DNA from: a bacterium
Lineage (GTDB): Bacteria > Campylobacterota > Campylobacteria > Campylobacterales > Sulfurimonadaceae
Length of the DNA: 64,000 nucleotides
Assembly: GCA_018825665.1 (NCBI GenBank)
Contig: JAHJEG010000017.1
Location: 1-64,000 of the forward strand
Direction: 5' to 3'
In this document: piece after piece, positions 1 to 64,000 of the stretch
Layout: each line of letters begins with the position of its first letter
How positions within the stretch are numbered: position 1 is the stretch's first letter
Made by a program: the position numbers and the translations under genes
The notes under the pieces: model-generated
What the model saw: the letters and a program-made list of their open reading frames with translations, nothing else
Told to the model about the DNA's origin: nothing
Database searches by the model: none

Positions 1-94
1 AGATTTATTTAATATAATAAATTGTAATATTTTTTCCTATCTGAAAATCTTTAGTGATTTTTTGACATATTTTATACATCCATAAGGGGATAGA

Positions 95-1519
95 ATGAAA
101 ATGAATCGTCGCGAAGCTATAAAATTAGGTGCTGCAAGTGTAGTAGCTGCTGCAGCAGCAACATCAATGACTGGTTGTAATAACGCGGAAGCGAAGCCTG
201 CTGGAGGGGCTTGTGCAACTAAGAAAGTTGGTGGTAAAGTACTTGGTAAACATCAAATAGTAGTTATTGGTGGTGGATTTGGCGGTCTTACCGTTGCAAG
301 CAACCTAAAGAAAAAAGACAGTAATTTTGATGTACTAGTTATAGAGAAAAATGACACTTTCATGTCATGTCCTGTTTCTAACACATACCTCGGTAAACTA
401 GAAGGTATGAATATCGGTAAATTTATCTTTGATTACAACCAGCCTGTTGAAAAATACGGTTACGGTATGCTAAAAGCTGAAGTTCTTGATATAGACCGTG
501 AAGCAAAGGAAATACATACTTCTCACGGTATCGTTCAGTATGAGATATTAGTACTTTCTCCTGGTATCGCTTATGATTATGAGGGTCAGTTCCCTACATG
601 GTCAAAAGAAAAGATCGCTCACGTAAGCCGTGTAGCTCCAGGTGCATTAATCCCGGGAAGCGAGCATGTTGCTTTAGAGAGAAACTTAAAAAATATGGAA
701 GACGGTAACGTGATCATCACTGTTCCATCAGGAAAATTCCGTTGTCCTCCGGCTCCTTTTGAGAGAGCTTGTATGATAGCAGCTTACATGAAAAAAGAGG
801 ATATTGCCGGTAAGGTTATCATCCTGAATCCAAGTAATGCGATTGCAAAAGGTGCAGCATTTAAAGAAGCTTGGAGTGAATTATACGGAGATATGATTGA
901 GCATATTGATTTTGCAACGATTACAGATGTAGATTCTAAAACAAAAACTGTTTCTTATACTCAAAAAGTATCTACAGGCAAAAAAGACCCTGACACTGGT
1001 GATTTCATCATGACACCGGTAGAAAAAACTCAAAAGTACGAAGTACTTAACCTTATCCCCAACAACAAGGCAAACCCTGTAGTTACTATGGCAGATTTGG
1101 AAGTTACAAGTGATTCTTTCCATAAAGTACTTATGAACGGTTGTTCTTTCCAAACTAAAACAGACAAAGATGTTTATGCAGTCGGAGACGTAGTGGGTCA
1201 CGCTATCCCTCCAAGTGGTCAAACTGCCAACTGGGCAGGTATCCAGTGTGCAAATGAAATTGCTCACCGCCTACACGGAAAACCGTACTCTCTTCCTGTT
1301 GAAAAAACTCCGGTTGCAGCCGGTAATGTTTGTTACTCTATGGTTGGAGACCAGCCAGAAGAAGGGATTATGGTTACTCATGACTTCAGCTGGACAGGTG
1401 CCGTTATCAAAGGTGCAGGTCATGTTCCAAAAGCTCCGGATGGTAAATTCAGATCTAAAGCGACTGCAAAAGCTTTACATGACTGGTACCGTGGGATTAT
1501 GGGAGATTTATTTAGCTAG
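95..1519 (+). CDS. Flavocytochrome c sulfide dehydrogenase-like flavoprotein subunit (FccB/SoxF type), Tat signal
   Basis: N-terminal MNRREAIKLGAA Tat-like signal, GGGFGGLTVASNL FAD-binding motif, C-terminal FCSD-like region; intact 474 aa ORF. Confidence 0.85.
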   Translation: MKMNRREAIKLGAASVVAAAAATSMTGCNNAEAKPAGGACATKKVGGKVLGKHQIVVIGGGFGGLTVASNLKKKDSNFDVLVIEKNDTFMSCPVSNTYLGKLEGMNIGKFIFDYNQPVEKYGYGMLKAEVLDIDREAKEIHTSHGIVQYEILVLSPGIAYDYEGQFPTWSKEKIAHVSRVAPGALIPGSEHVALERNLKNMEDGNVIITVPSGKFRCPPAPFERACMIAAYMKKEDIAGKVIILNPSNAIAKGAAFKEAWSELYGDMIEHIDFATITDVDSKTKTVSYTQKVSTGKKDPDTGDFIMTPVEKTQKYEVLNLIPNNKANPVVTMADLEVTSDSFHKVLMNGCSFQTKTDKDVYAVGDVVGHAIPPSGQTANWAGIQCANEIAHRLHGKPYSLPVEKTPVAAGNVCYSMVGDQPEEGIMVTHDFSWTGAVIKGAGHVPKAPDGKFRSKATAKALHDWYRGIMGDLFS

Positions 1520-1579
1520 AAAGGGGCTTCGGCCTCTTTTGCATCTAAATAAAATCAAAACTTTATATAAAGGAATTTT

Positions 1580-2308
1580 GTGAATAGAAGAAATTTTTTA
1601 AAAGTTGCCGGTGCTACGGGAGCACTTATAGCTGTCTCCCCATCAGCAATCAATGGAAAATTGCACGCAAGCAACGGCGGACTCTACAGTACGTATGAAA
1701 GAGTACAGTTGGTCGACGCGAGCGGTGCACCAATAAAAGCCAGCGCACTTAAAAAAGAAACGAATTATGTTTTTAACTATCCATATGCTTCGACTCCTGC
1801 CATACTTCTAGACCTTGATACTCCAACTGCACAAAATGTTTCTCTTAAATCTGAAGACGGGGAAGAGTATATTTGGAAAAGCGGTGTCGGTGCAAAAAGA
1901 ACAATCGTAGCGTATACGGCAATCTGTTCTCATCAGTTGGCACATCCGACTCCAAATGACAGTTTTTTACAGTACTGTCAAAAAGACAAAACTACCATGG
2001 CATTTAAACATGGCGGTGTTATGGTTTGTTCATCCCACCTCTCATCATTTGATGTGAGCAAAGGGTGTAAAAACTTGTCTGGTCCTGCAGGGCAGCCTTT
2101 GGCATCAGTAATTCTTGAAGTGGCGGAAGATGATACGATTTGGGCTGTAGCAGTATTGGGTGCGGACAAGTTTCACGAATACTTTAAAGCTTTTAAACCG
2201 GAATTTAAAATGTTTTACGGTGGAAAAAGAAAGGCTAAGGAATTAGTTAAAGAATCTGCCCTGACTGTTACTCTGAGCGAGTATACAAAAGAGATTATTC
2301 AATACTAG
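1580..2308 (+). CDS. Rieske-type [2Fe-2S] protein, Tat signal, GTG start
   Basis: MNRRNFLKVAGATGALI Tat signal; CSHQ...CSSH cluster-ligand pattern. Confidence 0.8.
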   Translation: MNRRNFLKVAGATGALIAVSPSAINGKLHASNGGLYSTYERVQLVDASGAPIKASALKKETNYVFNYPYASTPAILLDLDTPTAQNVSLKSEDGEEYIWKSGVGAKRTIVAYTAICSHQLAHPTPNDSFLQYCQKDKTTMAFKHGGVMVCSSHLSSFDVSKGCKNLSGPAGQPLASVILEVAEDDTIWAVAVLGADKFHEYFKAFKPEFKMFYGGKRKAKELVKESALTVTLSEYTKEIIQY

Positions 2309-2317
2309 AGGGGACTT

Positions 2318-2725
2318 ATGAAAATAATAAAATTAACAACTCTTGCAGTAGTGTTAGCTTCAGCGCTTAGCGCTGGAAATGTAGCAAAACAATCGCAGTT
2401 ATCCTCTGATATGAGAGATATGTTATCGGCGATACAAGAGATTCAAAAAAGCGGTTTTTACCAGGATTATGATGGGATGAGCAGCGGCGTTGAAAAACTC
2501 AAAGCCGGACTCAAATCGTTAACAACGACGGATGCAAAAAGTTATCTTCCTGATGATCAGGCGTATGCAGACAAGTTTGCAAAAAAAAGAGCTACCATGA
2601 TTGAGATGTATGCCAACGATTTAAGTGCGGCGGCAAAAGCAAAAGATATGGATGAAGCTCTTGAAGACTATACACAGCTTCTAAAACAATGTACCTCCTG
2701 CCACTCTCGCATCAGAGCGTGGTAA
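2318..2725 (+). CDS. Periplasmic cytochrome c with C-terminal haem (class II-like)
   Basis: Signal peptide; single CTSCH near the C-terminus. Confidence 0.8.
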   Translation: MKIIKLTTLAVVLASALSAGNVAKQSQLSSDMRDMLSAIQEIQKSGFYQDYDGMSSGVEKLKAGLKSLTTTDAKSYLPDDQAYADKFAKKRATMIEMYANDLSAAAKAKDMDEALEDYTQLLKQCTSCHSRIRAW

Positions 2726-2827
2726 TATAAAGAACAAATCCCTTTTGCGGATTTGTTTTTCTGTCCTTAAGCCCTTTTCACGACAAACTAAGCTAAGATT
2801 ACATATAAAAAATCCAAAGGCTTTACG

Positions 2828-4243
2828 GTGTCAAAACATCCGACAAAAACTCAAACGAAACATTCTATGCAGTTTATGGTTTTACTGTTTGGATTGCTCT
2901 TGTGGTTTTCCCCTGCACCCGAAGGCTTAAAGCCTGAAGCATGGCATCTTTTTGCTATATTCATAACGGCTATCGTCTCTGTTATTTTAAATGCCCTGCC
3001 AATTTTTACTTCATCCATACTGGCTTTGAGCACGGCAGTTTTAACAGACACTCTCTCAAGCGAAGAGGCTTTTAGCGGCTTTAGCGAAGATTTTATCTTA
3101 CTGATCGTCATAGCTTTTTTAATAGCCAGAGGCGTTATCAAATCAGGTCTTGGCAAGAGAGTAGCTTTTATAATTATTAAAAAATTCGGTAAATCCAGCC
3201 TTGGGCTCTCCTACTCCATAATAGCCGCGGATATGTTTATCGCACCCGCATTTCCGAGTAATACGGCAAGAAGCGGTGTTTTGTTTCCCATCGTTAATGC
3301 ACTCGCAAATGACAGCGATTCAAAAGTCGCCAATGGAACCAGAAAAAAAATAGGTTCCTTTTTGATGATGAGTTCAATGGCGGGACTTACCCTCTCCTCT
3401 TCCATGTGGCTCACAGCCATGGCTGCGAATCCTGCCGGAGTTGCAATTGCAAATGCGCTTGGAACAAATATAACGTATTCTTCCTGGGTCATGGCGGCAT
3501 CTGTTCCTATTTTGGTGCTGTTTTTTCTTATTCCCTGGGTAATCTATAAAATTTATCCTCCACAAATAAAACATACTCCTCAAGCGCCTCTTGTTGCGGA
3601 AGAAGCGCTTAAGACTATGGGCAAGGTCAGCAAAAACGAATGGATAATGGCCGCAACTTTTTTAGGGATGGTGTTTTTATGGATTGTCTCCTCTGAATGG
3701 GGGATAAACAAGACTGCCGTTGCACTGCTCGGTCTTGGTGTTCTTATGGTGAGCAATATTTTTACCGTAGATGATTTAAAGCAGGAGGGAGGAGCCCTGG
3801 AAACGCTTATCTGGTTTGCAATACTCTATACCATGAGCGTGTATCTCAATAAATTTGGTTTTATGGGATGGATTGGTGACTATATATCCTATGGGGTATC
3901 CGGTTTTGGCTGGCCTGCAGTTTATGTTAGCTTGGTTCTAAGCTATGTTTTAATCCACTACTTTTTTGTCTCCCAGACAGCTCAGATGCTGGCTCTGTTT
4001 GGAGTTTTTTTGCAAGTCGGGATAAGCGCCGGAGTGCCGAGTGAGATGCTCGCTCTTATGCTTTTGTTTGCAACTAACTTCAATGCCCTCATCACGCCTC
4101 AGGGCTCCTCTGCCAATGTCATCTATGCGGGAAGCGGCTATATTGAACCGGGTGAGATATATAAGGTCGGCGGCATCGTGACGCTGGTGAATACGCTCGT
4201 CTTTTTAACCCTCGGTACAGCATGGATGATGCTGATACTCTAA
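2828..4243 (+). CDS. DASS/SLC13 family anion (dicarboxylate/sulfate) transporter, GTG start
   Basis: Polytopic membrane protein with DASS-like features. Confidence 0.8.
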   Translation: MSKHPTKTQTKHSMQFMVLLFGLLLWFSPAPEGLKPEAWHLFAIFITAIVSVILNALPIFTSSILALSTAVLTDTLSSEEAFSGFSEDFILLIVIAFLIARGVIKSGLGKRVAFIIIKKFGKSSLGLSYSIIAADMFIAPAFPSNTARSGVLFPIVNALANDSDSKVANGTRKKIGSFLMMSSMAGLTLSSSMWLTAMAANPAGVAIANALGTNITYSSWVMAASVPILVLFFLIPWVIYKIYPPQIKHTPQAPLVAEEALKTMGKVSKNEWIMAATFLGMVFLWIVSSEWGINKTAVALLGLGVLMVSNIFTVDDLKQEGGALETLIWFAILYTMSVYLNKFGFMGWIGDYISYGVSGFGWPAVYVSLVLSYVLIHYFFVSQTAQMLALFGVFLQVGISAGVPSEMLALMLLFATNFNALITPQGSSANVIYAGSGYIEPGEIYKVGGIVTLVNTLVFLTLGTAWMMLIL

Positions 4244-4252
4244 GATGCAACT

Positions 4253-4279
4253 CCGGCATGTGGAACTTCCACATGCCGG
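4253..4279. repeat. Inverted pair of the 11-mer: CCGGCATGTGGAA-C-TTCCACATGCCGG
   Basis: Perfect 13-bp arms around 1 nt, starting 9 nt after the stop of the DASS gene. Confidence 0.95.
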
Positions 4280-4296
4280 GGATAAGAACATAAAAA

Positions 4297-5160
4297 ATGA
4301 ACACTACCCACTTTACCTATCTCTTGATACTGGCAATGTTTTTATGGGGCGGGGGATGGACTGCCTTAAAAATACTGACCCTGGATCTGCCAATGGAAGT
4401 AATAATCTTTTGGCGATTTTTTATTATGAGCATCTCCTTTTTGCCCATACTTTATTTTCTAAAAAAACCGCTCATTTTAAATAGATCGAATCTAAAATAT
4501 ATAGCGGGGAGCTCTGTGCTCAACATAGCCTTTATGGTCTCATCCTTTTTGGCAATCAAGTACGGTTTTGCGGGAGCGGGAGGTGTGGTTATAACAACAC
4601 TCAGTCCGGTTATGACCTTTTTGCTTGTTGCCCTCATCTTTAAAAAAAGACTCCAAAACACTCAGTATTTCGGTCTTTTTATCGGTGTGATAGGAGGAGG
4701 CGTTATGTTGGAGCTTAACGATATGGACCTCTTTTTCAAGGGCTCAAACATCTACTTTTTGTTATGTGCGCTCATCTGGGCCGGCGTCACCATGCTCTCT
4801 CAGCATTCCAGGCAGCATATACACCCCATCCATTACAGTTTCGTAATCTCCGTTATCGCAAGCATCATCACATTTTTTTATGCGTACAACTTTGATTTAT
4901 CAAGTGTGTTTGAACAAGACGGCAGGTTTTGGATTGCAATGATTTATCTTGCCGTTCTTGGGCAGAGTGTGGCTACCACTATATTTTACATGGCAAGCGG
5001 AGAGCTTGGGAGCGAAAAGACCAGTTCCTTTATGTTCTTGGTTCCGGTCTTTGCCCTTTTGATAGCATGGATACTCCTGGACGAGCCAATGCTTACGCAT
5101 GTACTCATCGGCGGTGCGATAAGTCTGCTTGCGGTGTATTTTATAAATAAAAAACATTAA
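4297..5160 (+). CDS. EamA/DMT family transporter
   Basis: Polytopic, two EamA-like halves (WGGGWTALKI, FLVPVFALLIAWILLDEP). Confidence 0.85.
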   Translation: MNTTHFTYLLILAMFLWGGGWTALKILTLDLPMEVIIFWRFFIMSISFLPILYFLKKPLILNRSNLKYIAGSSVLNIAFMVSSFLAIKYGFAGAGGVVITTLSPVMTFLLVALIFKKRLQNTQYFGLFIGVIGGGVMLELNDMDLFFKGSNIYFLLCALIWAGVTMLSQHSRQHIHPIHYSFVISVIASIITFFYAYNFDLSSVFEQDGRFWIAMIYLAVLGQSVATTIFYMASGELGSEKTSSFMFLVPVFALLIAWILLDEPMLTHVLIGGAISLLAVYFINKKH

Positions 5161-5235
5161 AACTCCTATATTAATAGAGTTTTAACACCAGCTCTTGTAA
5201 TATTTATCATTAGATATTTCTATACAGGGTTATAA

Positions 5236-6420
5236 ATGAAACATATTCTTATCTTAGGCGGCGGATTTGCCGGGCTTGAAGCTGCAATATATTTAAAAAA
5301 AGCTGCTTTTGATGTGACACTTGTAAGTGAGAGGGATTATTTTTTCATCTATCCCACCTCCATCTGGATTCCGACAAGAGAGTCTGAGTTTGAAGATGTC
5401 TGCATAGATCTGCATCAGCTAAAGAGAGTGCACGGCTTTACTCTCATAGTGGATTCCATCACTCAAATCAATGCCAAAGAGGGCAATGTAACTTTAAAAA
5501 GCGGTACCTGCCTCAACAACTATGATTATCTCGTAGTGGCTATGGGAGCCTCTAAAATGAAGCATAAAGGGATTGAAAACACCTTGTCTATCTGTGGAGC
5601 TCCTCAGCAGTCTCTTCTCATTAGAGACAAGCTCGATGAGATCATTGCAAAAGGGAGTGCGAATATATGTTTTGGTTTTGGAGGCAATCCAAAGGACACC
5701 TCAGCCGTTCGCGGAGGACCTGGGTTTGAGCTTATGTTCAATGTCCATAATCTGCTGAAGAAAAAAGGCATCAGAGACAACTATAAACTGACATTTTTTG
5801 CTCCAATGCCTGAACCCGGAAAGAGGATGGGACCTCAGGCGCTTAAAATGATGGATCTTTTTTTTAAGAAGCTCCATATAGAAAAACATTTTGGCACAAA
5901 GATAAAATCTTTTGAAGATGACGGAATCGTATTTGAGGATGATACGAAACTTCATTCCGATTTTACAATGTTTATACCTGCGGGGAACGGGCATGAGGTG
6001 GTAAAAAACTCGGACCTGCCTACAAATGAAGCCGGATTCATCAAGATAGACGACTTTTGCAATGTTATATTTGAAGATACAATGATGCCTGAGAACATCT
6101 ATGCCATAGGTGATATCACGGCGCTTGAGGGGTATGACTGGAGAGCGAAGCAGGGGCACATCGCCGAAGTGATGGCCAGAAATGTTGCACATAATATACA
6201 AGCCAGAGAAGCCGGAAAATCAAACTTCAAAGGGTATCACAGGCATCTCAATATCTTATGCGTAATGGATAGCGGAGACGGTGCGGCCTTTGTTTACAGA
6301 GATGAGAAAAGAGCCTTTATGTTTCCCCTTCCCCTCATAGGCCACTGGCTGAAAAAAGCCTGGGGGAGTTATTGCAAGTATTCAAAACTTGGCAAAATAC
6401 CGAGAATACCGGGAATGTAA
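5236..6420 (+). CDS. Sulfide:quinone oxidoreductase-like FAD-dependent oxidoreductase
   Basis: GGGFAGLEAAIYL dinucleotide fold, YAIGDIT FAD motif, SQR-like length. Confidence 0.75.
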   Translation: MKHILILGGGFAGLEAAIYLKKAAFDVTLVSERDYFFIYPTSIWIPTRESEFEDVCIDLHQLKRVHGFTLIVDSITQINAKEGNVTLKSGTCLNNYDYLVVAMGASKMKHKGIENTLSICGAPQQSLLIRDKLDEIIAKGSANICFGFGGNPKDTSAVRGGPGFELMFNVHNLLKKKGIRDNYKLTFFAPMPEPGKRMGPQALKMMDLFFKKLHIEKHFGTKIKSFEDDGIVFEDDTKLHSDFTMFIPAGNGHEVVKNSDLPTNEAGFIKIDDFCNVIFEDTMMPENIYAIGDITALEGYDWRAKQGHIAEVMARNVAHNIQAREAGKSNFKGYHRHLNILCVMDSGDGAAFVYRDEKRAFMFPLPLIGHWLKKAWGSYCKYSKLGKIPRIPGM

Positions 6421-6550
6421 GCAAATATGCATCTCACACTAAATCCACATTTTTTGCCTTTATACTATCTGTTGAGAAAGAGAAATACAGGACTGAATGT
6501 CTGAATGAAGTGTAGACCTCTTTTGAAACACCTCCCTTAAAATTCTAGGA

Positions 6551-6594
6551 GGGTGTCGCGTCTTCTTACCCTTAAGGTGCGGCACCCTTTTTTT
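6551..6594 (+). terminator. Rho-independent terminator
   Basis: GGGTGTCGC / GCGGCACCC stem (one G-U) followed by 7 T. Confidence 0.7.
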
Positions 6595-7630
6595 ATCCTT
6601 CGTTAAGTTTTCTTTTTTGTTTCATTTTTCTTTTTGCAAGTTCGCGCATATCTTCCGTCGTGTCACTCTCATCGACTATCTCTACGCCCAAAATAGTCTC
6701 AACACAATCCTCCAAGGTCAGGATTCCCTCTGTCTGATCGTAATTATCCGTAACAAGGAACATATGCTCTTTCTTTGATATCAGCAGGTCCAATGCTTTT
6801 GATACGGGAATATTCTCGTTTATACGGAAAATATCTTTTTTTATTGAACCCACACTGACACTGTCGTCCGTCAGTGCCTGTTTAAAGATTTTTTTAGTCA
6901 GGACTATTCCCGTCACATCCTCCTTGGAACCTTTATAGATAGGTATCCTGGAAAACTTGAAGATTGATGCTTTTGTCTCTATCACCTCTTTTATGCTCAT
7001 CTCTTCATCAAGAGCAAACATTACGCTCCTTGGGGTCAGAATCTCTGAGACTTTTATTCTGTTGAGCTTCAGTATATTTTCAATGACCTCTGATTCTTTT
7101 TCATCAATTATTCCGTCATCCTCGCTCATCCACATACTCTCCAGGAGTTCCTCTTTTGTAAAGGTATGCGCGCTTTTCCCTTTTGAGATCCTGTTGGTCA
7201 CAAAGAGCGTACTTAGAATAATAGGATACGTCATCCATATAAAAACTCTGATGATATGTGCGGCAGCCGGAGCCAAGTGTTTCCAATAAATAGCTCCTAT
7301 GGTCTTTGGTATGATCTCTGATAAAAATAAGATTGCAAATGTTAGTACGATAGAGACATACACGACCGCATCATTTCCAAAAAGGATAGACGCCTGAGCA
7401 CCTACCGCTGCGGCACCCAAAGTATTTGCGATTGTGTTTAAAATCAAAATTGAAGCAATCGATTTGTTTATGTGCTGTTTGTGGTTTCTAAGAAGAGCTC
7501 CGACAATCGGGCTCTCTTTTTCCAAAACCGAAACATAAGACATGTTTACCGATAAAAGTACCGACTCCAAAATCGAGCATAAAAATGACACAGTAACTGA
7601 TAAAACGAAAAAAAGTATTAATAAATCCAT
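6593..7630 (-). CDS. CNNM/CorC family protein (DUF21 + CBS domains)
   Basis: DUF21 membrane domain, CBS pair, CNNM-like LTPRSVMFAL. Confidence 0.85.
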   Translation of the reverse strand: MDLLILFFVLSVTVSFLCSILESVLLSVNMSYVSVLEKESPIVGALLRNHKQHINKSIASILILNTIANTLGAAAVGAQASILFGNDAVVYVSIVLTFAILFLSEIIPKTIGAIYWKHLAPAAAHIIRVFIWMTYPIILSTLFVTNRISKGKSAHTFTKEELLESMWMSEDDGIIDEKESEVIENILKLNRIKVSEILTPRSVMFALDEEMSIKEVIETKASIFKFSRIPIYKGSKEDVTGIVLTKKIFKQALTDDSVSVGSIKKDIFRINENIPVSKALDLLISKKEHMFLVTDNYDQTEGILTLEDCVETILGVEIVDESDTTEDMRELAKRKMKQKRKLNEG

Positions 7631-7646
7631 TAATTTTTAATTATCC

Positions 7647-8975
7647 TTATATTAAAATCCATGTAGCAAGCCCTAAAAAACTGAAAAAGCCCACAACATC
7701 TGTAACCGTTGTTAAAATAACCGTACTGCCGATGGCAGGATCCACATCCATTTTTTTTAAAAAAAGAGGTATCGTAGCGCCAAAAAAACCGGCCATGAAA
7801 AGATTGATAATCATGGACAGTGCAATTACAAGACCAAGCATCCACATGCCAAACCATACATACGCTATAGCACCCATCAGCAGAGCAAACAAAAATCCGT
7901 TTCCTATCGCTATGGCAAGCTCTTTTTTTATAATCCTCTGGGCATCACCCTTTGAGATATCTCCAAGGGCAAGCTGTCTTACAACAACGGTCAGACTTTG
8001 CGTACCGGCATTTCCGCCCATAGAGGCTACGATAGGCATAAGTACGGCAAGTGCTACCATACTCTCAAGCGTATCGGCAAATATCCCGATAACCACGGAT
8101 GCGGCTATAGCCGTAAAAAGATTTAACCCGAGCCAGGTAGCTCTTTTCCTTCCGGCTTTGATAATCTCATCATCTTCCTCCGCCTCATCATCGACACCGG
8201 CAAGGTTATACATCTGTTCTGTAGCGTGCTCATTGATAATATCATAGATATCATCCGATGTAATACGCCCCAGCAAGACACCATAGGCATTTGTGACCGC
8301 CAAAACCGACAGGTCATACTCTTCGAAATAGTGCACAACCTCTTTGATATCTTCTCTGTCATGCGCTTTTTTGGGCTCAAAGTTTTTGCCTGATTCTTTA
8401 ATGTTCTGCGTCAGTGTTTTTGAAAAATCAAATGTCAGAAGGTCGTCGAGTCCTATAGCGTAAACGAGTTTGTCATCTTTTTGGGTTATAAAAAGATTTT
8501 GAACATTCTCAAGTTCATTCAACTTTCGTAAATGTGAAAATCTTGACACTACATCCTGCACGATCTCGCTTTTATGTGCTGTAAAGACCTCCGTCTGCAT
8601 ATAGGCACCGGCTTCAAAATCTTCATAGTTCTGCAGTCTTGCGATATCGACCTGGTCTTCCCTGTTAAGGTTCTTAAAAACCTTGGAAGCCACATGTTCG
8701 TCAAGTTCTTCAAGTTCCTGCATAAAATTGGCTTGGTCATCACTCTCAAGCTCAGACACCGCCAAGGAGAGTTCATCAATACTTAAAGACTCGACAATAT
8801 CATCAAAGTATCTGTCCGGAGCCGCAAGGGCGACATCACCGATAATATCTTTTGGGATAAGTTTTATGGCAGCAGCGAGCTCGCTCTCATCAAGCTCTTT
8901 AAGGATCTTTGCTATATCTGATGGATGAATCTCACTAAGTTCATGAGAATTTAAATATTCTTCTACTTTATTCAT
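7647..8975 (-). CDS. mgtE: Magnesium transporter MgtE
   Basis: MgtE N-terminal + CBS + transmembrane domain (MPIVASMGGNAGTQSLTV). Confidence 0.93.
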   Translation of the reverse strand: MNKVEEYLNSHELSEIHPSDIAKILKELDESELAAAIKLIPKDIIGDVALAAPDRYFDDIVESLSIDELSLAVSELESDDQANFMQELEELDEHVASKVFKNLNREDQVDIARLQNYEDFEAGAYMQTEVFTAHKSEIVQDVVSRFSHLRKLNELENVQNLFITQKDDKLVYAIGLDDLLTFDFSKTLTQNIKESGKNFEPKKAHDREDIKEVVHYFEEYDLSVLAVTNAYGVLLGRITSDDIYDIINEHATEQMYNLAGVDDEAEEDDEIIKAGRKRATWLGLNLFTAIAASVVIGIFADTLESMVALAVLMPIVASMGGNAGTQSLTVVVRQLALGDISKGDAQRIIKKELAIAIGNGFLFALLMGAIAYVWFGMWMLGLVIALSMIINLFMAGFFGATIPLFLKKMDVDPAIGSTVILTTVTDVVGFFSFLGLATWILI

Positions 8976-9207
8976 GTGACTCTATATATGATTTAACATG
9001 CCCGAAGTTTACACAACTTTGCACATGCCATGTTTTGATGGCGATATTATACACTATAATAAGCATTAAGAACTTATACCAAAAATTACTTTTTATACAA
9101 TCGGCTTCGCAGCAGCTATTCTATTATTTTCAGTAAATAATGTTTTTAAATATTGATTAAGCACTTAAGTTCTACAATGACGCTAACTTACACTATAAGG
9201 ATACTCA

Positions 9208-9654
9208 ATGAAAAAGATTTTACTAAGTGCGATAGCTGTTTTGGCTCTTAGCACATCTGTTATGGCCGGGACAAACTCACAAACCGGTTGTGGTCTTGGC
9301 GCCGTTATTATCAAGGATGATTCTACAGCAATTATGTTGGCTCTTCAGGCTACGACAAACGGTACTTCAGGGAATCAGACCTTTGGTATCACTTCGGGAA
9401 CCCTGGGCTGTAAAAAGACTAAACTTGTTATGAATGAAAGAGCTGAAGAGTTCGTTGCATCCAATATGGATATTCTTGCAAAAGAGATTGCAGTTGGTCA
9501 CGGAGAATCTTTGGACACTTTGGCTGAGCTTTTACATGTTCAGGACAAGGCAACTTTTTCTGCTTCTCTTCAGTCAAACTACAACAGCATCTATACAAGT
9601 CAAAAAGTAGAAATGGCTGATGTACTGGATAACATCTCGACAACTTCTCTTTAA
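9208..9654 (+). CDS. DUF3015 family periplasmic protein
   Basis: Signal peptide, QTGCGLGAVI motif. Confidence 0.75.
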   Translation: MKKILLSAIAVLALSTSVMAGTNSQTGCGLGAVIIKDDSTAIMLALQATTNGTSGNQTFGITSGTLGCKKTKLVMNERAEEFVASNMDILAKEIAVGHGESLDTLAELLHVQDKATFSASLQSNYNSIYTSQKVEMADVLDNISTTSL

Positions 9655-9662
9655 ACGGGATA

Positions 9663-9697
9663 AAACCAAACGGAAATACTCCGTTTGGTTTGTCTTT
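9663..9697 (+). terminator. Hairpin terminator
   Basis: AAACCAAACGGA-AATAC-TCCGTTTGGTTT, perfect 12-bp stem, T-rich tail. Confidence 0.75.
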
Positions 9698-9729
9698 ATT
9701 CTCCCAATCCACCTTAGGAAATTTCTATT

Positions 9730-11553
9730 ATAAATAAATTACTTTTTACTTTTATTTTTTGTATTTGCTTTTTAAACGCCTCCTCCCTTGAGTATAAAGA
9801 GGAAGCAAAAAAGATGAATCTTCACCAAGAGAGATACTGGCAGCTTTTACTTCACATGGTTGATGGGACAAGCGAAATTGACGATAGCAGCTTTTTTTTG
9901 GCCAAAGACGGAAAAACAGATGCAGACAGTGAACTGCAGGCCACTCTGGATTCCTTTTTTCAAGCAGGCACACATGATGACAATTCAACCCTGTGCAGAT
10001 TTCCCGCCAGAAAGGCCTGGCTGCAGGAAAAATTAAATATTATCGATTTTCCACATGCCGGATGTGATGAGTATGACAAGATACTCAAAAGACTCAATCC
10101 AAAATCAGCGACCCTGGTTTTTCCCTCCGCGCATATAAATTCGCCGGCTTCTATGTTTGGACATACCTTTTTAAGAATAAACTCCGCCTATGAATCAAGA
10201 CTGCTCTCCTATGCCATTAACTATGCGGCAGATGCGAATCCCGATGACACAAATGCGGTATTATTTGCAGTCAAAGGACTCTTTGGGGGTTATTTCGGAA
10301 AATATTCCCTGCTTCCGTATTACGACAAACTAAAAGAGTACAGAGATACCGAACAAAGAGACATCTGGGAATATGATCTGGATTTGAGCGAAGAGGAAAC
10401 ACTAAAGATGGTCAGGCATATATGGGAGCTAAACGGTACACACTCCTATTATTACTTTTTTACGGAGAACTGCTCATACAACATGCTATGGCTTATAGAA
10501 CTTGCCAGACCCGATATCCATCTGAGGGAGCATTTTAACTTTGAGGTCATCCCTCTTGAGACAGCGCATATTGTAAAACAAGAGGGGATTATCAGCCAGA
10601 ATAATTACAGACCCTCAAAAAGATCCATTCTCCTTAAGTATGAAGAACTGATTGAGGATGCCTATCTCCACATGCCAAGGTCCCTGATAGAAAACAAGAT
10701 ACCGCTTCAGGATATCACACAAAATATCGATATCCCTCTGCAGCAAAAAAGATATATACTCGAAGCCTCTATAGAATATTTGGAATATTCATTCAGCAAA
10801 AGCCAAATGCAAAAAGAGGAGTATCTAAAGATGTTTCACAATATCTCAAAACAAAGGGCGGCCTTGGGTTTGGGTGAAAAACTGCACATCAGCACTCCCC
10901 AAAATCCTATAAACAGCCATAGAGCGGTACGGGCCACACTCGGAGCCGGCTTCAAAGAGAACAACAAAGCAGCATATCTTGGAATTCGCCCGGCATATCA
11001 CAGTCTCCAAGACAGTTCCTATGGATTTTTAAGAGGTACCCAAATAGAGTTTTTAAATCTCCTGCTGTCTTATTCGGACAAAAAAGTAGAAGTTGAAGAT
11101 GCGACGATCCTCTCTATAGTTTCTCTGGCACAAAGATCGGAGTTTTTTGACAGTTTTTCCTGGCGTACAAAGTTTGGATGGGACCAGAAATACATCGATT
11201 ATGGAACAGATTTTATAGGCAGTGTCGGTTTTGGATACAGCTGGGGAAATAAACTCGGGTATCTTTACTTTATGGCAGATCCGCTTTTTTATATAGCAAA
11301 AAACCCGCGCTTTGGAATCGGTGCAAGTGCAGGCTTGTGCATCGATTCCTATGAGTTTCTGAGTACAAATATAGAAGCAACAAACAGGTTTTATGATAAC
11401 GGCACAAAACAGCTGCTGGTTCAGGCTTCACAAAGTTTCAGACTATCGCAAAACCTTCAGGTAACATTTGAGTACGAATATACGGACAAGCTCCAAGACC
11501 TTAAAAAAGAAAAAGAGACACGGTCCAAGGCTAGCCTCAATTACTATTTTTAG
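9730..11553 (+). CDS. DUF4105 (Lnb-type) outer-membrane/periplasmic protein; probable ATA (or ATT 9727) start
   Basis: The ATG ORF starts at 9814 without a signal peptide; in-frame upstream codons encode NKLLFTFIFCICFLNASS with AGGAA about 10 nt before ATA; stop TAG lies upstream of ATT. Confidence 0.75.
   Translation: MNKLLFTFIFCICFLNASSLEYKEEAKKMNLHQERYWQLLLHMVDGTSEIDDSSFFLAKDGKTDADSELQATLDSFFQAGTHDDNSTLCRFPARKAWLQEKLNIIDFPHAGCDEYDKILKRLNPKSATLVFPSAHINSPASMFGHTFLRINSAYESRLLSYAINYAADANPDDTNAVLFAVKGLFGGYFGKYSLLPYYDKLKEYRDTEQRDIWEYDLDLSEEETLKMVRHIWELNGTHSYYYFFTENCSYNMLWLIELARPDIHLREHFNFEVIPLETAHIVKQEGIISQNNYRPSKRSILLKYEELIEDAYLHMPRSLIENKIPLQDITQNIDIPLQQKRYILEASIEYLEYSFSKSQMQKEEYLKMFHNISKQRAALGLGEKLHISTPQNPINSHRAVRATLGAGFKENNKAAYLGIRPAYHSLQDSSYGFLRGTQIEFLNLLLSYSDKKVEVEDATILSIVSLAQRSEFFDSFSWRTKFGWDQKYIDYGTDFIGSVGFGYSWGNKLGYLYFMADPLFYIAKNPRFGIGASAGLCIDSYEFLSTNIEATNRFYDNGTKQLLVQASQSFRLSQNLQVTFEYEYTDKLQDLKKEKETRSKASLNYYF
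10049..10059 (+). repeat. Exact TTCCACATGCC
   Basis: read directly. Confidence 0.95.
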
Positions 11554-11645
11554 CACTTGCGTACCAGAGCAGGGAGTATCGGAGCAAAGCGTATTATACA
11601 AAGATAGGGTACAATTGTATACAAATTATTTGCTCAGGAAAGACT

Positions 11646-12776
11646 ATGCTTACTTTTAATGACAACTCTAATTGTTCCGCAAATTTTATAGTGATATCTC
11701 TGGTGCCGGTACTGTTTTTTGTATCCATGCTTTTGGGTTATCTAAATATTCTGCCGATCCACGTCCCTGTCCATGCTCTTGTTATCATCGGTTTTATTCT
11801 TTTCATCTTTTTACTGTTTATAAAACATAACGCAAACTACACCATATGCAAGATGAGAGCATCCTATTTTAAAATGGAGCAGGAACTCAGAATAAAACTC
11901 GAAGCCAACTCTCTCAAGATCAATGATGAGTACAGATCCGTGCTTGATATGCAAAAATTTCTCAATGAGTATTATTCCGGCATCAGAAATGACAATTTCG
12001 TTTCCGTGGCCTCCTCTATTTTCCCCATGCTCGGGATATTGGGTACATTCTTGGCCATTGCGGTTTCCATGCCAAACTTTTCCGTCACAGATACGCAAGC
12101 TTTGGATAATGAGATATCTATACTTTTAAGCGGTGTCGGCTCAGCATTTTTTGCTTCTATCTACGGAATTTTGCTCTCTTTGATTTGGACCTATTTTGAG
12201 AAAAGGGGTCTGAGCAAAGTGGATATCTATTTCTCTAGGATTAAAAAGAGTTTTAAGACAAATATCTGGTCACCAGAGGAACTTCTCATCTATAAGTATT
12301 CAAAATACGCCGAAGAAGACAACAAATTCATCAGCGCTCTAAAAGAAACCTTCAATCTGGATTTTATCAAAACAGTCAATAAGGAGCACCTGGAAAATTT
12401 TAGAAAAATCATGCATGAGACAAACTATAATTTTACGCAAATATCCACCCATCTTCAATATGTATCCGATGAGCTCAAGGAGACCTTGGCTTTGGTTGAT
12501 AACAGCAAAAATGCAATTGAGGCAAAAAATCAGATAGAGAGTTCTCTTGTAGAATTTACACATGCCACAAAATCTTTTGAACGGACGTCAAAACTCTTCA
12601 GTGCGCAGCTGGACAGCTCATTGAACAACACATTTAAGAAAATAGATACACAAGTCGGGGATATCGTCATCAAGCTCGCAGACTTTGCCACGCATGTCAG
12701 TCTTGAGAGCAAAGAGGTGCAAAACAGTATAAAAAGCTATCACGACATGATAGCCTCACAGGTAAAAGTCAAATAA
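11646..12776 (+). CDS. MotA/TolQ/ExbB proton-channel family protein
   Basis: FPMLGILGTFLAIAVSMP and ILLSGVGSAFFASIYGILLSLIW motifs. Confidence 0.8.
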   Translation: MLTFNDNSNCSANFIVISLVPVLFFVSMLLGYLNILPIHVPVHALVIIGFILFIFLLFIKHNANYTICKMRASYFKMEQELRIKLEANSLKINDEYRSVLDMQKFLNEYYSGIRNDNFVSVASSIFPMLGILGTFLAIAVSMPNFSVTDTQALDNEISILLSGVGSAFFASIYGILLSLIWTYFEKRGLSKVDIYFSRIKKSFKTNIWSPEELLIYKYSKYAEEDNKFISALKETFNLDFIKTVNKEHLENFRKIMHETNYNFTQISTHLQYVSDELKETLALVDNSKNAIEAKNQIESSLVEFTHATKSFERTSKLFSAQLDSSLNNTFKKIDTQVGDIVIKLADFATHVSLESKEVQNSIKSYHDMIASQVKVK

Positions 12777-13895
12777 ATGTTTTACAAAGACAATAAAGAT
12801 AACGAGAGTAATTTCTGGATATCTTATGCCGATTTGATGGCAGGCTTGCTGTTTGTATTTATCCTGCTTATTGGCGCAATCGTCATAAAATCCATTGTTC
12901 TAAAATCCAATCTTCATTCCAAAGAGGATTCTTTGAACAGCTCCATAAATACGATATTGCTAAGGGATAAAGAAGTACAAAAGCTCAAGCAGCTCTTATC
13001 CAGGAGAAACACTGAGATAGAGGGGATGCAAGAGGAACTCCTTATCACCAAAAATGCTCTGGAATTAAAAACGGATGAGATATTAAACCTCAATAATATC
13101 CTTTTGTCCCAAAATACAAAAGTGGATGATTTCAACAATAAAATAATTATATTGCAAAATCTCCTGGATGAGACAAATGAATCGCTCTCAGGAAGCAATA
13201 CCAAACTGCATGATTACGAAAATAAAGTATTGATACTCTCAAATCAGCTGACAAACAAAGATGACCTGCTTCAATTAAAAGAGAAGAAACTGTTAACTCT
13301 GCTTCAGTCCCTGGAACAAAAAGAGACAGACCATGACAGACTTATCGCAAAGCTCCAGGAGCAAAAAGCAAAAATAAAAAGTCTCACAGGAATTAAAATC
13401 AAAGTTATCTCGGAGCTAAAGAGCAGTTTGGGCAAAAACGTATTTATCGATCCAAAAAGCGGCTCTTTGAGACTCTCCTCCAATATTTTATTTGACAAAG
13501 ACAGCGCCCAGCTCAAAGAATCATCAAAACAGGAGCTTAAAAAAGTTTTTATTAACTATATAGGCTCCTTGATCTCTAAGCCCAGTATTAAAGAGAATAT
13601 TGACAAAATCGTCATAGAGGGGCACACTGACAGCGACGGAGCTTATCTTTATAACCTAAACCTTTCGCAGCAAAGAGCTTATGCCGTTATGAACTATCTT
13701 TTGACCCTGGATTTTACAAAACAAAACAATATCAAGCCGCTCCTCGTTGCAAGCGGACGTTCGGATCTTGATACTATAATCAGAAACGGCAAGGAAGATA
13801 AATACGGTTCTAGAAGAATTGAGATAAAGTTCACGCTTAAAAATGATGATGCAATGAATGAGATTGAAAGGATTCTAGATAATGAAGAACTTTGA
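12777..13895 (+). CDS. MotB-like OmpA-domain protein with long coiled coil
   Basis: WISYADLMAGLLFVFILLIG TM segment with Asp, long coiled coil, OmpA-like IVIEGHTDSDGA. Confidence 0.85.
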   Translation: MFYKDNKDNESNFWISYADLMAGLLFVFILLIGAIVIKSIVLKSNLHSKEDSLNSSINTILLRDKEVQKLKQLLSRRNTEIEGMQEELLITKNALELKTDEILNLNNILLSQNTKVDDFNNKIIILQNLLDETNESLSGSNTKLHDYENKVLILSNQLTNKDDLLQLKEKKLLTLLQSLEQKETDHDRLIAKLQEQKAKIKSLTGIKIKVISELKSSLGKNVFIDPKSGSLRLSSNILFDKDSAQLKESSKQELKKVFINYIGSLISKPSIKENIDKIVIEGHTDSDGAYLYNLNLSQQRAYAVMNYLLTLDFTKQNNIKPLLVASGRSDLDTIIRNGKEDKYGSRRIEIKFTLKNDDAMNEIERILDNEEL

Positions 13896-14037
13896 ACCTG
13901 AAAAAATAAAATCGGCTTCCAAATATTTAACAGATAAGCTCCAGAATCTGAAGAAGCCCCACAACGACTCCTTTGTCATAGAAAAAAAGAAGATTCCAAA
14001 TCTCAGAAGATTTATAAATCTTCTGTTTAAGTCATAA
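13882..14037 (+). CDS. Small basic ORF (51 aa), overlaps the end of the MotB-like gene
   Basis: MKNFEPEKIKSASKYLTDKLQNLKKPHNDSFVIEKKKIPNLRRFINLLFKS; ATG overlaps the upstream stop region. Confidence 0.5.
   Translation: MKNFEPEKIKSASKYLTDKLQNLKKPHNDSFVIEKKKIPNLRRFINLLFKS
14004..14025. terminator. Perfect inverted repeat CAGAAGATTT-AT-AAATCTTCTG between convergent genes
   Basis: 10-bp perfect arms, 2-nt spacer, inside the 3' end of the 51 aa ORF. Confidence 0.5.
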
Positions 14038-14044
14038 ATAGTCT

Positions 14045-14677
14045 CTATTCTAATTCGAAGATATAACCCTCATCCGTCTTGGATGTTTTATATCTGTAAT
14101 GTCCGTCAAGTTCAATTACGACTCTGTAGTACCCCGAATGATTGCCGATTCTTATTGTTTTGAATATGCCGTTTATATTCTTTTTTACAAATGTTTTCAT
14201 ACTTGCATCTCTTTTTAGATCCAGAACAATCCTGTGCGGCTTGGCAAGCAGAAAGTTTCGGATGATAACGTCTTTTGTGATTATTTTCAAACTTCTGTCC
14301 GAAGAGTAAAAATCTATATACTGCGTAGACGCTATTTGCTTGTAGTTTCGTTTCTTAGGCTTTTTTTTTGGTTCATCCAGATTGGAATAGCTTTGCGAAA
14401 TAAATACGGGCAAATGCCAGTCTATAGAATTATCAAGTTCTATACTTTTTGTATCTACGGATCCGTCGAGACTCTTATATTCTATTGTAACTTTTTGTAT
14501 GATTCGTGCTTCATTGGGAAGGCTGATCGTTGCTCTTTTGAGCGGAGGCAGATTTTTGTCCGCATTGGAAGTATAGGGGATATCTCTTTCACCGTCTGAA
14601 GGAAAAAAAGGATTTTCACGGGCATTTGAAATCGTAAGCAAAAAGAATAAGAGAAAAATAATTTTAAACAAAAGCAC
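14045..14677 (-). CDS. AMIN-domain periplasmic protein
   Basis: Signal peptide; RIVLDLKRDASMKTF...FKTIRIGNH AMIN pattern; position next to ftsB-like/eno. Confidence 0.75.
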   Translation of the reverse strand: MLLFKIIFLLFFLLTISNARENPFFPSDGERDIPYTSNADKNLPPLKRATISLPNEARIIQKVTIEYKSLDGSVDTKSIELDNSIDWHLPVFISQSYSNLDEPKKKPKKRNYKQIASTQYIDFYSSDRSLKIITKDVIIRNFLLAKPHRIVLDLKRDASMKTFVKKNINGIFKTIRIGNHSGYYRVVIELDGHYRYKTSKTDEGYIFELE

Positions 14678-14710
14678 TCCTGAGATTTATCTGCGGATAT
14701 TATAACCAAT

Positions 14711-14989
14711 TTACTGTGCGGATATCTCTTTTAACTCAAAGTACTCTCTTTGCAGTTCCGCATTCTCGTTTTTGAGCCTGTGTATCTCATTTTGCAGAAA
14801 GTCTTCGTATTCTTGCAGTCCAAAAAGGATTTCCAAGGAGTTCGTTCCGTATAAAAGTATCCCTAAGTACACACCTAAAGAGAGTACGATAAAAAATAAA
14901 ATCAAGAACTTTCCCAAAGAGAGACCCAAATACTTTTGAGTAAAACTCTGAGTATTGTCTATCTCCTGATAAAGTTCTTCATTATTCAT
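14711..14989 (-). CDS. FtsB/DivIC-like septum formation initiator
   Basis: One TM segment followed by a coiled coil; located between eno and AMIN genes. Confidence 0.7.
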   Translation of the reverse strand: MNNEELYQEIDNTQSFTQKYLGLSLGKFLILFFIVLSLGVYLGILLYGTNSLEILFGLQEYEDFLQNEIHRLKNENAELQREYFELKEISAQ

Positions 14990-14997
14990 TTGATATC

Positions 14998-16263
14998 TTA
15001 GTTAAAAAGTGCAGACCCTAGGTATTCACCGTATACAACTTCATTTTCAATCTCTAATAAACGATTATATTTTGCAGTTCTTTCACCACGGGCAGTTGAA
15101 CCTGTCTTGATCTCACCACAGTTAAGCGCAACGGCAAAGTCTGCTATAAAAGCATCTTCACTCTCACCTGAACGGTGACTCATTACACATTTGTAACCGT
15201 TTCTTTGAGCGAGACGAACAGTCAGCATCGTCTCACTTACAGAACCGATTTGATTTGGTTTGATAAGAATAGAGTTCGCTATCCCTTTTTGAATACCCTC
15301 ATTCAAAATATTTGCATTTGTTACAAACAAATCATCACCGACGAGTTGTACTTTCTCAGCAAGTTTTTCAGTAAGGATTTTCCAGCCGTCCCAGTCATCT
15401 TCGCTTAATCCGTCTTCAATAGAAACAATAGGATATTTAGAACATAAGTCAACATAATAATCAACCAGTTCAGCAGAGCTGACCGTACGGTTTTCAGAAT
15501 CAAGTCTGTATCCGCCCTCTGTTACAAGCTCTGAAGCGGCAACATCAAGTGCGATTGCCATTTGTTCTCCGGCTTTGTAACCAGCTTTCTCAATCGCTTC
15601 CATGATAATCTGTATAGGCTCTTCGTTTGAACTTAAATCCGGTGCAAATCCACCCTCATCACCTAAAGCTGTATTGTGTTTTTTGGCTTTTAAAATTGCT
15701 TTTAGATTGTGATACACTTCGGCACTTGCCTGAAGTGAAGTAGCAAAATCTTCAAAGCCTACAGGCATGATCATGTATTCCTGAAAATCAACAGAGTTAT
15801 CAGCATGAGATCCGCCATTGATAATGTTAAGCATAGGTGTAGGCATAACCATAGCATTTGCTCCGCCTAGGTAACGATAAAGCGGTACGCCTAAACTTTT
15901 TGCAGCAGCACGGGCTACAGCCATAGAAACACCAAGAACCGCATTTGCGCCCAGGTTTCCATAGTTTTCAGTTCCATCAATCTGCTTCATCTCAGCATCT
16001 ATTACAGCCTGGTTAAAAGGGGAAAGCCCTATCAGAGCATCTGCAATCTGGGAGTTTACGTTCTCAACTGCCTGAAGTACGCCTTTGCCCATATAGCGGC
16101 TTCCGCCATCACGAAGCTCTAAAGCTTCACGTTTTCCGGTACTTGCACCTGATGGTACTATAGCACTTGCACTTGTTCCATCACTTAACTCTACTGTTGC
16201 TTTTACCGTTGGATTACCACGAGAATCCATTACCTCTATTGCACTAACATTATCTATAAACAT
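14998..16263 (-). CDS. eno: Enolase
   Basis: [43 protein letters not shown]. Confidence 0.99.
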
Positions 16264-17312
16264 TATTCATCCACCTCGTTAATTTCTGATGTATCCATTA
16301 CCATGATGTTATTTATTCCCATGGCAACTTTAATTTTTCCCTCTATCTCACGCGCCAGTTCCGGCTCTTCTTTAAACTTGGCCTTGACATTTTCACGCCC
16401 TTGTCCAAGCTTGGTATCTTCATAAGAAAACCAGGCACCGCTTTTATCGATTATATCCAGTTTAACACCATAATCGACAAGCTCACCCTCTTTTGAGATC
16501 CCTTCACCAAACATTATATCAAATTCAGCTTGACGAAACGGCGGAGCCACCTTATTTTTTATAACTTTTGCTTTTACACGGTTACCGATGTTATTTTCAC
16601 CCTGTTTCAAAGAGGCTATTCTTCTTACGTCGATTCTGACAGAAGCATAAAACTTCAGTGCATTTCCGCCTGTAGTAGTCTCCGGAGAACCGTATCCCAT
16701 CATCCCTATTTTCATACGGATCTGATTGATAAAAATAACCGTACAGTTCATCTTATGTAAAACACCTGTTAGTTTACGAAGTGCTTTTGACATAAGTCTG
16801 GCCTGCACACCGACATTCTGATCAGACATCTCACCTTCAATCTCAGACTTTGGAGTCAAAGCGGCAACGGAATCTATTACTATGAGATCGATTGCGCCGC
16901 TTCGTGCTATAGTCTCAACAATATCAAGTGCCTGCTCGCCATAGTCGGGCTGAGAGACAAGAAGATTATCGATATCTACCCCAAGATTTCTGGCATAAAT
17001 CACATCAAGTGCATGTTCCGCATCAATGAAGGCGCAAACACCGCCGGCTTTTTGACACTCGGCAGTTATTTGAAGTGCCAGTGTTGTCTTACCCGAGCTT
17101 TCAGGTCCGTAAATCTCAATAACCCTTCCCTGAGGAACCCCGCCTATTCCCAGTGCCAGATCCAATCCCAAAGAACCCGTACTTATTGATTCAATTGGAA
17201 CTATCTCTTTATCCCCGAGTCTCATCAAAGCACCTTTTCCAAATGCTTTGTCTATTTGTTTCATTGCTAAGTCTAGTGATTTTTGTTTGTTTGCGTCCAT
17301 CTGATAGCTCAC
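16263..17312 (-). CDS. recA: Recombinase RecA
   Basis: [13 protein letters not shown] Walker [32 protein letters not shown]. Confidence 0.99.
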
Positions 17313-17474
17313 TTGTTATTAAATTTAGACTTATTTTATGACAGTTTTACATATTCGGTTAAAAATATTTCATTTTGTCATATTTTTTGTGTATTTATTT
17401 TATCTTGAATCTATCCAGATAAAGTAGGGTGAAATTTTATCCTTATTTGGTTAAAATCTAGTTTATAAAATTAT

Positions 17475-18350
17475 TTGGACATTATTTTGAAAAAGACTCT
17501 TATAGCTCACTCGCCCGATGCAGATGATATCTTTATGTACTACGCCATCAAGTTTGGCTGGGTAGATATGAAAGATACCCATTTTGACAATATTGCAAAA
17601 GATATTCAGACCCTCAACGAAGATGCACTCAAGGGCGTTTATGACATAGTCGCTATCAGTTTTGCCCTTTATCCGCATATAAAAGATGAGTACGCTCTGC
17701 TTCGCACTGCGGTAAGCTTTGGCGAAGGATACGGACCAAAAGTCATCAAGAGAAAAGGCACGAGCCTAAAGAAAAACTTCAAAGTCGCCCTTAGCGGAGA
17801 GCATACCACCAATGCGATGCTCTTTCGTATAAAATTTCCACATGCCAGAATCAGCTATATGAATTTTTTGGAGATCGAGCAGGCTGTACTTGATGGAAAA
17901 GTCGATGCAGGTGTTTTAATCCACGAATCTATCTTAACCTACGCAGACGAACTTGAGGTCGAGATAGAGATGTGGGATATTTGGCAGGAACTCGCCGGAG
18001 ATGCTCTTCCCTTGCCGCTTGGAGGCATGGCGATACGCCGCTCTATTCCCCTGAACAAAGCCATAGAGTACGAAAACACTTTGACAAAAGCGGTTCAGGT
18101 GGCACGTGACCACAAAGACAGGCTCTCCAAAATGCTTTTGGAGAGAGATTTGGTCCGAATAGATGCACCGACTCTGGATAAATATCTTGAGCTCTATGCG
18201 AATGATGCATCGATTACATTGAGTGCTGTTCAGTATCAGGCAATCAACAAACTTTTTGAAATAGGGTATAAGAACGGTTTTTACAGTTCCCCCATACAAA
18301 TAGAGGATTATCTTATCCCGACCGAGTATAAAGATTTAAGGAATTCATAA
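17475..18350 (+). CDS. mqnD: 1,4-dihydroxy-6-naphthoate synthase (menaquinone, futalosine pathway)
   Basis: AHSPDADDIFMYYA, ALPLPLGGMAIRR. Confidence 0.88.
   Translation: MDIILKKTLIAHSPDADDIFMYYAIKFGWVDMKDTHFDNIAKDIQTLNEDALKGVYDIVAISFALYPHIKDEYALLRTAVSFGEGYGPKVIKRKGTSLKKNFKVALSGEHTTNAMLFRIKFPHARISYMNFLEIEQAVLDGKVDAGVLIHESILTYADELEVEIEMWDIWQELAGDALPLPLGGMAIRRSIPLNKAIEYENTLTKAVQVARDHKDRLSKMLLERDLVRIDAPTLDKYLELYANDASITLSAVQYQAINKLFEIGYKNGFYSSPIQIEDYLIPTEYKDLRNS
17836..17846 (+). repeat. Exact TTCCACATGCC
   Basis: read directly. Confidence 0.95.
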
Positions 18351-18353
18351 ATC

Positions 18354-18620
18354 ATGGAAGCAAAACTCATAGCATTAGGTATTGAGACTTTTAAAATAGC
18401 TCTTCTTTTGGCACTTCCCGGACTTCTTACGGGTATGTTTCTGGGGCTTGCCGTGAGTATCTTTCAGGCCACAACACAGATAAACGAGATGACCCTGAGT
18501 TTTATTCCAAAAATCGTAGGCGTTATCATCGTTGTCATTCTTACAATGCCCTGGATGCTCAATGCTATGACGGATTTTTCTGTCAATGTTTTCAATCTTA
18601 TTCCGTCATTCATAGAGTAA
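18354..18620 (+). CDS. fliQ: Flagellar export protein FliQ
   Basis: 88 aa, QATTQINEMTLSFIPKIVGV. Confidence 0.95.
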   Translation: MEAKLIALGIETFKIALLLALPGLLTGMFLGLAVSIFQATTQINEMTLSFIPKIVGVIIVVILTMPWMLNAMTDFSVNVFNLIPSFIE

Positions 18621-19459
18621 TGAGCTATAAAAGCGTAAACTTTTCTAAGTTTTCTTCCATAAAGATTGGCGGTACCCTGGATGTAAAACTGCTTGAAAAT
18701 GCTCAGGACTACAGCAGCCGTTATTACATCATCGGCTCCTCCAACAACACCCTCATAGGAACACAGCCTCCCCCTCTGATGATGCTCAGCAAAAAGTATG
18801 ATTACATAAAGATACAAGACAATATGCTTAAGATAGGAGCTGCCACACCCTCAGGAAAGATAGCCTCCTTCTGCAAAAAACACGACATTGCCAATTTTGA
18901 ATTTGTATCGCATCTTCCCGGCACTCTGGGAGGACTGGTCAAGATGAATGCGGGACTCAAGGAGTATGAGATTTTTAATAATCTTATCTCTATTTCCACA
19001 TGCCGGGGTGACTACGAAAAAAAAGAGCTGAACTTCAGATACAGATATACAGATATCAATGCACCGATTTTAGAGGCGAGCTTTATTCTGGCATGTGGAT
19101 TCGACAAACAAAAAGTCGAGCTGTTTAAAAACATGCGTTCGAATCAGCCAAATACGCCGAGTGCGGGAAGCTGCTTTAAAAATCCCGCCGGAGACTATGC
19201 GGGAAGGCTTATAGAAGCTGTGGGCTTAAAGGGCTTTAAAGTCGGAGATATGGAGTTTAGCACCGTCCACGCAAATTTTTTGGTCAACCATGGCGCAGGA
19301 AATTTTAAAGATGCGATATTTTTAATTCAGGAAGCTCAAAAAAGAGTCTATGAGAGATTTGGAATTTGGCTTGAGAATGAAATCATAGTGCTGGACAAAA
19401 GATATATGGGCAAAGACTCGCCTCTATTAAATCCCCGCACAAAAGACAAACAGAGCTAA
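18620..19459 (+). CDS. murB: UDP-N-acetylenolpyruvoylglucosamine reductase
   Basis: LPGTLGGLVKMNAG, PSAGSCFKNP, HANFLVN. Confidence 0.95.
   Translation: MSYKSVNFSKFSSIKIGGTLDVKLLENAQDYSSRYYIIGSSNNTLIGTQPPPLMMLSKKYDYIKIQDNMLKIGAATPSGKIASFCKKHDIANFEFVSHLPGTLGGLVKMNAGLKEYEIFNNLISISTCRGDYEKKELNFRYRYTDINAPILEASFILACGFDKQKVELFKNMRSNQPNTPSAGSCFKNPAGDYAGRLIEAVGLKGFKVGDMEFSTVHANFLVNHGAGNFKDAIFLIQEAQKRVYERFGIWLENEIIVLDKRYMGKDSPLLNPRTKDKQS
18994..19004 (+). repeat. Exact TTCCACATGCC
   Basis: read directly. Confidence 0.95.
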
Positions 19460-19947
19460 GCCTGCTGCTTAAGTTTGATTACGGGTTTTTGCAGCAATAG
19501 ATTATTCGGATAGAGAACTTTATTTCCATCCGCATCTCTTATCTCTATCTGAAATAAGGCTATCTCCAGAATCTCCCCCTCTACACTGCCATCACCGTCA
19601 ACGATCCTTACTCTGTCGCCAACACCGGCAGGAAACGTAAAAAATATAATAATGCTGGCGGTCACATTGCTCAAGATAGACCACTGCGCAAACAAAGCAA
19701 CACCGACTATCGCAAAGACCGAAGAAGCGAATACGGAAATCCCTTCTATATTTATTCCCCATACAAAGGTAAGAACAATAAGTCCGATAATGATAAAAAG
19801 GGTCTCAAACACCTTTTGTACAAAAAATATTCTCTTTGGAAGTATATTTCTCGCATTGGCTATCTTCTTTAAAATACGTCGTGTCGCGACCATTCCAATG
19901 TACGTAAGCAAAATGACTCCGAGGGTAAATAATAAAGAACTGCTCAT
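19456..19947 (-). CDS. MscS-family mechanosensitive channel
   Basis: GVALFAQWSILSNVTASIIIFFTFPAGVGDRV. Confidence 0.85.
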   Translation of the reverse strand: MSSSLLFTLGVILLTYIGMVATRRILKKIANARNILPKRIFFVQKVFETLFIIIGLIVLTFVWGINIEGISVFASSVFAIVGVALFAQWSILSNVTASIIIFFTFPAGVGDRVRIVDGDGSVEGEILEIALFQIEIRDADGNKVLYPNNLLLQKPVIKLKQQA

Positions 19948-20073
19948 GTATAACTCCGATAAAATGATTAAAATGGAATTATACTTTAAAAATCATTTCT
20001 AGAAGCTATACACTTGTTCCCGGGCTATTTTCATTTTATGTTATAGTTTTGTATATTATTTAAAAGGTGCTCT

Positions 20074-20997
20074 ATGGATTATCAATCAATTTTAAATGAG
20101 ATTGCAGATGAGATCACACCGTTGCTAAAAGATGGAAAAGTTGCAGATTATATCCCTGCTCTGAGTATGGTCGATCCGAACCAGTTCGGGATGTCCATAA
20201 CACTTTTTGACGGAACCCAGTACAGTGTCGGTCATTCAAACACGCTTTTTTCCATACAAAGCATCTCAAAGCTCTTCACATTTACACTCGCGCTGAAATT
20301 TCACGGCTTCGACCTATATAAACGAATCGGGCACGAACCCTCGGGGAATCCTTTTAATTCCCTCGTTCAGCTTGAATACGAAAAAGGAAAACCGAGAAAT
20401 CCTTTTATCAATGCCGGAGCCATTAATGTTACAGATGCCCTCATAAATCATTATGGAGACGAGACAAGCGCCTATGAAGAGGTTTTGAAGTTTATAAGGG
20501 CAATTGCGGATGAAGATTCGATACGCTCGAATCCCATAGTCGCCGTATCCGAGATGGAACACGGCTACAGGAACCTGGCTTTGGCAAACCTGATGAAAAG
20601 TTTTAATAATCTCGACAACAATGTTCTTGATGTCGTACAGACATATTTCAACCATTGTGCCGTGGAGATGAGTACCAAGATGTTATCCAGAGCCATGCTC
20701 TATCTCGCGAACCACGGCGTAGACCCCATAACGGGAAAATCCTATATAACTGCGCAACAGGCAAAGCGGATCAATGCAGTCATGCTCACCTGCGGACACT
20801 ATGATGCTTCGGGAGACTTTGCATTTCATGTGGGATTACCCGGCAAGAGCGGTGTAGGGGGAGGAATAGTTGCTTTGATACCCAAAAAAATGGGGATAGC
20901 CGTCTGGTCGCCGGGACTAAACTCCAACGGAAATTCCCTTGTAGGGACTATGGCGCTGGAGCTGTTTACAACAAAAACGGGGCTTTCTATTTTTTAG
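20074..20997 (+). CDS. glsA: Glutaminase A
   Basis: FSIQSISKLFTF, NPFINAGAI, GLPGKSGVGGGI. Confidence 0.95.
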   Translation: MDYQSILNEIADEITPLLKDGKVADYIPALSMVDPNQFGMSITLFDGTQYSVGHSNTLFSIQSISKLFTFTLALKFHGFDLYKRIGHEPSGNPFNSLVQLEYEKGKPRNPFINAGAINVTDALINHYGDETSAYEEVLKFIRAIADEDSIRSNPIVAVSEMEHGYRNLALANLMKSFNNLDNNVLDVVQTYFNHCAVEMSTKMLSRAMLYLANHGVDPITGKSYITAQQAKRINAVMLTCGHYDASGDFAFHVGLPGKSGVGGGIVALIPKKMGIAVWSPGLNSNGNSLVGTMALELFTTKTGLSIF

Positions 20998-21020
20998 TTT
21001 GCAGACAGCGCAAAAACAGC

Positions 21021-21416
21021 TTACTGGCTGAGCTGCTTGTGCAGGGAATTCAAATCCCCCAAAATATTTATACTGCTTATTTTTCCGTTTTTAAAGTGAA
21101 AGAACGAGGCTCCAGAGTAGCAGATACGCTTGCCTGTAGGTGCATAATTAAATATAGGACCCTCGTGTGTTCCGGTGTATGTGACATAAGCTGCCGCCAT
21201 ATTTCCTTCACTGACAATCATCTCCAAAGCATGGTACATGTTGGGAAATGCTTTTACAAGCATTTGGGAATAGTCTTTAAAACCTTCGATTCCATTTGCC
21301 GTAATATCCAATGAACCGCGAAAACGGATGTCCGGATCCAACAATTTATCCACCTTTGTGAAATCCTGATCATTCCACATCTGGTAGTACGCGCGAACTA
21401 GCTCTTTATTTTCCAT
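21021..21416 (-). CDS. SnoaL-like ester cyclase family protein
   Basis: NTF2-like fold pattern: YYQMWNDQDF...KVDKLLDPDIRFRG...GFKDYSQMLVKAFPNM. Confidence 0.8.
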   Translation of the reverse strand: MENKELVRAYYQMWNDQDFTKVDKLLDPDIRFRGSLDITANGIEGFKDYSQMLVKAFPNMYHALEMIVSEGNMAAAYVTYTGTHEGPIFNYAPTGKRICYSGASFFHFKNGKISSINILGDLNSLHKQLSQ

Positions 21417-21427
21417 TATACTTCACT

Positions 21428-21679
21428 TTAATCTGTGTAACTATGTCTGTGCGGAAATTTTTCGACCGAACTGTATTCGTCGTCTTTCCAATCATCATAG
21501 TCATCATATCCGTCATAATCTACAGTAAACAGTTTTGAGTAGCCTCTTTTTACGAGCTCCTCATCAAGCAATTCACCATCATAACTTTTGCCTTTGCAAG
21601 TGCTAAGGATTTCAGCAATATCTGCTTCATCAACGCCACCAAGTTCCATTTCAAACACTACGTCGGAAACTTTCATCAA
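21428..21679 (-). CDS. Small acidic hypothetical protein
   Basis: 83 aa ORF, Asp/Tyr-rich C-terminus (DYDGYDDYDDWKDDEY). Confidence 0.55.
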   Translation of the reverse strand: MMKVSDVVFEMELGGVDEADIAEILSTCKGKSYDGELLDEELVKRGYSKLFTVDYDGYDDYDDWKDDEYSSVEKFPHRHSYTD

Positions 21680-21913
21680 ATCCTCGATAAAAAATTATAT
21701 CTATAAAAGACAATTTGTTTGATAGACACTATCAAACACAGCCAAAAAAACCGAAACACAAATCTGCGTCTCATAATGACTCAAAGGCTTTTTAAAAATC
21801 GGTGCCATTAAACTGAGTAAGAAATTATACAATTTTTTTTGTATTTTAAATATATAAAAAAAATAGTATAGTATCACATAACACAAATAATTATTTTTAC
21901 AATCGGAGCACAT

Positions 21914-22735
21914 ATGCAGGAGCATGGTTTGACGGATTCACAGCTGAATGAGGCGATCAGCGTATACAAAGACAACTTGGCGCTTGAACCGTATCAGGCT
22001 GAGCTAATAAAGCTGCAGCAGCACGTGGAGCGTAATAAACTCAAGTTTATCATTTTATTTGAGGGGCGTGATGCGGCCGGAAAAGGAAGCGTGATAGGGA
22101 GTGTCAGCAGATACATGAATCCTAAACACTACAGAATAGTCGCGCTTGGAAAACCTACGCAAGAAGAGAGAAGCGAATGGTATTTTCAAAGATATGTCAA
22201 GCATTTTCCTCGCGGGGGCGAGCTGATTTTATTTGACAGAAGTTGGTATAACCGCGCAATGGTTGAGCCTATTTTTAACTTTTGTTCAAAAAAAGAATAT
22301 GACCTGTTTATGAAGGATGTTGTCCCCTTTGAAGAATCTATCATTGACCATGGAACCGTGCTTATCAAACTCTACTTCAGCGTAAAAAAAGAGAGACAGG
22401 CGCAGAGGTTCGAGCAAAGACGTTTAGACCCGTTGAGACAATGGAAACTAAGCGAAATAGACTTGCAGGCGCAAAGTATGTGGGATCAGTTTACGGAAAA
22501 AAAATATGAGATGCTTCAGGCAACCAGCAGGGTAAAAAATCCATGGAACGTCATCCGCTCAAGCGATAAACACAAGGCCCGACTGGAGACTATCAAACTT
22601 ATTCTAAACAGTATAGACTATGACGGACGCTCCCGTGCCCTGGATTACACTCCTGATCCCGAGATCGTATTTTCGGCAGAGAGCGAACTTCTGATTATGG
22701 AAAAGACAAAAAATAAGAGACCAGGACATGAATAG
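21914..22735 (+). CDS. ppk2: Polyphosphate kinase 2
   Basis: FEGRDAAGKGSVIGSVSRYMNPKHYRIVALGKPT, FDRSWYNRA. Confidence 0.95.
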   Translation: MQEHGLTDSQLNEAISVYKDNLALEPYQAELIKLQQHVERNKLKFIILFEGRDAAGKGSVIGSVSRYMNPKHYRIVALGKPTQEERSEWYFQRYVKHFPRGGELILFDRSWYNRAMVEPIFNFCSKKEYDLFMKDVVPFEESIIDHGTVLIKLYFSVKKERQAQRFEQRRLDPLRQWKLSEIDLQAQSMWDQFTEKKYEMLQATSRVKNPWNVIRSSDKHKARLETIKLILNSIDYDGRSRALDYTPDPEIVFSAESELLIMEKTKNKRPGHE

Positions 22736-23810
22736 CTCATTTACACACTTCAGAGGATTTCTCGATACGCTCAAACATCTCATCCGCTCCCCCTCTGTTG
22801 TCGGTGCGGAACACCCGTTTTTTCTTTCGCTCAAGAGAGAGCTTGATGAACTTGGTATAAAAACCACCCTTTATGAGGGTCTGCTCGTGGCGGAGGGGCA
22901 TAAACCCGATTCGGGGATGCTCTCAGCGCACATTGACAGACACGGTCTGATATGCACAGGTCCGAATGAATTTCAGTACGCTGCTTTTATGACGCAAAAC
23001 CGCGGGGATTTAACAGGAGACTCCTTTTCTGAGCAGACCTATATGGCCATTGCAGAAAGGTTCAAACAGCAGCTTGTACAGGCCTATGAGCCTTGGTCGG
23101 GCTCTTATCTCGGGCTTGGTACGATTGACAATGCCTATATCTGTGAACGCAGAAAAAATCTTGTTTTTGAGGTAAAGGGGCTTGAACACCTCATGCCCGG
23201 AACCCCTATTGCTTTTGTAGACACACTCTCAAACAAAGACGGTCTTCTCTCGGCCCAACTTGACAATGTTTTTAGTGCGGCTGTAATCGTGTACCTGTAC
23301 AAAAGCGGTTACAAAGGTACGGCTTTTTTCACCGCACAGGAAGAATCAGGAAAAAGCTGGCGTTTTTTGCTCGAATGGTTCCGCCGTTTTGATAAAAATA
23401 CAAACAGGCTTCTGGTTCTAGATACCAGCCCTTATCCAAACAGAGAACTAGCAGAGAATCAGGATATCGTACTTCGCAACCGTGATGCCAATGCAATCTT
23501 CAACTCCCCTCTGACACAAGAGATAGAGGAGCTGTGCAAAGAACACGAGATAAAGTACAGCTTTAAAGATATTTATTTGCAAGAGGGAAATAAAAAACTT
23601 CTCGAACAGGGACTAAAAGCAAATTCACTTGGAAGTACGGAGATGGGAAGATTGATCTTGGCAAGTGAGGGAGCAGTTCAGGGAACGACACTCCAAGTTC
23701 CTACTACGGGATATCACACCACATCTGAGACAGTTTCCGTAAAAGCCGTAACAGGTATGCTTACACTCCTAAAAGAGATGTATGTTGATACAAAAAGTAT
23801 GAATCACTAG
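22728..23810 (+). CDS. M42-like/zinc aminopeptidase family protein
   Basis: LSAHIDRHG, QLDNVFSAA, TAQEESGKS, GSTEMGRL. Confidence 0.75.
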   Translation: MNSSFTHFRGFLDTLKHLIRSPSVVGAEHPFFLSLKRELDELGIKTTLYEGLLVAEGHKPDSGMLSAHIDRHGLICTGPNEFQYAAFMTQNRGDLTGDSFSEQTYMAIAERFKQQLVQAYEPWSGSYLGLGTIDNAYICERRKNLVFEVKGLEHLMPGTPIAFVDTLSNKDGLLSAQLDNVFSAAVIVYLYKSGYKGTAFFTAQEESGKSWRFLLEWFRRFDKNTNRLLVLDTSPYPNRELAENQDIVLRNRDANAIFNSPLTQEIEELCKEHEIKYSFKDIYLQEGNKKLLEQGLKANSLGSTEMGRLILASEGAVQGTTLQVPTTGYHTTSETVSVKAVTGMLTLLKEMYVDTKSMNH

Positions 23811-23827
23811 ATTTATACTTTTAATTT

Positions 23828-24754
23828 TTAAGCTCCAATATCGTCTTTTTTAATTTTTCTTTCTTTCTTAGGTTCGGCAATGCTTACATTTCTTTCGATG
23901 TAGTCCATTATTTTTCCGGCGATATCTACGCCCGTTGCTTTTTCTATCCCCTCAAGACCCGGAGAAGAGTTCACTTCCATCACAAGAGGGCCTCTAGCTG
24001 AGGGTATCATATCCACTCCGCACACTCCTAGACCCATAGCTTTTGCAGCGGCCAAAGCCATACTTTCTTCTTCTGCTGAGAGTTTATGCACCGTAGCGCT
24101 TCCCCCTTGATGCAGGTTTGAACGAAAATCACCCTCTGCTCCTTGTCTCTTCATAGCACCGACAACTTCGCCGTCCACCACTATAGCACGGATATCAGCT
24201 CCCCCGGCTTCTGCGATAAATTCCTGAACAAGGAGGTTTACGTCCATTCCGTAGAATGCGTCAAGTACAGATTTGGCCGCTTTTTTTGTTTCAGCCAAAA
24301 CAACACCTACGCCCTGGGTGCCTTCTAAAATCTTTAAAACCAGAGGTGCTCCGCCGCTTAACTTGATAACACCTTCCGTATCGGACTTGTTTGAGGCAAA
24401 AACGGTCTTTGGCATATCCACTTCATGCTTGGAGAGTATCTGCAGACTTCTAAGCTTGTCTCTTGAACGTGAGATTGCCAAAGAACCGGCGACGCTAAAA
24501 GCATTCATCATCTCGAAGTGGCGAACCATTGCCGTACCGTAAAAAGTACGGCTGGCTCCTATTCTAGGGATTATGGCATCGGGAGCATCCAACTCTTCTC
24601 CATGATAATTTATTTTCAGTTCACCTTTTTGAATCTCGATACTACACTCCAAATAGTCAATGATTTGAACATCCCATCCCCTCTGCTTCGCAGACTCCAT
24701 CAATCTTTTCGTTGAGTAAAGTGTCGAGTTTCTTGATAGTATATATAGCTTCAT
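23828..24754 (-). CDS. rimK: RimK-family ATP-grasp ligase
   Basis: [51 protein letters not shown]. Confidence 0.93.
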
Positions 24755-24755
24755 T

Positions 24756-25172
24756 TTATACCTTTTTTTTATATTTTAATGACACGTCGACCAGAAATCT
24801 CTTTTCCAAAAATTTTCTGCCGATCAGCATGGGATACTTCATATCTTTGCGGTTTGTCAATGAGATCTCTGCCATATAGGTTTTTCCGACGATACTGATA
24901 GCTGTTTTGATAAATATTCTTTCTTCGGATTTTCCGTTGGAACTTTTTACTTTTTTTATTTTATGCACAGGCATCACAATATCTTCCTGAGAATAATTGG
25001 GATGGGAATCATCCAGTAATTTAAAATGAACAGTACCGTTTTCATTCAAATATATTTCATCACAATGGATAGAACAGGAGTCAGCTCCCGTATCGATCTT
25101 TGCTTCTATATCGTAAAACTCCAACTCCGGTATAGAAATATATTCATTCCTTCCCACAACCGATTTTTCCAT
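24756..25172 (-). CDS. Retropepsin-like ATP-dependent zinc protease family (RimB-like)
   Basis: [32 protein letters not shown]; adjacent to rimK. Confidence 0.85.
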
Positions 25173-25267
25173 AATGCCGCACCCACTTGTTTCAATATAT
25201 ATATGGTACCATTCTAATATATATTTGATTAATTTAAGGCTATTTTTATCAAATAATGAGGAAAAGA

Positions 25268-26317
25268 ATGAAAGACAATATCTTAGAAATATGCGGTATT
25301 AGTGTTGCCAGAGGAAGTATCAAAGATATAGAGATAGAGCTTCCAAAACTCTATAATCTTCCTGCTTCCATCCCTATTCACGTTATACGCGGAAAATCCA
25401 AAGGTGCAACCGTTTTTATCAGTGCCGCCATCCACGGAGATGAGCTTAACGGCATAGAGATCATAAGACGGCTGCGCAATCTGGCTATTTTGAATAAACT
25501 CAAGGGAACACTGATACTGGTCCCTGTTGTAAACGTATACGGAGTGAACACATTGACAAGATATCTGCCCGACCGCAGAGATCTTAACCGCAGTTTTCCG
25601 GGCTCTACAAAAGGCTCACTTGCCGCGAGAATAGCCAAGATATTTTTTGATGAGATAGTCATGAAGTGCGATTACGGAATTGATTTGCATACGGGAGCTA
25701 TCCACAGATCCAATTTACCCCAGATTCGTACCAATATTAAAAATGAAGAGACCCTCAGACTTGCTAAGTCCTTTGAAGCGCCTGTGATTTTACACTCCGA
25801 ACTCAGAGACGGTTCGCTTAGATCAGAAGCCCAGGAATACGGTGTTCCTATTTTGCTCTATGAAGCGGGAGAAGCTTTGCGTTTTGACGATACATCGATA
25901 AAAATCGGTGTCAAAGGGATAGTTAACGTACTCAAATCCCTACAGATGCTTCCCTCAAGCAGAAATAAAACATATAAAACACCTCTGATTTTTAAACAAA
26001 GCAGTTGGATACGCGCCCATGAGAGCGGAATGATAAGAACTGTCAAAACACTCGGTGATTCAGTAAAAACAGATGAGATTATCGCCTTTATTGATGCACC
26101 CATAGGCAGCAACAGTTTTGAGATACACGCGGCATTTGACGGTGTGATCATAGGAAAGATTCAAATACCTCTGGTACAAGCGGGTGATGCCGTCTTTCAT
26201 ATAGCACGTTTTGAGGATTTGGAAAAAGCGGATGCACATATAGAATATTTTCAAGAAAATGCCATAGAAGACAGTGATATTATGGGTCTAAACGATGAGC
26301 ATACTATAGAAAACTAG
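25268..26317 (+). CDS. Succinylglutamate desuccinylase/aspartoacylase family protein
   Basis: AAIHGDELNGIEI, DLNRSFPG, IDLHTGA; GAGGA SD favours ATG 25268 over 25256. Confidence 0.88.
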   Translation: MKDNILEICGISVARGSIKDIEIELPKLYNLPASIPIHVIRGKSKGATVFISAAIHGDELNGIEIIRRLRNLAILNKLKGTLILVPVVNVYGVNTLTRYLPDRRDLNRSFPGSTKGSLAARIAKIFFDEIVMKCDYGIDLHTGAIHRSNLPQIRTNIKNEETLRLAKSFEAPVILHSELRDGSLRSEAQEYGVPILLYEAGEALRFDDTSIKIGVKGIVNVLKSLQMLPSSRNKTYKTPLIFKQSSWIRAHESGMIRTVKTLGDSVKTDEIIAFIDAPIGSNSFEIHAAFDGVIIGKIQIPLVQAGDAVFHIARFEDLEKADAHIEYFQENAIEDSDIMGLNDEHTIEN

Positions 26318-26376
26318 AGAAAAATAGAGAAGAAAATCAGAAAGTGATTTTATAAGCCGGTTTCTGCAGTCGGTGC

Positions 26377-26399
26377 ACAAAGAGCAGAATGCTCTTTGT
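26377..26399. terminator. Hairpin ACAAAGAGCA-GAA-TGCTCTTTGT between convergent genes
   Basis: Perfect 10-bp stem, 3-nt loop. Confidence 0.55.
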
Positions 26400-26402
26400 A
26401 TA

Positions 26403-27167
26403 TTAAAAACGAAGCATCAAACCCGCATAAACACCTGAAAAATCAAGATCCATCTTGGCATCTACGCTGTCTTCATCGATTTTGATTTTTTGTACTCTGT
26501 ATCCAAGTTCAAGTGCAGGTTGGATAACAGGGAAAAAATCAAGCGTGTAGTCTACTTTCGCACGCGCATCATAGATTGTTGATGAACCGCTTGTTACGTA
26601 TTTTACATCCGCTTCGACACCAATGTTTGTAACCGGGATTTCTGTACGAACTCTTGCGTAGAGCATAGGAAGAGCAATACTCGTCGTATCACTGTAAGAA
26701 GTATCGGTACTGCCCGGGATCGTTACGCCATCGGCAGTATAAGACATATTCATCACTTTTAAATCCACACCAAGATCCAATGTTATCCAAAATGTGTTAT
26801 CCAAAATGTTGTAATAAGGGATGATATCAAACTGTGTCATCTCAAGAGATGTTGCCGAAGTAGCCGGGATGGTAAAGTTTTTAAAAGTACCTGTTGCCTC
26901 ACCGGTATTTTTTAAAGAAACATACTCCACTCTAAGGTTTGGAATGATAGGAACAGGATGTTTTATCAACAGCCAGGCATAGTTTTGCGTTTCCTCTTTT
27001 TCCAAAGACTTGTCGCTACCGCTTGAAACACCGTCCGTATAGCTTATCTCACCGCTTGGTTTTTGCATCCATGCACCCGCACCCATCTCAACTCTTGCGA
27101 AATCTGCGCTGGCAGTCGTAGCCAGAACAATTCCACATGCCAAAGTAGACAAAATCTTTTTCATCAT
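26403..27167 (-). CDS. TIGR04219-like outer membrane beta-barrel protein
   Basis: MMKKILSTLACGIVLATTASADFARVEMGAGAWMQKPSG; terminal beta-barrel strand with F. Confidence 0.75.
   Translation of the reverse strand: MMKKILSTLACGIVLATTASADFARVEMGAGAWMQKPSGEISYTDGVSSGSDKSLEKEETQNYAWLLIKHPVPIIPNLRVEYVSLKNTGEATGTFKNFTIPATSATSLEMTQFDIIPYYNILDNTFWITLDLGVDLKVMNMSYTADGVTIPGSTDTSYSDTTSIALPMLYARVRTEIPVTNIGVEADVKYVTSGSSTIYDARAKVDYTLDFFPVIQPALELGYRVQKIKIDEDSVDAKMDLDFSGVYAGLMLRF
27131..27141 (+). repeat. Exact TTCCACATGCC
   Basis: read directly. Confidence 0.95.
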
Positions 27168-27353
27168 AAACTCCATTTGTATAATCTGCAATATTATAGC
27201 AAACTGATGTAGTAGATAACTTAAGTGATTAGATTATGATTGTTAATATTAGGGTAAAACCCTAATATAATAGGAGAAGGAGAATTTGTAAGCGGTATTT
27301 CACTTATCTTTTGTGCCACTCAAAGAGAGTGGACTTGAATAAAAAAGGGCTGA

Positions 27354-27857
27354 TTAACTAACAGCAGCGATTGCAGCGTCGTAGTTTGGCTCTTCTGTGA
27401 TTTCAGGAACGATCTCTTTGTATGTTACTACACCCTCTTCGTTAATTGCGAAGATTGCTCTACAAGTAACACCTGCAAGAACAGAACTACCTAGTAGTAC
27501 ACCGTAAGCGTTTGCGAAATCTTTGTTTCTGAAGTCTGAAGTAACAGTTAGGTTCGTGATACCTTCAGTTGAACAAAAACGTCCAGCAGCAAATGGTAAG
27601 TCTAAAGAAACGATAGTCGGTTTAACACCTTCTAATGAAGAAGCTTTTGCATTGAAGTTACGAGTCTCAGTAGCACATACACCTGTATCTAATGAAGGAA
27701 CAACGATAATAAGTTGTTTGTGACCTTGAGCTCCACCAACTACTACATCACCTAAACCGTCTGAATTAACAACAGTTACTTCTGGTGCTTTATCACCAAC
27801 ATTTACTTGATTTCCTAAAAGTTCTACGTCTGTACCTTTGAATTTTGTAGTTGCCAT
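27354..27857 (-). CDS. tpx: Thiol peroxidase
   Basis: VVPSLDTGVCATETRNFN peroxidatic Cys motif. Confidence 0.96.
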   Translation of the reverse strand: MATTKFKGTDVELLGNQVNVGDKAPEVTVVNSDGLGDVVVGGAQGHKQLIIVVPSLDTGVCATETRNFNAKASSLEGVKPTIVSLDLPFAAGRFCSTEGITNLTVTSDFRNKDFANAYGVLLGSSVLAGVTCRAIFAINEEGVVTYKEIVPEITEEPNYDAAIAAVS

Positions 27858-27989
27858 TTTGGCTCCTTGATTTGATTTATTTAATTTATGTCGAAAGTTT
27901 ACTTAATTCGGATAATTTTACTCTTATTTAAAAAAAGAATGTTTTTCAATAAGGTTAAATTAAGCTGTTAATCCGTGATTTATCATTAT

Positions 27990-28973
27990 CTATAAATCAC
28001 TTCTCGGTGCTATATCCAGCTCTTGCAGGGAAGTAAACATCTTCTTGTTATACATTTCAACTGCGACTCTGCCAATCATTGCCGCATTGTCTGAACAATA
28101 TTTTAGCTCACTTAAAATTAAATCTGCTTTGTGCGGTCTTAACAGTTCTTCTATCTGCGAACGAAGATATAAGTTGGCACTCGCTCCGCCGACTATGGCA
28201 AAGGTCTTGGGCACGTTTGTCTGAAAATATTTTTTTAGTTTTTGGATGATATGCGCTGTCGCTATATGCTCAAATGACGCCGCTATATGCGGATAATCCT
28301 CTTTGTCTGCACCCTCTACTGCAAGTCTCACAGCATTTTTAAGCCCTGAATATGAAAAAGCTATCAGCGGTGATCGGTGTAGAGGAACGGTAAATTTATA
28401 TCTGTTTCTCTCTCCGTTTTTTGCAAGTTCCTCAATCAAAGGGCCGCCCGGATAGCCAAGCCCCATCATCTTGGCGACCTTGTCAAAACTCTCCCCAAAA
28501 CTGTCGTCCATACTTTTTGCAACCGTTTGTATATCATCAATGCTTTTTACTTCCATAACCTGGGTATGCCCGCCTGAGACCAAAAGAACACTCAGAGGAA
28601 ACTTCGCCTCTTTTTCTATAAAAAGCGAATAGATATGCCCTATGAGGTGATTCACGCCGATGAGAGGGATATTGAGGGCAACCGATATGGCCTTGGCCAT
28701 AGTCACGCCCTCTACAAGCGTGACAGCAAGACCTGGACTCGATGTCACAGCCACGGCTTTTAAATCTTTGAAATACGGTTCACACTCCTGGAGTATTTTT
28801 GGAAGAGCTTCGGCATGGAGTCTTGCGGCAAGTTCCGGAACTACGCCACCGTATACCGAGTGCTCAAGCTCCTGGGATATCTTCTTGTGAAACAAAAGCC
28901 GGCATGTGGAGATCTCTGTAATCGCAATTGCACTGTCATCACAGCTGCTTTCTATGGATAATATCAATTCCAA
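27990..28973 (-). CDS. tsaD: tRNA threonylcarbamoyladenosine modification protein TsaD
   Basis: [43 protein letters not shown]. Confidence 0.97.
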
Positions 28974-30040
28974 ACCGCACTCCTTACATAGCTTCGTACC
29001 CGGGCATCTATCTCAAACACATCCTCAGCACTCTTTGGGATACTCTCAAACTTGTTAAAAGCGTGCAGGATAGTCTTAGAAATATCCATAAAACCTATCT
29101 CTTTTGCTATGAATTTTTCTATCGCTATCTCATTTGCGGCATTTACGATGACACCGCGAACCGGATTTTTAAGCAACTCTTTTTTTATCTCCCAAATCGG
29201 ATATCTCTCGGTGCTTATCTCTCTGAATTCCAAAGAGCCGACCTTCAAGAGGTCCACATGCCCCAAAATATTTTCATCCATTTTGGGATCAATGGCATAC
29301 GCGATTGGGAGCTGCATGCTGGCATGTGCAAAATGAGCGGTTGTCGAACCGTCTTTGAAATCAATAAGGGCGTGGATAAGCGATTTCGTCTCTATGATGG
29401 CGTCGTACTCCCCCTCTCCAAAAAGCCATCTGGCTTCTAAGAGTTCAAACATCTTATTGACCATCGTAGCGGAGTCTATAGTGATTTTTTGCCCCATGGA
29501 CCAGTTGGGATGCTTTTGCGTATCAGCCAGTGTTGCACTCTTGAGACGTGAGACATCCCAGTCACGAAAAGCACCGCCGCTTGCGGTTATTATCATTTTG
29601 CTGATGGGACGTTCCTGCATCAGATACCAAAGTCCAAAATGTTCACTGTCTATGGGCTGGATTTTGCTTACGTCGATAAAGTTTCCACATGCCACAAGAG
29701 ACTCTTTGTTTGCAAGAGCCACTCTCTTTCCACATGCCAAAGAACTGAGCGTAGGGCGAAGTCCCAAAAACCCTACGAGAGCATTTACGACCAGGGAGCT
29801 TGAAGCATCTTCTATCACTTTTACAATAGCTTCTTCACCATAGAATACATTTGTATGATCGACCTTGGCGACATCTTCCTTTTGAGCGACCACCACCACT
29901 TTTGGATGATGCACGCCAATCTGCTCATTGAGTAATTCTATATTTTTTCCGGCGACCAAGACCTCTACATCGATAGAGAATTTTTTGGCTACTTCGAGTG
30001 TATTTACCCCTATAGATCCGGTTGAACCAAGAAGTATCAA
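28964..30040 (-). CDS. dxr: 1-deoxy-D-xylulose-5-phosphate reductoisomerase
   Basis: [45 protein letters not shown]. Confidence 0.98.
29683..29693 (+). repeat. Exact TTCCACATGCC
   Basis: read directly. Confidence 0.95.
29728..29738 (+). repeat. Exact TTCCACATGCC
   Basis: read directly. Confidence 0.95.
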
Positions 30041-30041
30041 A

Positions 30042-30800
30042 CTACACTAAGCCTCTTAGGAGGACAAGCATCACGATAGCCGCAAAAAGATAGCCGTCTA
30101 TTCGGTCCAGTATACCGCCATGCCCCGGGAGCAGATTTCCGCTGTCTTTTACCCCTGCCCCTCTTTTGAGGGAACTCTCAAACAAGTCCCCGAAAATCGA
30201 GCTGGCTGCCACGACGAAGGATATGACAAAAGATATCCAGAAATCTACAAAGGTGATACCGATAAACATACCGCTTAGAGTTGCAACGGCGATTCCCCCT
30301 ATGACTCCTTCCATGGTTTTATTCGGACTTGTCTCGCAAAAAGGGGTCTTGCCTATGCTCTTTCCGACCGCGTATGCTCCGACATCAGTCATAGCCACAA
30401 CCACCAAAAGCCATAAGAGGGAGACGACTCCGTACTCCTGGTACATCGTAAAGAAAAACAGCATTCCGGCTGTCGGGTACACAAAGGGTAAAAAGTCCTT
30501 CCATTGGAGCTCTTTGTTATACGCCACGGCACTGGCATAGACCACACCCGCCAAAACAAACAGATCGTCACCGTAAGGATATATCCCGGCAACAAGCCAG
30601 ATAAACACGGCAAAAAAGTACAAGGTATTATGGTTTTGCACCTGAAAAAGTTTTGCGGCTTCATTGAATGCCAGAAGATATACAGCTCCAAAAACAAGCC
30701 ACATCAAAAAGAAGTTGTCTATAAAACCTATCAGCAGTACGACGGCTACAAGGGCTAGTCCGGTTACAATCCGCTCTTTGTGATTCGTAAAAACATCCAT
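30042..30800 (-). CDS. cdsA: Phosphatidate cytidylyltransferase
   Basis: GDLFESSLKRGAGVKDSGNLLPGHGGILDRIDGYL. Confidence 0.97.
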   Translation of the reverse strand: MDVFTNHKERIVTGLALVAVVLLIGFIDNFFLMWLVFGAVYLLAFNEAAKLFQVQNHNTLYFFAVFIWLVAGIYPYGDDLFVLAGVVYASAVAYNKELQWKDFLPFVYPTAGMLFFFTMYQEYGVVSLLWLLVVVAMTDVGAYAVGKSIGKTPFCETSPNKTMEGVIGGIAVATLSGMFIGITFVDFWISFVISFVVAASSIFGDLFESSLKRGAGVKDSGNLLPGHGGILDRIDGYLFAAIVMLVLLRGLV

Positions 30801-30839
30801 GAAAATTCCTAAAAAAAAGTTATCTAAGATTATACCAAA

Positions 30840-31151
30840 TCACACTTTAATATCCAGTTTATACAAGGAGGAACTGCTTTTTTGCTCCTCCTCCTCTTCC
30901 TTCTTCTCTCTTTTTTTACTTCTGGCGGTTTCCTGGTCTGCCTCGTTTTTCTCATGTTCACGGTCGGGATCGACCTCATGATTCTCTTCAGTCGGGCGTA
31001 CTTCCAAGACCTTTTCATCTTTTTCGTTTGCCGCAGCCTGAGCCGCTATGTTTTGCAGGTCAAAACGGTTGTTCTGATTTCCCTGCACGGAAGATACGGT
31101 GGCTGTCTGCTGGTTTACGTATATCGCATTTCCTATGGGACCAATCGCCAT
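30840..31151 (-). CDS. Highly charged hypothetical protein (MAIGPIGNAIYVNQ...)
   Basis: Good SD (AAAGGAG), E/K-rich C-terminus. Confidence 0.65.
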   Translation of the reverse strand: MAIGPIGNAIYVNQQTATVSSVQGNQNNRFDLQNIAAQAAANEKDEKVLEVRPTEENHEVDPDREHEKNEADQETARSKKREKKEEEEEQKSSSSLYKLDIKV

Positions 31152-31166
31152 CACAAGCTCCTTTTG

Positions 31167-32492
31167 CTATCTGTTGTCTATCTCAATAGTCTTATATTTA
31201 TTGTAAAGCACATTTGCACCCTCTTGGATGCTCACTTCACGTCTGGGAGTATAATCGACCAAATAGCGATCTTTTGCAAACATTGTAAAATCTACACACA
31301 GTCTTGCTGCCCCTTTAATGACATCTTCGGGTACGTTTTGCTTGTCGGTGGTTATGATGACATGTGCGGAAGGTCTGTCTTTCATATGCACCCAGATATC
31401 CCTGGCTCTGGCGTTTTTGAGCAGTTCTACATTCCCTTTTTCATTTTTTCCGAGCTGTATTTTGTACCCTTCTATCCAAAAAGTCTCGATGGCGTCATTG
31501 TGCGGCGTCTTTTTACCCTGAAGCTGTTTTGGAAAAAGAAGTGTTATTTTTGCTATATCGTCCGCTTCTTTGACTGTATGGATAAAGAGTCTCATATGTT
31601 CTATTTTTGAATGCAGCGATTCTTTTTCTATATGCAGATGCGCTCCCTTTTGTTTGGCTTTTTTGCTTTTTCCAAAAAAAGAGGCAGCCATCTGCGAAAC
31701 GGACGAGTAGGACTTGTCAAGCTCTATCTCAAGTTCGCTTCCGTCATAGTCATGGAGTCTTACAAACCTGCTGTAAGGCTTAATGAGATGCATATTTGCA
31801 AGGATTAAATTGCCAAAATGCTGATACTTCTGCACCTCATCGCTCAGGGTTTGCTCATCATTGAGCGAATGATAAAGTTTTTCAAGTTTTTTAAGCTTTT
31901 TAGTCAAAAATGCAATCTTCTGCTTTTTGAGAGAAGAGAGTTTATCGCTTTGCTCTTTTTCATACTGGGCATACAAAAAGTTCTCGATATCGTCAATGGG
32001 ATACTCTTTTGCAACAAAAGGAGCGCTTGGAACATCCAAAAGTTTTTGTCCCACTTTCACCTCGCGAAAAGAGGAGAACAGATCCACATGCCGAAGTGCT
32101 TCAAGGACGATATTCTCTTCATCCAAAAGGATCACGTTTGTATATTTACCCGTAAACTCTATCTGCAGATAACTTGTCTCCTGTTTGTACGCAGAAGCGA
32201 TGGAGGTCTTGATTCTGAGTATTTTATCATCGTTTACAAGCCCTATATCCAAGATGTTGGCACGGTTAAAGCGCTTGGAGAGGATCACGTCAAAGGGAGC
32301 ATTGTATACTTTTGAACGGGCATACGAAGCACACTTGAAGATGCTTGAGTTTGAGCGCTGCATATCAAAATATATCTCATCGTCTTTATCAAATACGATT
32401 TTTATAATCGTGTCCGAGACTCTGTGGATAGCCGATATTTTTGTAAATTTTTGCAGATAAACGATTATTTGCTTTAGATGTGATAATTTCAT
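31167..32492 (-). CDS. NFACT family (RqcH/FbpA-like) protein
   Basis: NFACT N-terminal region and C-terminal DIWVHMKDRPSAHVII. Confidence 0.88.
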   Translation of the reverse strand: MKLSHLKQIIVYLQKFTKISAIHRVSDTIIKIVFDKDDEIYFDMQRSNSSIFKCASYARSKVYNAPFDVILSKRFNRANILDIGLVNDDKILRIKTSIASAYKQETSYLQIEFTGKYTNVILLDEENIVLEALRHVDLFSSFREVKVGQKLLDVPSAPFVAKEYPIDDIENFLYAQYEKEQSDKLSSLKKQKIAFLTKKLKKLEKLYHSLNDEQTLSDEVQKYQHFGNLILANMHLIKPYSRFVRLHDYDGSELEIELDKSYSSVSQMAASFFGKSKKAKQKGAHLHIEKESLHSKIEHMRLFIHTVKEADDIAKITLLFPKQLQGKKTPHNDAIETFWIEGYKIQLGKNEKGNVELLKNARARDIWVHMKDRPSAHVIITTDKQNVPEDVIKGAARLCVDFTMFAKDRYLVDYTPRREVSIQEGANVLYNKYKTIEIDNR

Positions 32493-32514
32493 AGAGGTAT
32501 TTTAGCCTAGTTTT

Positions 32515-32901
32515 TTGTTATACTTCCAAAAAAATTACAAAGAGTTTTATTTGCGTTTACCAAAAGGTTTCGGTAAAAATTATTTTACCCTAAGAGCGAT
32601 CACTGCAACTGTCAACCAGATGAGCCTCAATGCAAATACATCCAGGGTGCAAAGTTTCCACATGCTCCATTTCGCCTGGGATGCCTTAGAAGCTTTGGAA
32701 GAGGATGAAGAGCTCGCCACCCTCTTATGCACGCCCGAGCTCTCACAAAAACCTTGCCATTGCAACTGTTACTATTTACGCACCACAAAGAAAATACTCA
32801 AACTCTGTCCCAACCAAAAGCACTTTTTCAACTACTTTAAAACTTTAAACAACGCTATATCCCCTCCGCTGTCCTCTGCCTTTTTATACACTCAAATCTA
32901 A
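32515..32901 (+). CDS. Hypothetical protein with CHCNC motif
   Basis: 128 aa intact ORF, sense strand consistent with downstream genes. Confidence 0.5.
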   Translation: MLYFQKNYKEFYLRLPKGFGKNYFTLRAITATVNQMSLNANTSRVQSFHMLHFAWDALEALEEDEELATLLCTPELSQKPCHCNCYYLRTTKKILKLCPNQKHFFNYFKTLNNAISPPLSSAFLYTQI

Positions 32902-32922
32902 AAATAATTCAGGAATACACAT

Positions 32923-34878
32923 ATGAAAAAAACAATACAAATATCACTCGCCTCAGTTGCTCTGCTAAGCCAGCTTCAAGCAGACAAAGCCATTACCCTC
33001 GAACCGCTCACGGTTACATCGACCGCCATCCAGACGGATGAGCTCAAAGCCGCGGATGCCGTGGAAGTATATACGCAGGAGGATATCCAAAAGGCGCATG
33101 TTCAGAATGTTTACGAGTTTTTAAACCAGCACACCTCTGTCATCACAATGCCAAGCTATGGAAACCCTTTCACCCAAAAGCTCGATTTTCACGGCTACGG
33201 GATAGGAGACGGTTATCAAAACATAGTAGTGACAATCAACGGCAGAAAAATCAACAACATAGATATGGTCGCACCTCTTTTGAGCTCCGTTTCTCCAAGT
33301 TCTATAGAGAGGATAGAGATTATAAAATCAAGCGGGATCGTAACCGGCGGTGATGGGGCAAATGCCGGTGTCATCAACATAAAGACCAAAAAGAGCAATG
33401 AGAAGGAGCTTTCTTTTTATGCAGGTACCTACAACACTTTTGCAGGTTCCTTTTACCTCGGACACAGCGATGAGAACCTCTCTGTCTCTGCAAGCGGTGA
33501 AGCCCAAAAAAGCGGCGGAATCCGTCATGTGGACAATGATGGCAACAAGGACGCAAGCAGACTTTCCACAGGTACTTTTGATTTGTCCTACAAAGCTTCC
33601 AAGGAGCTTGAGCTGAGACTGGGCGCATCCTTCAGCAAGGCGGATATCATCTACGGCAGTTACCTCAGCCAAGACCAATATGAAGAAGACACGACACAAA
33701 AAAGCAGCAGTTATTACTCCGCGACACATCAGCTTTACGACACAAATACACTCAGCGGCGGCCTGAGCTATTACATCAATGATGAATTCAGTATAAAGAT
33801 TGATGCGAATCACGAAAAGAAAAGGTCGCAATATATAACATATTCAAGTATCTCCGACTATGAATACAACTCTGCAAAATCGACCTTGGATTATGAGAAT
33901 CAGGGTATAAGTGTTTCAGCGGGTATCGATATTTTTGAGGGCACAAGAGATTCACATGCCAACTTTTATGCAATCGCAAATGAAACCACCAAGAAAAATC
34001 TGGCCGGTTTTATTATGAGCAGATTTAATTTTGCCAAGCACTCGCTAAAAGCCGGATACAGATATGAGCGTGTCGCCTATGCCTTTAGCGATGCCTTCAC
34101 ATCCAACAAAGAGGAGAAAGTCTTGCATGGTGCCGAGCTTGGATACAACTATACCTTTGACAAAGAAAACTCTGTCTTTGTCAACTATGCACACTCCTAT
34201 CAGGCTCCCGATATCGACAGATTTTTCAGCTATGGCAGCTTTAACGGCTTTATAAATCCTATGCAGGCAAACAGCCTGACACTTGGGTATAACTCTATAA
34301 CTAACACTAACAAACTTAAAATTTCGGCGTATTATATAGATTTGCAGGATGAGATCTATTACTACAATGACCTTGTAAACAGCTGGCCGGCACCTAGTCT
34401 CTCCGTCAATACGAATATAGACAAATCCCGCAAATACGGAATCGACGTATACGACAAATATTTGATATCGGGCATGTGGAACCTTGCCCTGAACTACAAT
34501 TATGTTCAGGCGATTATCGATGAGGAAACAGGACGCAACAATGAGGACTACTCAGGAAACAAACTCCCGGGCGTCAGCGAACACAACGCAAAAGCGACTC
34601 TGAGCTATCTGCCGAGTCCACATGCCACGATTGCTCTGACACAGATCTACAGAAGCCAGGCATATGCAATAAATGACTTCGATAACGACCTCAACCAAAA
34701 ACAGGATCCCTACAAAAGCACGGATATCTCTGTGACGTATGCCAAAGACAATTATGAAGTTTTCGCTAAAATAAACAATCTGTTCAATCAGAAAAACGGT
34801 TTATGGATAAAAGATGATACTATTTATCCCGTCAATTTTACCACTACGGCAATGGCCGGATTTAAACTGAAATACTAA
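32923..34878 (+). CDS. TonB-dependent outer membrane receptor (possibly cobalamin)
   Basis: Plug-domain pattern SIERIEIIKSSGIVTGGDGANAGVINIKTKK and barrel; upstream of cobalamin genes. Confidence 0.85.
   Translation: MKKTIQISLASVALLSQLQADKAITLEPLTVTSTAIQTDELKAADAVEVYTQEDIQKAHVQNVYEFLNQHTSVITMPSYGNPFTQKLDFHGYGIGDGYQNIVVTINGRKINNIDMVAPLLSSVSPSSIERIEIIKSSGIVTGGDGANAGVINIKTKKSNEKELSFYAGTYNTFAGSFYLGHSDENLSVSASGEAQKSGGIRHVDNDGNKDASRLSTGTFDLSYKASKELELRLGASFSKADIIYGSYLSQDQYEEDTTQKSSSYYSATHQLYDTNTLSGGLSYYINDEFSIKIDANHEKKRSQYITYSSISDYEYNSAKSTLDYENQGISVSAGIDIFEGTRDSHANFYAIANETTKKNLAGFIMSRFNFAKHSLKAGYRYERVAYAFSDAFTSNKEEKVLHGAELGYNYTFDKENSVFVNYAHSYQAPDIDRFFSYGSFNGFINPMQANSLTLGYNSITNTNKLKISAYYIDLQDEIYYYNDLVNSWPAPSLSVNTNIDKSRKYGIDVYDKYLISGMWNLALNYNYVQAIIDEETGRNNEDYSGNKLPGVSEHNAKATLSYLPSPHATIALTQIYRSQAYAINDFDNDLNQKQDPYKSTDISVTYAKDNYEVFAKINNLFNQKNGLWIKDDTIYPVNFTTTAMAGFKLKY
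34471..34481 (-). repeat. Exact TTCCACATGCC (minus strand)
   Basis: read directly. Confidence 0.95.
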
Positions 34879-34886
34879 AGTGATGT

Positions 34887-35462
34887 ATGAAAAATTTGAA
34901 AATTAACATCAGAGAGTTTTTAAAATACAAGTTTTTGAACTCTCTGTTTTTGGGCACATCTGTCGGAAGCATATTTACTGTATACGCACCGATAGAGCCT
35001 TCTATCTACAGTCTGGGCGGTATTTTGCTCGCTTTTGGAATGCTTGTGGTGGCGAAGTTTTATTACAAGATTCTAAACATAGAGTATTTTTACAAGATCT
35101 CGCTTTTTGTAGAGGCCGTTCTCTTTGTCGTGATGCTTTGGTTTTTGCTTTTTTCGTACAGCTATATGAGCGCCTTACTCATCTATGCCGGCTATCAGGT
35201 CACCTTCACCTTCGGCTCCTATCTCATAAGAGCCGAAACACTTTTTTTGAAGAAGACTCAGGCGATTACATGGGTGGACGTAGCCAAACAAAAAGGGTAT
35301 TTGGCAGGGATGTTCCTCTCCTATGCCCTGTATAAATTTTTGGAACTCTATCTGCATATTTCAGATAAACAGATTCAGGTCTATATGATTCATTTTCTCC
35401 TTCTTGCCATACAGACTGCCATAATCTTTTATCTCTTAAAATCCTTTGGGAGACTCAGATGA
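34887..35462 (+). CDS. Hypothetical polytopic membrane protein
   Basis: 191 aa, several TM segments, overlaps next gene. Confidence 0.65.
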   Translation: MKNLKINIREFLKYKFLNSLFLGTSVGSIFTVYAPIEPSIYSLGGILLAFGMLVVAKFYYKILNIEYFYKISLFVEAVLFVVMLWFLLFSYSYMSALLIYAGYQVTFTFGSYLIRAETLFLKKTQAITWVDVAKQKGYLAGMFLSYALYKFLELYLHISDKQIQVYMIHFLLLAIQTAIIFYLLKSFGRLR

Positions 35463-35881
35463 GCTACGGTCTATGGTTTGATGCACATGCCAAAAAGCAC
35501 AAAAGTATCATTGACAAACTCTTGGCATGTGGAAGTTCAAAAGAGCAGATTATAGAATACTTCGTTTTTGAGAACATGGTGAAAAACGAACCTGATTTTT
35601 GCCCTCTTTTTGCCCAGAATAAAAAATGCCACGCTATGCAGGAACTCAACTGCTACCTCTGCGCCTGTCCAAACTTCCGTTTTGATGATGAGGGGATAAA
35701 AAAAGTGGACGACAAAACACAGTACAGCTACTGCTCCATCGACTCAAAAGAGGGCAGTCTCGGAGTCTACGGGCAAGCCATCCACCAAGACTGCTCCGCA
35801 TGCACAGTTCCACATGCCGGGGATTATGTACGAAAACATTTTGATTTGGACTGGAAGAAGATTATGAAAAACTGCCGCTGA
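35459..35881 (+). CDS. Cysteine-rich hypothetical protein upstream of cobQ
   Basis: CYLCAC, CSAC and other Cys; translationally coupled. Confidence 0.7.
   Translation: MSYGLWFDAHAKKHKSIIDKLLACGSSKEQIIEYFVFENMVKNEPDFCPLFAQNKKCHAMQELNCYLCACPNFRFDDEGIKKVDDKTQYSYCSIDSKEGSLGVYGQAIHQDCSACTVPHAGDYVRKHFDLDWKKIMKNCR
35524..35534 (-). repeat. Exact TTCCACATGCC (minus strand)
   Basis: read directly. Confidence 0.95.
35808..35818 (+). repeat. Exact TTCCACATGCC
   Basis: read directly. Confidence 0.95.
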
Positions 35882-35993
35882 AGGTATTCAAGGCATTCAA
35901 TCAAAGATATGAAAGAGTTCGCCTATTGTAGTTATTTGGATAAAAGATGCTATAAATAGAAGAAATCTTAAAATAATTCGGACGAAGTAAAAA

Positions 35994-37391
35994 ATGAACT
36001 CTTTAAGCATATTCGGCACCAGCAGTGATGCCGGAAAATCTACTCTCTCTTTTGCCATTACCTATCTTTTGCATCACCGCGGCATCAAAGTGGCCCCTTT
36101 TAAAGCGCAGAATGTTTCCAACAACTCAAAGGTTTGTGATGATGGCGGGGAGATTGCTATTCCTCAGCATTTTGCGGCGGAGGCTATCGGGATAAAGACA
36201 TCCCATTTTATGAATCCCATCCTTATCAAGTCCGGCTTTCAAAACTCCGCACATCTGATTATAAACGGAAAAGCGGTCGGCGAAAAAGATACCATCCAAT
36301 ACTACGAAGATATCGACACCCTCAAACCCCATGCCAAAAAAGCGTTTAAAAAACTTCTCAAAGAGTATGAATGCATTGTGGCCGAGGGAGCAGGAAGTCC
36401 CGTGGAACTCAACCTGATGGACAAGGACCTCTCAAATATCTACATAGCAGATACATTCAACACGAAGATTATCCTGGTCGCTGATATAGAGCGGGGCGGT
36501 GTTTTTGCTTCTATCGTCGGTGTCTATGCCCTGCTTCCCGAAAAGCTGAGAAAAAACGTCCTGGGTGTAATCATCAACAAATTCCGCGGAGATATGCGCC
36601 TCTTTTATGACGGTGTCCATATCATCGAAGAGCGTTTTGGCATCAAGGTTTTGGGTGTTGTTCCCTACAAAGCTTTTAACCTCGGATTTGAGGACAGCCA
36701 GTCGCTCATGAACTATACGCAAGACACCAAAAATGCTCTTATCAGAGTAGGTGTCATCAGGCTTCCCCACATCAGCAATTTCACAGATTTCGAACCTCTT
36801 GTGGCGGATGGGGAGATAGAGCTCTCTTTTATCTCAAATCCGAGCGAGGTTTCCACATGCCAGATACTGATACTTCCCGGGAGCAAAAGAGTCGTCGACG
36901 ATTTGGCATGGCTCAGGGAAAGGGGCTTTTGTGAGCATCTTCTCTCCCATGAAAAAACCATCATAGCCATCTGCGGAGGCTACGAGATGATGTTTGAACG
37001 TCTTTTGGATCCTTGGCATGTGGAATCAGAACAAAAAGAGGTCAGCGGATTGGGACGATTGAAGGGTGATGTGGTTTTTGCGCAGGAGAAGATTGTGCAA
37101 AAAGGGTGCTACCGCGTCTTTAGGACTATGGTAGAGGGCTATGAGATACATAATGCAGTTGCAAAAAAAAGGGTCAAAAGAAAAAAAAACCTTTACGGAA
37201 CATTTATACACGGCATTTTTGAAAGTGACGCATTAAGAGAAAAAATCTTCTCTGAAGTGGATTCCCGCTACAAAGGCTATTGTTTTAAAGACTACAAGAC
37301 CAAAGCCATTACAGATTTTACGAGCCATGTCTCAGAACATGTGGATATAGATTTTATCGAGAGTGAACTGCGAAATGATAGAGAAGCGTGA
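35994..37391 (+). CDS. cobQ: Cobyric acid synthase
   Basis: GTSSDAGKSTLSFAI, APFKAQNVSNNS, AEGAGSPVELNL, ICGGYEMM. Confidence 0.95.
   Translation: MNSLSIFGTSSDAGKSTLSFAITYLLHHRGIKVAPFKAQNVSNNSKVCDDGGEIAIPQHFAAEAIGIKTSHFMNPILIKSGFQNSAHLIINGKAVGEKDTIQYYEDIDTLKPHAKKAFKKLLKEYECIVAEGAGSPVELNLMDKDLSNIYIADTFNTKIILVADIERGGVFASIVGVYALLPEKLRKNVLGVIINKFRGDMRLFYDGVHIIEERFGIKVLGVVPYKAFNLGFEDSQSLMNYTQDTKNALIRVGVIRLPHISNFTDFEPLVADGEIELSFISNPSEVSTCQILILPGSKRVVDDLAWLRERGFCEHLLSHEKTIIAICGGYEMMFERLLDPWHVESEQKEVSGLGRLKGDVVFAQEKIVQKGCYRVFRTMVEGYEIHNAVAKKRVKRKKNLYGTFIHGIFESDALREKIFSEVDSRYKGYCFKDYKTKAITDFTSHVSEHVDIDFIESELRNDREA
36851..36861 (+). repeat. Exact TTCCACATGCC
   Basis: read directly. Confidence 0.95.
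37015..37025 (-). repeat. Exact TTCCACATGCC (minus strand)
   Basis: read directly. Confidence 0.95.
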
Positions 37392-37446
37392 AAGAACCCC
37401 GGAGATAAAAGATGCGGACGGCACACAAGGCACCGCCCGAGTCCTC

Positions 37447-37584
37447 TTAGTAAAATGTCATCAGCAAATGCGGTGACCAAGAAGGAATATTCACTCCGGC
37501 CGTATCGCTTTGAGCCATATGATGTGCAAAACTGCTCGTTGCAAGTGCGCCGAGGATTAAAAGTGCTGCTGCTAATTTTTTCAT
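37447..37584 (-). CDS. 45 aa secreted peptide (not in ORF track)
   Basis: MKKLAAALLILGALATSSFAHHMAQSDTAGVNIPSWSPHLLMTFY; clear signal peptide, SD AAGGAAT. Confidence 0.7.
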   Translation of the reverse strand: MKKLAAALLILGALATSSFAHHMAQSDTAGVNIPSWSPHLLMTFY

Positions 37585-37649
37585 GTTATTCCTTTGTTTT
37601 GTGATAGGAAAATTGTAACAGCAGAGTGTTAGCGAAGCGTTAGCAAGAC

Positions 37650-38456
37650 CTAAGGAAGATAATCACTAAACACCCCATTCACGCCCATAGCGAAAAATTC
37701 CTGTGCGCGTTTGGAATCGTTAACCGTATAGACATTGACAAAAAATCCCGCCTTTTTCAGCTCTGCCACCCTCTCTTTGTCCGCGAGTCTTTCATCTATG
37801 TTATAGGCATCTACCTGCAAATCCCTGAGATAGCGTATCAGCCCAGCCGGATGTTCCCCCTCAGCGAGAGCGGCAGTCGGGATATTTGGCGCTATGCTTT
37901 TTGACAAAGGCAGATACTGATGTCTAAACGATGAGATTAAAACAAAGTCTTCAACACCGTATTTTGTAATCTCCCCGAGCACCCTTTCCACGACAAAGAG
38001 ATCTTTGAAATTTTTATGCATATCTTTGATCTCAATATTCACAAAGACCCGGTTTTGCTGTATAAAATGCAAAAGGGTCTGCAGGCTCAGCAGAGGTTCG
38101 AAGCCTGTTTTTTTTACATCGACTTTTTTCTTTCGTATCTCCCCAAAAGGGTCCTTTGCATAAAACCAGCTTCCATAGTCGAGCAAAGAGAGCTCTTTGA
38201 ATGTAAAATCACAGACCCTGTAGGGAGCACGCTCTTTAAAAGCTTCTATCTCACGGATGTCAGTCGTTCTGCCCAGAGTATCGTCATGCATGATAACCCC
38301 TACTCCATCACGGCTCAGCTGTACATCGACCTCCATAAAATCACAATGCCCTACGCTCTTTTTAAGAGCAAGAAGGGTATTTTCCGGAGCAATGCTTCGA
38401 GCACCTCTGTGCGCGGCGATAAGTGCGGGTTTGTTAAAAAGATTTAAAAAGTTCAT
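37650..38456 (-). CDS. Glycerophosphodiester phosphodiesterase
   Basis: AHRGARSIAPENTL, MEVDVQLSRDGVGVIMHDDTLGRTT. Confidence 0.93.
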   Translation of the reverse strand: MNFLNLFNKPALIAAHRGARSIAPENTLLALKKSVGHCDFMEVDVQLSRDGVGVIMHDDTLGRTTDIREIEAFKERAPYRVCDFTFKELSLLDYGSWFYAKDPFGEIRKKKVDVKKTGFEPLLSLQTLLHFIQQNRVFVNIEIKDMHKNFKDLFVVERVLGEITKYGVEDFVLISSFRHQYLPLSKSIAPNIPTAALAEGEHPAGLIRYLRDLQVDAYNIDERLADKERVAELKKAGFFVNVYTVNDSKRAQEFFAMGVNGVFSDYLP

Positions 38457-38527
38457 CCCCTATTTTATCATACATATTGTGGTAAAATGGTTTGTGAAAT
38501 ACCTAAAATCATAAAAGGTAGCAGACC

Positions 38528-39796
38528 ATGGATAATAAAAAAAACATCTACTCCTGGGCTCTTTACGACTGGGCAAATTCTGCCTATGCTACGACGGTCA
38601 TGGCCGGGTTTTTCCCTATTTTTTTTAAATCTTACTACAGCGGCGATTCTGACGTGATTGCAAGTACGGCACAGCTTGGCTTTGCCAATTCCATATCAAG
38701 TTTTATCATCGTCCTTATCGCTCCTCTGCTTGGCGCCATTGCAGATGCCGCCTCGCTCAAAAAACGGTTTTTATTTCTTTTTGCCTATCTTGGGATTTTG
38801 ATGAGTGCCTCTTTGGCTCTTGTAGCCGAGGGTTCATGGCAGTTAGCCGCCTTTTTATATATACTTGGAAATGTAGGGTTTATGGGAGCGGACACTTTTT
38901 ACGATGCCCTTCTTACCTCCATATCGGATGAGAAAAACGTGGACTTTGTCTCAGGTCTTGGTTTTGCCCTCGGATATCTCGGAGGCGGAATCTTATTCGG
39001 CATCAATGTCTCGATGGTGCAAAACCCCTCTTTTTTCGGATTTGAGAATGAGGCTGAGGCAATCAAGGCCTCCTTTGTCTGCGTGGCTGTGTGGTGGGGC
39101 GTCTTTTCACTCCCCTTGCTTGTATTTTTAAAAGAACCTCCCAATGAAGCCCAAGAAAAGGCTCCGCTCCTAAAACAGGGATATCTCAGACTTAAAAACA
39201 CTTTTAGCAAGATAACGCATCTCAAAGGGGTACTGCTTTTTTTGGTGGCATACTGGCTCTATATCGACGGGGTGGACACTATTATCCGCATGGCAGTCGA
39301 CTACGGGATGGCTTTGGGATTTGATTCTGGCAATCTTATCCTCTCATTGCTTATCGTGCAGTTCGTGGGATTTCCTGCGACCCTGGTCTTTGCAAAACTC
39401 GCACAATCCTGGGATACGAAAAAAGCAATCTTTCTGGCTATAGGAATTTATCTTTTAATAATCGTCTGGGCTGCGATGATGGAAAAAGTGTATGAGTTTT
39501 ATATCCTTGCTATCATGATAGCCCTGGTTCAGGGAGGTATTCAGGCACTCAGCCGTTCTTATTACTCCAGAATGATCCCGCATAAGTATTCAGCCGAATT
39601 TTTCGGATTTTATAACTTTCTGGGCAAGTTTGCCGCTATTTTGGGGCCTCTTCTGGTTGCTCTGGTCGCGCTCTTTAGCGAGAATTCCCGCATCTCCATA
39701 GCCTCCGTATCGGTCTTATTTATTGCAGGTGCAGTCTTGCTGTACTTTGTGGATGAAAAAAAGATTGCCCAGGATGTAAAGGGCGTCCTAGACTGA
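38528..39796 (+). CDS. MFS transporter, UMF1 family
   Basis: YSWALYDWANSAYATTVMAGFFPIFFK. Confidence 0.92.
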   Translation: MDNKKNIYSWALYDWANSAYATTVMAGFFPIFFKSYYSGDSDVIASTAQLGFANSISSFIIVLIAPLLGAIADAASLKKRFLFLFAYLGILMSASLALVAEGSWQLAAFLYILGNVGFMGADTFYDALLTSISDEKNVDFVSGLGFALGYLGGGILFGINVSMVQNPSFFGFENEAEAIKASFVCVAVWWGVFSLPLLVFLKEPPNEAQEKAPLLKQGYLRLKNTFSKITHLKGVLLFLVAYWLYIDGVDTIIRMAVDYGMALGFDSGNLILSLLIVQFVGFPATLVFAKLAQSWDTKKAIFLAIGIYLLIIVWAAMMEKVYEFYILAIMIALVQGGIQALSRSYYSRMIPHKYSAEFFGFYNFLGKFAAILGPLLVALVALFSENSRISIASVSVLFIAGAVLLYFVDEKKIAQDVKGVLD

Positions 39797-40963
39797 GAGA
39801 GGATGCAGTTTCATATCTTTATCAATGGCATCTTTGACCTTTGCGCTCATTGCATCATAACTCAGATTTTCAGGGTAGATCGGCTCCAAAAACTTTATCC
39901 TGATTTTTTTCGGTCTTGGAAAAAGCTTCCCGGCGCTGAGCGCTTCATAACTGCCATCGAGCACTACGGGAACGATGGGGACATTATAGGTCTTTGAGAG
40001 CATGGCAAAAAACGGTCTGAACTCCAAGAGCTTTCTGTCTCTGCTCCTTGCCCCTTCAGGAAAGATAACCAGATTTTTTCCCTCTCTAAGAGGAAGGGCG
40101 GCACGGAGCATAGAGCGTTTTAGGTTCTTGTCGGCATCGATTAAAAGTGTCTGTCCGTGGTCTGATACGGGTCGTAAGAATTTTGTCCCAAACACCGCTT
40201 CATAGGCAAGGAAAAAACTGTTTTTCAGCACCTTGTAGGGAAGGCTGGCTTCTATCAAAAATCCGTCAAGCATACTCTGGTGGGAGGGGGCAAATATACA
40301 GGCACTTCGGGGAATATTCTCTTTTCCTCCGCACTCAAGACGAAAATAGAGTTTAAAAAGGGGCAACAACACTGTTTTGTAGGCAAACATGATCAGGGGG
40401 GAATATAAAAGCTTTTCGTCTGTCGGCTCTGCCAAGATTTTTTCCCAGTCGATTTTGACGGGGTTGGAGTGTTTACGATGTTTTTTTATGTACGCATAAA
40501 GAGCTCCGAGATTCATGATCTCCGAAAAAACAGCCTCATCCATAGGGACTCCGAAACTCTCTTCAACAAAGGTAAAAAGCTCGACATAATCAAGCGAGTC
40601 AAGACCAAGGTCAAGTTCCAGATGTGCAGATGCACTCACCTGCGCATCACTCAGAGCCGATACAAAGGATTTTAAGATTTGATAGAGTTCATCCTCCGGT
40701 TCGGGTATCTCTTGTTGGGGTGTGCGCTCTTGCGAAAAAAGTTCGTAGCCTTTGATTTTTTCAAAATCCTTGACTTCCATATTGTAAAGCTCTATGCCGT
40801 ACCAGCGTATCTCACTCTCTATATTGATGATATGTGCGGATTTTAACGCTTCAAAGTTGGGACGGATACGTGCAAACGGAGCATCATCTTGAAGAACCAC
40901 TTCTATCTCTTTGACATAGGGACAAAGCTCTAAAACTCTCTCTTCAATCTTTTTGAGGTTCAT
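39788..40963 (-). CDS. Fusion: AMP-ligase C-terminal-like segment + acyl carrier protein + PlsC-type acyltransferase
   Basis: ACP site DLGLDSLDYVELF; acyltransferase HQSMLDG and FPEGARSRD. Confidence 0.85.
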   Translation of the reverse strand: MNLKKIEERVLELCPYVKEIEVVLQDDAPFARIRPNFEALKSAHIINIESEIRWYGIELYNMEVKDFEKIKGYELFSQERTPQQEIPEPEDELYQILKSFVSALSDAQVSASAHLELDLGLDSLDYVELFTFVEESFGVPMDEAVFSEIMNLGALYAYIKKHRKHSNPVKIDWEKILAEPTDEKLLYSPLIMFAYKTVLLPLFKLYFRLECGGKENIPRSACIFAPSHQSMLDGFLIEASLPYKVLKNSFFLAYEAVFGTKFLRPVSDHGQTLLIDADKNLKRSMLRAALPLREGKNLVIFPEGARSRDRKLLEFRPFFAMLSKTYNVPIVPVVLDGSYEALSAGKLFPRPKKIRIKFLEPIYPENLSYDAMSAKVKDAIDKDMKLHPLSV

Positions 40964-41361
40964 AGCAGGGAGTCGGTTTTGTTTTTGTATCCCGGTTCCA
41001 TTTTTGAGGGACTGAATCTCATTGAGATATATCTAAACAAGAAAAGAACGGCTATTATTCCTAGCATGGATGCTATCTTTGCCACATCAAATTTTTCATT
41101 TACGATAAGCATGATATCACGGATAAAGAATATGATGGTCGAATCAATCATCAGGCGCAGTTTTATGCGGTTGTCATCGCTAAAGAGAAACTCTATAAGC
41201 ATTCTCACAAGTTCCAGGATAATGATAAACTCAAGCAGAGCCACCGCAAGCGAGGAGAACTTATCAATGGTATCCAAATCCTTGACCATCAAAAAAAGAA
41301 CCAGCGTCACAAAGAACTGAAAGAAGATAGGAGCCTTTTCGAGAGTAAAATAATTTTTCAT
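40960..41361 (-). CDS. PsiE-family membrane protein
   Basis: PsiE-like four-TM pattern; similar in type to 53277..53738. Confidence 0.65.
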   Translation of the reverse strand: MKNYFTLEKAPIFFQFFVTLVLFLMVKDLDTIDKFSSLAVALLEFIIILELVRMLIEFLFSDDNRIKLRLMIDSTIIFFIRDIMLIVNEKFDVAKIASMLGIIAVLFLFRYISMRFSPSKMEPGYKNKTDSLL

Positions 41362-41433
41362 TTATATCCTTCATTTTTATGCAATTATAGACTATTTTGA
41401 TACAATAATATATTAAGAGTACTGGATACACAA

Positions 41434-42231
41434 ATGGACAATGTAGAACAATTCATCGATAATTTACATTTGGAAGATTTAAAAAACGAGCTGCATCCTT
41501 CCGTGTTTGACGAGAACGAAGGGTACGATATGCTCATCATACGGCTTCCGAGTATTACGAAAGAGCTTCAAAACATATCGCACGGTTTTATAATCACTCC
41601 GGAGCAGAGTTTTATGTATAATTCCAAAGAAAAAAGATTTGAAGTACTCTCCGACCGCTTCGAAGCCGTGCATACGACCATAGATAAAATGGTGGATGAA
41701 GTGCTCAAATCTTTTATGAAATATCAGGACCTTACAGCCCAGATGGAAGATGTCTTGTACCAAAATATGAACACGCATGATTTTATAAAAAAATGGCTGC
41801 GTCTCAAACTGGAAATCTCAAAAATAGAGAGAACCATGCTGAGGGCTTCTGAGACGATTAGCATGTTTATCGATTACAACAGAGACGCAAAAGAGTTTCC
41901 GCTGAACCATTACGCGGATTTACATGAGCATATAGACAGAAGCATGAGATATGCGACCCTGCAGCTTTTGAAGCTCAATGATTTATACAGCTTTTACAAT
42001 GCCAAGACAAACGATAAAATGAATCGCATGATCTACATCCTGACCATCATCTCGGCCATTTTTCTTCCTATGCATCTTATCGTCGGTTTTTTCGGTATGA
42101 ACACCAGCGGGCTTCCCTTTACAAGCGGCACCATAGGAACTTCAAATGTTCTTTTGCTGATGCTTGTACTGATGATACTCACATCTTTAATCGTCTACAG
42201 ATGGCGTAAAAAAGTTGAGAACAAGAGTTAA
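41434..42231 (+). CDS. CorA-family divalent metal transporter
   Basis: C-terminal FGMNTSGLPF (GMN motif) and two TM segments. Confidence 0.92.
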   Translation: MDNVEQFIDNLHLEDLKNELHPSVFDENEGYDMLIIRLPSITKELQNISHGFIITPEQSFMYNSKEKRFEVLSDRFEAVHTTIDKMVDEVLKSFMKYQDLTAQMEDVLYQNMNTHDFIKKWLRLKLEISKIERTMLRASETISMFIDYNRDAKEFPLNHYADLHEHIDRSMRYATLQLLKLNDLYSFYNAKTNDKMNRMIYILTIISAIFLPMHLIVGFFGMNTSGLPFTSGTIGTSNVLLLMLVLMILTSLIVYRWRKKVENKS

Positions 42232-42253
42232 AAATTTATTAAAAAAGAAAACT

Positions 42254-43306
42254 ATGACAAGCTATAATATATTCACAAACGAAGAAGACTCACTCCCCTC
42301 CGGAAAGGCCGATTTTTTACTGGCGGCCTCTGTTACAGGTATCTGCACTCTTGAGGGGATAACCCAGAGTGATGCGCAGATGATTTCGCTTATGCCTACA
42401 CTTGATGCGGAGTTTATTGCCAATGAGAAGGTCTTTTCTTCAAGCCATCCGGCAGAAACCCCAAACGGCGTGCCGACTCCCTCCATCATCACGCGGGCTG
42501 TTCACAATGTAATCCCTTTTAAATCCATAGAGATCCTCAATCTCGGACTCAATACGGCTCCTCAAAATTCCACATGCCATAATTTTGACATTTTACCCAG
42601 CAAACCCTTGACGATGGGATCGGGAATCGATGCAAGGGCGGTATTTGCCAAAGGTCTCGCCGCCGGTAAGAGTTACGAACTCAAAGGCAACTATCTCATC
42701 CTCGCCGAGGGCACGCCGGGAGGTACGATTACAGCGGCTGCGACAGCTCTTGCTCTGGGATATAACTGTGCAGACGACTTTTCTTCAAACTTTTTAAACA
42801 TCCCCTGCGATATCAAAGAAGAAACCATACAAAAGGCCCTCTCTTTGATACACGAGGATATGGATACTTTTGAGATTCTCTCTTTGGTCGGGGACAATAT
42901 GCTTATTTTTTGCGCCGGATTTTTAATGGAAGCCAGTAGAAGATTCCACGTGGTGCTGGCGGGAGGAACACAGATGGCGGCTTGTCTGCTTGTGGCAGAC
43001 AGACTAAGAGAGGATGTTCTCATGAGGGTCAAAGATGCAAACATCACGCTTGCCACCACACTCTGGATAGCCAACGACAGCAACTCAAATATCAAACATC
43101 TTCTCTCACTGCTGAGCTTTACTCCACATGCCGTATATACTGACTTCAGTTTTGCCGATGCCCAGATTCAGGTTTTGCATCAGTATGACGAGGGGGCCAT
43201 AAAAGACGGTGCGGGTGCCGGAGGGGCACTCGCCTATGCCGCGGCACATCATATAAGCAATAAAAAACTTTTAGAAAGTATTGAGCATATTTTATACTTG
43301 ATGTAA
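42254..43306 (+). CDS. CobT-like nicotinate-nucleotide--dimethylbenzimidazole phosphoribosyltransferase family
   Basis: LAEGTPGGTITAAATALALGY, VLAGGTQMAACLLV; ATG 42254 preferred to 42215 (CorA overlap). Confidence 0.8.
   Translation: MTSYNIFTNEEDSLPSGKADFLLAASVTGICTLEGITQSDAQMISLMPTLDAEFIANEKVFSSSHPAETPNGVPTPSIITRAVHNVIPFKSIEILNLGLNTAPQNSTCHNFDILPSKPLTMGSGIDARAVFAKGLAAGKSYELKGNYLILAEGTPGGTITAAATALALGYNCADDFSSNFLNIPCDIKEETIQKALSLIHEDMDTFEILSLVGDNMLIFCAGFLMEASRRFHVVLAGGTQMAACLLVADRLREDVLMRVKDANITLATTLWIANDSNSNIKHLLSLLSFTPHAVYTDFSFADAQIQVLHQYDEGAIKDGAGAGGALAYAAAHHISNKKLLESIEHILYLM
42568..42578 (+). repeat. Exact TTCCACATGCC
   Basis: read directly. Confidence 0.95.
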
Positions 43307-43362
43307 GTTAACGAAAATATTATTCTGATATAATCGTAGTAAATATTTTTACAGGAAGCTTT

Positions 43363-44952
43363 ATGTTTAAAACTCTAAAATCTAAAGTAATTACGGCAGT
43401 ATTGTCTCTGAGCGTGCTTGGGCTGGTCGCAATCACCTACTATCTTTCTTCTACTCTTCACAACCTTTCAAACAAGGCGACTATGCAGTCTCTTTCTATG
43501 CTGAGTGAATCTATCTTTCAGACTATGACCGGAAGCATGATGATGGGTGATCCTCACGTCGTCCAGGCAGCGTACAAAGAAGCCAGAACGATAGAGGGTA
43601 TAGAGTCTCTGAGCATAAGCAAGTCCAAGGCTGTTTTAGAGGTGTATGCTCCCAATGAGAAATTTACGGATGATCTGCTTATAAAGAAAGTTCTTGAGAC
43701 CAAACAGCCCCAAGTGGTAGAACTCAAAGAAAACAGCCACCATTCAATCCGTATGATTAAGCCTATGATTGCGGAGGAGAGATGTTTGTCCTGCCATTAC
43801 AATGCAGATGTAGGCTACGTTTTAGGTGCTATGGATCTGGTTATATCTCTTGACAAGAACGATGCCGACATCGTTCAAACACAAACAACATTGATGATAA
43901 GTTTAATCATCGCCGCTGTCTTATTTGCGATGATGGCTGCCGTTTTCTTTTCAAAAGAGATCTTCAAACCCTTATGCGACCTGAAAAACCGAATATCTGA
44001 GCTTGTTAGCGGAGACAAAGACCTTACCAAGCGCCTTGAATCCAATAACGATAATGAGTTTGGAGATGCGGCCAAAGAGGTGAACAAATTTATCGAGATG
44101 ATTCAGGTGACTATCAATGATGTGAAAAAACTGGGCACCCAAAACACCGAGATCGCATCTGAGATTGAGCTCTCAAGCCACGTCATCAGAAAAGGCACAC
44201 AGCAGGAGCAGGAGATAGTCGCCAAGACCACACAAAAAAGCCGCTCCATCAAAGAACTGCTTGAGCAGAATATAGAAACAACGAAAGAGACACAGCAAAA
44301 TGTGCAAGAAGCCAATCAGGAGCTTGATATCGCAAAAGAGTCTCTCAATGTCCTAAGTAATGAAGTGCACTCCTTTGTCGAGATAGAAAATGAACTCTCC
44401 AACGAGCTTTCCGGACTTAAAAATGATGCAGACCAGGTCAAAGATGTCTTAAACGTCATCAAAGAGATAGCAGAACAGACTAATCTTTTAGCCCTCAATG
44501 CCGCCATCGAAGCTGCCCGTGCCGGTGAACACGGACGCGGTTTTGCCGTGGTTGCGGATGAAGTAAGAAAGCTGGCTGAGAGAACGCAAAAAAGCCTCAC
44601 CGAGATAGATATGAACGTCAGCACTATTGTTCAGTCCATCAACGATGTAAGCGACAAGATGAACAGCAACGCCAGAAATATAGAAAACCTTACAAACATC
44701 TCCAATGATGTCGGCGACAAGATAAACGCAACATCAAATGCAATAAACATCTCGGGCAAAGTGGCTAATGAATCCAGAGAAGACAGTCTTATGATGGCGG
44801 CGCAGATGAAAGAGATTATAGACGATATCGCACATATCGAGGTTTTATCGACTGCCAACGGTACAAGCGTTCAGAGCATCGAGCTTGACCTGAAAAAACT
44901 TGTCGAGATTGCAAGATCCCTTCAGTCTACGATTGATGAGTTTAAAAGCTAA
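43363..44952 (+). CDS. Methyl-accepting chemotaxis protein with c-type haem motif in the sensor domain
   Basis: EERCLSCHY (CxxCH) between TM segments; hairpin [29 protein letters not shown]. Confidence 0.93.
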
Positions 44953-44954
44953 AT

Positions 44955-44977
44955 GGCATGTGGAACTTCCACATGCC
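44955..44977. repeat. Inverted pair of the 11-mer: GGCATGTGGAA-C-TTCCACATGCC
   Basis: Identical 23 bp to 4255-4277; 3 nt after the MCP stop, followed by a T-rich tract between convergent genes. Confidence 0.95.
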
Positions 44978-44993
44978 GCTTTTCACACCCCTT

Positions 44994-47792
44994 TTATTTT
45001 TTATATCTCTGATTGCCTCGCACATTTTTGCCCGTATAGTGTTTTTTGAAACATGACTGGCAGATTGTGTATTTTGAGTTCATAGGCAAAGGGGCCTGGC
45101 ATATTCTGCATCTTGGGACGAAATGGCTCTGTTGCAGGGAATTTTCTATAAACTTATTCAGTATTCCCCTTGATACACGAGCCTTGTGCTCATCCAAAAA
45201 GTACTCTTTAAACCTGTAGCTCAGCCACAGATACAGAGATATCTCTTTTACCATATCTTCGGCCCGCAGCAGTTCATCCGCCGTCTGGGCAAAACTGCCT
45301 ATAAGCGCCGGCGGGTTATAAATCACAGGCATCTTTTTCTCCAGGGCCACGATATAGCTCTCAAAAGCTGAGACGATATAAGGCGACTTTAGAGTAAGCG
45401 GTGCACATGAGAGGTGATATTTTGCGGCTATGTCCAAATCGTAATTATCGACGATGGAAGCGGCTTCAAGCATATCATCCAGGTTTGCGGCGCGAAATGG
45501 TCCGCTAAACTCCATATTTTCGACAAAAAACTTCAATATTTCTCTTAAAGACTTTTCTTCCAAAATACTGCTTACAAGTTTTATATGCTCTAGATTGGCC
45601 ATCACGTTAAAAGGTATGCTGATCTTTTTCGCTTCTTTGTGAAAGTTCTTCTTCACTATCTGCAGGACATCCCCGCTCAAGGCTCCGACATAGCCGTTCT
45701 CATGAAGACCGAATCTTCCCGCACGTCCTGAGATCTGGTGTACTTCCGAAGCTATGAGGTTTCTTTGCGTGACACCGTCAAACTTTTCCGCTTTTGAAAA
45801 CAGTATGGTCTTGATAGGAAGGTTCATCCCCATAGCTATCGCATCCGTCGCGACAAGTATCTGCGTTTCTTTTTCTCTAAATCTTCTGGCTTCTTCACGT
45901 CTCACCTCGGGAGAGAGGTTTCCGTACACGACACTTACCGTAAAAAATCTCGCAAAGTTTTGCTTCAGCCTCAGCACGTCTTTTCTGCTGAATGCGATGA
46001 TCGCCGTTCCCGGTTCCACATCTTTTGGATTCGTCGCCGTCTCCAAGAGGATAAGCGGATTCTTTCTCTCAAACTCTATTATCTCAAGCTCTTCCCCAAG
46101 GTACTCGGCAAGAGCGATAATCGCATCTTTTGAGTTTATGGAACCCGTCATGATTATCTCTTTTGCCGGGGCTCCTATGATGGCATTCGCCCATGCCCAT
46201 CCACGGTCACGGTCATCGATCATCTGCACCTCGTCTATCACGCAGACATCCACATCCACCTCAAAATTCAGCATCTCTATGGTTGAGCTTATATGCGTCG
46301 CATCCTCGTTTATAAGCTGTTCTTCACCGGTTATAAGCGAGGAGTCGATCCCTTTTGCCTTGAGCGTTTCATAGCCCTCTAGGGCCAAAAGTCTAAGGGG
46401 AGCGAGATAGTATCCCGTATCCGCGGCTTCAAGCTTTTGCATCGCCTGATAGGTCTTTCCGCTGTTGGTCGGACCGATATGCAAGATCAGCTTTCTTCTA
46501 AGCTCACGGGCAAGAGGAAAAAGATTTTTAAAATCCCTTATCGTCCTTGCCAAAAGAGCCTGTCTTTGTTTCTTGATAAGCTGGTCATGCACATTGAAGA
46601 TAAAAGTTCTCATCGTCTTTCGTACAATCTTGGGAGTGATTATCAAGGAGCTTGAAAGAAGTTCGATTAAAAACTCGTATACCTTTTGATGCAGCTCTTC
46701 CTGGCTGAAATGAAGCAGTGTCGCATAATCCCCGCACTGGCTCACAAGAGCTTCCAGGTCTCTCAAGAAGGTATCCCTGTGCTCTTTTTTTGCGACCTCT
46801 AGCACCTCGCTAAAATCAAGTTTTTCCCCCTTCCATATATCTTCCAAAAGAGAGTTCAGCTCTGCATGCAGCTCCAGAACATAGTCAAGTCGTATCTCAG
46901 AATAGGGGAGTAGAAACTTTTCATCTACTTTGAGCAAAACCTCCTGTTCATGCAGTTCAAGACCGATGATGTCAAACTCTTTTTCAATAATCTGCTTTAA
47001 GAGATTCTGGTTTAGAGGGGGAAACTTCGTCTTGCTTTTTGGAGGAGATGCGCGAAATGCCGTTACTATCTCTTTTTGGCTCAGGTAGGGATGCGGGTCC
47101 TGCAAACCTGCTATAAACAGTTCTATCTCTTTTTGCTTTGCGGCGCTTGCATATTCCTGGTCGGCTTCTATTTTGGCTATTATCTCATGAATATCCGTAT
47201 CTTGCAGATATTCATATTCATATGCTTTAGTATTAAGAGTCAGTATCTTGTGAAAAGACTGACCGTAAAGAACATATCTGAGCGAGGCATTAAACTCAAA
47301 AGTATCATCTATGTCAAATACGCCACCCAAAGCTTTTTGTATCTCGTTTTTTTTCAAATCAAAACGGATATGCCTGAGTTTGGATTCCATCTTCTCGATA
47401 GTAATCTTTTTGCTTCTCACATCCGAAAACGCATCATACAAAAGAGCGCCTTCCTGCGCATCCACATCAAGCTCTTCTAAAATACTCTCTATTTTTTGGC
47501 TTCTGTCCGTATTTTGCTCTTTTGGGATATTTGATTTATAAAAAGTCCCCTCTTCTCTGAAGAAGTTATATATATTTTGACGCATATCCACGTCCGCTTC
47601 AGACCACAACTGCCTTATTGCTTTTAAAAGCACCTTGTGGTTATGTTCGACATCGTAGATTCCTAATGTATGAAACAGCTCGCTGAGTGTTTGTGTGCTG
47701 ACTCTCTCCACGCCCACATCAAAAGCATCATCGTCAAAAAACTTTCGTATATTTTGATTTATTTTAGTAATTTTTTTATTTTTTTTTGCCAT
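44994..47792 (-). CDS. SUV3-like superfamily 2 RNA helicase
   Basis: HIGPTNSGKTYQAM, YLAPLRLLALEGYE, CVIDEVQMIDD, QISGRAGRFG; C-terminal CxxC pairs. Confidence 0.85.
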   Translation of the reverse strand: MAKKNKKITKINQNIRKFFDDDAFDVGVERVSTQTLSELFHTLGIYDVEHNHKVLLKAIRQLWSEADVDMRQNIYNFFREEGTFYKSNIPKEQNTDRSQKIESILEELDVDAQEGALLYDAFSDVRSKKITIEKMESKLRHIRFDLKKNEIQKALGGVFDIDDTFEFNASLRYVLYGQSFHKILTLNTKAYEYEYLQDTDIHEIIAKIEADQEYASAAKQKEIELFIAGLQDPHPYLSQKEIVTAFRASPPKSKTKFPPLNQNLLKQIIEKEFDIIGLELHEQEVLLKVDEKFLLPYSEIRLDYVLELHAELNSLLEDIWKGEKLDFSEVLEVAKKEHRDTFLRDLEALVSQCGDYATLLHFSQEELHQKVYEFLIELLSSSLIITPKIVRKTMRTFIFNVHDQLIKKQRQALLARTIRDFKNLFPLARELRRKLILHIGPTNSGKTYQAMQKLEAADTGYYLAPLRLLALEGYETLKAKGIDSSLITGEEQLINEDATHISSTIEMLNFEVDVDVCVIDEVQMIDDRDRGWAWANAIIGAPAKEIIMTGSINSKDAIIALAEYLGEELEIIEFERKNPLILLETATNPKDVEPGTAIIAFSRKDVLRLKQNFARFFTVSVVYGNLSPEVRREEARRFREKETQILVATDAIAMGMNLPIKTILFSKAEKFDGVTQRNLIASEVHQISGRAGRFGLHENGYVGALSGDVLQIVKKNFHKEAKKISIPFNVMANLEHIKLVSSILEEKSLREILKFFVENMEFSGPFRAANLDDMLEAASIVDNYDLDIAAKYHLSCAPLTLKSPYIVSAFESYIVALEKKMPVIYNPPALIGSFAQTADELLRAEDMVKEISLYLWLSYRFKEYFLDEHKARVSRGILNKFIENSLQQSHFVPRCRICQAPLPMNSKYTICQSCFKKHYTGKNVRGNQRYKK

Positions 47793-47831
47793 CTACTATT
47801 GTAACTAAAAGGATTTGATTTTTATTATTTT

Positions 47832-48926
47832 TTAGAGTTCTTTATATGTTTTTACAATATTTTTGCCACTTTTTTTGGCCTCATACAAGGCTTTGTCAGC
47901 CTTGCTTACAATGGAATTAATCGTATCGTCCTCGGTATATTCGCTCAGCCCGAAACTGCAGGTCACCCTGGGCACTTTTTCAAAGTCATTTGTATTTATG
48001 ATGTTCTTGATTTTATTTGCAAGCGAAGAGGCCATGCCGATGGAAGTCTCCGGAAAGATAATGATAAACTCCTCCCCGCCCCATCGTCCCAGAAAATCAC
48101 TTTTTCGTATTGAGCCGTGCACCAGGTCTGAGAGCTCTATTAGGATCTCATCACCGATTACATGTCCGAACTTGTCGTTGATGTTTTTGAAATCGTCTAT
48201 ATCAAAGATACATACGCTCAATGCTCTTTCATACCTTTTCGCCCGGCTTAGTTCCAGGCTCAGTATATCATCGATCTTTCTTCTGTTGTAAAGGGAGGTC
48301 AGAGCATCGACCGTCGAGAGTCTCTCCAGCTCTTTTATGTGTCTTTGTTCTATCTCATCTTTTTGTCGTATCAAATCACTTGATTCTTTTTGCGCTATCT
48401 CATTGAGCATGACCACATATACCAAAACGGATGAGGCGATAAAGAGTCTCAAAAAGCTTCTAGAATCCCACTCACCCTCCTCCCAAACACCGATTCCATT
48501 GTAGGCGAACGTAAACAAAATAACATAAAAGAGCAGCGAATAAAGAAACCCTTTTCTGTGTCCGTTAAGCGTGATTGCAAAAATCGGGAAGAAGATTGTC
48601 CAAATCAGTCCAAAACTGTTATTTTGGTTAAAGATACTAAAGCTGAGGAGAAAGACAAACAGAATCAGAGTGCCAAAAAAGACTGCACGTTCCGTATTGT
48701 TGTGAAGCCTGTAGTCAATCAGCGAAGCAAGGGATAGAGCCGCCCCCAGAATGTCGATTATCCCCAAAGAGAGATTTTTATAATGAAACAGATTAAGATA
48801 AGCAAACAGCAGCATTATCAAAAATGACATCGCCAAAAACGCATTCGTCAATATAACTTTTCTAAGCTCGAAATTGTTTAAATCTGCATAGTCGGCTATA
48901 AAAAAATTTAGTAATGCTTTTCTCAA
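47832..48926 (-). CDS. Membrane diguanylate cyclase (GGDEF domain)
   Basis: GRWGGEEFIIIFPET; DALTSLYNRRKID; N-terminal TM segments. Confidence 0.93.
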   Translation of the reverse strand: MRKALLNFFIADYADLNNFELRKVILTNAFLAMSFLIMLLFAYLNLFHYKNLSLGIIDILGAALSLASLIDYRLHNNTERAVFFGTLILFVFLLSFSIFNQNNSFGLIWTIFFPIFAITLNGHRKGFLYSLLFYVILFTFAYNGIGVWEEGEWDSRSFLRLFIASSVLVYVVMLNEIAQKESSDLIRQKDEIEQRHIKELERLSTVDALTSLYNRRKIDDILSLELSRAKRYERALSVCIFDIDDFKNINDKFGHVIGDEILIELSDLVHGSIRKSDFLGRWGGEEFIIIFPETSIGMASSLANKIKNIINTNDFEKVPRVTCSFGLSEYTEDDTINSIVSKADKALYEAKKSGKNIVKTYKEL

Positions 48927-49013
48927 CTTGTACCTGCTGCCATCATTTTTAAGTTACACAGTTTAGTATACTTAAGATTAATAGCAGATAACAAAATCCA
49001 AACTCAGGTATTA

Positions 49014-49874
49014 CTATTTATTTTTCTTTTTTGTTATATATATCATAAAAGAGAGTGCAACTATGAATAAAGATGTCCCGATCATCAGATAGAGCGCATG
49101 GATCATATGGTCGTAATTCTCTATGGCGATTTTGAAAACGACCATAAGCGTTTCGATTGAGAGCGCTATGAGAATCGTCACCAAAAATTTTGTCAGAGTC
49201 TGTATCTCAATTTTTGAATCTTTGACGTAACTCTTAAAATACACCTCCTGCTCAAGTATGGTCTTGGAGAGATCAAAGATGGCAAGTCCCAGGGTCGCGG
49301 CTATTATCGGTTTAAAAATGGTGTCTATACTTAATTTTGACGCCATAAGATTCGATACAAAATCCGCACCCGCATAAAAGATGGCGACACCCGAGAGAAA
49401 CATCATAAGATACCCGGCAATAAGATAAAAGGATTTGGTCACATTGCTGAAAAACTTGTGTTTTTCAATAAGACCCAGACGCTCAAGCAAGACCTCAAGC
49501 TTCAAATCCATAAAGATAATATCCTCACCCTCTTTTTTGGAGACTGTTACACAGACATTTCTGGTGGCAGAACTGTGATAGGGCTGCGTAAAAGCAAAGC
49601 CGTTGTCTTTTATATTTAGTCTGTCCATCAGATATGTTCTGTCCTGGTCTTTCTCTTTTTCATCTTGGGAATATCTGTAAATATTTGCCGAAGTCTGCTG
49701 TTTTGTTTTATTGTTGACAACGTAAATCAGCTCTATCGAGGGAAAAGTCTTGAACAGTTTTTTAAACCTGCTGTCCCCTTCGGGGGATATAGGGGATATA
49801 TTGTCCAGAGTGTCTTCTAAAAAAGTTTCTATTTTTTGCTGGTTGTCCGTATAGATTTCTATATATTCTTTCAT
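49014..49874 (-). CDS. Membrane protein with sensor-like (PDC/Cache-type) N-terminus
   Basis: Soluble N-terminal domain then four TM segments. Confidence 0.6.
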   Translation of the reverse strand: MKEYIEIYTDNQQKIETFLEDTLDNISPISPEGDSRFKKLFKTFPSIELIYVVNNKTKQQTSANIYRYSQDEKEKDQDRTYLMDRLNIKDNGFAFTQPYHSSATRNVCVTVSKKEGEDIIFMDLKLEVLLERLGLIEKHKFFSNVTKSFYLIAGYLMMFLSGVAIFYAGADFVSNLMASKLSIDTIFKPIIAATLGLAIFDLSKTILEQEVYFKSYVKDSKIEIQTLTKFLVTILIALSIETLMVVFKIAIENYDHMIHALYLMIGTSLFIVALSFMIYITKKKNK

Positions 49875-49993
49875 AAATAACTCCTTGCCCGATTATAACT
49901 TTATTAAACGCTTATTATAAAAGAGTTCAGATTAAAATATCATCACTTTTATGCTAATATTTATACATTGCTTTTTTATACAAAGGAGAATTT

Positions 49994-52384
49994 ATGAAAT
50001 ACATCCGTTTTTTCAATGAGCTTACAATCAGTGACGTCCCCTCTGTCGGCGGCAAAAATGCTTCTTTGGGGGAGATGTACAAAAATCTCTCCGCCAAAGG
50101 CATCAATGTGCCAAACGGCTTTGCAACGACCAGCGAAGCGTATTGGCTGCTCCTGAGTGAGAATAATATCAAGGAGAAGATTGAGAGTATTCTCAGTGAT
50201 TTGGATATCTCCGACACCCGGAACCTTCAAAAAAGGGGGCTTGAAGTTCGTAATCTCATCCTTGCTTCTCACATGCCGAAAGTTCTTGAAGATGAAATTC
50301 TCGAAGCGTATCAGATTCTCTCAAAAGAGTACTCCGCTGAAGCGGCTGACGTGGCAGTCAGGTCTTCAGGAACCGCCGAGGATTTGCCCGACGCCTCCTT
50401 TGCAGGACAGCAGGAGACCTTTTTAAATATCAACACCCCCGAATATCTGCTAAAGTGCGTGCATAAGTGCTTTGCCTCTCTTTTTACGGACCGTGCCATC
50501 AGCTACCGCACAAGCAGGGGTTTTAACCATTTCAAAGTCGCACTCTCCGTCGGGGTGCAAAAAATGGTCAGAAGCGACCGCTCCTCAAGCGGGATCATGT
50601 TCACCATAGACACTGAGAGCGGTTCTCCCGATTTGATACTGATTAACTCTATCTGGGGTCTGGGTGAGAATGTGGTCAGCGGAAAAGTCAATGCCGATGA
50701 GTTCTTTGTCTTCAAGCCGACGCTCAAAAAAGGGATAAACAGCATACTCAAACGCTCTTTGGGTTCCAAAAAAGAGAAGATGCTCTACGGCGATGACGGA
50801 TCAAAGACTCTGAATGTTTCCACATGCCAGGAGGAGCAGAACAGCTTTTCGATAAATGACGAAGAGGTGATGGAACTCGCAAAACAGGCGGTCATTATAG
50901 AAGATCATTACAAACGCCCCATGGATATAGAATGGGCGAAAGATGCGGATGAGAATAAGCTCTATATCGTCCAGGCAAGACCCGAAACAGTAAAAAGCAA
51001 AGATTCCCATGCTCTTGGGATGCAAAAATACGCTCTTAGCTCCACAGAAAATCTCAAGGTCCTCACCAAAGGCAGAGCAGTCGGAGACAAAATCGGCGCA
51101 GGCGAGGTCAAGATCATACGAAATACCTCCGAATTTTCCACTTTTAACAAAGGGGATATTCTTGTAGCAGACACCACAAATCCGGACTGGGAACCGGTGA
51201 TGAAAAAGGCTTCCGCCGTTGTCACAAACAGAGGAAGCCGCACCTGCCATGCCGCCATCGTTGCCAGAGAAATCGGCGTGCCGGCGGTCGTGGGATGTGT
51301 GGATGCAACAGAGATGCTCAACAACGGACAAAGCGTTACCGTCAGTTGCGCGCAGGGTGATGAGGGATTTATCTATGATGGCATCCTGGAATTTACAATG
51401 CAAAACATAAATTTTGAACACCTCCGCTCCACAAACACAAAACTCTTTATGAACATAGGAAATCCCGCAGAAGCCTTCAATCTTGCAAAGATGCCAAATG
51501 ACGGTGTCGGGCTTGCCAGAATGGAATTTATCATCAACAACTATATCAACGCCCATCCAATGGCACTTGTGGATATGGATAAGGGTCTGAATGTAAAAGA
51601 CGAAGAACAGATCCGCTCTTTTATGGTTCCACATGCCGACACCAAAGAGTTTTTTCTCCAGAAGATAAGCGAGGGCGTAGGGATGATTGCAGCAGCTTTT
51701 TATCCCAGACCCGTGATTATCCGCACAAGCGACTTCAAAAGCAATGAATACAGGAACATGCCCGGAGGAGAGGTCTACGAAGCGGAGGAAGAGAACCCCA
51801 TGATAGGCTTCAGGGGTGCAAGCAGGTACTACGACAAGAGCTATCAAAAAGCTTTTGAGTGGGAATGCGAGGCACTAAAAAGAGTGCGTGAGGAGATGGG
51901 TTTTACAAATATAAAGATTATGCTCCCCTTTGTCAGAACGCCGCTTGAGGGGAAAAAGGTGGTAGAGATCATGAATGCAAAAGGCCTGGTTCAGGGGGTC
52001 GATGCGCTTGAGATTTATGCCATGTGCGAAATACCGGCGAATGTACTTTTGGCCGATAAGTTCTTAGAGGTGTTTGACGGCTTTTCTATAGGCTCAAACG
52101 ACCTGACACAGCTGACCCTCGGAGTAGACAGAGAGAGCGCGAAAATAGCCCATATATTCGATGAAAGAGATGAGGCTGTTTTAAAAATGCTTGAGATGGC
52201 GATTACAGCTTGTAAAAAAGCGAACAAATACATAGGGATCTGCGGGCAGGCTCCATCGGATTATCCGGAGATAACAAAGTTTTTGGTAGAGCACGGCATT
52301 GATTCCATCTCCCTAAACCCAGATTCATTATTTAAGATGCATAAGGTTATAATCGAGCTGGAAAATCCACAAAAAGAAGAATAA
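49994..52384 (+). CDS. ppsA: Phosphoenolpyruvate synthase
   Basis: VPSVGGKNASLGEM, GSRTCHAAIVAREIGVPAVVG, CGQAPSDYPE. Confidence 0.96.
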   Translation: MKYIRFFNELTISDVPSVGGKNASLGEMYKNLSAKGINVPNGFATTSEAYWLLLSENNIKEKIESILSDLDISDTRNLQKRGLEVRNLILASHMPKVLEDEILEAYQILSKEYSAEAADVAVRSSGTAEDLPDASFAGQQETFLNINTPEYLLKCVHKCFASLFTDRAISYRTSRGFNHFKVALSVGVQKMVRSDRSSSGIMFTIDTESGSPDLILINSIWGLGENVVSGKVNADEFFVFKPTLKKGINSILKRSLGSKKEKMLYGDDGSKTLNVSTCQEEQNSFSINDEEVMELAKQAVIIEDHYKRPMDIEWAKDADENKLYIVQARPETVKSKDSHALGMQKYALSSTENLKVLTKGRAVGDKIGAGEVKIIRNTSEFSTFNKGDILVADTTNPDWEPVMKKASAVVTNRGSRTCHAAIVAREIGVPAVVGCVDATEMLNNGQSVTVSCAQGDEGFIYDGILEFTMQNINFEHLRSTNTKLFMNIGNPAEAFNLAKMPNDGVGLARMEFIINNYINAHPMALVDMDKGLNVKDEEQIRSFMVPHADTKEFFLQKISEGVGMIAAAFYPRPVIIRTSDFKSNEYRNMPGGEVYEAEEENPMIGFRGASRYYDKSYQKAFEWECEALKRVREEMGFTNIKIMLPFVRTPLEGKKVVEIMNAKGLVQGVDALEIYAMCEIPANVLLADKFLEVFDGFSIGSNDLTQLTLGVDRESAKIAHIFDERDEAVLKMLEMAITACKKANKYIGICGQAPSDYPEITKFLVEHGIDSISLNPDSLFKMHKVIIELENPQKEE
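50818..50828 (+). repeat. Exact TTCCACATGCC
   Basis: read directly. Confidence 0.95.
51627..51637 (+). repeat. Exact TTCCACATGCC
   Basis: read directly. Confidence 0.95.
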
Positions 52385-52385
52385 G

Positions 52386-53252
52386 ATGAGAACATTAAAA
52401 ACTATACTCGTTGCTTTAGGCATGTCCGACACGGATACAAAAGTAATACAAAGGGCATTGCTCATAGCAAAAGATGTCCATGCCCAGATCCATTTTATTC
52501 ACATTGTGGATATCCCTGTTTTGGACATAGAGATCACATCCGAGTTTTTGTCCCAAGAGATCGATAAAGAAGACCTCAAGAAGCGGATGATCCAAAAAGT
52601 GAATGATGCAGGCGACACACATGGTCTTGAACCTCATTTTCACATCAAAATCGGAACCCCTTCAGAACATGTCATTCATACGGCCCAAAAGATACAGGCA
52701 GACCTTATCGTCATGGGTGCGCATACAAGACCAAAAATTGAAGAGTACTACCTAGGCTCAACGGCCGAAAACATCGCAAAAAAGAGCGCCCGACCGATTT
52801 TAGTCGTAAAAAACAGCGTACAGGGCGTTTATAAAAACATCTTGGCACCTACTGATTTTTCCCTCTCTTCGAAAAAAAGTATCAAATTTGCCCAAATCGC
52901 CTTCAAATCCTCCGAGATAAAGATAGCGCATGCCTATATGGATTTGGATGCCTTTGATTTGGAGCATACGGACATATACGAATATGACAGCAAAGACTCA
53001 ATCACCGGAAATTATTCCAAAATAGAAAGATTCAAAAACGATATCGGGATAAAAAAACTCGACCTGTTTGAAAGCGGCACATCCCTGGATCAAAGCATTG
53101 CAGACTACATTATCGCACATCAAAGCGAGATTATCATACTCGGTTCCAGCGGCTCGGACGTCATAGGATACCTAAGCTCTGTAGCCAGCGGTCTGCTTAG
53201 AAAAACTCCATCGGACGTACTTATATATATTCCGCTCACGCAAGAAGAGTGA
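52386..53252 (+). CDS. Tandem universal stress protein
   Basis: Two Usp domains; GAHTRPKIEEYYLGSTAENIAKKSARPILVVK. Confidence 0.9.
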   Translation: MRTLKTILVALGMSDTDTKVIQRALLIAKDVHAQIHFIHIVDIPVLDIEITSEFLSQEIDKEDLKKRMIQKVNDAGDTHGLEPHFHIKIGTPSEHVIHTAQKIQADLIVMGAHTRPKIEEYYLGSTAENIAKKSARPILVVKNSVQGVYKNILAPTDFSLSSKKSIKFAQIAFKSSEIKIAHAYMDLDAFDLEHTDIYEYDSKDSITGNYSKIERFKNDIGIKKLDLFESGTSLDQSIADYIIAHQSEIIILGSSGSDVIGYLSSVASGLLRKTPSDVLIYIPLTQEE

Positions 53253-53276
53253 TGCGCATTTTTACAAAGGGATACA

Positions 53277-53738
53277 ATGACAAATGAACATAACGAACTC
53301 CCCACGGAGCACGACGACCCCCTCATCGCTTTTTTACACAAAACGATAAGATTTGCCGTGAGGGTCTTGGCTATTTTGATGGTTTTTGTAATCTTTTGGG
53401 GTGTTGGAGATGTTATCTATGTACTTTACAACAAGCTTGTATCGCCGCCGTATCTGCTGCTAAGCATCACCGATATATTCAAGACCTTCGCGGCCTTTCT
53501 TGCAGTTTTAATCGCCATAGAGATTTTTCAAAATATCGTCATGTACCTAAGGACCGATGTCATCCCGATAAAACTCGTTGTCGCGACTGCTTTGATGGCC
53601 ATTGCTAGAAAGGTGATTATCATAGAGTTTAATGATATCACTCCTATGTATATCTTTGCGACGGCAGCTGTGGTCCTTGCTCTTGGGATTACCTACTATC
53701 TTCTTGGAAAACACCACAAAGAGAGCACCCATGTCTAA
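53277..53738 (+). CDS. PsiE-family phosphate-starvation-inducible membrane protein
   Basis: PsiE-like: DIFKTFAAFLAVLIAIEIFQNIVMYLR. Confidence 0.85.
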   Translation: MTNEHNELPTEHDDPLIAFLHKTIRFAVRVLAILMVFVIFWGVGDVIYVLYNKLVSPPYLLLSITDIFKTFAAFLAVLIAIEIFQNIVMYLRTDVIPIKLVVATALMAIARKVIIIEFNDITPMYIFATAAVVLALGITYYLLGKHHKESTHV

Positions 53739-53841
53739 ATCTTGCATGGCGGAAGCATCCCGTAATTTCCATTTAAGTGGAACAAAGATACAATGCTCTA
53801 AAGGATAATTTTTTTCCTTTAATCCATATCAGGAGAATAAA

Positions 53842-54339
53842 ATGCCAACTACAAAAGAAAATCTCGAGACTGCCTTTGGCGGAGAGAGCCAGGCCTATCA
53901 AAAATACAGTGCCTTTGCAAAAAAGGCGGAAAAAGACGGTTTTGAGAATATCGCAAAGCTTTTTCGCACAACTGCCGAAGCTGAGCGTATTCATGCCGAG
54001 GGGCACTTAAAAGCGATGGACAAAGTGGGTTCAACGATAGAAAACCTTGAAGCCGCGATCGGCGGTGAGACTTATGAATTTGAAGATATGTACCCTCCGA
54101 TGTATGAGCAGGCGGTCACGGAAAATCATAAGGCCAAAAAGATGTTCGGATATGCGCTTGAAGCTGAAAAAGTTCATGCAGAGCTTTATCAAAAAGCACT
54201 TCAAGCCGTAAAAGAGGGAAAAGACCTGGACGAAGTCAATATCTATCTATGCCCTACATGCGGATATATAGAGTTGGGAACACCCCCTGAAAAATGCCCT
54301 GTGTGTGGAGTCAAAGGCTCTACATTTACTCAACTCTAA
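53842..54339 (+). CDS. Rubrerythrin
   Basis: GESQAYQKYSAFA, EAERIHAEGHL, C-terminal rubredoxin CPTCGYIE...CPVCG. Confidence 0.96.
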   Translation: MPTTKENLETAFGGESQAYQKYSAFAKKAEKDGFENIAKLFRTTAEAERIHAEGHLKAMDKVGSTIENLEAAIGGETYEFEDMYPPMYEQAVTENHKAKKMFGYALEAEKVHAELYQKALQAVKEGKDLDEVNIYLCPTCGYIELGTPPEKCPVCGVKGSTFTQL

Positions 54340-54349
54340 GGAGTCTGCT

Positions 54350-54547
54350 ATGTTAGTATGCGATTGTAATGACGTTCATTTTGATGCTATAAAAGAGGCC
54401 GTTATGAAGCACGGAGACAATATCGATGCCATAATGGATGAAACTGATGCGGGAACTACCTGTGAGTGTTGTCTTGAAGAGGAGTGTGACAAAGTAGAAC
54501 TGCCACTTCCTCTTGCCATTAAACGAGCTATGGAAGAACTAGCCTAA
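54350..54547 (+). CDS. BFD-like [2Fe-2S] protein
   Basis: VCDCNDV...GTTCECC ligands; ATG 54350 preferred with SD AAGGAG. Confidence 0.7.
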   Translation: MLVCDCNDVHFDAIKEAVMKHGDNIDAIMDETDAGTTCECCLEEECDKVELPLPLAIKRAMEELA

Positions 54548-54550
54548 TCG

Positions 54551-54700
54551 CTATTTCTTCTTCTTTTTAGAACCTTTCTCAGACTTCTCTTTTTTCTTGA
54601 AGTCTTTGATATTTTTTTTGATATCCTGCTTCAACTCTTTTTTGAGCATATTTTTAAGCTCTTTTTGCACGATCTTTTTTACTTTTTTCTTGTCAATCAT
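54551..54700 (-). CDS. 49 aa lysine-rich ORF (not in ORF track)
   Basis: MIDKKKVKKIVQKELKNMLKKELKQDIKKNIKDFKKKEKSEKGSKKKKK; SD AAGGAT upstream. Confidence 0.55.
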   Translation of the reverse strand: MIDKKKVKKIVQKELKNMLKKELKQDIKKNIKDFKKKEKSEKGSKKKKK

Positions 54701-54812
54701 GATAAATCCTTTGCGTTTAGATACTTAATCATAGTTGAAAACAACTTATTAAATTATAAAACAATATTTTGTTTATAAGCTTGGCACACTCAAGTATGCT
54801 ATAATTGCGCCC

Positions 54813-55079
54813 ATGAAATACAGACTCCTGCTCTCTTTACTTTTTATCGTTGCCACTGTTTTTACGGCCGTGCATGAGATAAAGCACGTAGAACACCATG
54901 AGAGTTCCACATGCCAGGTCTGTATTGTGGATGACCACTCTGTATCCTTTGATATCGTAGATGACTTCAAAGAAACCCAACTTTTCAAGCATATCTATAT
55001 CTCTTCCTACAAAATACGTTCAAGTCCGCATGCCATCAATAAAAGCAACAATTCCCGCGCGCCTCCTCTCGTCTCCTAA
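54813..55079 (+). CDS. Small secreted His/Cys-containing hypothetical protein upstream of zinc uptake genes
   Basis: Signal peptide; HEIKHVEHHESSTCQVC. Confidence 0.65.
   Translation: MKYRLLLSLLFIVATVFTAVHEIKHVEHHESSTCQVCIVDDHSVSFDIVDDFKETQLFKHIYISSYKIRSSPHAINKSNNSRAPPLVS
54905..54915 (+). repeat. Exact TTCCACATGCC
   Basis: read directly. Confidence 0.95.
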
Positions 55080-55129
55080 ATCAAAAAACAAACAACTTTA
55101 CAAATATAAAATAATTATTTAGGATACTT

Positions 55130-56407
55130 ATGAAAAAAATACTAACGATTACTGCACTTTGTGCAAGCATGGCTTATGCGGGAGCAGATGTGCTTCCTGT
55201 AGAAAAACGAACTTTTGAGCAATCCAAGTTTATACCCGACATCTCTCTTATTATGGATGCATCCTTCGTGCATAGAAGTGTGAGTGACGATGAGGCACCC
55301 CATTTGGAAGTGCCGGGAATCGCTCACGGCCTTTTGGGTTCTCACGCACATGAGGGTGCGACACATACCATATATAATGAGAACAACGGCTTTAACCTCA
55401 ACTATGCGGAGCTGGTCTTGTCAAGTTCTGTAGATCCCTTTTTTACAATGGATGGGGTATTTCATATCTCCGAACACGGTTTTGAGATTGAGGAGCTGTT
55501 CTTCACCTCGAATGCTCTAGGCGATGGTCTGAGACTCAAAGGGGGGAAATTCAGCTCAAACTTCGGCTACCTCAACGAGCATCACCATCACGCCTGGGAT
55601 TTTGCCGATATGCCTCTGGTCTATGAATCCTTTTTGGGGATGCACGGGATAAACGAAAAGGGTGTACAGCTTCAATGGACGGCACCCACATCCTTGTACC
55701 TTATGTTCGGAGTAGAGGTGCTTCAAGGTGATAATGAACAGATGTTTGGAAACAAGACCATAGGCGATTCCGAAATCACGACCATCTCAAAATATGCAAA
55801 TACTCCTTCTCTTTATGTAGGCTATGTAAAAACATCTTTTGATATAGAAGATACGACTGTTTTGGCAGGGCTATCTTATGCAAGGGGTTCTTCCAGAATC
55901 GACCACAGCAGTGATGAAGAGAATCCGCATGCCTTTAGCGGTATGAGTTCGCTTTACGGAGCGGATCTAGTGATAAAGCACTATTTTGACTCCTACAGCT
56001 TTTTGGCGCTTCAAAGTGAATATCTAAGCAGAAAGATGGACGGGGAGCAGTATTCAAATATAGATACGAGCGTAGACCCGTATACCTATGCGACAACGGA
56101 CATGACCAAAAAACAAAGCGGATTTTATTCTCAGCTCACCTATGCCTATGACAAAAACTACAGATTCGGTGCAAGATACGATCAGATTACGCAAAACGAG
56201 ATCAGTGTGTCTAGCGCTTTTTCTCCTGAAAATATGAACAAATATTCCATTATGGCGGAATACCATACAAGTGAATTTGCAAGATTCAGATTACAGTACA
56301 ACCGAAACAATGCTCTGTACAACGAAGCGAATGAGCAGCAGCATATCGATACGATTATTCTTCAGGCGAATATCTCCATCGGTGCGCATGCGGCCCACAG
56401 TTTTTAA
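55130..56407 (+). CDS. Putative zinc-associated outer membrane protein
   Basis: Signal peptide, beta-barrel pattern, His-rich loops (NEHHHHAWDF), next to a ZnuA-like gene. Confidence 0.7.
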   Translation: MKKILTITALCASMAYAGADVLPVEKRTFEQSKFIPDISLIMDASFVHRSVSDDEAPHLEVPGIAHGLLGSHAHEGATHTIYNENNGFNLNYAELVLSSSVDPFFTMDGVFHISEHGFEIEELFFTSNALGDGLRLKGGKFSSNFGYLNEHHHHAWDFADMPLVYESFLGMHGINEKGVQLQWTAPTSLYLMFGVEVLQGDNEQMFGNKTIGDSEITTISKYANTPSLYVGYVKTSFDIEDTTVLAGLSYARGSSRIDHSSDEENPHAFSGMSSLYGADLVIKHYFDSYSFLALQSEYLSRKMDGEQYSNIDTSVDPYTYATTDMTKKQSGFYSQLTYAYDKNYRFGARYDQITQNEISVSSAFSPENMNKYSIMAEYHTSEFARFRLQYNRNNALYNEANEQQHIDTIILQANISIGAHAAHSF

Positions 56408-56417
56408 AAGGTAAAGA

Positions 56418-57293
56418 ATGTATAAACTTATACTCCTGCTCTTTTTGCCGCTAACGCTGTTAGCTCACTTAAATATCGCTGTTAGTTATCCCTACATAGG
56501 AGCGCTTACAAAAAGTATCGGCGGTGAGCATATACGTACGGTGGTTCTTGCAAAAGGAAACTGGGACCCCCATTTTGTGGTTCCCCGCCCTTCGCTTATT
56601 TCAAAAGTAAGAAATGCGGATGCCCTGATTATGAACGGAGGACAGCTTGAGATCGGCTGGCTTCCCCCGCTCATCAACCGTGCGGCAAACCCCAAAACAG
56701 CTTCGGATGCAAAAACATTTTTAAATCTTTCCTGGCATGTGGAACTCTTGGACAAACCCGCAGACGTGGACCGCTCAGGCGGAGATATCCATCCTGATGG
56801 AAATCCCCACTTTCACCTCGATCCCAACAATATTTTAATCCTGGCCGATGTTATCAAAAAGTTTCTCATCTCCATAGACGGCGAGCATAAAGAGGTGTAT
56901 GAGAAAAACTATCTGGAGTTTGAGGGGATGTGGAAATCCAAGCTCGGCATGTGGAAAGCAAAAATGCAAGACAAAAAAGGTTTGAAAGTGATTCAGTTTC
57001 ACAACAACCTCAGCTATTTCAACCAAGCCTACGGACTCGTAAATATCGGCACAATCGAACCGCTTCCGGGAATCCCTCCCTCATCAAAACATACCTTTGA
57101 GCTTATCAGGCTTATCAACGATGAAAAGCCCTGCTGCATACTCCATGATGTCTACCACTCAACCAAAACTGCTGAATATATCAGCGACAAAACAGGGATC
57201 AAAATAATCCTGATGCCCCACGACATAGGTGCACTCGAAGACATAGAAGACCTGAGTTCTCTTTTTGAATATCTTACGGGTGCAATACGATGA
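56418..57293 (+). CDS. Zinc/manganese ABC transporter substrate-binding protein (ZnuA-like)
   Basis: NWDPHFVVPRPS, NPHFHLDPNNI. Confidence 0.9.
   Translation: MYKLILLLFLPLTLLAHLNIAVSYPYIGALTKSIGGEHIRTVVLAKGNWDPHFVVPRPSLISKVRNADALIMNGGQLEIGWLPPLINRAANPKTASDAKTFLNLSWHVELLDKPADVDRSGGDIHPDGNPHFHLDPNNILILADVIKKFLISIDGEHKEVYEKNYLEFEGMWKSKLGMWKAKMQDKKGLKVIQFHNNLSYFNQAYGLVNIGTIEPLPGIPPSSKHTFELIRLINDEKPCCILHDVYHSTKTAEYISDKTGIKIILMPHDIGALEDIEDLSSLFEYLTGAIR
56734..56744 (-). repeat. Exact TTCCACATGCC (minus strand)
   Basis: read directly. Confidence 0.95.
56946..56956 (-). repeat. Exact TTCCACATGCC (minus strand)
   Basis: read directly. Confidence 0.95.
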
Positions 57294-58033
57294 TGGATAT
57301 ACTTTTGGTTCCTATCGCACTTGTAATCATTCTTGTCATGATACATGCCTGGTTCGGAGCCAGAATCCTGCAAAAGGGAATCATCTTTACCGATCTTGCG
57401 ATTGCGCAGTTTGCAGCCCTTGGAAGCGCCATCAGTCTTGGCTATTTTCATCAGGAGTATTTTTATGCGCTTACGCTCGCTTTTGCGCTTTTCAGCGCTC
57501 TTTTAATAGCTGTGGCTTCGCAGAGAAATATCAAACTCGAGGCCTTTATCGGTCTTTTGTATGTCTTGGGTGCCAGCGGAATCATGATGGTCTTATCCCA
57601 TTCTGCCGAAGGGATGGAACATTTCAAATCTCTTCTTGCAAGCGATATCCTTTTTACTCCTCTAGACGACGTGCTCCAAAGCGGTATAATCTATGCCTGT
57701 ATAGGAGTTCTTCTTTGGGGTGTTTATCCCCGTCTAAAGGGGTTCGTAAAAGAGCTGGTGTTTTTCTCTCTTTTGGCACTAACAGTAACCTCATCGGTAC
57801 AGTTAGCGGGTGTGTTAGTCGTGTTTGTTTTACTCATAGCCCCTGCTCTTGTCGCGGCATCGCTTGAGCTGAAGAACAAACTCCTGGGCAGTTTTGGCTT
57901 CGGCTGGTTTTTCAGTATAAGCGCCATCCTTCTCTCCTACTATTTTGATCTGCCTACGGGATATACCATAGTATTTTTAGGAGCTTTTCTCAGCTCATTT
58001 GCAGTATTGATAAGTTCCAAAAAGAGCGTCTAA
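57290..58033 (+). CDS. Metal ABC transporter permease (ZnuB-like)
   Basis: FTDLAIAQFAALGSAI, VSSVQLAGVLVVFVLLIAPALVA. Confidence 0.9.
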   Translation: MMDILLVPIALVIILVMIHAWFGARILQKGIIFTDLAIAQFAALGSAISLGYFHQEYFYALTLAFALFSALLIAVASQRNIKLEAFIGLLYVLGASGIMMVLSHSAEGMEHFKSLLASDILFTPLDDVLQSGIIYACIGVLLWGVYPRLKGFVKELVFFSLLALTVTSSVQLAGVLVVFVLLIAPALVAASLELKNKLLGSFGFGWFFSISAILLSYYFDLPTGYTIVFLGAFLSSFAVLISSKKSV

Positions 58034-58046
58034 AGGTTCTATAAAT

Positions 58047-58078
58047 CCAAACTATGCAATATTTATTGCATAGTTTGG
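58047..58078 (+). terminator. Perfect 14-bp hairpin after the zinc operon
   Basis: CCAAACTATGCAAT-ATTT-ATTGCATAGTTTGG. Confidence 0.6.
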
Positions 58079-58244
58079 GATTATTGGTACCACTTGCTAT
58101 TGAGACAAATGCAAAATGACTTACGAGAAATTATGTTTCGTTTGATAATTCGGTACAATGTCAGAAAGCTGAAGATGAATTTACAAAAATATTCTGACGT
58201 TATCCTTTTTCTATAATAATATAATAAAACATGAGAGGTTAGTA

Positions 58245-59306
58245 ATGGAAAATGATTTAAACTTATTGGTTAAAAATTTAGCAAGAAATGCTTCAATATT
58301 GATTGTTGATGATGATGAATTCACTTTAGATATATATGAGTCTGTGTTTAGTACGTTATTTTTAAAAATCTATACGGCAAAAGATGGGCAAGAAGCGTTT
58401 GACTTGTGGATGGACCAAAACAAAAACATAGATATAATTGTTACGGATATGATGATGCCAACGTTGAACGGCTTTGAATTTATTAATAAAATAAGAGAAA
58501 ATTCGAATTCTCAGCATGTTCTGGTTTTAACAAGTCTAGATGATTTAAATGAAATGTTGGATATTGTAAATCTTGGTGTCGATGGAATTATACCAAAGCC
58601 TTATAGTCATGAAAAAGTTTTCCCCGTCTTAGCTAGAGTTCTTGAAGTAATCAAAGCAAAAAAAACGATGAAGAGACAAATTTTTCAGCTTAAGCTTTTA
58701 TCACAAGAAAAAGTCACTCTTAAAGCATCTGCAAAAAACAAGGCTCAAGATATCTCAAAAGAGAATATTAAAGTTGCAAAAGAAGCGGACAACAAACTCT
58801 CTGCAAAATACAATATCAGGAAGACTATTCAAGGCGCAGATGCTCTCTCGCTAAGCAATACTATTGATTACTCTGATATGGATAACATTGATGCTCTAAT
58901 AAGCTCATTACATGAATACGAAGCTTCAATTGTTGAGTTGGAAGGAAAGCCGGCTAACGAAATTATAGATAACTTGATATCATCTACAGATGCGATAAGC
59001 ACTTTTTTAAATATAATTGGCAGAATCGGCTCATTTGAAGTTGCGTATGAAGCAGGAAAACATCTGATTGAATTTATCAAAAATATAAATGCTTCCGAAC
59101 TTGAAGACAGCACCAAGAAAGAGTTGTTTTTTGATGCCTATCTCTCTATGTTCCAGGACATTGACAGCTGGTTGGAAGTTGTGTTTATCAATAAAGAAGC
59201 TTCAAATGTTAACTACTTCGATGCCTCTTTTGCAAATACCTGCCTAGAGCTTGAAGCAATATTTGCAGATAAACTTGAAGATGATAGTGAGCTAGAATTT
59301 TTTTAA
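58245..59306 (+). CDS. Response regulator receiver with alpha-helical C-terminal domain
   Basis: ILIVDDDEFTLDIYE, VTDMMMPTLNGFE; C-terminus ELEFF. Confidence 0.88.
   Translation: MENDLNLLVKNLARNASILIVDDDEFTLDIYESVFSTLFLKIYTAKDGQEAFDLWMDQNKNIDIIVTDMMMPTLNGFEFINKIRENSNSQHVLVLTSLDDLNEMLDIVNLGVDGIIPKPYSHEKVFPVLARVLEVIKAKKTMKRQIFQLKLLSQEKVTLKASAKNKAQDISKENIKVAKEADNKLSAKYNIRKTIQGADALSLSNTIDYSDMDNIDALISSLHEYEASIVELEGKPANEIIDNLISSTDAISTFLNIIGRIGSFEVAYEAGKHLIEFIKNINASELEDSTKKELFFDAYLSMFQDIDSWLEVVFINKEASNVNYFDASFANTCLELEAIFADKLEDDSELEFF
59286..59305 (+). repeat. Copy 1 of a 20-nt inverted repeat (AGTGAGCTAGAATTTTTTTA)
   Basis: 19/20 match to the minus strand of 61038-61057. Confidence 0.85.
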
Positions 59307-59987
59307 CTCACTATTTATTTGGCATATTTGATCAATTAATGCTATATAATCATCATCTTTTTCCTCTTTTGCGCTATTTTCAATAATCGTAAACAATTCG
59401 TAAATGGGTGTTATTTGTAAATTTCCGGATCTGCCTTTTAGTTTATGAGCAATATCTCTTAAGGCTTTATAATTCTTTTTATCAATAGCGTCTACCATAC
59501 CGGCTAGTTCATCATGAAGGGTTAAAGTAAATTTTTCTATAAATTTGCTCAATACTTCTTTGGGCATCATTAATGTTTTTGAAGCTTTTTCTATGTCATA
59601 TTTAAAACTGTTTTGTTTAAATAAAAACTTATTTAACTTCTCTTCCAGTTCTTTCTGGACAATAGGTTTTGTTATTAAATCATCCATGCCACACTCAAGA
59701 AGTCTCTCTCTATCCTTCTTATCCAGACTTGCACTGGCTCCTATTATAGGTACTCTTTTTAGAGAATTTTGTGCTTCAATTTTACGAATCTCTTTTGAAG
59801 CCTCATCCCCTTCCATAATCGGCATATTTAAATCCATGAAAATCATCTCAAACTCCGAAGCATTTTTAATGAGCTCGACTGCTTCTTGTCCATTATTTGC
59901 AACTACACTCTCAAAACCAAGTTCTCCAAGTCTTAGCTTAAGTACTTCTTGATTGAAAATATCATCATCTACTATAAGGATTTTCAT
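59292..59987 (-). CDS. Receiver-HPt hybrid protein
   Basis: KILIVDDDIFNQEV, FMDLNMPIMEG; HPt motif AHKLKGRSGNLQ. Confidence 0.88.
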   Translation of the reverse strand: MKILIVDDDIFNQEVLKLRLGELGFESVVANNGQEAVELIKNASEFEMIFMDLNMPIMEGDEASKEIRKIEAQNSLKRVPIIGASASLDKKDRERLLECGMDDLITKPIVQKELEEKLNKFLFKQNSFKYDIEKASKTLMMPKEVLSKFIEKFTLTLHDELAGMVDAIDKKNYKALRDIAHKLKGRSGNLQITPIYELFTIIENSAKEEKDDDYIALIDQICQINSELKKF

Positions 59988-59990
59988 TTC

Positions 59991-61025
59991 TTACTCCAAA
60001 GAATTTATCATTTTTGTTATTTCAAAAATGGAGAGCGCTTCTTTTGCAGCCCCTCTTTCCAACGCAATCCTGGGCATACCAAAAACTGTAGAGGTTTTTT
60101 CGTTTTGGGCATATGTTTTAGCACCGCTTAGCATCATTTTTTTCAATCCGTCTGCTCCATCATCACCCATACCGGTCAAGATAAAACCGGTAGCGTTTGA
60201 GCCTGCTGATTCACAAACAGAATTAAAAAGTACATTAACGCTTGGCTTATGTGAGTTCACTCTCTCAAAATCTCTAAGTTCTACAACAAATTTATCAGCT
60301 ACTTTTTTAATCAACATATGTATGGCACCAGGTGCTATTAAAATAACTCCATCTCGAATCACATCCCCGTCTTTGGCTTCAAGAACAATAGAATTTGCAA
60401 CCGTGGCATTTAATCTGGCAGCAAAAGATTTTGTAAAGCCTGCTGGCATATGCTGTGTTATAACTATTCCCTGATGGTTTTCTTTTAAGTTCATCGCTAT
60501 CTCTTCTATAACCTGAACACCTCCCGTAGAAGATCCAATAGCAACAAACCTCTTAGATATCGGCTTTTGTCCTTCGCTAGCTTTATGCATATTTGTTTGT
60601 GCTTTTATGCTTGATTTGTATTTAACTTTTGAGTTCACAGCTACATTAATTTTTTCTATCAACTCATCTCTATACTCATCAAAAAAGTCTTTTACGTTGA
60701 GCTTAGGCTTGAGGATAATATCGCTTGCACCGAGTGCCAAAGCATCAATAGCAGCATTTGAACCGTCAGTAACCAAAGTGGAGCAGATGATAACAGGAGT
60801 AGGCTTTTGTTTGTTTATCTGTTTTAAAAAGCTTAATCCATCCATTTTGGGCATCTCAATATCTAGAATAAACAAGTCAGGTAATCCAACTTTCTTAAAA
60901 ATCTCAAAAGCATCAACAGGGTTGTTTGCTTCACCTATGATTTCAATATCAGGTGCACCTTTTAGTACCTTGTAAATAGCATTTCTAACCATTAATGAAT
61001 CATCTATTATAAAAATTTTAATCAT
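59991..61025 (-). CDS. cheB: Chemotaxis methylesterase CheB
   Basis: Receiver domain plus AIGSSTGGVQVIEEI, ITQHMPAGFTKSFA, LTGMGDDGADGL. Confidence 0.95.
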   Translation of the reverse strand: MIKIFIIDDSLMVRNAIYKVLKGAPDIEIIGEANNPVDAFEIFKKVGLPDLFILDIEMPKMDGLSFLKQINKQKPTPVIICSTLVTDGSNAAIDALALGASDIILKPKLNVKDFFDEYRDELIEKINVAVNSKVKYKSSIKAQTNMHKASEGQKPISKRFVAIGSSTGGVQVIEEIAMNLKENHQGIVITQHMPAGFTKSFAARLNATVANSIVLEAKDGDVIRDGVILIAPGAIHMLIKKVADKFVVELRDFERVNSHKPSVNVLFNSVCESAGSNATGFILTGMGDDGADGLKKMMLSGAKTYAQNEKTSTVFGMPRIALERGAAKEALSIFEITKMINSLE

Positions 61026-61036
61026 CTTATGACCTA

Positions 61037-61939
61037 CTAAAAAAATTCTAGCTTACTCTTGGTATCGCTGTTACACTCAAGTCTATCTTGCATAAACTCC
61101 ATAGAATTTCTTAGAGAATCTTCAAATATATATATCTCACTAAAAACTCTATCTACAAAATATTCAACAAGATAAGAGTTAATATCCTCAACAATTCTTG
61201 CTAAATACTCAAAAGCCTCTATATTTTCTATATCCACACTACTTAAATCAAGATTTTTAAGGTATGAAGAGAAGTTCATAAATATAATAGAAACATTTTT
61301 AGTATAAAAATGACTCGCAAAAACTTTTGAAACCTCTTTCATCTTCTCTGATATAGAGATAATAAGCTCTTGTGAAAGATCTCCGCTATCAAGGCTAATA
61401 ACATACTCCTGCAAAGACTCACTTAAAAAAAGTATCTGTCCCTCATACGTATCAAGATAATCATCAATAAGCTCGCAACTATCATGTTTAATATTTTTCA
61501 TTGAGTGTTTTGAGTTCGCAAGTGTGTTCATAGCACTCTCATAACTCAAAGCTGTAAAAAATTTATACATTAAAGTGTTATCATCAAAAGGAGCAGCGAT
61601 TACACCTTCACTTATATTAATCAACGGCGGATATGGCTTTTGACAATTGAAGTTAATATGCAAAACAATATGAATCTTTTTATTTTTGGTATTAAGCGAC
61701 TTCACTATCTCATAAATTTGTGCCGCATGTTCATCCATATCTACCAAAAGTACATCAATATTATTTGCTATAACATATGTCTTTAACTCATCTATACTCA
61801 CACTTGTTATATTTATACAAGTGTACTTTTTAAAACCGTTAAGCACATGCTCGCTCTCTTTAAAACTAATGTTTGAATAGACCAATAAATTTTTATCTTT
61901 TACGGTATATGAAAAATACTCTTTTAAATTATATATCAT
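61037..61939 (-). CDS. Hypothetical chemotaxis-cluster protein, degenerate receiver-like N-terminus, C-terminus KLEFF
   Basis: Intact 300 aa ORF between cheB and cheR. Confidence 0.75.
   Translation of the reverse strand: MIYNLKEYFSYTVKDKNLLVYSNISFKESEHVLNGFKKYTCINITSVSIDELKTYVIANNIDVLLVDMDEHAAQIYEIVKSLNTKNKKIHIVLHINFNCQKPYPPLINISEGVIAAPFDDNTLMYKFFTALSYESAMNTLANSKHSMKNIKHDSCELIDDYLDTYEGQILFLSESLQEYVISLDSGDLSQELIISISEKMKEVSKVFASHFYTKNVSIIFMNFSSYLKNLDLSSVDIENIEAFEYLARIVEDINSYLVEYFVDRVFSEIYIFEDSLRNSMEFMQDRLECNSDTKSKLEFF
61038..61057 (-). repeat. Copy 2 of a 20-nt inverted repeat (AGTAAGCTAGAATTTTTTTA)
   Basis: 19/20 match to the plus strand of 59286-59305. Confidence 0.85.
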
Positions 61940-61949
61940 CTCTTATCCT

Positions 61950-62750
61950 TTATGATATTTTTTGAAAAATAGATGTTCGAACCTGCACCAGATTTTTCAA
62001 CTTTACACTATTGATGTTTTCTGTTAATGATATAATTAAAAATCCGCCGACTTTTAAATTTGAAATCACATTTTTAACAACAATTTCTTTTGTGTCATCG
62101 CTGAAATAGAGAAGTACATTTCGCAAGAATACAATATCAAACTCACCTAGATAATTATTTTGTTCCAGCAAATTATTCTCTGTAAAGTGCATATTTGAGC
62201 ATAAGCTTCTATCTATAAGAAATTGCCCCTCATATTTACCTTTGCCCTTGAGACAGTAACGATTTTTGTATTGATCTGGAATCTTCGTAATCCAAGATAT
62301 GGGATATAGTCCCATTTTAGCTTTTTTTATTACTTCACTGTTTATATCACTTCCGACAATTTCCCATTTATCTTTCCCTACTGCACCATTAATCATCATA
62401 GCCAAAGAGTAGGCTTCTGCTCCCACAGATGAAGCTGCACTCCAAATACGAAGTGAGGCAACACCTTTTGTAAGAAGAGATTTTACAAAATCAAAGTGTA
62501 CTTCCTCTCTAAAAAAGTATGTTTCATTTGTAGTAATAAGATTAATCATCTCAATTTTTTCGGTTAAAGTTATCTGTACTATTCTCAAATACTGTGCAAA
62601 AGAGTCCAACTTATAGTGGACTAATCGTTTGTTAAGTCTGCTCTGCACCATAGTCTTTTTACTATCAGCCAAGGTAATTCCAACCTCTTTAAAGATTAAC
62701 TTTTGTAAGGTTGCGAACTCTTCATTACTTATTCCTGTTATCTTCATCAC
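61950..62750 (-). CDS. cheR: Chemotaxis methyltransferase CheR
   Basis: TTNETYFFRE, RIWSAASSVGAEAYSLAM, FDIVFLRNVLLYF. Confidence 0.95.
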   Translation of the reverse strand: MMKITGISNEEFATLQKLIFKEVGITLADSKKTMVQSRLNKRLVHYKLDSFAQYLRIVQITLTEKIEMINLITTNETYFFREEVHFDFVKSLLTKGVASLRIWSAASSVGAEAYSLAMMINGAVGKDKWEIVGSDINSEVIKKAKMGLYPISWITKIPDQYKNRYCLKGKGKYEGQFLIDRSLCSNMHFTENNLLEQNNYLGEFDIVFLRNVLLYFSDDTKEIVVKNVISNLKVGGFLIISLTENINSVKLKNLVQVRTSIFQKIS

Positions 62751-63682
62751 CTTATATACTCGTTTATGGCTTCTGAGAGTTCTTGCATATTTACTTTACC
62801 AATAACTTTACTGGCTCCAAGCCTTAAAAACTCTTCTTTTATAATATCATTCGCCATATTTGTATGCACAATAATATTTATATCATCAAATTTTTCCATC
62901 TCTCTTATTCGTTTAATTACTTCTCTTCCGCTCATGGCCGGCATCTCAATATCTGTAATCACAAGAGCAATATCTTTGACATCTTTTTTAACTATAGCAT
63001 CTACGAGTTCCTTCCCATTTTCAAAAAGCTCATAACGAAGAGACATTTTCTCACAAAGTCTGCTAACCATTACTCTTATATATTTACTGTCATCCGCAAA
63101 AAATACAACTCTATTTGTATCTATATCATACTTTACGTTTTGAGTTTGAGCATCACTTTGTTCTTTTACATCTTCAAAGATATCTAAGAGAAGCTTATCG
63201 CTATCAAAGATACTGCACAATTGCTCTTTGCCATATAGCTTGATTCTTGCCGCAAAAGATGACTTTGAGTTTGCACTTGAATTATCTCTCATATCTTCAG
63301 ATTCTATTGTTACGATATTCTCAACACCCTTAACAACAATACCTAAACGATAACCGCCGTAAGCTGCGACTATCACTAGTTCATACTCATTCTCATCTAG
63401 TCTCTCATTACCAATCCAAGCATCAAAATTCACCAGGGTTGTCATCTCTCCTCTAATATCTCCCGTACCTATAACTGCACCGTTATCATTAGAATAAAGG
63501 ATATCTATATCTTTGTAAACGACCAGCTCTTCAATTTTTGATACATTTTTGGCATAAAGTTCGCCGTTTGAACCGTGAAAAAGCAGAAATTGACTTGCTT
63601 CATTGGCATTTGTGCTAACAAGTTTTAGAAGATCTATCTCCTCTTCTTCTGCATATAAACCTTCTTCATAGAGTTCATCCAT
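62747..63682 (-). CDS. cheV: CheV (CheW domain + receiver)
   Basis: CheW-like N-terminus then VVFFADDSKYIRVMV...VITDIEMPAMSG; start MDELYEEG. Confidence 0.9.
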   Translation of the reverse strand: MDELYEEGLYAEEEEIDLLKLVSTNANEASQFLLFHGSNGELYAKNVSKIEELVVYKDIDILYSNDNGAVIGTGDIRGEMTTLVNFDAWIGNERLDENEYELVIVAAYGGYRLGIVVKGVENIVTIESEDMRDNSSANSKSSFAARIKLYGKEQLCSIFDSDKLLLDIFEDVKEQSDAQTQNVKYDIDTNRVVFFADDSKYIRVMVSRLCEKMSLRYELFENGKELVDAIVKKDVKDIALVITDIEMPAMSGREVIKRIREMEKFDDINIIVHTNMANDIIKEEFLRLGASKVIGKVNMQELSEAINEYIR

Positions 63683-64000
63683 ATAACACCTCACAAGACA
63701 GTTCTTCAAGATTTAGCAATCTATCAAGATTTAGGATAGATATGTTTTTTCCCCTGTACTCTACGAGTTTAGATATAAAATGTGACTCGATTTTTGTTCC
63801 AAATTTTGGAGCATCCAAGAAGCTGCTATCATCAAAACCATCAACCTCATAAATCTCATCTACCAAAAGAGCAATTTTTTGTTTTTTAAAACTCAAAATA
63901 ATAAAAGCACTTTTCTTACTAATGACAGTTGAAGATATTTTACATCTATCCAAAAAGTCGATAACACTTACTATATCCCCTCTTATATTTGTGACACCTA
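63675..64000 (-). CDS. cheW: CheW, truncated by the right edge of the window
   Basis: The frame stays open to 64000 and reads GVTNIRGDIVSVIDFLDRCKISST... Confidence 0.88.
   Translation of the reverse strand, partial: GVTNIRGDIVSVIDFLDRCKISSTVISKKSAFIILSFKKQKIALLVDEIYEVDGFDDSSFLDAPKFGTKIESHFISKLVEYRGKNISILNLDRLLNLEELSCEVLYG

Follow-up and report, generated by a model that had tools for sequence, protein, structure and literature searches.

A genome-wide iterated word in Sulfurimonas as a candidate DNA uptake sequence

Why should a single 11-nucleotide word recur along a bacterial chromosome? The question is raised by a 64-kb stretch of DNA (hereafter the window) assigned to the genus Sulfurimonas, in which an initial annotation had listed 21 exact copies of TTCCACATGCC and proposed a candidate uptake sequence. 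To our knowledge, uptake sequences have been described for two families only, and a search of the open literature found no earlier report of uptake-like words in Sulfurimonas. Here, we refer to TTCCACATGCC and its 10-mer TCCACATGCC as word A.

Word A in the window and in the genome

An exact recount on both strands matched every listed coordinate, with 14 copies on the + strand and 7 on the − strand. The expectation is 0.02 copies under a third-order Markov model of the window, and 100 dinucleotide-shuffled windows contained 0.06 copies on average (maximum 1). Most copies are scattered singly, as the initial annotation had described. Exact matches on the + strand are located at 10049–10059, 17836–17846, 18994–19004, 27131–27141, 29683–29693, 29728–29738, 35808–35818, 36851–36861, 42568–42578, 50818–50828, 51627–51637 and 54905–54915, and those on the − strand at 34471–34481, 35524–35534, 37015–37025, 56734–56744 and 56946–56956. 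The exceptions are the copies at 4255 and 4267 and at 44955 and 44967, which form two inverted pairs. The 9-mer core CCACATGCC occurs 29 times in the window, in the 21 full words and at exactly the eight further positions claimed for it. These read ATCCACATGCC (7840–7850, +; 19090–19100, −; 32082–32092, +), CTCCACATGCC (10666–10676, +; 28901–28911, −; 43122–43132, +) and GTCCACATGCC (29252–29262 and 34616–34626, both +). The commonest one-mismatch form is TTGCACATGCC, found in the window at 9019–9029 (+) and 29321–29331 (−); 433 kb of the genome held 22 TGCACATGCC.

The whole 2.34-Mb genome contains 535 copies of TTCCACATGCC (281 and 254 on the two strands) and 721 of TCCACATGCC (376 and 345), while the reversed control words are both absent. 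Over-representation is therefore genome-wide, as had been suspected: the count lies far above the Markov model and does not fall to near the expected level elsewhere. Within 433 kb, the 10-mer was observed 158 times against 0.5 expected (third-order Markov model), an enrichment of approximately 300-fold. Word-free gaps in the same 433 kb reach 14.7 kb, the longest being near the size expected by chance.

A suspected purine bias downstream of the word was borne out at these 158 sites (A 0.54, G 0.35). Conservation extends over about 12 bp, reading T-TCCACATGCC-R, and word A is indeed non-palindromic. Outside the 12 bp, the flanks are random and information is near background; word A is therefore not a mobile repeat. 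For this reason, the least credible explanations of the word are a short repeat of the mobile or REP/MITE-like kind and a binding site for a regulator, even though REP-like repeats exist in other Sulfurimonas genomes (G197 and G198). The placement of the copies also speaks against them. The claim that they lie mostly inside genes holds for 131 of the 158 sites (83%), and these occupy all six reading frames, signifying that the DNA rather than a peptide is conserved. The same claim needs qualifying for intergenic DNA, which is about twofold enriched (27/158 sites vs ~7.5% non-coding DNA; p = 5e-5).

Four words in one genus

Counting over 135 Sulfurimonas genomes revealed that word A is carried by only some species. 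Others contain word B (AAACGCAG), word C (CTCACGCAG) or word D (TACATGTA), in hundreds to 2331 copies. The four words are unrelated to each other, except for ACGCAG, which is common to B and C. Word D is a palindrome, AT-rich and mostly located in coding sequence; like A, words B and C are non-palindromic.

The words are mutually exclusive. None of the 69 strongly enriched genomes carries two of them, and when weak carriers are included, 3 overlaps are observed vs 20 expected, a value as low as which was reached in 0 of 20,000 label shuffles. Word type interleaves among related species, with A and B intermixed on a tree of the single gene AclB; on this single-gene evidence, a distribution explained by clade only was rejected. 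Within the family, enrichment of word A is confined to part of one genus, and the word is not a phylum-wide feature of Campylobacterota.

Inverted pairs and strand orientation

Across word A pairs spaced within 30 bp, five are inverted and one is direct, with 1.8 expected in all. The pair at 4255–4277 (4255 on −, 4267 on +) lies between two + strand genes and forms a terminator-like hairpin, with a predicted RNA folding energy of −26.5 kcal/mol (z −6.6). The pair at 44955–44977 (44955 on −, 44967 on +) separates two converging genes, lying between their stop codons; its hairpin is terminator-like in both directions (−17.6 and −20.9 kcal/mol; z −5.6 and −4.2). Strong hairpins at inverted word pairs occur also in G118. 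Some inverted word A pairs sit at gene ends and are candidate terminators. For words B and C, inverted pairs are rare.

In genome G000, 59% of word A copies lie on the C-rich, lagging-type strand. Base composition alone predicts 60% and so accounts for this slight preference. Word C in the complete genome G101 behaves similarly (58%), such that only 41–42% of copies in the two genomes are on the G-rich strand. Chi sites of E. coli prefer the leading strand; their density there is of the same order as that of the Sulfurimonas words, and Chi words are species-dependent. A Chi-like recombination hotspot, in which the word would be the species-specific regulatory octamer of an AddAB/RecBCD nuclease, shares this genome-wide spread, density and species specificity. 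However, it is improbable, as the leading-strand bias is missing, the enrichment is far stronger than for Chi, and inverted hairpin pairs together with a palindromic variant are at odds with an orientation-dependent signal.

The initial annotation had also considered a strict orientation to origin and terminus, which was not seen for word C in G101 or for word A relative to local GC skew; on these analyses, a replication-polarity word was rejected. Abundance, species specificity and spread along the chromosome would suit a word for chromosome organisation or segregation (of the KOPS, matS, parS, Noc or SlmA type). Yet neither replichore polarity nor regional clustering of word C was found in the complete genome G101, copy numbers run from hundreds to 2331, and unrelated words substitute for one another between species. 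An organisational role is thus largely refuted and still less probable than a Chi-like one.

Competence genes and a possible role in DNA uptake

Of the competence genes named in the initial annotation, ComEC was detected in 125/135 genomes (78/79 of the good ones), and type IV pilins are present too. Both occur also in genomes in which no word was found. Within the A clade, a pair of sister genomes is poor in word A. In G151 (141 copies), ComEC is split by ~8 kb and carries a stop, and G216 (183 copies; 99% complete) is without ComEC; 887–1302 copies are present in G115, G118 and G150, the A genomes most closely related to them. The low counts are as expected if the word decayed following loss of competence. 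However, G110 (71 copies) and G207 (140 copies) both have ComEC despite their low counts, showing that an intact ComEC does not predict word count. Also weighing against an uptake role, ComEC is damaged in two word C genomes (G101 and G120).

The closest competitor to an uptake role, mainly for the palindromic word D, is an iterated word of the HIP type. Under this model, an orphan DNA methyltransferase would target the word, and mismatch repair dependent on methylation would create or maintain it, a scheme put forward for cyanobacterial GCGATCGC and its replacements. In cyanobacteria, HIP1 and alternate HIPs are highly iterated words that replace one another across related genomes, and each is paired with a methyltransferase of its own (Elhai 2015, PMC4390886); word D is palindromic and mostly coding. 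Nevertheless, HIPs are GC-rich palindromes, whereas A, B and C are not palindromic and D is AT-rich. In addition, 10–12 bp is long for a single methylase target, a link to ComEC loss is not predicted, and we did not find inverted-pair terminators described for HIPs (PMC4390886). We consider this explanation unlikely, if less so than the other alternatives.

TTCCACATGCC(R) probably serves self-recognition in natural transformation, in the manner of a DNA uptake sequence, and would represent a third, independent uptake-sequence system. The abundance, short consensus, occurrence in both orientations, hairpin pairs and presence of ComEC and pilins support this proposal of the initial annotation; support is partial, given that enrichment is limited to part of one genus and that the pilin comparison pointed to no receptor. 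Two observations beyond those it had foreseen favour an uptake role, namely the four mutually exclusive words and the low counts where ComEC is broken or missing, in two genomes of the A clade.

Comparing six pilin families, we found none that discriminates between word classes beyond the level of housekeeping genes, so we can only infer the uptake role, including binding, uptake bias, receptor identity and the same job for words B, C and D. The FimT/GspH-like pilin (C45) beside ATP-citrate lyase was rejected as a receptor candidate; genomes have it whether or not they carry a word, and it does not group according to word type. Likewise, pilin1, pilin2 and the mshD-, mshO- and mshP-like pilins were discarded, as their class signal is no greater than that of recG and flgC. 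Near-complete genomes with strong word enrichment, G101 and G109 among them, have no T2SS-like cluster, which therefore cannot be the general uptake machine.

In the proposed mechanism, a putative DNA-binding minor pilin of a surface pilus would bind double-stranded DNA bearing the word, and the pilus would then draw this DNA in. ComEC would transfer one strand to the cytoplasm, where recombination would install word-bearing alleles, leading to genome-wide accumulation. A switch of receptor specificity between Sulfurimonas species would give rise to the different words A, B, C and D, and closely spaced inverted copies may have been co-opted as transcription terminators.

The Neisseriaceae offer the nearest parallel. 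Their DUS, recognised by the ComP receptor, is a short non-palindromic word like A–C. It exists in eight dialects, with a single dialect per species and differences between relatives, reaches hundreds to thousands of copies on both strands, mostly genic, and forms inverted pairs at terminators (PMC3630211), as word A may do. In contrast to the Sulfurimonas words, the dialects vary around one CTG core. The Sulfurimonas words belong to another phylum and are unrelated to GCCGTCTGAA, and we know of no palindromic DUS or USS that would match word D. The Pasteurellaceae USS (AAGTGCGGT type and its dialect) is likewise an iterated short word with terminator pairs (PMC13020248). Its predicted receptor is ComN/PpdA, and a minor pilin of the FimT/PpdA class is a candidate receptor (PMC12616744), as it would be for the Sulfurimonas words. 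The USS has no sequence similarity to the Sulfurimonas words, and the Pasteurellaceae have two word types in one family, compared with at least four in one Sulfurimonas genus.

More tentatively, the genus may have repeatedly swapped its genome-wide self-recognition word for unrelated sequences, one of them palindromic. Words A–D could then be one system with switchable receptors, raising rapid species barriers to transformation, that evolved independently of those in Neisseriaceae and Pasteurellaceae. If the uptake role holds true, a third independent example, spread over four word types in close and partly cultured relatives, would open the emergence, switching and loss of uptake specificity to direct testing. 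It would also point to sequence-biased exchange of genes among ecologically important sulfur oxidisers.

Abundance and placement of word A

The source genome belongs to the genus Sulfurimonas (2.34 Mb, 59 contigs, 98.6% complete), and the window is part of its contig C24. The initial annotation had proposed a candidate uptake sequence based on 21 exact copies of an 11-mer (word A) and eight extra copies of its core. All of these positions were confirmed; the chance expectation for the 11-mer is 0.06 copies per window. Across the 2.34-Mb genome, the 11-mer occurs 535 times (281 + 254), while the reversed word, used as a control, is absent. Word A is real. The 158 sites found in 433 kb give the extended consensus (A)nT-TCCACATGCC-R-n-R, beyond which the sequence is near background. 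In the same 433 kb, TGCACATGCC is the sole frequent one-mismatch form (n = 22); the remaining 29 single-base variants sum to 35 copies.

Most of the 158 sites (131) lie in ORFs, where all six frames are used, and 27 are intergenic, a 2-fold enrichment; the mean distance between adjacent sites is 2.5 kb. Five inverted pairs within 30 bp were found, whereas 1.8 close pairs, in whatever orientation, would be expected. One (window 4255–4277) lies just past a stop codon and folds with –26.5 kcal/mol, another (44955–44977) lies just past stop codons, with folds of about –18 to –21 kcal/mol, and the relative G118 carries inverted pairs in the same arrangement. By GC skew, 59% of word A sites are on the C-rich strand, where composition alone predicts 60%; in G101, a complete genome carrying word C (see below), the count is 116 of 199. 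Strict polarity was seen neither for word A relative to GC skew nor for word C in G101, and G101 showed no regional clustering, which argues against motifs of the KOPS, Chi and matS types.

On contig C50 of the source genome, an 826-aa DnaB-like replicative helicase ORF (L018:6775–9255) has an apparent intein at its Walker A motif.

Four words across the genus

A count of the 10-mer TCCACATGCC across 228 genomes of the family shows strong enrichment in 11 Sulfurimonas genomes (260–1302 copies) and weak enrichment in eight (31–183), with a maximum of 19 copies outside the genus. Searching 20-kb samples of relatives for over-represented words yielded three further words, which were counted in 135 genus genomes. 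Word B, AAACGCAG, reaches 2331 copies (G193; reversed control 83). Word C, CTCACGCAG, reaches 487 (G101; control 8), is also present in Sulfurimonas indica NW8N (L077), and shares ACGCAG with word B. In G101, AAACGCAG is distributed unevenly between the strands (111 forward, 30 reverse), possibly because of a repeat array. REP-like repeats were also observed: about 26 CGTCATTGCG in 18 kb (L166, G198) and 15 AGGGTGTCA in 20 kb (L170, G197).

Word D, TACATGTA, is a palindrome with up to 848 copies (control 57). It occurs 527–848 times in G088, G095, G099, G103, G107, G153, G190, G092 (tentatively S. denitrificans DSM 1251) and G086 (tentatively S. autotrophica DSM 16294), and several hundred times in others; where sampled, copies lie mostly within ORFs. 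It may serve as a fourth uptake word, or be linked to methylation in the manner of HIP. For the Sulfurimonas words as a whole, the strongest rival to an uptake function is the HIP model from cyanobacteria, whose alternate iterated palindromes are each paired with a methyltransferase (PMC4390886). This model matches word D better than words A to C.

With class cut-offs chosen after the counts were seen, 69 genomes count as strongly enriched (11 A, 29 B, 7 C, 22 D), and no double carrier is among them. When weak carriers are added, three overlaps arise versus 20 expected at random, and none of 20,000 shuffles, which ignored phylogeny, gave so few. This exclusivity of word A is new. About 50 genus genomes have no identified word, and small samples may miss words of other kinds. 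On an ATP-citrate-lyase tree, words A and B are scattered, each with at least four changes, and G108, an A genome, clusters with the B genomes G193 and G121 and with the D genomes G088 and G099. Words appear to switch among relatives on this tree, which is built from one gene and may be affected by recombination.

Transformation machinery and ComEC damage

The initial annotation had also suggested looking for comEC and pilin genes. The source genome has ComEC, as do 125 of 135 genus genomes. It also encodes tandem pilins adjoining flgB, flgC and fliE, together with a lone FimT/GspH-like pilin, an MSHA-like minor-pilin operon and a T2SS-like cluster. Names other than ComEC, GspE, GspG and pilin signatures were assigned by reading the sequence and gene neighbourhood rather than from profile hits. 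Among relatives, the tandem pilins are flanked by flgBC-fliE and a 614-aa PriA-like gene. The T2SS-like cluster is dispensable. As the MSHA-like operon was seen in 13 of 14 genomes examined, this operon and the tandem pilins are the likelier candidates for an uptake pilus. At the cut-off used, only the tandem pilins were detected in G109 (word B). No pilin family among those compared sorted by word.

The MSHA-like operon encodes a 2003-aa giant protein (L020:9716–15727), MshQ- or PilY1-like by position, whose length varies widely across the genus (657–2003 aa). In G109, a REP-associated-transposase-like ORF lies between the tandem pilin genes (L242:8802–9386). In the source genome (C45:1–200) and many draft relatives, the assembly breaks off some 200 bp past the 3' side of the lone FimT-like pilin gene, which points to a repeat at this place, possibly an rRNA operon.

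On the ATP-citrate-lyase tree, G151 and G216 are sisters nested within the word A genomes. In G151, ComEC is split into two pieces about 8 kb apart, with an in-frame stop (contig C15:14719–24110); in G216 it was not found, although a neighbouring gene is also missing and an assembly gap is possible. Word A counts are 141 and 183, respectively, versus 887–1302 in G115, G118 and G150, a difference consistent with erosion of an uptake word once competence is lost, in one clade. G207 and G110 have low word counts despite the presence of ComEC. The word C genomes G101 (L244:16672–17937) and G120 (contig C74:7242–8392) have full word counts and a comEC damaged by premature stop(s); if the words serve uptake, this damage would have to be recent.

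Comparison with known uptake sequences

Uptake sequences are on record for just two families, Pasteurellaceae and Neisseriaceae (PMC7811141; PMC3630211). In Neisseriaceae there are eight dialects built on a CTG core; each species uses one of them, and inverted pairs occur at terminators (PMC3630211). At the sequence level, the Sulfurimonas words resemble these DUS on nearly every criterion tested. The best explanation for them is that they probably form a third uptake-sequence system, of independent origin.
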